This document shows, one piece after another, positions 1 to 38,780 of a stretch of DNA of 38,780 nt. Both the position numbers and the translations under genes were made by a program. The stretch's first letter is position 1, and every line of letters begins with the position of its first letter. The notes below the pieces were generated by a model. It saw only the letters and a program-made list of their open reading frames with translations, made no database searches and was not told where the DNA came from. Source of the DNA: Bacteroidales bacterium (GTDB taxonomy: Bacteria; Bacteroidota; Bacteroidia; Bacteroidales; VadinHA17); the NCBI GenBank assembly GCA_025358455.1, contig JANYJP010000017.1, positions 1-38,780 of the forward strand, in the 5' to 3' direction.

Positions 1-1
1 T

Positions 2-1360
2 AAATTTTCTGTTGACAGAACAAATGAATGGTGTTTTATTGTACAAAAAGGGCAGGCAATGTCTATGACTGTATATTCCAATGTTTTTATCCATACTTCA
101 ACATCTAATACTACAGGTGGAAATATCTGGATCATAAGCAATGGAAATTATACCGGGGCTAAACTTAATTTTTACAATAATACCTTTTTTACACGGTCGG
201 GCAGAACATATGAAGATGATTCCAGGGCATCAGGTGTCTGTGCGTTTAAGAACAATATCATTTATCACGCCGGAACACTTGGAACAGACTATCCTGTTAT
301 AATTAGTTCTGCAGGATCAACAGTTCACAGCAATAACTTATATTACAGGTTAGGTACGGGAGATAATTTACTGGTATCAGAAGGAGGCAATAATAAATAT
401 AAGAGTACAGTACAGACCTGGGAACCAACTGCAAAAAAAGATGATCCTTTATTTAAGAACATAAGCGGGTTGGATTTTACTTTACAAAAAGGTTCATGTG
501 CTATCGGAGGAGGATTATCAATTCCGGCATTAGAAGCCGATATTGTCCGCAAAAAATTTGCAAATCCACCCAGTATAGGCTGCTATGAAACTTCAGCATC
601 TTCCCCTGCAGCGGTTGTCCCGGTATATGTTGGATCTGCTATACAAAATGCTTATCCGGATATTCTTGAAATTACCTATAGCTCAAGTCTGGCTGCAATA
701 ACTCCGGCAGCTTCTGCATTTAATGTTCTGGTAAACGCTGTAGCAAGAACAGTAAGTTCTGTCCTGGTCTCAGGAACCAAAGTCTCTTTAGCCCTTGTCA
801 GTCCTGTAAGAAATGGAGATTTTGTAACTGTTTCATATACAAAACCTGCAACAAATCCATTACAGACTATTTCAGGAGGACAGGCTGCAACATTTGGAGC
901 TATGCCCGTTACCAATAATGTGAATAAGGTTAACACCCCTCCTGCCGTAACAGTAGATTATAATCCCAGTAATTATGCAGGATTCATTGGGGAACTTGAT
1001 GCTTCAAAAAGCAGCGATAGTGATAAGGATAATCTTATTTTTGAATGGACTGCCCCGGCAAATATTGAGGTATCCTCTGTATCAGGGCCGGTTATAAAAT
1101 TTCTTGCTCCATTGGTTACTGAGACTGAATCATTGGAGTTTCTCCTGAATGTTTCAGACGGAAAATCTATACAGTCGAAAACTATTTCTATCGATATTAA
1201 TCCCTATAAACCACAATCCACAATAGCTAATATAAGAAAAGTTGTTGCCAGTGATTTCATCGGAATAAATGATCCGGACAACATAATAGATAATAACACC
1301 GGAACTTTGTGGTCTTCAGAAGGAATCAATCAATGGATGTTCGCCGGGTGCTGCAAATGA
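2..1360 (+). CDS. Secreted beta-helix / SwmB / PKD-like protein, 5' end outside the window
   Basis: The reading frame is open to the left edge: the codons before the first visible Met (59) are all sense, so the N-terminus lies outside. Counting from that Met, residues 1-175 are Asn/Gly/Ser-rich short beta strands ending in 'IGCYE', as in right-handed parallel beta-helix proteins that bind or cleave polysaccharide. Residues ~185-285 resemble an SwmB-type repeat (a strand 'ILEITYSSSL', later 'GDFVTVSYTKP'). Residues ~290-385 resemble a PKD or cadherin-like fold ('LDASKSSDSDKDNLIFEW'). Residues ~390-425 look like the start of an F5/8 type C (discoidin) domain with 'DNIIDNNTGTLWSSEG', but the protein stops right after this. 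Probably exported; it converges on the exopolysaccharide operon and may act on its polymer. The domain calls come from pattern, not search. The catalytic role is unknown. Confidence 0.7.
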   Translation, partial: KFSVDRTNEWCFIVQKGQAMSMTVYSNVFIHTSTSNTTGGNIWIISNGNYTGAKLNFYNNTFFTRSGRTYEDDSRASGVCAFKNNIIYHAGTLGTDYPVIISSAGSTVHSNNLYYRLGTGDNLLVSEGGNNKYKSTVQTWEPTAKKDDPLFKNISGLDFTLQKGSCAIGGGLSIPALEADIVRKKFANPPSIGCYETSASSPAAVVPVYVGSAIQNAYPDILEITYSSSLAAITPAASAFNVLVNAVARTVSSVLVSGTKVSLALVSPVRNGDFVTVSYTKPATNPLQTISGGQAATFGAMPVTNNVNKVNTPPAVTVDYNPSNYAGFIGELDASKSSDSDKDNLIFEWTAPANIEVSSVSGPVIKFLAPLVTETESLEFLLNVSDGKSIQSKTISIDINPYKPQSTIANIRKVVASDFIGINDPDNIIDNNTGTLWSSEGINQWMFAGCCK

Positions 1361-1406
1361 TAAAGTATTCCACATTCTAATAAGGAAACCCGGGATATAA
1401 GAAATG

Positions 1407-2600
1407 TTATCTCTTAAATAATACCTGATCATAAAATGCAGTTAGCTTCACACTTTCATAATCCCACGAAAGAACAGTAAGAACTCTGTTATATGCATAT
1501 TCTGACATTTTTGCCCTCAATTCATTATTATCTATCAGTTCCGTTATTTTAACAGCGAAGTCAACAGTGTCGCCACATTTAGCGTATAAAGATGCGTCCT
1601 GAGCTGAAAATCTGCCTTCTTTTAAATCGTATTGAACAATGGGCTTTTTCAAAGCCATATATTCCATAATCTTATTCATTGTTGAAAGATTATTCATTTC
1701 TGTTGGCTTATCCGGATTGACACAAATATCAGATGTGTTTAGTATTGCTACCAGAAGGTCATCAGGAACTCTTCCATAAAAATCAACATACTCATTAAGC
1801 TTCATTAAAGTTGTCAGCTGTTTTAATTTCTCAAGATCTGTTCCCCCTCCTATTATGGCGAATTGAATATCACTTCGTGTTTTTACAATAAAACTGATAC
1901 TTTCAAGCAAAAGATCAATTCCTTCCTGTTCTCCGATAACGCCAACATAACCAACCAGATATTTCCTACCTCTTTTATAATGATTATCAGGCGGAAGCAA
2001 TTTTAGACGATCCAGTTTGGGACCACTCCGAATGACCTGTATTTTGTCCTGCGGCATCTTCCCTCTCAAAACTGCTATTTCTTTGTATGACTCATTAGTT
2101 GCAATACTATAATTCGCAGTTGCAAATGTAAGTCTCTCACACATAAGCATTACTTTATAGAAAAATCCCTTTTTATTATATTTTGCGATATACAATTCAG
2201 GGTTAATATCATGATGATCAAATACATATTTTACGCCAAATATTTTAAACCAGATTGCAACTAAAAAAATCAGATCAGGAGGATTACAACCATGGATAAC
2301 ATGAAACCTCTTTTTAAAAAAGATTTTCCAGCTGAGAATGAACTCCCAGAACAGAGCAACGCTATATTCCAGCAAATATCCTGCTGCTCCTCTTGCTTCG
2401 AGTGGAAGCGAATGCCGATAGATCTCAATACTATCAATAACTTCGTATGAAGCAGTGTATCCTTTCATCTTTGGACAAATGATACTGACCTTAGCTCCAT
2501 TATCTTTTAGAGTGTTAGCTTCCTGCCATACCCTTCTGTCGAACGGGACCGGAAGATTCTCCACGATAATCAGAACATGCTTATTTGTAAAAGGCAACAT
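1407..2600 (-). CDS. Glycosyltransferase family 4 (GT-B), last gene of the operon
   Basis: 397 aa, normal length for GT4. The N-terminal half opens with a Rossmann strand and the 'PFDRRVWQEANTL' signature found in exopolysaccharide GT4 enzymes of the WbuB-like group, followed by 'GCNPPDL' and 'FDHHDINPE'. The C-terminal half has the nucleotide-sugar binding region: 'LVGYVGVIGEQEGIDLLLES' and a late 'IMEYMALKKPIVQYD' in the place of the E-x7-E motif. It would transfer a sugar from a nucleotide donor to a lipid-linked repeat unit on the cytoplasmic face of the membrane. It starts 2 bp after the dehydrogenase stop, so it is translated with it. It converges on the left-edge gene across 46 bp with no clear terminator hairpin. 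Donor and acceptor cannot be told from sequence. Confidence 0.9.
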   Translation of the reverse strand: MLPFTNKHVLIIVENLPVPFDRRVWQEANTLKDNGAKVSIICPKMKGYTASYEVIDSIEIYRHSLPLEARGAAGYLLEYSVALFWEFILSWKIFFKKRFHVIHGCNPPDLIFLVAIWFKIFGVKYVFDHHDINPELYIAKYNKKGFFYKVMLMCERLTFATANYSIATNESYKEIAVLRGKMPQDKIQVIRSGPKLDRLKLLPPDNHYKRGRKYLVGYVGVIGEQEGIDLLLESISFIVKTRSDIQFAIIGGGTDLEKLKQLTTLMKLNEYVDFYGRVPDDLLVAILNTSDICVNPDKPTEMNNLSTMNKIMEYMALKKPIVQYDLKEGRFSAQDASLYAKCGDTVDFAVKITELIDNNELRAKMSEYAYNRVLTVLSWDYESVKLTAFYDQVLFKR

Positions 2601-2602
2601 AT

Positions 2603-3910
2603 TTACCAGTTAATACCGAAATAATTATTTTTATCCAATAATGACTCATCAAGGCGGACAAAGTCCACTATTATTTTCCCTTTTAACTTATCAACTAACC
2701 TCAAGAATTCAGGTTCCTTTGTGTTAATAATGATCACGTCACAATCATTTATTAACTGTTCAGAATCGTTGGTAAGAAGAGTTGCCAGGTGAGGAATTCT
2801 TGAATCAATATATTCCTTGTTTGTTCCGGTCAGCACTGCAAGGTTAATGTTCTTGTCATAAATTGTGATATCACACCCCTTTCCCAGGAGAGCTTCTATT
2901 ACAGTAACGGTAGGGCTATTTCTGAGGTCGTCGGTTCCTGCCTTAAAACTTAATCCCAGAAACCCGAGTTTCTTATTCCAGTACTTATAAATGAACTTAA
3001 CAGCCCGTTGAATCTGAATTTCATTTGTTTTATTAATACTGTCAATTACAGGTACTTCTACATACATATCATGAGCTAAAGTCTGCAATCCTTTCAGATC
3101 TTTTGGCAGGCATGAACCACCGAAAGCAAAACCTGGTTTGAAATAATATGGAGAGATATTCAGATGCTTGTCTTTGCAGAAAATATCCATTACTTTAAAA
3201 GAATCAACCCCGACTTCTGTGCAAATATTACCAATCTCGTTCGCGAAGGAAATTTTAAGCGCGTGATAAGTATTGTTGATATATTTCATTATTTCAGCAA
3301 TCTTCAGTTCGGTTATAATAATTTCCGCCGGAAGTTGTTTATAAAGCTCTGCGATTGTTTCTGCTGCCTTCCGGTTGTCTGAACCAATAAGTGTAAGTGG
3401 AGGATTGAAATAGTCATGAACTGCAGTACCCTCACGCAGAAACTCAGGATTGTCAACTATAGCAAAATCAACATTTCTTTTTTTCTCTGATATTTTTTCA
3501 ACGATGTCGGCAAATTTATCGCAGGTACCAGGCATTATAGTAGACCTTATTGCAATAATATGAAAGCTGGTTTTCTTTTTCAATGCCTCCCCAATGTTTT
3601 CTGCCACCCTGAAAATGTATTGTAAGTCAAGATGTCCTTTGTCGGTACTTGGAGTACCGACAGCCACTATAGAAATATCCGAATTGATAACGGCTGATAT
3701 ACCATCTGTGGTAGCGCTGATTCTTCCGGCAGCTCTCTCACCGGCTATAATCTCGTTTACGTCTTTCTCAATTATTGTAGCTTTACCGGCGTTAATCTGT
3801 CCGACTTTAGTCTCACTGATATCTACACCTATTACGTTATGTCCGTTTTTAGCCAGACATCCAAGACTCACGCATCCAACGTATCCGAGTCCGAAAATAC
3901 TTATTCCCAT
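2603..3910 (-). CDS. Nucleotide-sugar dehydrogenase, GDP-mannose 6-dehydrogenase (AlgD-like)
   Basis: 435 aa, the length of AlgD. This family performs the four-electron oxidation of a GDP- or UDP-hexose to the uronate with NAD. The N-terminal NAD fold has GLGYVG at residues 7-12 and V-D ending strand 2. 'NPEFLREGTA' (154-163) is the substrate/catalytic loop, and the catalytic thiol is Cys267 in 'GFAFGGSCLPKD'. 'SCLPKD' rather than the 'SCFPKD' usual in UDP-glucose dehydrogenases, the near-identical spacing of the catalytic Cys, and an AlgD-like start (ISIFGLGYVG) favour GDP-mannose as substrate and GDP-mannuronate as product. The stop of the lyase gene lies 1 bp before this start. Together with the lyase it suggests a uronate in the polymer. 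The exact substrate is inferred, since UDP-linked relatives share most motifs. Confidence 0.88.
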   Translation of the reverse strand: MGISIFGLGYVGCVSLGCLAKNGHNVIGVDISETKVGQINAGKATIIEKDVNEIIAGERAAGRISATTDGISAVINSDISIVAVGTPSTDKGHLDLQYIFRVAENIGEALKKKTSFHIIAIRSTIMPGTCDKFADIVEKISEKKRNVDFAIVDNPEFLREGTAVHDYFNPPLTLIGSDNRKAAETIAELYKQLPAEIIITELKIAEIMKYINNTYHALKISFANEIGNICTEVGVDSFKVMDIFCKDKHLNISPYYFKPGFAFGGSCLPKDLKGLQTLAHDMYVEVPVIDSINKTNEIQIQRAVKFIYKYWNKKLGFLGLSFKAGTDDLRNSPTVTVIEALLGKGCDITIYDKNINLAVLTGTNKEYIDSRIPHLATLLTNDSEQLINDCDVIIINTKEPEFLRLVDKLKGKIIVDFVRLDESLLDKNNYFGINW

Positions 3911-3911
3911 A

Positions 3912-5843
3912 TTAATTAATTTTTATTAAAAATCTAAAAGTCGTTGTTTTTTCGATCTGTGTTTTACAATAAATTACATTTGTTGCTTCTTTTTTCATAA
4001 ATGACGAAGAGTACCATCCAAGCACCTGGGGATTAACCTGGCCGCTTAGCACCATCGGATTTAGCTTTTTATCCAAGTGTAATTCTGATTTCCTACCCGA
4101 TCCGCCGGAAAGCTGAAATAATCCTGGATCTAATTGATTTATAATAATATCAGGATGAAGATGAAACGGAATCTCAACCTGTACTATTCCTTTTTTTAAA
4201 ACATTAATTGTATCCAGAATCTGAAATTCATTTTTATTCTTATCAAAGACGATTTCCCGTACGTGTCGCACATTCTCATTCTTGTATCCGTCATGTGTTG
4301 CTCTTACAGATTCAGCAGAATCCGTTAATTCCACATTGATCACATGTGTTTTATAATGCCTTGTCCATAGCGTTGGTCCGCCGTTCAATGCCTGATCCTT
4401 GCCGTTAATCCTGACTGTATTATGCGCCAAAGTGCCAATAAAATAGTGACGCCACCCAGGTTCTGTATGATAGGTATAGGTTCCGGAATCAATAAATACC
4501 GGATGACCGTCAAGATGCAATATAAATGAGAGGGCATCCGCATGTCCATGTGCAGCTATAGAAAGATACCCAAGAGGAGCCGCATCAAAGTGCATATAAA
4601 TTTCACCTGTGGCTTCCTTCTTTCTGAAAATATAATGACCTTCATTTTTGTAGAATTTTGAGATCATATTATTCTCAATATCCGGGATTGACTCATAATC
4701 AGCTCTTCCAGTCTCTCCAAATAAGAATTGGTTTTTAAGATCATATCCGTTGCTTCTGTATTTGAGTGACGGATCTTTAAATATTACTGCACCTGATGTC
4801 AGCAATGATTTGAAATTGTTAAATTTCTTATCTGTGTCAATAATGAAGCATTTTCCATCATCTTCATCACCATAATTCGGAAAATCTCCGTTACAGTCAA
4901 GGAATTCATTTACATACCTGAAGATCTTATGAAGATTTTCCTCGTATTTCTTTGAAAAGGGCCGGTTAGTTTTTTCCCCGACTATGAAGCAAAGAAGGAA
5001 AAAGTCGGTTATGAATTGTATATACTCTGCTGCTTCTTCGCGATTTATGCCGGATGAGTGTTGCCTGTTCATTTCTTCTTCAAGCCCTTTACGGGAATAC
5101 TTAAGCCATTTTTCAGTTTCTTTAAACTTCCATAATGATGACGCAATAAACAGCCCTGCATATTCAGATATCAGGTGATTGTTAGCGGAAGAATACTTTG
5201 ACGGATTTTTATATGAATACCTGCAATGCTGATAGATTGACGGCAGCCATCTGGTCTCTACAAAATTTTTAAAATCAGGTCTTTGTGCAATTAATTTTTC
5301 AACATCAAGTATTTTCCAACTCAGGTACCAGTTTATTATCCTGATATTTACCTCAATATTGCTGTACCAGTTTATCCCCAGAAGATATGGATTCTGATCT
5401 ATCCAGGAATTAAGAATTCCGGTAAATTGAGTCAGGTATATGTCAGATCCTGTATTTTTATAATTCAGCGCTATTTGTGGCAAAAACTGCAAACGGTTTA
5501 TTTCCCAAACAGCCTTTGCAGAAAGGCCCGGATTGGAATTTATATTCAATGCCTTTGAGAATTTTAAAGGATAGCATTTATCTGAAAATATATCTCTGTG
5601 CCAGTTTATATCATGATTGGTATAATTGAAATCCTTTCCAAAAACATTTATCATTTCCGGGTAGAGGCTCCTGTTATTAAGCCTGAAACCCTGGAAATAG
5701 TTCCTGGTTATTACTGATTGCTGCTTCAGAGACTTGCCAACAGAAAAATATTGTTCATACTTTTTCTGCACCAATTGCTTTATCCGGTAAGGGAACTCTG
5801 CAAAAGTGAATGTTTTTAGTCTGTTGAGATACCAGCTTGTCAT
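3912..5843 (-). CDS. Heparinase II/III-family polysaccharide lyase
   Basis: 643 aa. The N-terminal half is a helical toroid with 'NNHLISEYAG' (Asn221-His223), matching the Asn/His pair of heparinase II and alginate lyase families (PL12/15/17/21). The C-terminal half is a beta-sandwich with 'AHGHADALSF' (His432, His434), then 'DSGTYTYHTEPGWRHYF' and 'AHNTVRING', the usual active-site segment. Such lyases split uronate-containing polymers by beta-elimination. In exopolysaccharide operons they trim or release the chain, or clear misplaced polymer. No convincing signal peptide is seen ('MTSWYLNRLKTFTFAEFPYR'), which is usual for this operon-encoded subgroup. The start ATG overlaps the oxidoreductase stop as ATGA, so the pair is translationally coupled. 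The substrate is unknown; the AlgD-like neighbour makes a mannuronate-like polymer plausible. Confidence 0.85.
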   Translation of the reverse strand: MTSWYLNRLKTFTFAEFPYRIKQLVQKKYEQYFSVGKSLKQQSVITRNYFQGFRLNNRSLYPEMINVFGKDFNYTNHDINWHRDIFSDKCYPLKFSKALNINSNPGLSAKAVWEINRLQFLPQIALNYKNTGSDIYLTQFTGILNSWIDQNPYLLGINWYSNIEVNIRIINWYLSWKILDVEKLIAQRPDFKNFVETRWLPSIYQHCRYSYKNPSKYSSANNHLISEYAGLFIASSLWKFKETEKWLKYSRKGLEEEMNRQHSSGINREEAAEYIQFITDFFLLCFIVGEKTNRPFSKKYEENLHKIFRYVNEFLDCNGDFPNYGDEDDGKCFIIDTDKKFNNFKSLLTSGAVIFKDPSLKYRSNGYDLKNQFLFGETGRADYESIPDIENNMISKFYKNEGHYIFRKKEATGEIYMHFDAAPLGYLSIAAHGHADALSFILHLDGHPVFIDSGTYTYHTEPGWRHYFIGTLAHNTVRINGKDQALNGGPTLWTRHYKTHVINVELTDSAESVRATHDGYKNENVRHVREIVFDKNKNEFQILDTINVLKKGIVQVEIPFHLHPDIIINQLDPGLFQLSGGSGRKSELHLDKKLNPMVLSGQVNPQVLGWYSSSFMKKEATNVIYCKTQIEKTTTFRFLIKIN

Positions 5844-7990
5844 CTGATATCCTTCAGATCTACTTTATAACTCTTTTTTGTTCTGATACTTTCAACTGCT
5901 AAAATGGCGGTCAGAGTATTCAACAGAAGTGAATCCAGTGCGATTGGCATAATTCCTGATTTAACAGATACGGCCAGTACTTCCATTTCTTTTTGCTGAC
6001 CTTTATCCATCATCAGGAATTTCTTTTTTGAGGTTTTCCCGTTTTTAAAGATGACAGCTGATTTAAAATTATCAAATTCAATACTGGTTCTGTAACCTGT
6101 AACAGTAATCTTTTCTTTTGAATAATTTTTATCGCCATCGGCCAGATATGCAATTACGCAAACCGATCCATTATTGAATTTAACGGAAATAAAAGTATTA
6201 TCCTGTTCCGGCATGCCCTGTACTGCAGTTGAGTTCGCATATACTTCAACCGGGTCAGCATCGAGCAGGTATTGAAGGGTATCGATGAAATGACACACCT
6301 CCCCTATTATCCGGCCGCCCTGTTCAGGCGACTGATACCATTTGTCCATCGGAATGAATCCAGCATTAACCTGATAATAAATAGAATACGGAAAATCTTT
6401 CTTTAACTGATCTTTAAGGTATTTTATAGAAGAAGAATAACGTCTGTTATAACCAACCATCAATATATTATTCTCAGTTTGGAAGCAATCTGAGATTGAT
6501 TTAAGTTCATCAATTGAAATGGCAAGAGGTTTCTCAACATAAACATTTTTATTGCTCTTCAGAGCATCTGTAACCATTTTCGCATGTTGATTATGTCTGG
6601 TAGCGACAAGAATGGTGTTAATGTCCTTATCAGTAAGCAATTCCTTATAATCAGTAGTGGCATAATTAAAACCGAATTTCCCCGCTTTATCTTTTGCGTT
6701 TATACCGGTTGCGGTAGCAATTCCAACCATTTCTGCTTTGCCTTTTAAGAAAGGGAGTAGCATAGTGCTGGCATAATTTCCGGCTCCTATTAATCCTAAC
6801 TTTACAGGCCCTGTACTGGTTTCCTTCCCTGATTGAATTTTAATACGCCGGGTGGTTATGTCGATATTTGCATCATATTTCAGAATCACACCCAGGTATT
6901 CTTCTTTTGCTTCTTTGATTTCTAAAAAAGCTCTGTCGGCTTCCTTAAAATCAAACTCATGTGTAATAAGTTTGGAGAAATTTATTTTCCCATCCTTTAA
7001 AAGCTGCAACACTGACATCATATTTCGCTGTTCGGTCCAGCGAACATATCCAATTGGGTAATCGACTCCTTTTTCCTCATAAACAGGATCGTATCTGCCC
7101 GGCCCGTATGATCTTGAAAACCTGAAGTCCAGTTCTTTATGATAATATAAGTCCCAGGGCAAATCCATTTTTGTTATGCCAATATCAACGATTTTTCCTT
7201 TGTCTCTTGCAATTTTTCCTGCCAGTATTATGGGATCATTACTTGATGTACCAGTGGTAATTATAACCGAGTCGCATCCGGCTCCATTGGTAATGGAATT
7301 AATTTCCTCCTCAAAATTTGTTCTGTCAGCAACCTCGGTAAAAAAAGCTCCGTTTTCAGCTGCTATATCGCATTTACGTTTCGATATATCAAAACCAAAA
7401 GCTCTGCAGCCGTTGGCCTGAATGATCTGAATAAGTATCTGTCCCAGAAGACCTAAGCCAATCACTGCTACATTTTCACCAATCTGAGACTGAGTCTGTC
7501 TGAATCCCTGCATAGCTATTGATGCAATAGTGGTAAAAGATGCATGTTTCAGATCCACACCCCCGGGCACTTTAACACAAAGGTTTTTAGGAACAAAATT
7601 GACCTCGGAATGATTCGCGTATCCTGCGCCCCCGCAGGCTACTATATCTCCCATTTTGAAATCATCAACGCCCTTCCCAACCTCTACAACTTCACCAACG
7701 AGGCTGTATCCTAACGGAGAAAGTGAATCAAGTTTGTTCATTACCTTCCTGTAAGTTGCAACCGGCCCCAATTGTGAAAGAGTACTAAGTACTTCTTTAA
7801 CCTGTTCAGGTTTTTTCTTTGCCATTTGCAAATAACTCATATCTGCATTTTTTAACTTCATCATCTCAGTCCCGACACTTACTGCAGAATAAAGAGTTTT
7901 TACCAGCACTCCGCCGGCTTTACAGGCGGGTACAGGCAAATCTTCTATCGTTAATGAGTTTTTCTTAATGTTTTGTACCAGCTGATTCAT
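5840..7990 (-). CDS. Two-domain oxidoreductase: zinc-type alcohol dehydrogenase (MDR) fused to Gfo/Idh/MocA
   Basis: 716 aa, a fusion of two dehydrogenases. Residues 1-~375 are a medium-chain dehydrogenase/reductase: 'LGYSLVGEVVEVG' near 93-105 and the Rossmann GLGLLG at 178-183. The usual catalytic Cys/His zinc site is not evident. Residues ~392-716 are a Gfo/Idh/MocA domain: 'KLGLIGAGNYAS' begins its Rossmann fold and 'YVEKPLA' (EKP at 486-488) is the family catalytic lysine motif. The fusion is common in bacterial exopolysaccharide operons beside heparinase-type lyases, where it is thought to modify a sugar or its nucleotide derivative; the reaction is not established. Its ATG lies 26 bp inside the end of the preceding glycosyltransferase, and its stop overlaps the lyase start, so three genes are coupled. 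Confidence 0.88.
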   Translation of the reverse strand: MNQLVQNIKKNSLTIEDLPVPACKAGGVLVKTLYSAVSVGTEMMKLKNADMSYLQMAKKKPEQVKEVLSTLSQLGPVATYRKVMNKLDSLSPLGYSLVGEVVEVGKGVDDFKMGDIVACGGAGYANHSEVNFVPKNLCVKVPGGVDLKHASFTTIASIAMQGFRQTQSQIGENVAVIGLGLLGQILIQIIQANGCRAFGFDISKRKCDIAAENGAFFTEVADRTNFEEEINSITNGAGCDSVIITTGTSSNDPIILAGKIARDKGKIVDIGITKMDLPWDLYYHKELDFRFSRSYGPGRYDPVYEEKGVDYPIGYVRWTEQRNMMSVLQLLKDGKINFSKLITHEFDFKEADRAFLEIKEAKEEYLGVILKYDANIDITTRRIKIQSGKETSTGPVKLGLIGAGNYASTMLLPFLKGKAEMVGIATATGINAKDKAGKFGFNYATTDYKELLTDKDINTILVATRHNQHAKMVTDALKSNKNVYVEKPLAISIDELKSISDCFQTENNILMVGYNRRYSSSIKYLKDQLKKDFPYSIYYQVNAGFIPMDKWYQSPEQGGRIIGEVCHFIDTLQYLLDADPVEVYANSTAVQGMPEQDNTFISVKFNNGSVCVIAYLADGDKNYSKEKITVTGYRTSIEFDNFKSAVIFKNGKTSKKKFLMMDKGQQKEMEVLAVSVKSGIMPIALDSLLLNTLTAILAVESIRTKKSYKVDLKDIR

Positions 7991-9050
7991 TGAAAAATCT
8001 ATTTAATTGTAAACTAAATCCATCAAACATTTTATCTAAGGTTGCTTCTTCCCGATAAACTTTCCTGGCATTAGAAGAGAAGGCAACCCTTTTTTTATCG
8101 TCAAAAAGCAGATCGCTGATCATTTGCTTCAATTCCTTAGAATCCTTAGCAATAAGAGAATTAGAGCCATTCCTGAGGTAAAAAGCTTCCGGCCCATGAT
8201 TAACATCCATTGTCAAAACCGGGAGCCCCCAGAAAAATGCTTCAATAATTCCTAAACCAAGTGCCCCGGGGACGCAATAGAGATCTGCCATTGAGAATAT
8301 TTCAGCCATTTTCAGCTTTTCGTAAACCGGACCCAGGTAATAAATGTTTTTTATACCTTTTATTGAGCTCTTTAGATCATCACTTAAATCCGGACCAACA
8401 ATAACCCATCCAACATCCGGAGAATTTTTATATTCGTTAATAAATATTTCGCTTAATACTTCAATTTTTTTCCTGCCCTGCAAACGGCCGGTCGTCAGAA
8501 TTATCCTGGGTGAATTGATTTTATATCGTGTTTTGAGCTGTGTCTTTGTCTCCTGAATATTCATTTGTTGCATATCCAGGGTATTGTTTGCGAAAGTAAT
8601 CATGTGATGAAATCTCTTCCACAGTTTAGCTTTTTCAGCAGGAGAGTAAAGTATTATTCCGTCAAAAGAAAAATATGTCAGATTATACATAATATTTCTC
8701 CACATCTGATCTTTTTGTTTATCAATACCATGCCCGTAGAAAATTATCGGAATATTAAGAGCTTTCGTTCTCAGTACTGAAGCTGTATAAAAAAGATATC
8801 CGGGATCACTTTTAAATAAAATGTTAATTACAGCATCGATTTTTTTTTCTTTCAGTACCCTGCTATAATTTGTTAAGTTCATAGGGATCCCATCTATAAA
8901 ATTAAAGCTGCACTCATTATTCGGATCACTTATATGCCTGTACCAAATAATCAGATTATATCCCCTGTGCTCCAGAAAATCACTGAGCTTATTAAAGATA
9001 GGCACTTTATAAAAAAGCATGTCAGGATACAATAGCAAAATATTTTTCAT
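7965..9050 (-). CDS. Glycosyltransferase (GT4-like, GT-B fold)
   Basis: About 361 aa from the Met at 9050. A longer frame begins at 9071, but the 9050 ATG overlaps the acetyltransferase stop as ATGA and has GGA about 8 bases upstream, and it gives the natural start 'MKNILLLYPDMLFYKVPIF'. The N-terminal domain has 'FYGHGIDKQKDQMWRN'. The C-terminal domain has 'IILTTGRLQGRKKIEVLSE' and the E-x7-E type segment 'GLGIIEAFFWGLPVLTMDV'. The family transfers sugars from nucleotide donors to lipid-linked acceptors in the cytoplasm. The end overlaps the next gene by 26 bp. Donor and linkage are unknown. Confidence 0.85.
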   Translation of the reverse strand: MKNILLLYPDMLFYKVPIFNKLSDFLEHRGYNLIIWYRHISDPNNECSFNFIDGIPMNLTNYSRVLKEKKIDAVINILFKSDPGYLFYTASVLRTKALNIPIIFYGHGIDKQKDQMWRNIMYNLTYFSFDGIILYSPAEKAKLWKRFHHMITFANNTLDMQQMNIQETKTQLKTRYKINSPRIILTTGRLQGRKKIEVLSEIFINEYKNSPDVGWVIVGPDLSDDLKSSIKGIKNIYYLGPVYEKLKMAEIFSMADLYCVPGALGLGIIEAFFWGLPVLTMDVNHGPEAFYLRNGSNSLIAKDSKELKQMISDLLFDDKKRVAFSSNARKVYREEATLDKMFDGFSLQLNRFFNESAGTKH

Positions 9051-9616
9051 TTTATTCCATTTTTTTCCCATAGTTCACTTATAGTATTAAGGCTATACTG
9101 AGACTTTATAAGTGGCAAATGTTGTGCTAGTTCCTCAGAGGTAAAGCGGACCTTAACAGGACGACATGGGCTTCCCACGCATATGGAGTAAGGTGGTAGA
9201 GATTTTGTTATTATACTACCGGCTCCCACAATACAACCTTCGCCAATCGTAACATCCTTTAAGACAGTGACATTACCTCCCATCCAGACGTCATCCTCGA
9301 TTTTTACTGAACCAATCTTCCGTAAATCCCTTGTCGACCATATTGTTTTCCCTATGTTCTTAAAAATATGATCATCACATTCAAGTAGTAAATTCGGTCC
9401 GATAAGAACATTATTTCCTATTATTAAATTCCTGGCAGAAATGTGAAATTTAGGCGCTATGTAAATATTATCGCCTAAATAAATCTGACTTGGCCTGATA
9501 AACCTGCCTCCGGGACCTAGTTCATTATTTTTCCCCATCCTTTTTGCAAAAAGAAAGAGTTGAGGATAACGGATAATAGAAATCATCTGTCGTATATAAG
9601 GCCGCAAAGGATTCAT
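9047..9616 (-). CDS. Hexapeptide-repeat (left-handed beta-helix) O-acetyltransferase
   Basis: 189 aa, the size of the maltose/serine O-acetyltransferase-like group used in polysaccharide loci. Residues ~50-155 carry imperfect I/L/V-G-x4 hexapeptides ('IYLGDNIYIAPKFHIS', 'LIIGNNVLIGPN', 'VKIEDDVWMGGNVTVLK', 'VTIGEGCIVGAGSIITK'), ending with 'YSICVGSPCRPVK', the usual C-terminal turn that binds acetyl-CoA. A candidate catalytic His sits in 'ECDDHIF'. It would acetylate a sugar of the repeat unit from acetyl-CoA as a soluble trimer. The stop overlaps the next start (ATGA), and a 72-bp spacer separates it from the deacetylase upstream. Acceptor unknown. Confidence 0.88.
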   Translation of the reverse strand: MNPLRPYIRQMISIIRYPQLFLFAKRMGKNNELGPGGRFIRPSQIYLGDNIYIAPKFHISARNLIIGNNVLIGPNLLLECDDHIFKNIGKTIWSTRDLRKIGSVKIEDDVWMGGNVTVLKDVTIGEGCIVGAGSIITKSLPPYSICVGSPCRPVKVRFTSEELAQHLPLIKSQYSLNTISELWEKNGIK

Positions 9617-9688
9617 ATAGCAGATTTGAAATTGGTTTTTATTGAAAGGTTACGCTTCATAGAGTTATTAAATATCTTATTTTCACAA

Positions 9689-10465
9689 TTAGAAGGATGA
9701 ATGTTTGTTTTGTAACGCAATTATTTTTGCCAGCTGTTCGGGATAATCAAAAGTATATTCACGTTTACTTATCTTATCAATAATCAATCCACCTTCGTTG
9801 TAATCGGGATGAACCATTATCTCAAGTTTTTTATCTTCGCAGAAAGAAGGATCATTCATCAGCCTGGCAACTGCTTCAAGTTGATTACCAAGATAATCGG
9901 TGTAATTTGCCTGGTTCATTTTAATCAGTCTGTTTACCAGTTTCCGGTACATTTTTTTGTGAAACCTCGCAGATTCATTCATGTTATTAAGAATTCTCAT
10001 AGAAGGAATGTTATACTTTTTTAACAGTGTCTGAATAATCTGTGTTATGGTCCATATTTCATCAATATGATGATGAGTATCAATATGGGTGATTTGAATA
10101 CCGGATTTCCTGACTTTTTCTATTTGTGCAGAAAATTCATTGAATATCAATGCTTTATCATCACCTGAGAGGCGAAACAGGTTTTTTTTGTGTCGTTTCA
10201 GATCAACATTATTTTCATTGTAAAATAAATCAGTATTAAGTATATCCCTGGTTAACGGGATACCTTCTGTCAGATTTAAATGGATTCCAATATTGTTTGT
10301 TAGGTTATTCTGGTGTGCCATATCCACTGCTTCATCAAAACCTGGCATATTCGCCATTAATGTCGTACTTGTTATTGTACCGGACTTAAATGATTCAACT
10401 ATAGCTTTGTTAACTGATGATTTTAATCCAAAATCATCCGCATTAATTATTATTTTCTTAGTCAT
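9689..10465 (-). CDS. ChbG/YdjC-family carbohydrate deacetylase
   Basis: 258 aa, full length for the family. The metal-binding set is present: 'INADDFGL' with Asp10-Asp11, 'NIGIHLNLTEG' with His62, and 'ITHIDTHHHIDEIW' with His127 and the His131-133 cluster; a late 'VHPDYNEGG' completes it. Characterised members (ChbG, HpnK) remove N-acetyl groups from diacetylchitobiose or glycolipid sugars. Within this operon it probably deacetylates a lipid-linked N-acetyl sugar or the nascent polymer, in balance with the acetyltransferase next door. It begins 26 bp after the asparagine synthase stop, so it is likely in the same transcript. Substrate inferred only from context. Confidence 0.88.
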   Translation of the reverse strand: MTKKIIINADDFGLKSSVNKAIVESFKSGTITSTTLMANMPGFDEAVDMAHQNNLTNNIGIHLNLTEGIPLTRDILNTDLFYNENNVDLKRHKKNLFRLSGDDKALIFNEFSAQIEKVRKSGIQITHIDTHHHIDEIWTITQIIQTLLKKYNIPSMRILNNMNESARFHKKMYRKLVNRLIKMNQANYTDYLGNQLEAVARLMNDPSFCEDKKLEIMVHPDYNEGGLIIDKISKREYTFDYPEQLAKIIALQNKHSSF

Positions 10466-10491
10466 ATTCTAAACGGTGACTTAATCTCTGT

Positions 10492-12390
10492 TTATAAATT
10501 GCTGATATTATATCCTTTGGACCAGACTTCCAAATTAATGAATCTCCAGAAGGGGAATTCCGGATATTTCTCAGGATTCTCAAACTTTTTAATAATTTTA
10601 CCGGCATCCCAGATTTTTTTTGAGGAAAAGCTTTTGGAATTGATAATATCAAATATATAAGATTTAAATGCAGGATCACCGGAAAGATATTCTGTAAATG
10701 GAGTATTAAAACCTATTTTTTTACGGTTGTGAGTGATTGAGTCGGGCAACATCTTTCCAATAGTTTCTCTCTGGATAACCTTTGTAATGCCCTTATTGAA
10801 TCTCAGTTTATTCGGAATGGAAAAAGCAAATTCCATCAATCTGTAATCCATGAAAGGAGAACGGATCTCTATCGATTCCATCATTGATGAAACATCTTCA
10901 TACTGTAGGATATTGTTTAATGTTTTATGAGTAATATGATTTAAGAGGTACCTGTTAAGATTATCTCCTTTAAGAGAGAATTTCCAATCGGATTTATAAT
11001 GATTGTAATTTGATTTAACAAATTCTGAATTAAGACATGAGAGAGATTTTTCCATATACTTTGCCCTTAAGTATGAAGAGAACGGTAAACTAAGGGTAGA
11101 TTTGAACATCTGCGACAATAGATGAGATTTTGAATATTTGTTCAGAGAATTCAGATGATGAAACTCACTGAAAAAATTTCCTTTGCGTGACAATAGCTGG
11201 TCAAGTAAATGTACACCGGAAATATACCTGACATACCCTGCATATGCTTCATCACTTCCCTGCCCGTTCAGCACAACCTTAATTCCTCTCTCATTACATT
11301 TTTTCATAATGTTATTGTGTGCAATCGTAGCAAAGGAACTTACCGGATGATCTAATCCGTAGATAGTTTCTTCAAAGTCGTCTGCAATGTTTTTGGAGTC
11401 TATAACCATTTCGTGCAACCTGATGTGCTTGCACGTCTTAATAAACTCTCTTGCTATTTCAGTTTCATCATCTTTGAAATTCGGGAAGGATGCTATAAAA
11501 GCATGAATTTCATTTTGTTCCAGGTCGCCCTTTTCAATTAAATTGTCTGTCACTTTTGCAATGGATGAAGAATCAAAGCCACCGCTTAAAAGTATACCCA
11601 CAGGCACATCACTCCTGTAACGTAATCTGACAGCGCTTTCGAATAATTGAGAATATTCATCATGAATACTCATCGAATCATTATGTTTATAATTATTCAT
11701 TCCCAATTCCCAGTACTTATGAAATCTGAGTTGGTTATTTTCATAAATCATATTTGTCCCCGGCAATAATTCGGAACAATTTTCAAGAAACGTTTCACCA
11801 TCATTTATCCTATAACCGTAGGCAAGATATTCATATACTTTGCTAAGGTTTGCCCTGGTCAGGCCACAAGCCTGATGAAGTGATTTTAACTCACTTGAAA
11901 AATATAAAATATCATTATTCAGGTAATAATAAAATGGTTTCACACCGAATCTGTCCCTTGAACAAAACAGTACTTTCTTTGAGAAATCATAAATCGCAAA
12001 AGCCCACATTCCATTGAACTTATCGACACAATTAAAGCCATACTCGATATAGCTGTTAATTATTACTTCGGTATCAGATTTAGTTTTAAAAACATACCCT
12101 TTACTTATCAGCTCACTTTTTAATTCAATGTAATTATAGATCTCCCCGTTAAAAATAATTACGATGTCACCATTATTGCTTAGCATTGGTTGATTTGCAT
12201 CATCCGACAAATCGAGAATACTTAATCTCCTGAAACCGAAGCATATTGGATTTTTTATATAAATGCCATCTGAATCCGGCCCTCTGTGAGCTATCAGATC
12301 ATTCATCTCTGATACTGTAGATTTGAAATCCTCCCGTGTTTGAAAATCAATCGAATTGCTCAATGATATTAATCCAGTTATTCCACACAT
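10492..12390 (-). CDS. asnB: Asparagine synthase (glutamine-hydrolysing) family, exopolysaccharide-locus paralogue
   Basis: 632 aa. 'MCGITGLI' gives the Cys2 nucleophile of the class II glutaminase after Met removal, and 'AHRGPDSDG', 'IFNGEIYNY' and 'DTEVI' complete the glutaminase pocket. The synthetase half has the PP-loop SGGFDSS at 269-275, 'LNGQGSDEAYAGY' and 'IRSPFMDYRLMEF'. The family moves glutamine ammonia to an adenylated carboxylate. Copies like this are very common inside exopolysaccharide operons, where they are thought to amidate uronic acids or another carboxylate rather than aspartate; the AlgD-like enzyme here would supply a uronate. It is clearly diverged from the second copy at 36281-38257. 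It is preceded by a 166-bp spacer, so it may have its own promoter. The acceptor is unproven. Confidence 0.85.
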   Translation of the reverse strand: MCGITGLISLSNSIDFQTREDFKSTVSEMNDLIAHRGPDSDGIYIKNPICFGFRRLSILDLSDDANQPMLSNNGDIVIIFNGEIYNYIELKSELISKGYVFKTKSDTEVIINSYIEYGFNCVDKFNGMWAFAIYDFSKKVLFCSRDRFGVKPFYYYLNNDILYFSSELKSLHQACGLTRANLSKVYEYLAYGYRINDGETFLENCSELLPGTNMIYENNQLRFHKYWELGMNNYKHNDSMSIHDEYSQLFESAVRLRYRSDVPVGILLSGGFDSSSIAKVTDNLIEKGDLEQNEIHAFIASFPNFKDDETEIAREFIKTCKHIRLHEMVIDSKNIADDFEETIYGLDHPVSSFATIAHNNIMKKCNERGIKVVLNGQGSDEAYAGYVRYISGVHLLDQLLSRKGNFFSEFHHLNSLNKYSKSHLLSQMFKSTLSLPFSSYLRAKYMEKSLSCLNSEFVKSNYNHYKSDWKFSLKGDNLNRYLLNHITHKTLNNILQYEDVSSMMESIEIRSPFMDYRLMEFAFSIPNKLRFNKGITKVIQRETIGKMLPDSITHNRKKIGFNTPFTEYLSGDPAFKSYIFDIINSKSFSSKKIWDAGKIIKKFENPEKYPEFPFWRFINLEVWSKGYNISNL

Positions 12391-12556
12391 AGTTATATCC
12401 AGTTATACGTTACCAATGTTTTAAATAGTTAATCCTTAATAAATTATAAGTGTTTATTCAATGGAACGAATTCTTACACATCGAATTAATCTATTGATAG
12501 AACAAGTATCATATAAAAAAAGTTGTCAGAAGGGTAACTTTTATTTAAACAGACTA
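12391..12556. other. Longest intergenic spacer of the block (166 bp)
   Basis: AT-rich spacer between the GT2 stop and the asparagine synthase start, the longest gap in the twenty-gene run. I see no ORF, no RNA gene, no strong hairpin with a T tract, and no match to the Bacteroidota TAnnTTTG -7 element on the minus strand. It could still hold an internal promoter. Confidence 0.4.
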
Positions 12557-13477
12557 TCATCTTGCCTTCGCGTATTCATGATATTTGAAATTAAATAATC
12601 CGGCAAAACCACCAAGGCTTTCAGAGATTTTAATGATGCCCCAATATTTCCATTTCACAGGAAATAGAATTGCAGACAATGCCAATAATCCGGCAATGAA
12701 ATAAACAATACTTATCAAGGATTTTTTCAATAGCGAACTATATTTCCCCTCTAATTTCAAGATATATGTATATGTGATGGCACAACGAAAGTTTCTCATA
12801 AATAACCATTTTAATTTTGCTCTTTTTTCTGTTATAGCTTCAAATGCTTTGGCTTCTCTTGCCCAATATATTTTAGCTCCTTTTTTTAAAATAGTAACTC
12901 TGAAATAAGAATCCTCAGCACCGGTAGAATTAAACCGGTTGTCAAATTCAAGCTTATGTTTTAATAAAAAGTCAGTACTGATAATATAGTTACTTGTTTC
13001 AAAAACTTTTGTTCTTTGTTGGTCAGGGAGATCATGGTACCTGAACCAGTATGAGATATAGGGAGAAACCTTGTTCTCAAATTCAGGGAATACCGGTCCT
13101 ACCGCTATGTCACCTTTATTTGCGATAACTGTTAATAATAATTGATTAAGCCAATCAGGAGATGGATATTCATCATCATCAAGACTAACTATAAAATCAG
13201 GATTAAATTCCAATGCTTTTTTATATAGTTCATTTCTTACATTGGAAAGCCCTTTAACCGGGTAATTGCAGTAATTTAATTTCAGAATACCTGAAAGTCC
13301 GGTAGAGATTTCTTCCACAACCTTTTCTGCTGTTCTTTCAATATCATTATCAACCACAAGAATATTAATATCTTTTATTAATGCCCTGTCAATGTTGCCT
13401 TTAATAATACTGATCACTAACTTTTTCAGCATTCCCGGCCTTTTATAAGTAGGTATGCCAATTACTATTTTGTACAT
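12557..13477 (-). CDS. Glycosyltransferase family 2 (GT-A)
   Basis: 306 aa. 'IVIGIPTYKRPGMLKKL' is the GT2 opening, 'ILVVDNDIE' the first donor-binding segment, 'VKGLSNVRN' the typical 'N-R' region, and 'FIVSLDDDEYPSPDWL' the metal-binding D-x-D-like motif (DDD). 'NSTGAEDSYFRVTIL' is the ED catalytic-base segment. The C-terminal ~45 residues hold one or two hydrophobic helices ('SIVYFIAGLLALSAILF'), so the enzyme probably sits on the inner membrane beside lipid-linked intermediates. Predicted to add one sugar of the exopolysaccharide repeat. Separated by 63 bp from the glycosyltransferase upstream. Sugar specificity unknown. Confidence 0.87.
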   Translation of the reverse strand: MYKIVIGIPTYKRPGMLKKLVISIIKGNIDRALIKDINILVVDNDIERTAEKVVEEISTGLSGILKLNYCNYPVKGLSNVRNELYKKALEFNPDFIVSLDDDEYPSPDWLNQLLLTVIANKGDIAVGPVFPEFENKVSPYISYWFRYHDLPDQQRTKVFETSNYIISTDFLLKHKLEFDNRFNSTGAEDSYFRVTILKKGAKIYWAREAKAFEAITEKRAKLKWLFMRNFRCAITYTYILKLEGKYSSLLKKSLISIVYFIAGLLALSAILFPVKWKYWGIIKISESLGGFAGLFNFKYHEYAKAR

Positions 13478-13540
13478 ACGGTTAAATCTAATTAATCAAA
13501 AAAACTTTTCATATATAAAATATCATGCATAGAATTATTA

Positions 13541-14851
13541 TCATGCATATACTAAAGAGGAAATCACCTTTTTAAAGTGACTGGTTACATTTATTGAGTT
13601 ATGATTCTTCTCTGCAGTTTTTATAGCATTTTGTGCAAAGTATTGCCGTAGTTCTTTATCTTTAATTAACTGCTTTATCGCTGATGTTATTACATTAATA
13701 TCATTTTCTTTAATTACCAGTGCCCATTCAAGTTGCTCTGCATATTTTACTATTGCTGTTACCTCAGGAGCAAAAATTATTATTGGGGTTCCGCTAACCA
13801 TATATTCCGGAGCTTTTGTCGGCATTGATAATCGTATATATTTAATGGATTTTTGCGAAAAGTCATAAGGTAAAAGAAGAAAATCAGATTCAGAAAAAAC
13901 TTTAGGCAGATCGTTATATTCGACAAAACTTTTATGCACAACGCATTCATAATTTTCAAACCACAATGGTTTTTCTTTTGTTTGTAAAATGAATTTCATG
14001 GATATATTCAGTTCCTCATTTACCTGTTGTATTGCTCTGGCAATCAATTCTAAAGATGTTTCAATCCCTAATCCGATCCGCCCGGCATAAAGGATTGTCG
14101 GATTGACATTCAGTTCATAACTCAATTTCTGGTACTTTTTCCAGAATTCAATATCAATTGCATTATGAAATGTTATGAATGTTTTATGATACCTGATTTT
14201 ATATTCATGAGCCATTTCATCGCTGATACTCATTAAAACCGCAGATCCGTCCAGCAAAACCCTAAACTCCTTGTCAATTTTCTCATACCAGTAGTTTTTA
14301 AATAACCCTGTTTCATTTATTATAGAAGGCCAGTCATCCATCATATGATAAATAAGCGGTTTTTTAAGATACGCTTGTACGGAAATACAAAACAAATTAT
14401 CGGCCCTTGATGTGGTTTGTGAATAAATGACATCGGGTTTAAAATCATCTACCCATTCACAAAACTCTTTTGATATTTCAATCTTCGAGCTACAATGATA
14501 CAGACCTATGTAATTTAAAACAGGATAAAAATATTTCATTATTAAATTAACTCGTAGTTCTGACCTGGGCTGAGTAAGATCCTGAAACCGGCTGTTATCG
14601 AAAGTTACCAGACCTGAGAAATATTTTCGTTTGAACAGACTAAAAGGGAATAACCATTTGTGTTCTTTATATCCAAGCTGATAGTAGGTATTACACACTT
14701 CTGTATCAATATTATCCAGTAGCAGGTAACCGGAACAGGCTACTGCAATTTTATCTTTATCCCATCCTTTAAACAGATTTGTTAAGGTAATCCCACCTCC
14801 GGTATTGTTGTTAAATGGTTGTCCAATAATTAAAACTTTGGGTAAGTCCAT
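13541..14851 (-). CDS. Glycosyltransferase, GT4-like
   Basis: 436 aa. The N-terminus 'KVLIIGQPFNNNTGGGITL' carries the glycine-rich loop after the first Rossmann strand of GT-B enzymes. 'IYSQTTSRADNL' and 'LIYHMMDDWPS' match the acceptor-domain pattern, and 'TILYAGRIGLGIETSLELI' starts the donor domain. 'SMPTKAPEYMVSGTPIIIFAP' occupies the place of the E-x7-E loop. A cytoplasmic sugar transferase of the repeat-unit pathway is the simplest role. It lies between the Wzy-like gene (82 bp upstream) and the GT2 (63 bp downstream), all on one strand. Family assignment is by motif; donor and acceptor are unknown. Confidence 0.8.
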   Translation of the reverse strand: MDLPKVLIIGQPFNNNTGGGITLTNLFKGWDKDKIAVACSGYLLLDNIDTEVCNTYYQLGYKEHKWLFPFSLFKRKYFSGLVTFDNSRFQDLTQPRSELRVNLIMKYFYPVLNYIGLYHCSSKIEISKEFCEWVDDFKPDVIYSQTTSRADNLFCISVQAYLKKPLIYHMMDDWPSIINETGLFKNYWYEKIDKEFRVLLDGSAVLMSISDEMAHEYKIRYHKTFITFHNAIDIEFWKKYQKLSYELNVNPTILYAGRIGLGIETSLELIARAIQQVNEELNISMKFILQTKEKPLWFENYECVVHKSFVEYNDLPKVFSESDFLLLPYDFSQKSIKYIRLSMPTKAPEYMVSGTPIIIFAPEVTAIVKYAEQLEWALVIKENDINVITSAIKQLIKDKELRQYFAQNAIKTAEKNHNSINVTSHFKKVISSLVYA

Positions 14852-14933
14852 ATTGTATCTTGAAAATTTAGTTTAAACAGATTATATTATTAAGAGTTGC
14901 TGTATTAATGAATTGAAAATTATGATTGAAAAA

Positions 14934-16190
14934 TTACTTCGTGAATATTTCAATCACAGTACTTTCCGGAGTATCTCTTATAGTTTTAGAATAACAAATT
15001 CCTATTGAAATCCAGACTAAAATATAATTCATGGAAAATGAAGCAAGCGTAAGCGGATAGAGATTTATCAGAAATAATAAGATCCATAAACCTGCAGCTT
15101 TTGAAAGAGTATTCTTTGAATTAAATATACCTTTAATCATAGCAGGTATTGCAATGAGAAGAAGTAATACAAGGCTTATTATCCCGCCTTTCAGAATTAT
15201 CTGCAAGTAGCCGGTTTCTATCACACCTCTGTATGAAGTCAGAACACCATTATCTATTCCCGGACAATAATACTGACCTTCAATTCCTTTTCCTGCAATC
15301 CAGTCTGTTGTTTGCATATCATTATAAAAATAGGTTACAACTCCGCTTCTTGTTTGTTCATCCATTCTTTCGGTGATATAACCAAATAATCCTTCCCGGT
15401 TATTATTATAGAATCTGGTTCCCAGAATTGACACCACTATTATTATTAGGAAAGAGAAAAATAATACAACCACTTTTACTTTGTGGGAATAGTAATATAC
15501 CAGGAAATACAAGGTGAGTATGCTGACAGATACAAACATCAAACTTCTTCGGGCACGTATTGCAGCAAGCAGAAAAGTTAGTAGTATCACGGCCAGGGCA
15601 AGCAGCCGGCGCTTTTTTGTATGATACATGAAAGTAAGCAGTAAGAAACCACTCTGAAAGCTTAGGTTTTGTGAAAAGTATTCTATAATCCCCTGGCTTT
15701 TAAGATTTCTTCCTTCTCTCAACAGGTCTTTAATAAATAAAAGGTCATAAACGATATAAAATATTCCGAAAATAATAATAATATCAAATATCTTTTTATA
15801 ATATTTCAGGTCACGGGGAAAAAATATTACCAGTGGTACGAAATAAAGGAATATTCCAAATGTTGCATCAAAAAGTAAAAATTTTATAGACTGATAATTA
15901 GTGTGAAACCCCCTTAAAATCACAATAACCGTCCAAAAGGCATAAATTATAAAGATAGTTTTCAAATATGTTGTATCAAATTTCCACTGGAAAAGAATAA
16001 AAGCAGTGGGCACAAGAAGAAGAAGTCCAAGGATCTGAAACAGCTGACAATAAATATAATTTACTGAATCTGAAGTAGATATAGTAAAGCTAAGTGAATA
16101 CACCAGGAATGACAGCCAGAAATAAAAATTGGCTTTTTTAACCTTTGAGATTGATTCTTCGGAAATAATACCTGCTGAGATAACGTCCAT
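14934..16190 (-). CDS. Wzy-like polysaccharide polymerase (O-antigen ligase/polymerase superfamily)
   Basis: 418 aa with about ten hydrophobic helices spread over the whole length, for example 'FYFWLSFLVYSLSFTI', 'FGIFYIVYDLLF' and 'VVVLFFSFLIIIVVSILG'. A long extracytoplasmic loop (~270-330) has the typical pattern 'YRGVIETGYLQIILKGG' before the last helices; this Glu/Gly loop is usual in Wzy and WaaL-type proteins. It would join lipid-linked repeat units at the periplasmic face after flipping. The flippase is encoded two genes upstream, completing a Wzx/Wzy system. The start is 6 bp after the stop of the upstream glycosyltransferase. Sequence alone does not separate a polymerase from a ligase, but the locus favours polymerase. 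Confidence 0.8.
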   Translation of the reverse strand: MDVISAGIISEESISKVKKANFYFWLSFLVYSLSFTISTSDSVNYIYCQLFQILGLLLLVPTAFILFQWKFDTTYLKTIFIIYAFWTVIVILRGFHTNYQSIKFLLFDATFGIFLYFVPLVIFFPRDLKYYKKIFDIIIIFGIFYIVYDLLFIKDLLREGRNLKSQGIIEYFSQNLSFQSGFLLLTFMYHTKKRRLLALAVILLTFLLAAIRARRSLMFVSVSILTLYFLVYYYSHKVKVVVLFFSFLIIIVVSILGTRFYNNNREGLFGYITERMDEQTRSGVVTYFYNDMQTTDWIAGKGIEGQYYCPGIDNGVLTSYRGVIETGYLQIILKGGIISLVLLLLIAIPAMIKGIFNSKNTLSKAAGLWILLFLINLYPLTLASFSMNYILVWISIGICYSKTIRDTPESTVIEIFTK

Positions 16191-16196
16191 AAGAAT

Positions 16197-17426
16197 TTAG
16201 TTTCCTTTTGTTATGCTGTTTAATAAATCCATGTGCATTTTTACAATGTTGCTTTTCTCAAATGCAGGTAACATCGTCCCTTTTATATTGTTATCCAGAC
16301 AAAACTCTATCCCCCGGGCCAGGTCATCGGCATCTTTATATTTTGCCAGGTAGCCATTTTTTTTGTGCTCAATCATATCGGGAATACCACCTACCTCAAA
16401 TCCGACAACAGGAGCGCCACAACACAAACTCTCCATAACTGTGGTAGGTTGATTATCAGCCAGGGAAGGTGTTATAAAAAGATCTGAAGCATTATAAACA
16501 AGAGCGGTTGAAAACTCATCTTTTAAAAAGCCTGTAAACTTTGCTTTAAATGGAATCTGATCTGCAATTTGTTTTTTATATCCGGTACCAAATATTAAAA
16601 TTGAAATATTCCTGTTTTTCTGAGTTTCTTTTAATTTTTCAAGAGCCTTCTGCAGGTAACTCCAACCCTTATATGGACTTTCAATTGAAACAGCACCAAA
16701 GGCCAGAACGGTATCATTTTCATCAATACCCAGGATTTGCCTGACGACTTTTTTATCAACAGGCTTAAATTGCTGACTATTAATAATATTGGGAATATAA
16801 TATATTGGTTTTTCTTTTGTTAAGGCTGATTCTTTCGCGCAATTATAAAGCCATTTGCTTGGAGAAACAAAGTAAAGGTTGTTATATTTTGAATAAATTC
16901 TCAGCTTTTTATCAAACTCGCGCGCCGGCCAGTCAATCATACTTTTATCGGGGAACATCTGACAGGCATTGCAGGCTGTTTTATATTTTTCACATGTAAA
17001 ACTGTGATGACATCCGCCGGTAATGGTCCACATGTCGTGCATTACGAATATCAATGGTTTACCCAGTCTTGCTAATTTTTCGATATCCGACAAATTCAGA
17101 AATCCGCCCTGAACCCAGTGTATATAAATAACATCTGCCTCTTTTATCTGATCCAATCCTGAAATATCATTACCTAAGATCGGAAATGAATACTGACCAA
17201 ATTCCTTGTGATTATTCCTGGTCAGATATGATTGCATCTTATTATCTACCCAGGCTTGAATGGTCGCTGAAAACTTCAGGTTCTTCATTTCTTCAGTATC
17301 ATTAACCTCCTTAAATAATGAGAGAATGCCTGAGTCGATGTTTTCCTCGAGAAATGCAGTGTGAAGCTTGAATGCTGCTCTGCCTGCAGAAAATGTAGCG
17401 GCTTGTAAGTGAACTACTTTTAACAT
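16197..17426 (-). CDS. Glycosyltransferase family 4 (WcaC-like with Cys-rich loop)
   Basis: 409 aa. The start 'MLKVVHLQAATFSAGRAAFKLH' and 'IYIHWVQGGFLNLSDIEKL' match exopolysaccharide GT4 enzymes of the colanic-acid WcaC-like type. Next comes a distinctive cysteine cluster, 'MHDMWTITGGCHHSFTCEKY' then C..C, which is conserved in that subgroup and may bind a metal. The donor domain has 'LAFGAVSIESPYKGW', and the E-x7-E loop is at 'TVMESLCCGAPVVGFEVGG'. It probably adds a sugar to the lipid-linked repeat unit. It begins 16 bp after the flippase stop and ends 6 bp before the polymerase start, so the three are one unit. Confidence 0.88.
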   Translation of the reverse strand: MLKVVHLQAATFSAGRAAFKLHTAFLEENIDSGILSLFKEVNDTEEMKNLKFSATIQAWVDNKMQSYLTRNNHKEFGQYSFPILGNDISGLDQIKEADVIYIHWVQGGFLNLSDIEKLARLGKPLIFVMHDMWTITGGCHHSFTCEKYKTACNACQMFPDKSMIDWPAREFDKKLRIYSKYNNLYFVSPSKWLYNCAKESALTKEKPIYYIPNIINSQQFKPVDKKVVRQILGIDENDTVLAFGAVSIESPYKGWSYLQKALEKLKETQKNRNISILIFGTGYKKQIADQIPFKAKFTGFLKDEFSTALVYNASDLFITPSLADNQPTTVMESLCCGAPVVGFEVGGIPDMIEHKKNGYLAKYKDADDLARGIEFCLDNNIKGTMLPAFEKSNIVKMHMDLLNSITKGN

Positions 17427-17442
17427 AATCTATATTAAGTTA

Positions 17443-18822
17443 TTATTTATACCAGATAGCTGATTTCGATTTCTTAACAATAATCTGGTAATACTGAACC
17501 GGTGCCAGAATAAAGGCATTAAAATTTGCAATTACAGAGGCAACAAATAGAGAATAAACTCCCATATGATAATACTTGATCAGAATAACAGCAATTGCGA
17601 CATATAAAAATGGACTTATGATAGAGGATAAAAACTGAATCCTCAATGCACTTATTCCGTTTAAAAAATTTACATATTTCCCCCCGAATATAGTTACATT
17701 AAAAAATATAAATCCCCATAATGAAAGAGAAAAAGGAATATTTACCTTACCGGCTCCCAGCCAGAAACGATAAATAGCACCTGAAAATACCAACATAACA
17801 ATCCCCCCCAGTATCAACAAAATATTGAGCTGATTATATTTCTTAACACCGTTTCTTATCCATTGAATATCATTCTTTTTATAAGCCTCTGTAGAAGCCG
17901 ACCAGAATGGAATTATAAAAATACTAAATATCATATTCAGTATCCCAAAATATTTATATACAATGTTATACGAAGTAACATCGCCCGTGCCAAAATTCCT
18001 GGCAATAATAATATTAGCTGTCTGATACTGTGCAATTCCTGCAAATTGAATTAAGAAAAATACTAATCCTAAACTAAAAAGATCCTTCGCATACTTAAAC
18101 TTAATCATTGAAATTACCGGCTTAAATTTAGCGTATTCACCCTTGAATAAAATAAAGTTAGCTCCAACCAAAACCACAAGAGGCGACAGACAAAGGGCAA
18201 TTCCCAATTTTACCAGAGATCCCTGGGTGGTTTTTACGAGGATCAGAATAAAAATCAATGAAAAAATCTGGCCGAGAAGATCAATTAATGATGACTTTGC
18301 AGGCTGCTGATCTGCCACTAAAACTGTAGTGACTATTTTGATGACAAACGAAATACAAAAATATGTGAATACAATTACTGCTAAAAGAGATACTTCCGAT
18401 GCCATGCTGTCAGAGACATTCAGGATCGAAGTCCAGCTAATAAACGGATTAACAATTAAAAACAATACCCATATGCTGAAAAAAATGATGGCGAGGACCG
18501 CATAAGTTGTACTGACATAAATCTGTGCTATAGTATCGTCACCCCTGGCCTTTGCCTCTGCAAACTTATTGCGGAGTCCCTGTGTTAATCCAATATCAAA
18601 AAAACTCAGCCATGCGACTATCGAGCTTAATGTAAGCCAGATACCATACCTCGATGGATTAATATAATTTATTGTTAAAGGAACTAAAACCAGACTTATT
18701 GCAATACTTAATCCTTTAATGACAACAGAAGCCAGAATATTCTTTTTGGCTTTAACGCTTCGTTCATGTCCTTTTGTAATTAATTCAAAAAATTTATTAT
18801 ATAATGATTTAAAATAACCCAT
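17443..18822 (-). CDS. Wzx-type oligosaccharide flippase (MATE/MOP superfamily)
   Basis: About 459 aa from the Met at 18822 ('MGYFKSLYNKFFELI'). The frame stays open to a Met at 18927, but that would overlap the phosphopantetheinyl transferase by 50 bp and add a polar 35-residue leader absent from the family, so the inner start is preferred. 'IKGLSIAISLVLVPLTINYI' is the first helix and 'SRYGIWLTLSSIVAWLSFFD' the second, both typical of Wzx; roughly 12-14 helices follow, with 'FDIGLTQGLRNKFAEA' as the conserved polar loop. It moves undecaprenyl-linked repeat units across the inner membrane. It is the first polysaccharide gene after the thiotemplate genes, 55 bp downstream of them, and the only transporter-like gene in the window, so it could also carry a glycosylated or lipid-linked form of their product (inference). 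Confidence 0.88.
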   Translation of the reverse strand: MGYFKSLYNKFFELITKGHERSVKAKKNILASVVIKGLSIAISLVLVPLTINYINPSRYGIWLTLSSIVAWLSFFDIGLTQGLRNKFAEAKARGDDTIAQIYVSTTYAVLAIIFFSIWVLFLIVNPFISWTSILNVSDSMASEVSLLAVIVFTYFCISFVIKIVTTVLVADQQPAKSSLIDLLGQIFSLIFILILVKTTQGSLVKLGIALCLSPLVVLVGANFILFKGEYAKFKPVISMIKFKYAKDLFSLGLVFFLIQFAGIAQYQTANIIIARNFGTGDVTSYNIVYKYFGILNMIFSIFIIPFWSASTEAYKKNDIQWIRNGVKKYNQLNILLILGGIVMLVFSGAIYRFWLGAGKVNIPFSLSLWGFIFFNVTIFGGKYVNFLNGISALRIQFLSSIISPFLYVAIAVILIKYYHMGVYSLFVASVIANFNAFILAPVQYYQIIVKKSKSAIWYK

Positions 18823-18877
18823 ACATTTTAATTTTATTTGTAAAAAATTCCGGTTGGATGTTTGTTTAGACTTATCA

Positions 18878-19600
18878 TCATGACATATATTTAAACTCAG
18901 GTACAAAATCAACTGATGATGCAACACTGATTAATGATCTGTTAATGAGAAATGTTAATATTTTTATCGATGTGTTTTTACCAGTCAAACATTCGATTTC
19001 TACATTATTTTCCCCTTCGATTACGTTAACGGTCGTAAGGTTGGCAGTAATCCCTACTCCGATTGCCTTTAAAAAGGCCTCTTTCCTGGTCCAGATTTCA
19101 AAGAAGGTTCGATTCTGATCTTCAAAATTATCATACGACCCGATGAGTTCCTGCTCATCAGTGCTAAAATAATTCTTTGCAATAGCAGCAAAATCAATGA
19201 ATGTCTTGATTTGCTCAATATCTATTCCCAGGAATTGATCATTCCGTCGGATAACAAATGCAAACTGATTTTTGGATCGTGATAAGCTAAATGATAAATC
19301 CATACCCGGTATAAATGGTTTTCCGTTTTTAAATTCTCCGAATATAATTGAACCTGCATCAGTTTTTAAAAGCTTTGAAAGCTCAATTCTAAGGAGAGCA
19401 TGTACTGAAACATAACAGTTGTAATCAGATTTTTGTTTAAGCCGGAGAGCTCTTGCTTTTTCTTTTTCGGATAGTAAGTCAAAGAAGAATGGTATTTTGT
19501 ATATCAACTTATCAGTAAGTCCGACAAAAACATCCAGATTACTTTTCCCGGATTGAAACTGATTTTCATTAATATTCCTGCAATTGACATTAAAATGCAT
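18878..19600 (-). CDS. 4'-Phosphopantetheinyl transferase, Sfp/Gsp type
   Basis: 240 aa, the size of the Sfp class. It transfers phosphopantetheine from CoA to the serine of carrier domains. Motifs in order: 'FKNGKP' with GKP at 93-95, the P2 segment 'FSLSRS' (104-109), 'GIDIEQI' with the Mg-binding Asp127 and Glu129, and 'WTRKEAFLKAIGVGI' with Glu174 and Lys178. Its place directly after the thioesterase (17 bp) marks it as the activating enzyme for the seven carrier sites encoded here (Ser956 and Ser2006 of the hybrid, Ser1008, Ser1582 and Ser2634 of the NRPS, Ser51 of the free carrier, and possibly others). Oddity: the P2 motif is usually S-H-S; here an arginine replaces the histidine that contacts CoA in Sfp. 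Confidence 0.92.
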   Translation of the reverse strand: MHFNVNCRNINENQFQSGKSNLDVFVGLTDKLIYKIPFFFDLLSEKEKARALRLKQKSDYNCYVSVHALLRIELSKLLKTDAGSIIFGEFKNGKPFIPGMDLSFSLSRSKNQFAFVIRRNDQFLGIDIEQIKTFIDFAAIAKNYFSTDEQELIGSYDNFEDQNRTFFEIWTRKEAFLKAIGVGITANLTTVNVIEGENNVEIECLTGKNTSIKILTFLINRSLISVASSVDFVPEFKYMS

Positions 19601-19617
19601 ATAAAAGTTTAATTAAA

Positions 19618-20586
19618 TCAGTTTTTAGTTACAGGGGTTCCATCTACCACTTTTATGTCATAGTTACTATTTGCTCTGTCCAGCCATTCCCCAATATTTT
19701 TGCTGAGAGTCTTATAACTTTCATCAGTTTCATATATAGTTTTGTGATTCCCTTTTACTATTACCATATTGATTTTACTGCAGAATTTTTCCCAACCAAG
19801 ATACTTATGAGCAGAATTATTCTGAAGGGACTTGAAAAGTAATATTTCACCATTATATACTTTTTGGGGTTCATATCTCTTTGCAATTTCCATGTAAGTA
19901 CTCATTATATAATAATTTCTACTATTATTATGAAGCTTGGATTTAATCAGCAGGTAGGACTCATAATATAGATTTCTGGCTTTATGGAAGGCCATGTAAT
20001 AGATATCTTTTGAATAATTGTAAAACTGATAAGATATTTTAGTAATTGCATTAGTTGCTTTTACGGGCTCCTTAAACATAGGATTTTTGCAATCGATCAG
20101 AATCAGAACAGGAACATCGATTCCCTGACTCTGAAGCTGCACTGCCATTTCAAAAGCCACTAACCCGCCAAACGAGAAGCCTGCCAGATAATAAGGTCCA
20201 TTTGGCACAATTTTCCGAAGTTGCGATATATAATCTTTAGCAAAGGTCTCCACTTTCCTGTGGAATATTTTTTCTCCTTCTGAACCATAGTGGAAGAATC
20301 CATAGAATGGTCGTTCGGTACCAAAATACTCACTCAAAGGATAATTCATCTTTTCCCCATGTAAAAGGATAAAAGGAATCTTTTTCCCTTCCGGATTAAT
20401 TGGCATCATATTGGTGCATTCCGCAGGCCAGAGATGCTTAATAAGCTTCCCCTTATATTTTTTAAGATTCTCAATAATCTGAGGAGTAATAAATTGCTCA
20501 GGTCCGGTATATTTTATCTTCCCATCTGAATAAGAGACATTTATACCTTTTTGTCCAAGTTCGGTTAAGAATTCACTAAATATCAT
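19618..20586 (-). CDS. Discrete thioesterase with an N-terminal TubC-type docking domain
   Basis: 322 aa. Residues 1-~52 match the TubC N-terminal docking (beta-hairpin docking) fold: an amphipathic helix 'FLTELGQKGINVS', a hairpin 'YSDGKIKYTGP', then 'ITPQIIENLKKYKGKLIKHL'. Residues ~70-310 are an alpha/beta-hydrolase thioesterase: nucleophile elbow 'AGFSFGG' with Ser138, Asp165 in 'LILIDCKN' and His281 in 'KGNHKTIYE', the spacing of type I/II NRPS thioesterases. Here it would dock on the end of a megasynthase and release the product by hydrolysis or cyclisation. The start ATG overlaps the NRPS stop (ATGA), so it is made together with the NRPS, which has no TE domain of its own. Both megasynthases end in similar GEI tails, the likely partners. 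That contact is inferred. Confidence 0.88.
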   Translation of the reverse strand: MIFSEFLTELGQKGINVSYSDGKIKYTGPEQFITPQIIENLKKYKGKLIKHLWPAECTNMMPINPEGKKIPFILLHGEKMNYPLSEYFGTERPFYGFFHYGSEGEKIFHRKVETFAKDYISQLRKIVPNGPYYLAGFSFGGLVAFEMAVQLQSQGIDVPVLILIDCKNPMFKEPVKATNAITKISYQFYNYSKDIYYMAFHKARNLYYESYLLIKSKLHNNSRNYYIMSTYMEIAKRYEPQKVYNGEILLFKSLQNNSAHKYLGWEKFCSKINMVIVKGNHKTIYETDESYKTLSKNIGEWLDRANSNYDIKVVDGTPVTKN

Positions 20587-23500
20587 ATTTCGCCTATAAT
20601 AATTTTTGATTCAGACTCATAGCTATAATTCTGAGAAATGTTTTCAACCTGCCCATGCAGCTCAATATCCACAATTTCAGCTAAATCCTTTATTTTAGGG
20701 CTATCAAAAAAAACTCTTAAGCCCAATTCAACGTTAAATATCGATTCTATTTTTGACATTATCGAAATTGCCAGCAGGGAATTTCCGCCGATCTCAAAAA
20801 AATTGTCGGTGGGCAGTATGTCTTTTGTTTTTAAAACTTCACTCCATATGTCAAGAATCTTCATTTCAGTCTGGGTCAGGGTTTTTAATTCCTGATTATC
20901 CCTGTTAAAGGAATCATTAATATCAAATATAAGAGCATTTTTATCAGTTTTCCCGTTAATGGTTTTTGGAAACCCATTCATGGTCTTAACTATAGCCGGA
21001 ATCATATATGGCGGCAGCTTTTCTTTTATCAGTTGCGTCAGCTCTTTGGTGCTTGTTGCGAATGTATCTGAAACATTAAGAAACGCTACCAGCCTCTTGT
21101 CTCCATCTTCAATTTTTATTGGTTTTACTACAGTTTCAATAACTCCTTCGATTTCAGATATTACAGCCTCTATTTCCCCCATTTCAACTCTGAATCCATT
21201 TATTTTTAATTGATTATCTTCCCTGCCATGAAACTCAATATTCCCATCGGGCAGCCACCTGGCAAAGTCACCGGTTCTGTAAAGAGTCTCTCCCGGATTG
21301 TAGGGATGATCGATAAAACTTTTCTGATTTAAGTCTTCCCTTTTAATATACCCTTTAGAAAGACCGGCTCCGCCTACATATAATTCTCCGGTTATACCTA
21401 CAGGCTGATAATTCATATTCCTGTCAAAAATATATGCCGTAGAATTGCTGATTGGCTTGCCAATAGGTATATTATTGTAATAATCCCTGTCAATTAAAAA
21501 GGTTGTAGAGAAGGTAGTATTTTCAGTTGGCCCATAGCCATTTATTACTTTTAAACCAGGATTAGCATTTCGTACTTTGTTTATATGAGTTGCAGACAAT
21601 ATATCTCCCCCAACCAGTAAATACTTAAGATTTTTAAAAATATCGGATTTCGATTCTGCAATATGAGTAAAAAGTGCTGATGTAAGCCAGAGTACAGTAA
21701 TTTCATTTTTCATGAGTGCTTCTCCCAATGCCTTTGGATCGAGTATTGTGTGCTTATCTGCAAGGTATAGAGTTCCACCGTTGAGCAATGCTCCCCATAT
21801 CTCAAATGTCGACGCATCAAAGACCAAAGCACCGGTTAAAAGGATCCTGTCAGCCGATGACAGACTGATATAATTAGTATTTTTTACGAGTCTGGTCACA
21901 CCTTTGTGCAAAATCATACTCCCTTTAGGATTACCGGTTGTTCCTGAAGTATACATGATATAAGCAAGTGATGATGAATCATTAAAATTATCAGGATTTG
22001 ACTTGTTATGAGAGTAAGAATCGGGAGAATTCATGTTAAGTATTTTTACTCCTTCAAATGAAAGCATCATGAATTTGTCCTGTGAAAGAAGAATCCTGCA
22101 CTCTGAATCTTTTAATATATAGTTTATCCTTCGCTCAGGATATTCAGGATCGATTGGCACATAACATCCTCCGGCTTTTAAAATTCCAAGAATGCCTGCT
22201 ATCATATCCAACGATTTTTCTGCCATAATTGCAACCGGGGTATTATTGATGATCCCTGACTTCCTCAACGTTCCGGCTAATTTATTTGTTCTTTCATTTA
22301 ACTGATTATACGTAATAGATTCTCCATTGAATACCACTGCTGTTTTATCGGGGAACAGTTCAACCTGTTCTTCAAATAACTGCACTATAGTCTGATCTTT
22401 TGGATAGTTGGTGATTGTTCCGGAGAAACCCATGATTTTATTTCTTTCTTCATCAGAAATCATTGGTATTGACTCAACACTCTTTTCAGGATTTTCAACC
22501 AGGTTTTTAATTAAGGTCAAAAAGTTATCTCTTAAACGGATTATTGTTTCATGATTAAACAGATCTGGTGAATAATCTATTTCACCCTCAATGACTGGTC
22601 CGTTTTCCCAAAGAGATAAAAGTATGTCAAACGGATTGATCCGGTCTTTTATTTCTACTTTTTCGCTCCTTATTCCATCTAGTTTTAAGGATGCATCCAA
22701 ATTATTCTGCCAGGCAAAAGCAACCTGAAACAATGGATTAATATTTGAGGAACGTTCCGGATTTACAATTTCCACAACCTTCTCAAATGTAATATTCTGA
22801 TGTGCTATTGCATTAAGTGCGGCCTCGTTAGTTTGACTAATTATATTCCGGAATGTGAAATCTTTTTTATACCTGAGCCGGACTACAATTGTATTGACAA
22901 ACATTCCGAATATATTCTCAAGTTTTGAGTGTGGCCGGTAAGCTATAGGCACTCCGATATTGATGTCATCTTCTCCTGAATATTTATGCATTTGTATTCC
23001 AAAGACAGCCATCAGAGTGGTAAAAAGGGAAGATCCCTCTGTCTTACATATGATTTTTATCTTCTCTGACAAATCCCGGGGAATACTTATTTTTTCATAC
23101 CTTCCTTTATCTGAAGGTCTATCTTTCCTTTGGAAATCGAATGGTAAGTTGAGCATTGTCGAAGCTCCCTTCAAATTTTCTTTCCAGAATTCTATTGATT
23201 CATTTTCATTTTTTAAGCTTTCAGAACTTTCTTCCAGACGAGCATAGTCATATTGCTGAAACTCAATTTTCCCGAGGTCAATCTCCTTTCCTGCCGATAA
23301 ACTACCGTATATTTCCTTTAAGTCATTTACGAAAACAGTCCATGACCAGCCATCAAATAAGATGTGATGAATGCTAAAATGAAAATAATATTCATCTGGA
23401 GAGGTTTTTATAAGATATAACCTGTAAAGCGGGCCATTCTTCATATCAAAAACCTTACCTGATTCTGAAACAATAATATCTTTGACTTTACTATCCTTTT

Positions 23501-26500
23501 CATTATCAGGCAATTTCGAATAATCAAAGAATGTCAGCTCAGCTTTTGAAGGGACAATATCACAATATGGCTCACTGTTTATTTCCTTAATCACTGAAAA
23601 TACAATATGATGCCTTTGGAATAAAAAATCCAGGCTCTTTTGAAACACCTCGCGGTTAAGAGAACCAAAAAGCTTATAAGAAAACCCGATTATATAAGAT
23701 GCCAGATCAGGATGCAATTTGGAAATAAGCCATAATCTTTTCTGATTCCTGGTAATAGGCAAATTCACCATATCAGACGAATGGGTAAGCTTTAGCGTAT
23801 TGGTTGTACGTAAATGCTGACAATCAATATAATTTCCAGCCTGAATAACCGAGGGATTAGATATCAGTTCCTTAAAAGAAAATTCGAATCCGGTATGTTC
23901 CTTAATATTATTAATGAGTTTGAAAGCTAACAATGAATTTCCGCCTACGTCAAAAAAGCTATCCTGTGCAGAAATGTCAGTTCTGTTTAAAACTTCGACC
24001 CAGATATTACGAATTCTCTTTTGAGTACTGGTCAGAATTGTTACATCTTCCCCTGTTTCAAATTTTAAAATCGAAGTACTATAGTCAGTTGATTTCACCA
24101 GGTCAGAGAGTATTGCGCCTTTATCTGTCTTATCACTTGCTGTAACCGGAAAGTTTATATAATGAACAATTTCATCTGTCATCACTGATAATGAACCGAT
24201 TGACTTGTCTGAATTTTCGATAAGTACATTTATTAAATTCAGAAAACTATGTTTCAACCGGACTATTGTTTCCTCTTTCAACAAATCTGTCGAATATCCG
24301 AATTCGCCTTCGATAACTGTTCCGTTTTCCCATAGAGAAATAATAAGATCAAAAGGGATGGTCCTTTCATTGACTGAAATTTTTTCCCCTATGAGCCCAT
24401 CAAGTTTAAGGGGCTTTTCCAGGTTATTCTGCCATGCGAAAGACACCTGGAATAAGGGATTCACATTTGGATACCGTTTAGGGTTCACAACCTCAACGAC
24501 CCTGTCAAATGTGAGGTCCTGGTGTGCTATAACATTCATAGCAGCATCATTGACAGAATGAAGGATTTCCCGGAATGTAAGATTCTTTGAATACACGAGC
24601 CTGACAACCACTGTATTGACAAACATCCCGAAAATAGTTTCAAGCTTTGTATGTGGCCGGTAAGCTACCGGTAACCCGATATTGATGTCATCCTCTCCCG
24701 AATATTTATGCATCAATATCCCAAAAATACCAAGCAGAGTTGTAAACAATGAGGTACCTTCAGTTTTGCTGATATTTCTGAGTTTATCAGAAATATCCTG
24801 CGAAATACTGAATATATCATATCTGCCTATGCCTGATTGTAGTTCCTTCCTCTGGAAATCATATGGGAAATTCAGTATCGGGGAGGCTCCCTCCAGGTAT
24901 TCTTTCCAGAACTCTGTCAATTCCTTGTCATCTCTTGAACTCTCCGATGTTTCTTCCCAATGCGCATAGTCATACTGCTGAAAATCAAGTTCTTCCAGAT
25001 CGATACGTTTACCTTGTAATAAACTATTATAGATCTCATTGAGGTCTTTTACGAATAATGACCATGACCAGCCATCAAAAATAATATGATGAATGCTTGC
25101 ATGAAAATAATATTCATTGGATGATGTTATTATAAGATACAACCGATAAAGCGAGCCATTTTTCAAATCGAAAACCTTCAATGAATCTGATTTAATAAAA
25201 TCCAGAACTTTCTTTTCTTTTTCATTTTCAGGCAGTTGCGAATAATCTATAAAAGTTATTTCGACTTTTGATGATAAAATATCGCAAAATGGTTCACCAT
25301 TAATCTCTTTTATTACAGAAAACAGGATATTATGCCTGTGGAATAAAAAATCTAAACTCTTTTGAAATACTTCGCGGTTAAGAGAACCTGTAAGTTTGTA
25401 AGAAAGTCCAATTATATAAGAAGGTATATCAGGCTGCACTTTTGATAAAACCCATAATTTTTTCTGATTCCTGGTCAGAGGCAGATTCAATGTTTCATTC
25501 AGATGAATCATTTCTATCTGCTTATTCTTTCCTTTGTCCTGACTATCGATAAAATCACCGGATTGAATAACAGTAGGATAGGTTAATAACTCCTTAAAAG
25601 TCATTGAAAACCCTGTCTGTTCTTTTATATTATTAATGAGGCTTATAGCAAGAAGTGAGTTCCCGCCTAAATCAAAAAAGCTATCTGTTAACGATATATT
25701 ATATGTCTTTAAAGCTTCACTCCATATCTTTAAAATTAAATTTTGCGTGGGAGTCAGCGTTTTCACATCTTCTTTTTTTGCTTTTTCTAATTCCTTTAAG
25801 TCAAAATCAAGGGCCTTCCTGTCTGTTTTACCGTTGATAGTTTTTGGAAAACCGTGCATAAATCTATACGCGGAGGGTACCATATAAGATGGAAGGCTTG
25901 ATTTTAAAAGGTTTGTCACTTCTTTAGCATCTTTTCTGAAACTTTCTGACACATTTAAAAAAGCAATCAATCTGTAATCTCCTTCTTCAACTTTTACAGG
26001 TTTGATTACAGTTTCGTTTACACCATCTAATTTCGATATAACAGATTCAATCTCTTCCAATTCAACCCTGAAGCCCCTTATTTTTAACTGATTGTCAACC
26101 CTTCCATGGAATTCAATATTGCCGTCAGACAGCCACCGGGCATAATCACCTGTTTTGTAGATCCGCTCCCCGGGAATATAAGGATGATTTATGAAACTGA
26201 TTTTATTAAGATCCTCCTTGTTTATATACCCGGTTGAAAGGCCGGGTCCTCCAACATATAACTCGCCAATAACACCAACAGGCTGAAAGTTCATGTTTTT
26301 ATCGAATATATAAGCAGTGGAGTTACTTATTGGTTTGCCGATTGGAATATTGCTATCAAAATCGCGGTCTATTTTGTAAAAAGTGGAAATGCATGAGTTT
26401 TCAGTGGGGCCGTATACATTAATTACAATAAGTTGTGGATTATCCTTTCTTACCTTGTTTATATGAGCCGGAGACAAAACATCCCCTCCTACCAGCAAAT

Positions 26501-28679
26501 ATTTTAACTTATGAAATATCTTTGTTCCCGTTTCGGCTAACTGAGTAAAAAGTGATGATGTAAGCAGAAGGGTAGTAATCTCATTTTTTATAAGTTCTTC
26601 ACCAAAAAGCTTATGGTCTAAGAGAGTCTCTTTTTCAATAACATACAATGAACATCCATTAAGAAGTGCTCCCCATATTTCAAATATTGTGGCATCAAAA
26701 ACAATAGCGCCTGCCTGAATGATTCTGTCATGTGATGTAAGGTCAATATAATTTGTATTTCTAACCAGTCTTACAACACCTTGCTGCGGAATAGGTGTCC
26801 CTTTAGGCATACCGGTTGTGCCCGATGTATACATTATGTAAGCAAGATCATTCGGACTATTTATATTTTTAATAATCCGATTCTCTGAATTAAATGTCTC
26901 TTTAGAATTTAAACTGATCTTTGTGACATCGTCAATATTCAGTTGCAGGAATTTGTCCTGTGTAACAAGAACCCTGCAACCTGAATCTCTGATTATGAAA
27001 TTCATTCTTTGCTCAGGATAATCAGGAGCAACAGGTACATAAGCTCCTCCTGCTTTAAGAATTCCCAGGGTGCCTACTATCATTTCCAATGATTTTTCAG
27101 CCAGAATACCTACTGTTGTGTTCCTTCTTACACCATGATCTTGTAAAGTACATGCCAGTTTATCAGATCTTTCATCCAGTTGTTTATATGTCAGGGATTC
27201 TCCCTTAAATACAACAGCAGTCTTTTCCGGGTGAAGCTTTACCTGCTCATCAAAAAGTTCAGCAATAGTTTTATCCCCCGGGAAATCTCTGATTGTGTCA
27301 GTGAAAGCAAGTACCTGTTTAGTCTCTTCTTCTGTAATCAGCGGGATTGAATCAAGTGTAGCTTCAGGATTATTCGTCAGATTTTCAAGCAGATGTACAA
27401 AGTTATCCTTTAATCTTAGTACTGTCTCACACTTAAGAATATCAATATTAAATTCTATCTCACCTCTGATATGACTCTCTTTTTCCCACAAATAAAAACT
27501 GATGTCAAATGAAGAAACTCCTTCCATCAGATGAATTCTTTCATTTCCACTCCCGTTTAAATCCATTTCAGGATACATTTTGCTGACCCATGAACATGCC
27601 ACCTGAAATACAGGATTCATATTCGGACTTCTTTCAGGATTCAATACATTTACAATTGTTTCAAATGGCAGATTTGAATTGTCTATTGCTTTATTTACGG
27701 ACTCCCTTGTGCTAATAACAAATTCTTCGAAAGTACTTTTTTCCTGAATTTTTAATCTGGCAACAGAAGTGTTTACGTACATTCCAAATATTTTCTCAAG
27801 ATAAGGATGCATCCTTCTGGTTGAGACAGGGAATCCAATGCATATATCATTTTCTCCGGAATATTTCTGAAACAGTAAGCCGAGAACCGCCATCAACGTC
27901 TTAAACAGCGACGTGTTGGTTTTTCCTGATAATTCCTTTAATTTGCCAGTAACATCATCGGAAATCAACAGATCCATTTTGCATCCCATGCCGGAGGGTA
28001 TATGTTTCCGTGGAAAGTCATATGGAAATTTAAGTTCTGGCGTAGAATCCTTTAAATATTTTTTCCAGAACTCTCTTAATACTTTTTCATCTTTAACCGA
28101 TTCTGATTCTTTCTCAAGAGCTGCGAAATCATAACTTTGGTATTCAAGTGGTCCGGGACCTTCAGCCGAATATCCGATGAGGTTATTATATATACTGCTT
28201 AATTCCTCCACAAAAAGCTTGTTTGAATTGCCATCGAAAATAATATGGTGAATAGTAGCATGAAAATAATAAGTTGCCTCATCGTATTTTAGTAAAAACA
28301 GGCGATAAAGAGGGCCCTTCTCAATATCTATACTCTTTCTAAGATCCTTACCTAAATATGAAAGAATTTCTCTTTTACTGTCAACAGCAGAAAACTGCGA
28401 AAAATCGATTTCTTTTAGTGTAACGGGGCCCGGGATAATCTCAATAAAAGGTTCACCCCCCTTTTGCTTAAATACAGAAAACATAGTATGTTGCCGGTAG
28501 AATAAGATCTCCAGGCTTTTTCTAAAGACATCAACATTAATATTCCCTTTAAGCTGATAGCTTACACTTAAATTATAAGCAGGATTTTGTTTATCCTGCT
28601 CATAAATTATCCATAACCGCTTCTGATTAAATGACAGTGGCAGATTCGCCAGATCTGTCAAATGTTTTAGCTTTCCCAT
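20583..28679 (-). CDS. Nonribosomal peptide synthetase, C-A-T-C-T-C-A-T
   Basis: 2698 aa. C1: HHIIFDG at 144-150. A1: begins ~471, YTSGTTG at 617, Asp662 anchors the amino group. T1: Ser1008. C2: HHIIFDG at 1197. T2: Ser1582, with no A domain between C2 and T2. C3: HHILFDG at 1771. A2: begins ~2097, Asp2288. T3: Ser2634. No epimerase, methyltransferase or TE. By the usual GrsA alignment, done by eye, the code of A2 is D-A-F-W-L-G-G-T-F-K, one change (Leu for Ile at 299) from the classical valine code. A1 reads D-A-F-L-L-G-V-C-I-K, hydrophobic but not one I can assign. The chain ends in a GEI tail after the last carrier. C1 receives the chain from the PKS-NRPS; its start is 22 bp from that gene's stop. 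C1 lacks the W-S after HHxxxDG that the other C domains have. Confidence 0.95.
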   Translation of the reverse strand: MGKLKHLTDLANLPLSFNQKRLWIIYEQDKQNPAYNLSVSYQLKGNINVDVFRKSLEILFYRQHTMFSVFKQKGGEPFIEIIPGPVTLKEIDFSQFSAVDSKREILSYLGKDLRKSIDIEKGPLYRLFLLKYDEATYYFHATIHHIIFDGNSNKLFVEELSSIYNNLIGYSAEGPGPLEYQSYDFAALEKESESVKDEKVLREFWKKYLKDSTPELKFPYDFPRKHIPSGMGCKMDLLISDDVTGKLKELSGKTNTSLFKTLMAVLGLLFQKYSGENDICIGFPVSTRRMHPYLEKIFGMYVNTSVARLKIQEKSTFEEFVISTRESVNKAIDNSNLPFETIVNVLNPERSPNMNPVFQVACSWVSKMYPEMDLNGSGNERIHLMEGVSSFDISFYLWEKESHIRGEIEFNIDILKCETVLRLKDNFVHLLENLTNNPEATLDSIPLITEEETKQVLAFTDTIRDFPGDKTIAELFDEQVKLHPEKTAVVFKGESLTYKQLDERSDKLACTLQDHGVRRNTTVGILAEKSLEMIVGTLGILKAGGAYVPVAPDYPEQRMNFIIRDSGCRVLVTQDKFLQLNIDDVTKISLNSKETFNSENRIIKNINSPNDLAYIMYTSGTTGMPKGTPIPQQGVVRLVRNTNYIDLTSHDRIIQAGAIVFDATIFEIWGALLNGCSLYVIEKETLLDHKLFGEELIKNEITTLLLTSSLFTQLAETGTKIFHKLKYLLVGGDVLSPAHINKVRKDNPQLIVINVYGPTENSCISTFYKIDRDFDSNIPIGKPISNSTAYIFDKNMNFQPVGVIGELYVGGPGLSTGYINKEDLNKISFINHPYIPGERIYKTGDYARWLSDGNIEFHGRVDNQLKIRGFRVELEEIESVISKLDGVNETVIKPVKVEEGDYRLIAFLNVSESFRKDAKEVTNLLKSSLPSYMVPSAYRFMHGFPKTINGKTDRKALDFDLKELEKAKKEDVKTLTPTQNLILKIWSEALKTYNISLTDSFFDLGGNSLLAISLINNIKEQTGFSMTFKELLTYPTVIQSGDFIDSQDKGKNKQIEMIHLNETLNLPLTRNQKKLWVLSKVQPDIPSYIIGLSYKLTGSLNREVFQKSLDFLFHRHNILFSVIKEINGEPFCDILSSKVEITFIDYSQLPENEKEKKVLDFIKSDSLKVFDLKNGSLYRLYLIITSSNEYYFHASIHHIIFDGWSWSLFVKDLNEIYNSLLQGKRIDLEELDFQQYDYAHWEETSESSRDDKELTEFWKEYLEGASPILNFPYDFQRKELQSGIGRYDIFSISQDISDKLRNISKTEGTSLFTTLLGIFGILMHKYSGEDDINIGLPVAYRPHTKLETIFGMFVNTVVVRLVYSKNLTFREILHSVNDAAMNVIAHQDLTFDRVVEVVNPKRYPNVNPLFQVSFAWQNNLEKPLKLDGLIGEKISVNERTIPFDLIISLWENGTVIEGEFGYSTDLLKEETIVRLKHSFLNLINVLIENSDKSIGSLSVMTDEIVHYINFPVTASDKTDKGAILSDLVKSTDYSTSILKFETGEDVTILTSTQKRIRNIWVEVLNRTDISAQDSFFDVGGNSLLAFKLINNIKEHTGFEFSFKELISNPSVIQAGNYIDCQHLRTTNTLKLTHSSDMVNLPITRNQKRLWLISKLHPDLASYIIGFSYKLFGSLNREVFQKSLDFLFQRHHIVFSVIKEINSEPYCDIVPSKAELTFFDYSKLPDNEKDSKVKDIIVSESGKVFDMKNGPLYRLYLIKTSPDEYYFHFSIHHILFDGWSWTVFVNDLKEIYGSLSAGKEIDLGKIEFQQYDYARLEESSESLKNENESIEFWKENLKGASTMLNLPFDFQRKDRPSDKGRYEKISIPRDLSEKIKIICKTEGSSLFTTLMAVFGIQMHKYSGEDDINIGVPIAYRPHSKLENIFGMFVNTIVVRLRYKKDFTFRNIISQTNEAALNAIAHQNITFEKVVEIVNPERSSNINPLFQVAFAWQNNLDASLKLDGIRSEKVEIKDRINPFDILLSLWENGPVIEGEIDYSPDLFNHETIIRLRDNFLTLIKNLVENPEKSVESIPMISDEERNKIMGFSGTITNYPKDQTIVQLFEEQVELFPDKTAVVFNGESITYNQLNERTNKLAGTLRKSGIINNTPVAIMAEKSLDMIAGILGILKAGGCYVPIDPEYPERRINYILKDSECRILLSQDKFMMLSFEGVKILNMNSPDSYSHNKSNPDNFNDSSSLAYIMYTSGTTGNPKGSMILHKGVTRLVKNTNYISLSSADRILLTGALVFDASTFEIWGALLNGGTLYLADKHTILDPKALGEALMKNEITVLWLTSALFTHIAESKSDIFKNLKYLLVGGDILSATHINKVRNANPGLKVINGYGPTENTTFSTTFLIDRDYYNNIPIGKPISNSTAYIFDRNMNYQPVGITGELYVGGAGLSKGYIKREDLNQKSFIDHPYNPGETLYRTGDFARWLPDGNIEFHGREDNQLKINGFRVEMGEIEAVISEIEGVIETVVKPIKIEDGDKRLVAFLNVSDTFATSTKELTQLIKEKLPPYMIPAIVKTMNGFPKTINGKTDKNALIFDINDSFNRDNQELKTLTQTEMKILDIWSEVLKTKDILPTDNFFEIGGNSLLAISIMSKIESIFNVELGLRVFFDSPKIKDLAEIVDIELHGQVENISQNYSYESESKIIIGEI
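22449..24035 (-). repeat. T-C didomain, copy 2 (T2-C3) of an in-register repeat inside the NRPS
   Basis: Covers residues 1549-2077 of the NRPS and is the partner of the copy at 24171-25757. Between the copies lies a 45-residue linker (1504-1548) where an adenylation domain would normally sit. The C domains are clearly related ('SLNREVFQKSLDFLF' in both), but diverged enough that the event is not very recent. Confidence 0.8.
24171..25757 (-). repeat. T-C didomain, copy 1 (T1-C2) of an in-register repeat inside the NRPS
   Basis: Covers residues 975-1503 of the NRPS. It aligns to the second copy without net insertion or deletion: carrier Ser1008 vs Ser1582, condensation His1197 vs His1771, and the end of C2 (Glu1503) vs Glu2077 are all offset by exactly 574 residues (1722 bp). 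Confidence 0.8.
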
Positions 28680-28701
28680 TTGCCACTTACCTAATTAGAA
28701 T

Positions 28702-31700
28702 TTAAATTTCCCCGTTGACAATCTGATATTTATTATCTTTTGATAAATTATAAGATTTTGCGTCAACCTTCTTATTTTTGGAAAGATCTATTGTCTCAGC
28801 CAAATCTTTAATCTTCGGACTGTCAAAAAATACTCTTAACCCCAGTTCCAGATTAAAAGCATACTTAATCTTTGACATTACAGAAATTGCAAGCAATGAG
28901 TTCCCCCCTAGATCGAAAAAGTTATCATTTACTTTTATATTATTTATTTTAAGGCTATCCTCCCAGATACTTATCAATTTTTTCTGAGTCTCCGACAGAG
29001 AATTATAATGATCATCCTGTATTATGTCTGACACTTCAGTTTTGAAGAGAAGTGCTTTTTTATTTATTTTCCCGTTTGTCAATCTTGGGAAACCTTCAGA
29101 TTTCTGGAAAAAGGAAGGTATCATATACGAGGGAAGCGATTTTGCCAAAACATCTTTTATCTCGGCATTAGTCATTTTAAAATCGGCATCCACATTTAAA
29201 AATGCAACTAAACGCGTATCGCTTTCATCAAATTTGTTAGCCTTAACAACAGCTTCAGTCACCCCTTTTAATGTTGCAAGTGAATTTTCAATTTCCCCCG
29301 GTTCTATCCTGTAACCTCTGATTTTGATCTGATGGTCCATCCTTCCAAAAAGTTCTACGCTTCCATCTGTCATAAGTCTTCCAAGGTCTCCGGTTTTATA
29401 AATAATCCCATTGCCATCGAAATTTATAAATTTCTCAGCCGTCAGATCAGGCCTGTTAATATAACCTTTTGAAACACCTGCCCCACCAATCGCAACTTCT
29501 CCGGTAACTCCGATCGGAAGCATCTGATTGTTTGAATTCAGAATATAGATTTGAGTATTATCAAGCGGCTTTCCAATAACAATTGTTCCATCGGGATCTG
29601 TTATCTGACAGCCTGTTGAAACGATAGTGGTTTCAGTAGGACCGTAATAATTATGGAACTCACGAACCCTTGGAAGTAACTGGCGTATAAGATTTTGTGT
29701 TAATGCTTCACCTCCGCTCAGTCCCCTAAAGTTTTCTTTCCCTTTCCAGTCATTGGCAATCAGTATACTCCAGAAAGAAGGAGTAGCAAGTGCTATGGTT
29801 ATATTATTTCTTTCAATAAGATGAATTATGGAATTTCCATCGTTGACCTCACCGGTGACTGCAAGAACAAGGGTAGCACCATTTGATATCGGGAGGAATA
29901 CCTCACTTACTGAAACATCAAATGATGGAGATCCGACAGCAAGGAAATTGTCATCTTTAGTAACCCCGGGGGTCTTCGACATACTCTGGATCAGATTTAC
30001 TAAAGCATGGTGATGTATCTTCACGCCTTTTGGTTTCCCTGTTGAACCTGAAGTATAAATAATATACGCTAGTGATTGAGTATCTATTTTAATTTCCGGT
30101 TTTAGGGAAGAATTTCTTTTTATCTTATCAATATCCTTGTCAAAAATTACAAGTGAAATTGAGGGGAGAAGCCTGACCTTTTCTTTCAGGGCATTGTTTG
30201 TAATCAGAATTTTTGCTCCTGAATCTTCGATCATATTGCAAACTCTGTCATCGGGGAACAATGGATCGAGTGGAAGAAATCCACATCCCGCCTTCAGAAT
30301 CCCAAGTTGAGAAACTACCAATTCAATGGAACGTTCAAGGCATATACCAACAACATCTCCAGGTTGTACCTTAAGCGACAATAAATGTTTTGCCATTTGA
30401 TTTGACAGATCACTCAACTCTTTGTATGTTAAACTTTTATTACCGGATATGATCGCTGTTTTTGATGGATTATGTTGAACCTGCATTTCAAAGAAATCCT
30501 GAGCCAGAATATCAGGTATTGCTACACCTGTATTGTTTATTTCAGCAAGGATTTTTTTGTCATTATCGGATATGATATCAAAATCAGATATTGACTGATT
30601 GGGATTTTCAACTATTGATTCCAATAGTTTTATGAAGTTATCTTTCAGCCGGATTATTGAATCTCTTTCAAGAATATCAATGTTATATTCTATCTCTCCT
30701 TCAATATAATCACCATTGTCCCACATATAGATTGTCATGTCGAACGGTGAAATTCCTTTATCAAGTGTAACTCTCTCCCCTTTTATTCCGTCAAGGTCCA
30801 TAGGTATTGCTAACTCGTTTAACCAGACCATCGAAATCTGAAAAATCGGGTTTACATTCAGAGTCCTTTCAGTTTTAGATACCTCCACCAGTTTCTCAAA
30901 GGGAAGATCCTTATGCGAGATCGCATCAATAACAGCATTCCTGGTATTTTTAAGAAGGCTGCTAAACCTGTCGTTATCCTCTATTTTTAACCTTATTACA
31001 GTGGTATTAATAAACATACCGAAAATCTTTTCAAGTTTTGTCTGGGGTCTGTCAGTAATGGCTGTACCAAGACAAATATCATTTTCTCCGGAATATTTTT
31101 GCAACAAAATAGCCAGTGAAGATAATAAGGTCGGAAAAAGAGTGGTATTTTCTTTTTTACTCAAATCCCTGAGAAATGCAGTTTGTGCGGGTGTTATTTT
31201 AAAATATTCCTTTTCCCCAAAACCGGTTGGAATTTCTTTCCTCTGGTGGTCATAGGGGAAATTCAGTTTTGGTGAACAATCTTTCAGGTTCTCAGACCAG
31301 AATTTTTTTGATATTTCTTCACTTTGTGCATTATCATAAGTTTCCTGCCATAGTGAGTAATCAGAATATTGAAAATCGATTTTCTCAAGATTTGCATCTC
31401 TTTTGTAAATAAGACTTTCATAAATCTTCCTGAAATCTTTTATAAAAACGTTCCACGACCACCCATCAAAAACCAGGTGATGAATAGTTGCGTGAAAATA
31501 GAAGTCAGAATCATTCCTTTTTAAAAGATAAAGTCTGAAAAGAGGACCGGTTGCGATATCAAAGACTTGTCTTGTATCCTCCCCTGCAAATGAGTAAATT
31601 TTTTCCCTGCTTTTCTCCGGATTCAAATTTGAATAATCAATTATATTGATATTTACCGGTTTCGGAACAATATCGTAAAACGGGATACCGTCTTTTTGTC

Positions 31701-34700
31701 CGAAAACTGAAAATACAACAGGATGACGGTTGAATAGTATCTCAATACTCCTTTTAAAAACGTCCAGGTTAAGTTTGCCTGTTAAATGGTAGGTAAAGGG
31801 GATGTTATATGCAGGATTTGAAGAATTAAACTGCGAATATATCCATATCCCTTTCTGACTGGCAGATAATGGCAGATTTGTAAGTCTGGACGCGCGTACC
31901 GTTTCTGAAGAAGCTGGTTGACCAGGTTGATCATTCTTAATTATTGAGCTAAGTTTATTAATTGTCGGGTTCTCATAAAATGATTTTAATGAAACCGTAA
32001 AATTCAATTCTTCCTTTATCCTTGTTGTAATCTGCAATGCGAGAAGAGATTGTCCTCCAAGCTCGAAGAAATTTTCATCAAGACCGATCTCGGAAATACC
32101 TGTCATCGATTTCCAGATATTTAGGATCACCCTTGTATTTTTTTCAATTGGCGTAGTATCCGACAAAGCCTTTTCAGCTGAATAGGCTTTCTCATTGACT
32201 TGACCAGAATCCATTATTCCGGAAGATGCATTTACTTTAATATCATTAACACGGGGTAACTCAAAATCTATCCAATGGCGTTTCTTTTCAAAAGGATATG
32301 TCGGGAGACTTATTTTATAAGCAGTTTTATCCTCGCGTAAAAGATTGAAATTAATGTTTCTGCCTATAATATACATATGCCCCAGAGAAGACAATAACTT
32401 AGCCTGTTCATTAACATTATCGGGTTTACCCAAAGTGGAAATTATTGCTTTTTTATTTTCAACATCAATATTTTGTCTGACCAAAGAACTTAAATGAGTA
32501 TTTGGACCAACCTCAAGAAATATTACATCCTCATTTTTTGAAATAGAGGATATCCCTTTACGAAACAGGACCGGATTTCTTAATTGCTTTGACCAGTAGT
32601 CTGCTGAAGTAGCCTGTTCTTTTGTGATGAATTCTCCTGTCAGACATGAGATAAACGGCTTAACAGGTTCATTTAACCTAAACTTTTTAACATACTCTTT
32701 AAACTCCGGTAATATCGGTTCACATGATTCTGAATGGAAAGCATGTGAGGTGTTAAGAGGAATATACTGAATATTATTTTTATCGAGTAAAGCCGTTACC
32801 TTGTCGGTGTTCTCAGATTTGAATGATATAGAACAAAGGTTAGGGGCATTATCGGCAGCAATTTCAAAAAATGAATTATCAAGGCTCCTGAGCTGATCAA
32901 TATCTGACATTACCGCCATCATTTTTCCGGGCTTCATACTTTGCATCAGCTGCCCGCGTTTGATAACAATCAGAAGTGCCGTTTTAAGGTCAAAAACACC
33001 GGCTAAGCAAGCAGCTGCATATTCACCTATACTGTGACCTATCAGATACTTTGGTCTGATTTCAAACTGCTCAAATACTTTTGAAAGTGCATATTCAATA
33101 ATAAACAGAGCCGGCTGAGTTATGGCAGTGTTAGCAAGTTTCTTTTCAGCATCCTCAATATCAGAACTTTCAAATAATAATGCTTTAAGATCTGCCCCGG
33201 TTTCAGATTTTACCACGGCAAAACACTCATCTAATATTTCTCTGAATCCCTGATTACTTTCGTATAAATCTTTACCCATTGAGATATACTGGGCGCCCTG
33301 CCCGGGGAACATAAAAGCAATATCAGATATCAGATTGTCAGTTTTACCGCTCTTGAAAACGCTTTTGTCTGAAAATATTTCTTCAGGGTTTGAGGAAACA
33401 TAAAAACCACGGTAACGCATATGGTTTCTTCCTGTAGCTAATGTAAATGCAACATTATGAATATCAGTGCCGGGATTGGTCCTCAGGTAATCCATAAGGT
33501 CAATTTTCCTTCTACCCAGGGAGGTCTCGGTTTTGCCTGATAAAATCATTAGTTCGGGATAAACCGATGTTGAATTTTCTGTTCTCTGCTGCAAGGGTGG
33601 TTCTTCAAGAATTACATGAGAATTTGTTCCACCAATTCCAAATGAACTTACTCCCATTATTAATGGTTTGTCATCAGTCCATTCTGTGAGTTCCTTCTGG
33701 ATATAAAACGGGGAATCTTCAAAGTCAATATGAGGATTCGGTTCCGTGAAATGCAATGTGGCAGGGATTTTTTTATAATACGCTATCAAACAAGCTTTTA
33801 TAAACGAAGCTACTCCGGAAGCCACATCAGTATGACCAATATTGCTTTTTACTGATCCGATGCCGCAAAATTGCTTTTTATTTGTTTTAAGTGAAAAAGC
33901 CTTTTTCAATCCTGCCACTTCAATTGGGTCGCCAAGCTGGGTTCCTGTTCCATGGGTTTCAATATAACTGATTTCCTCAGGAGAAACTCCGGCAAATGAC
34001 TGGGCATTTATAACAACTTCAGCCTGACCATCTATGCTTGGTGCGGTATAACTTAATTTATTACTACCATCGTTATTAAGAGCCCAACCGTCAACCACGG
34101 CATAAATTATATCCCTGTCTCTGATGGCGTCATCAAGTCTTTTCAGAATTACAGCACCTACTCCATTGCTGAATACAGTCCCATTTGCCTGTGCATCAAA
34201 CGGACGGCAATAACCATCTGGTGAGTGGATTGCACCTTCCTGATAAATATAACCTGATTCCTGAGGCACCAAAATGCAAATGGCACCTGCCAGGCAAACA
34301 TCAGTGTTTAAATCATACAGACTCTGGCACGCCTGGGATATTGCAACCAATGAAGTAGAGCATGTAGTTTGTACATTTATTGCAGGTCCTTTAAGATTAA
34401 AATGATAAGCTGTTTTTGTAGGAATATATGATACGTCATTTGAAGTCATCATCTGAAAGGAGTCAGAGCGGCGTAACCGGATATAATTTTCATACCTGGC
34501 CGGATCTCTTAACACATTATTCAGGAGATAGGAATTTAAACTTCCTCCGGCAAATACGCCAATAGCTCCGGGGTAACTGACAGGGTCACAACCTGCATTT
34601 TCAAATGCTTCCCAGGCAGTTTCAAGCCATACCCTGTGCTGAGGATCAGTCATGGCAGCATCCCTTGGTATCATACTGAAAAATTCTGCATCGAATTTGT

Positions 34701-34914
34701 CAACATTATCCAGAATACCTCTAGCTTTAACGAAACCCGGATTATCCTTTATTTCATCGAATTGAAATTCAAATGGGGACAACTCTTCATCAGTGAAACG
34801 CTTTATAGTATCCTTTCCTTCAAGCAGATTATTCCAATACTCCTTAATGTTATTTGCACCAGGATACCTGCAAGCCATGCCTATTACAGCAATTTTTTTA
34901 TTATTCGATTTCAT
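28702..34914 (-). CDS. PKS-NRPS hybrid, KS-AT-ACP-C-A-T
   Basis: 2070 aa. KS (1-~430): active-site Cys185 in 'TTCSTSLVA', His321 in 'ETHGTGTQ', His361 in 'SNIGHTDV', so it is condensation-competent. AT (~540-840): Ser628 in 'GHSIGEY' and HAFH at 724-727, the malonyl-type signature. ACP: Ser956 in 'ELGGQSLLAL'. C: HHLVFDG at 1145. A: 'YTSGSTGKPKG', Asp1666 in 'FDVSVSEVF'; by-eye code D-V-S-L-L-G-Y-I-V-K, which I cannot assign. T: Ser2006, then a C-terminal tail ending in GEI. There is no KR, DH, ER or MT, so a beta-keto group should remain after the malonyl extension. No loading module precedes the KS, so the starter must come from elsewhere, perhaps the free carrier at 36004-36294. Next gene: the NRPS, 22 bp on. 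Confidence 0.95.
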   Translation of the reverse strand: MKSNNKKIAVIGMACRYPGANNIKEYWNNLLEGKDTIKRFTDEELSPFEFQFDEIKDNPGFVKARGILDNVDKFDAEFFSMIPRDAAMTDPQHRVWLETAWEAFENAGCDPVSYPGAIGVFAGGSLNSYLLNNVLRDPARYENYIRLRRSDSFQMMTSNDVSYIPTKTAYHFNLKGPAINVQTTCSTSLVAISQACQSLYDLNTDVCLAGAICILVPQESGYIYQEGAIHSPDGYCRPFDAQANGTVFSNGVGAVILKRLDDAIRDRDIIYAVVDGWALNNDGSNKLSYTAPSIDGQAEVVINAQSFAGVSPEEISYIETHGTGTQLGDPIEVAGLKKAFSLKTNKKQFCGIGSVKSNIGHTDVASGVASFIKACLIAYYKKIPATLHFTEPNPHIDFEDSPFYIQKELTEWTDDKPLIMGVSSFGIGGTNSHVILEEPPLQQRTENSTSVYPELMILSGKTETSLGRRKIDLMDYLRTNPGTDIHNVAFTLATGRNHMRYRGFYVSSNPEEIFSDKSVFKSGKTDNLISDIAFMFPGQGAQYISMGKDLYESNQGFREILDECFAVVKSETGADLKALLFESSDIEDAEKKLANTAITQPALFIIEYALSKVFEQFEIRPKYLIGHSIGEYAAACLAGVFDLKTALLIVIKRGQLMQSMKPGKMMAVMSDIDQLRSLDNSFFEIAADNAPNLCSISFKSENTDKVTALLDKNNIQYIPLNTSHAFHSESCEPILPEFKEYVKKFRLNEPVKPFISCLTGEFITKEQATSADYWSKQLRNPVLFRKGISSISKNEDVIFLEVGPNTHLSSLVRQNIDVENKKAIISTLGKPDNVNEQAKLLSSLGHMYIIGRNINFNLLREDKTAYKISLPTYPFEKKRHWIDFELPRVNDIKVNASSGIMDSGQVNEKAYSAEKALSDTTPIEKNTRVILNIWKSMTGISEIGLDENFFELGGQSLLALQITTRIKEELNFTVSLKSFYENPTINKLSSIIKNDQPGQPASSETVRASRLTNLPLSASQKGIWIYSQFNSSNPAYNIPFTYHLTGKLNLDVFKRSIEILFNRHPVVFSVFGQKDGIPFYDIVPKPVNINIIDYSNLNPEKSREKIYSFAGEDTRQVFDIATGPLFRLYLLKRNDSDFYFHATIHHLVFDGWSWNVFIKDFRKIYESLIYKRDANLEKIDFQYSDYSLWQETYDNAQSEEISKKFWSENLKDCSPKLNFPYDHQRKEIPTGFGEKEYFKITPAQTAFLRDLSKKENTTLFPTLLSSLAILLQKYSGENDICLGTAITDRPQTKLEKIFGMFINTTVIRLKIEDNDRFSSLLKNTRNAVIDAISHKDLPFEKLVEVSKTERTLNVNPIFQISMVWLNELAIPMDLDGIKGERVTLDKGISPFDMTIYMWDNGDYIEGEIEYNIDILERDSIIRLKDNFIKLLESIVENPNQSISDFDIISDNDKKILAEINNTGVAIPDILAQDFFEMQVQHNPSKTAIISGNKSLTYKELSDLSNQMAKHLLSLKVQPGDVVGICLERSIELVVSQLGILKAGCGFLPLDPLFPDDRVCNMIEDSGAKILITNNALKEKVRLLPSISLVIFDKDIDKIKRNSSLKPEIKIDTQSLAYIIYTSGSTGKPKGVKIHHHALVNLIQSMSKTPGVTKDDNFLAVGSPSFDVSVSEVFLPISNGATLVLAVTGEVNDGNSIIHLIERNNITIALATPSFWSILIANDWKGKENFRGLSGGEALTQNLIRQLLPRVREFHNYYGPTETTIVSTGCQITDPDGTIVIGKPLDNTQIYILNSNNQMLPIGVTGEVAIGGAGVSKGYINRPDLTAEKFINFDGNGIIYKTGDLGRLMTDGSVELFGRMDHQIKIRGYRIEPGEIENSLATLKGVTEAVVKANKFDESDTRLVAFLNVDADFKMTNAEIKDVLAKSLPSYMIPSFFQKSEGFPRLTNGKINKKALLFKTEVSDIIQDDHYNSLSETQKKLISIWEDSLKINNIKVNDNFFDLGGNSLLAISVMSKIKYAFNLELGLRVFFDSPKIKDLAETIDLSKNKKVDAKSYNLSKDNKYQIVNGEI

Positions 34915-34986
34915 TTCCTGAATCTGTGTTAAATATTATAGGACAGTAATTTTAATTTTTAAATTAAATTTTGTTTTTCTGTGTTA
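34915..34986. other. AT-rich spacer before the PKS-NRPS gene
   Basis: A 72-bp spacer between the PP-loop gene and the hybrid synthase. It contains a loose AT-only inverted repeat (about 34949-34975). It has no GC stem, so I do not call it a terminator. An AGGA lies right before the synthase ATG, too close to be a normal Shine-Dalgarno site. No -7 element that I trust. Confidence 0.3.
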
Positions 34987-35997
34987 TCAATTATGTTTTA
35001 TTTCCAGTTCCCTGTACGTGTATTCAATCTGGTCAACTGGTCTATCGTAAATTTTCTCTAATGCTCTTTCTCTGGCTATCTGTCCATTACGAATAAGGTG
35101 ACTTAATTCGAGTTCATAAGGACTATAGCCATATTTTTCATTATGTATATGGTTGTTAAATGCATTTATTATACAATTTGTGGAGCAGCCATCAACATCC
35201 TTCGGGATTTCCCAGCCCATTGGTAAAATCTCCTCAATTATTTCATTTTCAGTAATATCTTCCAATGTCAACAAATTAATATTATGCGGATAAAAACCTG
35301 ATTTAGTTATCAGAGAATCACTAATTTCAAAGTATCTGGATACTTCATCTCCAAGTTGCGATTTAAGTTTATCAAGGATAGGTTTCCTGGTATCTTTAAG
35401 GAATTCATAGTTGTTCTTATAATAAATGGTATTACAGGGAATCTGTCCGAGAGTAAAGCCTGCAAGAATGAACGGGATATCCTTTTCCAGTGCAAGCTTT
35501 AATGCAGTATTATTAACGATGGAAATGCATGAATTACAATTTGCAGAAATCCTGATCAATGTTCTGGGGTTATAGATAGTCTCAAGAGAGCTTAATCTGA
35601 ATAGACTTTTCATAAATTTATATGATGGCCTGTACGTTATCTGATCAACACCAAGTTTACTGACCACTTTCTCAATATTCCTGAAGGCTGTTGGAGAGAT
35701 AAAACCATTATCAAGAGTAAATGACAATACCTTAAGATTGTATTTTTCTACAGCCAGCTTAAGAGTATAGGTGCTGTCCTTCCCTCCGCTATAACAAAGA
35801 ATTGCATCATATTCAGATTTTCCTCTGGCCACATCAAACAAATTTTTGATCTCACCCCGGGCTTTATCAATTATCACTGAATCGGTCGAGCAAAGCAATT
35901 CATTATTGCAAATGTTGCATACCCCCTTTTCATCAAATTCAATCTTAGGAAAATTTTCGGACAGGATACACCTGGTGCACCGTTTAATATTTTTCAT
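34987..35997 (-). CDS. PP-loop ATPase, N-acetyl sugar amidotransferase-like (WbpG/PseA-type)
   Basis: 336 aa. The PP-loop SGGKDS at 70-75 marks an N-type ATP pyrophosphatase, which adenylates a substrate before attack by ammonia or a sulfur donor. Cys7, Cys10, Cys27 and Cys30 ('RCTRCIL', 'VCNICN') form a zinc ribbon as in the WbpG-like family, and a late 'LSHLIRNGQIARERALEKI' also fits it. Further cysteines occur in 'NCNSC' and 'GCSTNC'. WbpG partners (HisH/HisF-like glutaminase) are not in the window, so the donor could come from the neighbouring asparagine synthase homologue or it may not be ammonia at all; some standalone PP-loop enzymes transfer sulfur. It begins 6 bp after the carrier protein stop. 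I infer a tailoring or starter-forming step. Confidence 0.75.
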   Translation of the reverse strand: MKNIKRCTRCILSENFPKIEFDEKGVCNICNNELLCSTDSVIIDKARGEIKNLFDVARGKSEYDAILCYSGGKDSTYTLKLAVEKYNLKVLSFTLDNGFISPTAFRNIEKVVSKLGVDQITYRPSYKFMKSLFRLSSLETIYNPRTLIRISANCNSCISIVNNTALKLALEKDIPFILAGFTLGQIPCNTIYYKNNYEFLKDTRKPILDKLKSQLGDEVSRYFEISDSLITKSGFYPHNINLLTLEDITENEIIEEILPMGWEIPKDVDGCSTNCIINAFNNHIHNEKYGYSPYELELSHLIRNGQIARERALEKIYDRPVDQIEYTYRELEIKHN

Positions 35998-36003
35998 ATC
36001 AGA

Positions 36004-36294
36004 TCAATTGAAACGCTTGTTCTTATCAATAAAATCAACCAGTAGAAGAATGGAACCAAAATTCTGGCGGGTCATCTGGTCCACACTTACCTTGAAATTA
36101 AAGTTCTGTGTAATGAAAGTAGAAATTTCAATTAGCCCCATAGAGTCAATTATTCCAGTGTCGATAAGGGATTTATCCAATTCAATATCCTCTTTGTCAA
36201 CAAGGAATTGCCTGGAAACAAAATCCAGCAGTGAGTCTTTAATCTGCTTTTTAGTAATAATTTCTGTATTAATAATCTGGTTATTCATATTCAT
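36004..36294 (-). CDS. Free-standing acyl/peptidyl carrier protein
   Basis: 96 aa, the size of an ACP. Four-helix pattern with the phosphopantetheine serine Ser51 in 'DTGIIDSMGLIEI', followed by a helix-2 pattern 'LIEISTFITQNF'. It should be activated by the Sfp-type enzyme encoded further along. The ATG overlaps the end of the asparagine synthase gene by 14 bp; a second in-frame ATG six bases on (36288) is also possible. No acyl-ACP synthetase or A domain is adjacent to load it, so its cargo is unknown. Its place between an amidotransferase-like enzyme and a PP-loop enzyme suggests the cargo is modified while tethered. It could also be a D-alanyl-carrier-like protein unrelated to the PKS starter. 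Confidence 0.87.
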   Translation of the reverse strand: MNMNNQIINTEIITKKQIKDSLLDFVSRQFLVDKEDIELDKSLIDTGIIDSMGLIEISTFITQNFNFKVSVDQMTRQNFGSILLLVDFIDKNKRFN

Positions 36295-38257
36295 TTATTT
36301 TAACTGTAAGTAAATCGTTTGATAATGATGATTGCTTAGGATGTTTTGTCCAGTATTTTGCAATCTGGGTCGAAAGGATGAATGTGATAATCATATTATC
36401 CCGGTAACCTATAGAATCAGGAATTCCATTGCTGAATTTCTGCAGAAAACGACTGACCCACTTAGGATTAAAAATCTGATAATCTTTCAGAAGATGTTCG
36501 CTAAGAAAATATGCAGTGTTTTCCGTCGGTTTTCCATCAACTATAAAAGATCTTAAATCGGGAGACATATATGGTCGTTTTGGTCGGTTAATAATAGATT
36601 TTGGAATTTGATTTTTATAGCTGTTTTTCAATAGATATTTTTGGTTGAACCCTTTTAACTTATAGTCCTCGTTCATTGTAAATAACATATCGACTACCCT
36701 GTGATCTAAAAATGGATATCGTCCTTCAACACTGTGAGCTAGTGACATTCTGTCTCCCTGTGAAGATAACAGATAACCTGACAATAATGTTCGCATTTCC
36801 AGGTATTGATTTTTCTGAAGAAGGCTGAAACTGTCAAAGTTTCCGGGTAGCCATGGTTTAAGTTCCTTTATCAGACTGTTTTTGTCGAAACTGATATTGT
36901 AAGCCTTGTCAAAATAATTTTGAATAATGCTGTTATTATGAATCCTGATATTTAATGAAGCAAGACCATTATTAAATTCCCCCAGGAACCCTTCATAAAA
37001 CATTCTCATCATACCATACTGGCTTTCATCACTGTAATGACTTAAATGAGGATACAGCTTTTTAATTATCTGCGGCCTGATCTTTGATTCAGGGTATTTT
37101 GACCAGAAATTGAGAAGCTTTAATTCTTTGTAAGAATCATAACCCCATAGAACTTCATCTGCACCTTCACCTGTCAATACTACTTTAATACCATTCTCCC
37201 TGACTATTTTTGATAGAAGGAAAAGAGGCACCGGGGCTGTCCGGAATACCGGTCTTTCAAAGTGATACACAGCATCAGGGAAAGCCTGATCAACCTTTTT
37301 ATATGTAATATTTACGGAATGGTGTTCGGAGTTGATATGTTTTACCATATCCTGCTGGTACTCCGATTCATCATATTCTTTGTCTTCAAATGTGACAGAG
37401 AATGTCTTGAATTTATTTCTTGTGTGATTATTTATAAGATATAAAATAACTGAACTGTCGATTCCTCCGCTTAGATAAGCCCCAACAGGAACATCGCTCC
37501 GCAGCCTCAGTTTAACAGCATCGTCCATTAAGCTCTTGAATGCCTCCTCAGCTTCATTGTAAGATTTAAATACAGGTCCGGCATTCGAACCTATATCGTA
37601 GAATCGTTTTTCTTTAACTACTCTCCCTTCGCGATATATTGCAAAAGTTCCTCCGGGGAGAGAAGTAATGTCCTTATAAACAGTATGATCGCCAAACGTA
37701 TTCCACAACAGACAATGTTCATAAAGCATCTTGGGATCAAAATCTCTTTCATAACCAGGGATCTGATCAAATGATTTCATTTCACTTGAAAAGAATAAAT
37801 AATTTTTATGTTTCAGGATATAAAGTGGCCTTACACCAAATCTGTCGCGTGCAATAACAAGCTCTTTTTTTATCTTATTCCAGATTAATACGGCAAACTG
37901 ACCGTTAAACTTCTCGAAACATTCTTCTCCGTAAACCTCATATGCCTTAAGCAGGACTTCTGTATCGCATGTTGTCTGAAATTTTACTCCTTTGCTTTCA
38001 AGTTCAGCTTTAAGTTCAATATAATTATAAATTTCACCATTGAAGATAATGACATTTTCTTTAGTTGTCATAGGCTGGTCGCCTGTTGAAAGGTCAACAA
38101 TTGACAGCCGGGTCTGTCCAAGTGCAACTTCAGGCGACATATAATAACCCCATCCGTCGGGGCCCCGGTGTTCAAGTACAGACATCATATCATTTAATGT
38201 CCTGCTTCTGTTATTCTGATCATTATCAGAACCGTATATTCCAGCAATTCCGCACAT
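36281..38257 (-). CDS. asnB: Asparagine synthase (glutamine-hydrolysing) family, first gene of the block
   Basis: 658 aa. 'MCGIAGIYG' gives Cys2, so the glutaminase is intact (beta-lactam synthetases, a related branch, lose this Cys). 'EHRGPDGWG' and 'IFNGEIYNY' complete the glutaminase site. The synthetase half has SGGIDSS at 263-269, 'LTGEGADEVLWGYD' and 'VEGRYPFLDHR'. It would amidate an adenylated carboxylate using glutamine. It heads the thiotemplate genes and overlaps the carrier protein by 14 bp, which suggests a carboxylate carried by, or destined for, that carrier. It is diverged from the copy at 10492-12390, so the two probably act on different substrates. The start 'ATGTGCGG' is fixed by the Cys2 requirement. 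The promoter should lie in the 165-bp divergent region beyond it. Confidence 0.87.
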   Translation of the reverse strand: MCGIAGIYGSDNDQNNRSRTLNDMMSVLEHRGPDGWGYYMSPEVALGQTRLSIVDLSTGDQPMTTKENVIIFNGEIYNYIELKAELESKGVKFQTTCDTEVLLKAYEVYGEECFEKFNGQFAVLIWNKIKKELVIARDRFGVRPLYILKHKNYLFFSSEMKSFDQIPGYERDFDPKMLYEHCLLWNTFGDHTVYKDITSLPGGTFAIYREGRVVKEKRFYDIGSNAGPVFKSYNEAEEAFKSLMDDAVKLRLRSDVPVGAYLSGGIDSSVILYLINNHTRNKFKTFSVTFEDKEYDESEYQQDMVKHINSEHHSVNITYKKVDQAFPDAVYHFERPVFRTAPVPLFLLSKIVRENGIKVVLTGEGADEVLWGYDSYKELKLLNFWSKYPESKIRPQIIKKLYPHLSHYSDESQYGMMRMFYEGFLGEFNNGLASLNIRIHNNSIIQNYFDKAYNISFDKNSLIKELKPWLPGNFDSFSLLQKNQYLEMRTLLSGYLLSSQGDRMSLAHSVEGRYPFLDHRVVDMLFTMNEDYKLKGFNQKYLLKNSYKNQIPKSIINRPKRPYMSPDLRSFIVDGKPTENTAYFLSEHLLKDYQIFNPKWVSRFLQKFSNGIPDSIGYRDNMIITFILSTQIAKYWTKHPKQSSLSNDLLTVKINEYE

Positions 38258-38376
38258 AATTGATTATTATTTTGAATTAATACTTATAAGTAACTATTTA
38301 GAAACATGATAATTGAAAGGATCTATTATTTTTCGGGTCTGTTAAAATTCAGATTTAATGAAATGTCAAACTATGA

Positions 38377-38405
38377 TTGAAACTTAAAATGATCTGTTAC
38401 CTTTG
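38377..38405 (+). promoter_or_regulatory. Putative Bacteroidota-type promoter for the right-edge gene
   Basis: TTG at 38377-38379 and TACCTTTG at 38398-38405, with 18 bases between, fit the Bacteroidota -33 TTG / -7 TAnnTTTG pattern. The start codon is 18 bases after the -7 element, so the leader would be short. On the opposite strand the best candidate is TAAGTTTC (38379-38386), with one mismatch and no -33 partner, so the promoter of the twenty-gene block is not identified. Confidence 0.45.
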
Positions 38406-38422
38406 ATTAAAAATGAAGTAAT

Positions 38423-38780
38423 ATGACAGGGAGGAACAGGAAGAAGAAACTTGCCGCGATCATTTTAACAATTTGTATTTCAGCTATCATTTTGTTCTTT
38501 ACCTTTATTTTCTTTTTTTCTGACTATCTGTCCAAAACCAACAAAGTAAGCGCTAATATTTTAATTGTGGAAGGCTGGCTTCCTCCTTATGCAATTGAAA
38601 TGGCTGCTGATGAATTCAATAAAAACCATTATGATCTAATTGTAACAACCGGTATCCGGAATTCAGAATACTGCCTTGTATTCACTGATGGTTACCTTAT
38701 TTTTCATACCCGTGATATTACTGCCGGAGTTGACAAGGCCGGAGATCACATTATTGAAGTTGATGCCTTTAGCGAGCTGG
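38423..38780 (+). CDS. Membrane-anchored YdcF-like protein, 3' end outside the window
   Basis: The frame opens with ATG at 38423 and is still open at the edge (about 119 codons visible). Residues ~9-33 form one transmembrane segment ('LAAIILTICISAIILFFTF') with a basic N-terminus (RNRKKK), so the rest is extracytoplasmic. 'ANILIVEGWLPPYAIEMA' and then 'DLIVTTG' match the first strand and glycine loop of YdcF/DUF218-like proteins, which are often found beside envelope polysaccharide genes. 'YLIFHTRDITAG' could be an inserted carbohydrate-binding module, as in some relatives. It is transcribed away from the block, from the divergent 165-bp region. Function not assignable from the fragment. Confidence 0.65.
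   Translation, partial: MTGRNRKKKLAAIILTICISAIILFFTFIFFFSDYLSKTNKVSANILIVEGWLPPYAIEMAADEFNKNHYDLIVTTGIRNSEYCLVFTDGYLIFHTRDITAGVDKAGDHIIEVDAFSEL

What the first reader, a model, noticed from the sequence alone, without database searches (positions are those of the whole stretch)
1407..38257. Hybrid PKS-NRPS line built into one co-directional run with a Wzx/Wzy exopolysaccharide locus
Twenty minus-strand genes with small gaps and several ATGA overlaps join a complete thiotemplate line (carrier, PKS-NRPS, NRPS, TE, PPTase) to a complete flippase/polymerase/glycosyltransferase set. No exporter, resistance or regulator gene accompanies the assembly line; the Wzx flippase is its next neighbour. This suggests that the peptide-polyketide may be added to, or exported with, a polysaccharide, which I do not know as a described system. 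The alternative is two adjacent but independent clusters.
Basis: partly seen in the sequence, partly recalled or inferred. Interest (0 to 1): 0.75.

Follow-up and report, generated by a model that had tools for sequence, protein, structure and literature searches.

The report
Peptide-polyketide assembly line inside polysaccharide locus
A bacterium carries a small-molecule assembly line wired into the gene cluster for a surface sugar polymer, as an optional insert that a few of its close relatives also carry, which suggests that it decorates its coat with a made-to-order peptide.

Summary
In detail: 20 minus-strand genes, gaps of -26 to +166 nt, a PKS-NRPS line followed directly by flippase, putative polymerase and glycosyltransferases. 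Six of 62 genomes of the genus carry strong NRPS domains. In five the PPTase end of a line faces a MOP flippase within 6.3 kb (in three within 55 nt); the sixth is cut off there. NRPS-free G034, G022, G007 and G023 keep the same Wzx-GT4-Wzy-GT4 order (Wzx 69-76% identical where whole). So the line is an optional cassette in a mosaic polysaccharide locus, not an inseparable half. Similar unions exist elsewhere: G260 (NRPS between Wzy and glycosyltransferases in one tight run), a Roseovarius plasmid (NRPS 8 nt before a flippase) and, with sugar genes only, G342. Of 27 non-genus NRPS/PKS stretches of the order only G260 and G342 clearly have it; 7 have an MFS, MATE or C39-ABC transporter within 8 kb. 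Best reading: an R-group module that makes a peptidyl-polyketide substituent for the repeat unit, a modular version of carrier-borne acyl modules known in Flavobacterium O-antigen loci. The linkage is unproven. The 'WbuX-like' gene has the cysteine pattern of CtaC, a thioamide synthetase.

The parts
38423..38780 (+). start of a 334-aa membrane-anchored protein of unknown family ('END'), border gene of the locus; runs to 39427 of the contig
   Evidence: no Pfam hit for the G009 homologue; found in 16 of 62 genomes of the genus
36281..38257 (-). AsnB1, glutamine-dependent amidotransferase, first gene of the thiotemplate cassette
   Evidence: best PDB match a hydroxyamidotransferase, 7ylz; 68% identical gene in an NRPS/PKS locus of G098
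36004..36294 (-). free-standing carrier protein with Ser in DSMG
   Evidence: 63% identical gene in G098
34987..35997 (-). PP-loop (AANH) enzyme with CxxC at 154/157 and Cys at 275: candidate CtaC-like thioamide synthetase rather than a sugar amidotransferase
   Evidence: CtaC residues C154, C157, C284, D77, S78 from PMC6772006; 70% identical gene in G098
28702..34914 (-). hybrid PKS-NRPS, KS-AT-ACP-C-A-PCP
   Evidence: KS-AT 61-67% identical to lines of G009, G076, G018, G085 and 41% to G063
20583..28679 (-). NRPS, C-A-PCP-C-PCP-C-A-PCP; last A domain reads DAFWLGGTFK (valine-like by recalled code)
19618..20586 (-). TubC_N docking domain plus thioesterase
18878..19600 (-). phosphopantetheinyl transferase; end of the cassette
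17443..18822 (-). Wzx-type MOP flippase, 12 predicted TM; 76% identical in NRPS-free G034
16197..17426 (-). GT4 glycosyltransferase (GT4d), follows Wzx in NRPS-free G034, G022, G007, G023 too
14934..16190 (-). putative Wzy polymerase
   Evidence: weak; conserved operon place
13541..14851 (-). GT4 glycosyltransferase (GT4c)
12557..13477 (-). GT2 glycosyltransferase
10492..12390 (-). AsnB2, asparagine synthetase-like amidotransferase
9689..10465 (-). YdjC-like protein
9047..9616 (-). hexapeptide acyltransferase; conceivable acyl-to-sugar transferase (speculative)
7965..9071 (-). GT4 glycosyltransferase (GT4b)
5840..7990 (-). alcohol dehydrogenase-Gfo/Idh/MocA fusion
3912..5843 (-). heparinase II/III-like protein, 57% identical in NRPS-free G026
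2603..3910 (-). UDP-glucose dehydrogenase family, 79% identical in NRPS-free G026
1407..2600 (-). GT4 glycosyltransferase (GT4a), 80% identical in NRPS-free G026; last gene of the run

Best explanation
The genes 18878-38257 are a swappable cassette, set into a mosaic surface-polysaccharide locus, that builds a carrier-bound hybrid peptide-polyketide which decorates the polysaccharide repeat unit (an R-group module). Shown from sequence: a KS-AT-ACP plus C-A line with its motifs, its own PPTase and TE, and its place between the border gene and the Wzx flippase. Inferred: AsnB1 and the CtaC-like enzyme prepare an amide or thioamide on the free carrier protein; the PKS module adds one malonyl-type unit without reduction; the NRPS modules add A-selected residues, the last valine-like, and one residue loaded in trans (or none) at the A-less module; the TE, or the hexapeptide acyltransferase, moves the chain to an amino or hydroxyl group of the lipid-linked repeat; Wzx flips the decorated repeat and Wzy polymerises it. 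No step after chain release is shown.
For: A MOP flippase faces the PPTase end of a line in 5 of 6 carriers of the genus: gap 55 nt in G000, -4 in G018, 6 in G063, 4.6 kb in G076, 6.2 kb in G009; the sixth, G085, ends 0.3 kb into the PPTase gene. Wza lies on the same contig as a line end in 4 of 5 carriers searched; Wzc confirmed by Pfam for G063 and G076. G260 of another family has priming transferase, Wzc, a flippase-like protein, Wzy_C, three NRPS genes, PPTase and five glycosyltransferases on one strand with gaps of -14 to +27 nt. G342: GT4, GT2, GT4, acyltransferase, pyruvyltransferase, GT4, WecG, one opposite gene, then methyltransferase-ACP and PKS-NRPS. Roseovarius pelagicus plasmid: NRPS 8 nt before an oligosaccharide flippase, with Wza, Wzc and sugar genes around. 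Precedent: F. psychrophilum O-antigen loci hold an ACP, two ketoacyl synthases, a ketoreductase and an acyltransferase for a 3,5-dihydroxyhexanoyl R-group, with R-group genes differing between strains (PMC6519341, passages); N-(3-hydroxybutyryl)-alanyl sugar substituents are known (PMC3210612, passages). NRPS-free G034 has ACP-like, AsnB1-like (42%), NadE-like and acyl-ligase genes right after Wza-Wzc.
Against: No chemistry. No enzyme that would join the chain to a sugar is identified and no aminosugar pathway is seen among the 20 genes, so the acceptor is unknown. The halves recombine independently. At order level the association is a minority pattern (2 of 27 stretches, one of them without a flippase seen). 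In the genus it may descend from one insertion, so the 5 carriers are not 5 independent events. In this genome the priming transferase, Wza and Wzc are on another contig. In G009 and G076 several genes stand between PPTase and Wzx.
Confidence: 0.45

Rival explanations
1. Two independent clusters that share a variable chromosomal slot: the site beside the border gene is a recombination hot spot for surface and specialised-metabolite genes, and the line makes a free small molecule.
For: The polysaccharide half occurs alone at the same border gene in congeners; the Wzx tree does not follow the NRPS; slot content varies, e.g. 18 kb of mostly unannotated genes with an AsnB and a UGD-like gene in G023. 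One ancestral insertion could explain all carriers.
Against: A hot spot of one genus does not explain the recurrence in G260 and Roseovarius, nor the place of the NRPS between Wzy and glycosyltransferase genes in one tight run in G260. The window's run holds no other transporter, whereas 7 of 27 other stretches have an MFS, MATE or C39-ABC transporter within 8 kb.
Confidence: 0.27
2. The MOP flippase is the exporter of the NRPS product itself: the released (lipo)peptide is carried across the inner membrane by Wzx, as MATE transporters are proposed to carry precolibactin, and the polymer is a separate product or a matrix that retains it.
For: Wzx has the MOP fold; the G063/G018 flippase next to the PPTase occurs in only 3 of 62 genomes of the genus, two of them carriers; MATE genes stand next to NRPS in G326 and G416. 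The ClbM parallel is recalled; only a listing was seen.
Against: The window's Wzx is 69-76% identical to whole flippases of NRPS-free congeners in the same Wzx-GT4-Wzy-GT4 order, so it presumably serves a polysaccharide there. The G063 flippase has a homologue in NRPS-free G072 and is related to the Wzx profile.
Confidence: 0.18
3. The line makes a secreted glycosylated lipopeptide or surfactant, and the glycosyltransferases act on the small molecule rather than on a polymer.
For: Glycosyltransferases and line are co-directional; a KAS III gene (G009) and an AMP-ligase-like gene (G018) lie beside lines of congeners.
Against: Four GT4, one GT2, Wzx and a Wzy-like gene fit a polymer; much of the same set occurs without any NRPS.
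Confidence: 0.08

Closest known systems
Flavobacterium psychrophilum O-polysaccharide R-group genes (wfpC-wfpG) inside a wzy-bearing locus (PMC6519341, passages)
   Same: Carrier-protein-borne acyl group made by genes inside the polysaccharide locus; these genes vary between strains; acyl predicted to go to a sugar amine
   Different: There type II fatty-acid-like enzymes make a short acyl; here a modular type I PKS-NRPS line with PPTase and TE, and no assigned acyltransferase or aminosugar
Roseovarius pelagicus HL-MP18 plasmid unnamed2 NRPS-flippase region (NZ_CP106737.1)
   Same: NRPS with internal CxxC PP-loop domain and TE, 8 nt upstream of an oligosaccharide flippase, in a polysaccharide region
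   Different: No PKS domain in the Pfam scan; PP-loop enzyme is a domain inside the NRPS; sialic-acid-like sugar genes; function known here only from annotation
Closthioamide pathway, CtaC thioamide synthetase (PMC6772006, abstract and passages)
   Same: PP-loop AANH enzyme with CxxC plus third Cys, working on carrier-bound substrates
   Different: The CtaC sequence itself was not compared here; no sulphur chemistry shown here
AsnB amidotransferase plus ACP starter units of glutarimide polyketides and oxytetracycline (recalled)
   Same: AsnB-like enzyme beside a free ACP at the head of a PKS
   Different: Recalled, not tested; here a CtaC-like enzyme is added
Colibactin island with MATE exporter ClbM (recalled; listing)
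   Same: PKS-NRPS line next to a MOP-superfamily transporter
   Different: Recalled to have no polysaccharide polymerase or glycosyltransferase set

Membership tests
Wzx/Wzy-dependent polysaccharide locus | MOP-fold flippase | tested here: met
   AF2 pLDDT 82; Foldseek hits MATE, WzxE, MurJ, TM-scores 0.57-0.79 in the 50 rows shown
Wzx/Wzy-dependent polysaccharide locus | Wzy polymerase | tested here: inconclusive
   9 predicted TM; Wzy_C in 1 of 8 homologues; fold search empty with a poor model
Wzx/Wzy-dependent polysaccharide locus | priming sugar transferase, Wza and Wzc linked | tested here: not met
   On contig C2 in this genome; elsewhere priming transferase on a line's contig in 3 of 6 carriers (G009, G018, G063) and Wza in 4 of 5
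Modular PKS-NRPS assembly line | KS, AT, ACP, C, A, PCP, TE with core motifs, and PPTase | tested here: met
Modular PKS-NRPS assembly line | an A domain in every extension module | tested here: not met
   middle module of 20583-28679 is C-PCP
Carrier-borne R-group module of an O-antigen/EPS locus | thiotemplate genes inside the locus and variable between relatives | tested here: met
Carrier-borne R-group module of an O-antigen/EPS locus | acyl group found on the polymer | not testable with these tools
   needs polymer chemistry
CtaC-type NRP thioamide synthetase | PP-loop with CxxC and third Cys as in CtaC | tested here: met
   D74/S75, C154, C157, C275 against D77/S78, C154, C157, C284; the three Cys also in the G098, Streptomyces and Roseovarius NRPS-linked versions, not in a canonical sugar amidotransferase
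CtaC-type NRP thioamide synthetase | sequence kinship with CtaC and thioamide product | not tested
   no CtaC sequence was at hand in my calls
N-acetyl sugar amidotransferase (WbuX) | score above NCBIfam cut-off | tested here: not met
   149.9 bits against 203.2

The most novel reading that the evidence does not exclude
A class of surface polysaccharides whose repeat unit carries a template-built peptide-polyketide side chain (possibly with a thioamide or amide head), assembled by modular PKS-NRPS cassettes that are swapped like serotype genes and flipped and polymerised by Wzx/Wzy; it has arisen several times, in Bacteroidota and in Alphaproteobacteria.
Probability: 0.35. Interest if true: 0.85.

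Novelty: new variant of a known kind. Interest (0 to 1): 0.62.

Why it matters
If true, modular assembly lines are used to write chemical side chains on surface polymers, which would give glycans a programmable chemistry beyond sugars, and would explain a set of assembly lines whose product is not found free in the medium. It gives a testable rule: NRPS lines without an exporter of their own that end at a MOP flippase should yield polymer-bound products.

Tried and rejected
Wzy by fold: model too poor, no match. Flippase HMMs built from the genus found 0 of 23 outside stretches, which would have overstated the contrast; a topology scan then showed a flippase-like gene in G260. That gene has no Pfam or PDB sequence match and no hhalign match to the window's Wzx profile, so it is named from topology and place only. 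The Fisher value is therefore not used. Rows: one search kept 23 of 33 non-genus stretches (10 had flanks under 8 kb); 7 more had been dropped because the script's threshold missed their C domain; on recount 4 of these 7 have a flank of at least 8 kb and no flippase or glycosyltransferase hit, which gives 27. Read as polysaccharide-linked: G260 and G342; ambiguous and not counted: G356 (PGA_cap, GT4 and GT2 over 5 kb away) and G098 (scattered glycosyltransferases). In G342 no flippase or polymerase was identified; its first gene fragment gave no Pfam match worth the name. The reading of 34987-35997 as a sugar amidotransferase was set aside on Cys pattern, NRPS company and score. A search for that enzyme in 395 genomes of the phylum found only the own genome at E 1e-60, so its spread was not mapped. 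Literature: six searches for NRPS/PKS within Wzx/Wzy, capsule or EPS loci listed no paper that by title or start of abstract describes such a union; only listings were seen (25 of 29 and 6 of 7), and most subscription papers are not held. PMC13185837 (passages) concerns another thioamide route and is not used.
Full report
WHAT IS THERE. The window is bases 1-38780 of a 111,271-base contig (C83) of a draft genome of 3.42 Mb. From 38257 down to 1407 run 20 minus-strand genes with gaps of -26 to +166 nt. The first seven are thiotemplate genes, the other thirteen polysaccharide-type genes. Core motifs of AT, C, A, PCP and TE are found, the KS Cys by eye in the same output. The NRPS 20583-28679 has the order C-A-PCP-C-PCP-C-A-PCP, so one module must be loaded in trans or skipped. 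The PKS module shows no reductive domain in the Pfam scan. A-domain letters by anchored motifs are DVSLLGYIVK, DAFLLGVCIK and DAFWLGGTFK (the W read); the last is valine-like by the recalled Stachelhaus code, the others are unassigned.

THE FLANKS. On the right stands a divergent 334-aa membrane-anchored gene ('END', 38423-39427 of the contig), whose G009 homologue has no Pfam match, followed outward by a PD40/PKD protein, PorP/SprF and a CHU_C protein, a type IX secretion block. On the left the run ends at GT4a (1407). None of the 20 genes is a priming transferase, Wza or Wzc; this genome has such genes together on contig C2.

CARRIERS IN THE GENUS. Of 62 genomes of the genus, 7 match the Condensation domain, 6 of them strongly (G000, G009, G018, G063, G076, G085; G005 is marginal). 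On the border side, END lies beyond a line in 4 of 6: within 4 kb in G000, G009 and G076, and 16 kb away in G063 with sugar-type genes between (UDP-GlcNAc 2-epimerase, UGD-like, AsnB). In G018 a line is followed by an epimerase and then PD40, PorP and CHU_C genes, without END. On the other side the PPTase gene of a line end faces a MOP flippase in 5 of 6: gap 55 nt in G000, -4 in G018, 6 in G063, 4.6 kb in G076, 6.2 kb in G009. In G009 and G076 an acetyltransferase-like gene and others stand between, and the two ends of their loci are on different contigs. G085 is too fragmented. Wza lies on the same contig as a line end in 4 of 5 carriers searched. In G063 one contig holds Wza, Wzc, sugar genes, flippase, PPTase, TE, lines and END in that order. 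Other, distant NRPS genes of these genomes exist: G018 C173 (about 20 kb of flank), G009 C116 and G085 C780 (flanks of 2-3 kb) show no flippase-type gene, so not every NRPS of the genus is in such a locus.

THE SAME LOCUS WITHOUT THE LINE. NRPS-free G034, G022, G007 and G023 have Wzx, GT4d, Wzy, GT4c in the order of the window; Wzx is 69-76% identical where whole (in G007 it is split over two contigs at 63 and 74%), and END lies 0.4 to 18 kb from Wzx. NRPS-free G065 and G006 have END near a Wzx of 46 and 49%. NRPS-free G026 has the other end, heparinase-like, UGD and GT4a at 57, 79 and 80%. The window's Wzx is far closer to NRPS-free G034 (76%) than to carriers G009 and G076 (42-44%), while KS-AT parts of lines in four other carriers (G009, G076, G018, G085) are 61-67% identical to the window's and that of G063 41%. 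A tree of 10 Wzx needs at least 2 changes of the carrier label on starred branches. Line and sugar genes therefore assort: a cassette in a mosaic locus, with an evolutionary seam near 18822-18878.

OUTSIDE THE GENUS. Of 393 genomes of the order 32, the own one included, have a strong Condensation match. I fetched stretches of all 31 others, and of G042 for its PKS, and examined 27 NRPS or PKS stretches with at least 8 kb of flank on one side (23, 4 more). G260 (another family) has, on one strand with gaps of -14 to +27 nt, a priming transferase, an outer-membrane efflux protein, Wzc, a flippase-like protein, Wzy_C, three NRPS genes, PPTase and GT2, GT2, GT4, GT4, GT2 (the two GT4 by my own HMM). 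G342 (a third family) has GT4, GT2, GT4, acyltransferase, pyruvyltransferase, GT4 and WecG, then one opposite gene, a methyltransferase-ACP gene and a PKS-NRPS; no flippase was seen there. Of the 27, 7 have another transporter within 8 kb: MFS in G113, G155, G380 and G409, MATE in G326 and G416, a C39 ABC transporter in G407. So the union is a minority pattern in the order but has recurred. In another phylum, a plasmid of Roseovarius pelagicus has an NRPS with TE 8 nt before an oligosaccharide flippase, in a region with Wza, Wzc and sialic-acid-like sugar genes.

THE HEAD OF THE LINE. AsnB1, ACP and the PP-loop enzyme have counterparts at 68, 63 and 70% in the same order beside NRPS and PKS genes of G098, where no flippase hit and only scattered glycosyltransferases lie within 10-12 kb. 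The trio therefore belongs to the line. The PP-loop enzyme matches the N-acetyl sugar amidotransferase model below its cut-off (149.9 against 203.2 bits). It has CxxC at 154/157 and further Cys at 271 and 275, with the PP-loop at 70-75; the closthioamide enzyme CtaC has C154, C157, C284 and D77/S78 (PMC6772006, abstract and passages). CxxC plus the Cys aligned with 275 is shared by the Streptomyces and Roseovarius NRPS-fused versions and missing in a canonical sugar amidotransferase of the same plasmid. A thioamide or amide head group is a reasonable forecast, not a result.

MECHANISM. The closest described logic I found is the F. psychrophilum O-antigen locus, in which carrier-bound 3,5-dihydroxyhexanoyl is predicted to be made by genes inside the locus and moved to a sugar amine, and R-group genes differ between strains (PMC6519341, passages). 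Known polymers also carry N-(3-hydroxybutyryl)-alanyl groups (PMC3210612, passages), a small polyketide-peptide-like hybrid. NRPS-free G034 carries ACP-like, AsnB1-like, NadE-like and acyl-ligase genes directly after Wza-Wzc, a minimal version of the same idea in the same genus. I therefore favour an R-group module. In 4 of 4 lines that end in the TubC_N-type TE the last A domain is of the DAF(W)(L/I)GGTFK type, as if the transferred end were fixed; but the same type also ends 4 other proteins that have no TE after them in my reading (3 in G018 C91, 1 in G063), so this is only suggestive.

WEIGHT. For: recurrence in unrelated settings, cassette position, lack of another transporter in the run. 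Against: no chemistry, independent assortment, a possible single insertion in the genus, missing acyltransferase and acceptor sugar, minority pattern in the order. I put 0.45 on the R-group reading, 0.27 on independent neighbours, 0.18 on Wzx as plain exporter, 0.08 on a glycosylated small molecule. Six literature searches showed no description in their listings; that does not prove there is none.

Noticed in passing
38423-39427 of contig C83 (window 38423-38780): A 334-aa membrane-anchored protein without known family borders this locus; found in 16 of 62 genomes, with the PD40/PKD gene nearby on 12 of the 17 contigs that I read.
   Followed up: partly
L037:704-7412: PD40/PKD, PorP/SprF and CHU_C genes: a type IX secretion block kept beside the polysaccharide locus in many congeners.
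   Followed up: partly
L157:7360-12474 (NRPS-free G034): ACP-like, AsnB1-like (42%), NadE-like PP-loop enzyme and acyl-CoA ligase-like genes directly after Wza-Wzc: a minimal carrier-borne substituent module.
   Followed up: partly
L120/L121 (G260 C18 126118-150673): Single-strand run with NRPS genes between Wzy and glycosyltransferases; my HMM flags TE domains in two of the three NRPS genes, one confirmed by Pfam.
   Followed up: partly
L102:9436-17484: Roseovarius NRPS with a CxxC PP-loop domain before an A domain's C-terminal part, like an in-line tailoring domain.
   Followed up: partly
L132:2633-4411 (G326): MATE transporter fused to a histidine-kinase-like ATPase domain, 8 nt from an NRPS gene.
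   Followed up: no
L044 (G076 C35): G076 has a second copy of the END gene beside further NRPS and PKS genes.
   Followed up: no
59-1360: Protein with an swm repeat, read from the first bases of the contig; similar genes lie in or beside several polysaccharide loci of the genus.
   Followed up: no
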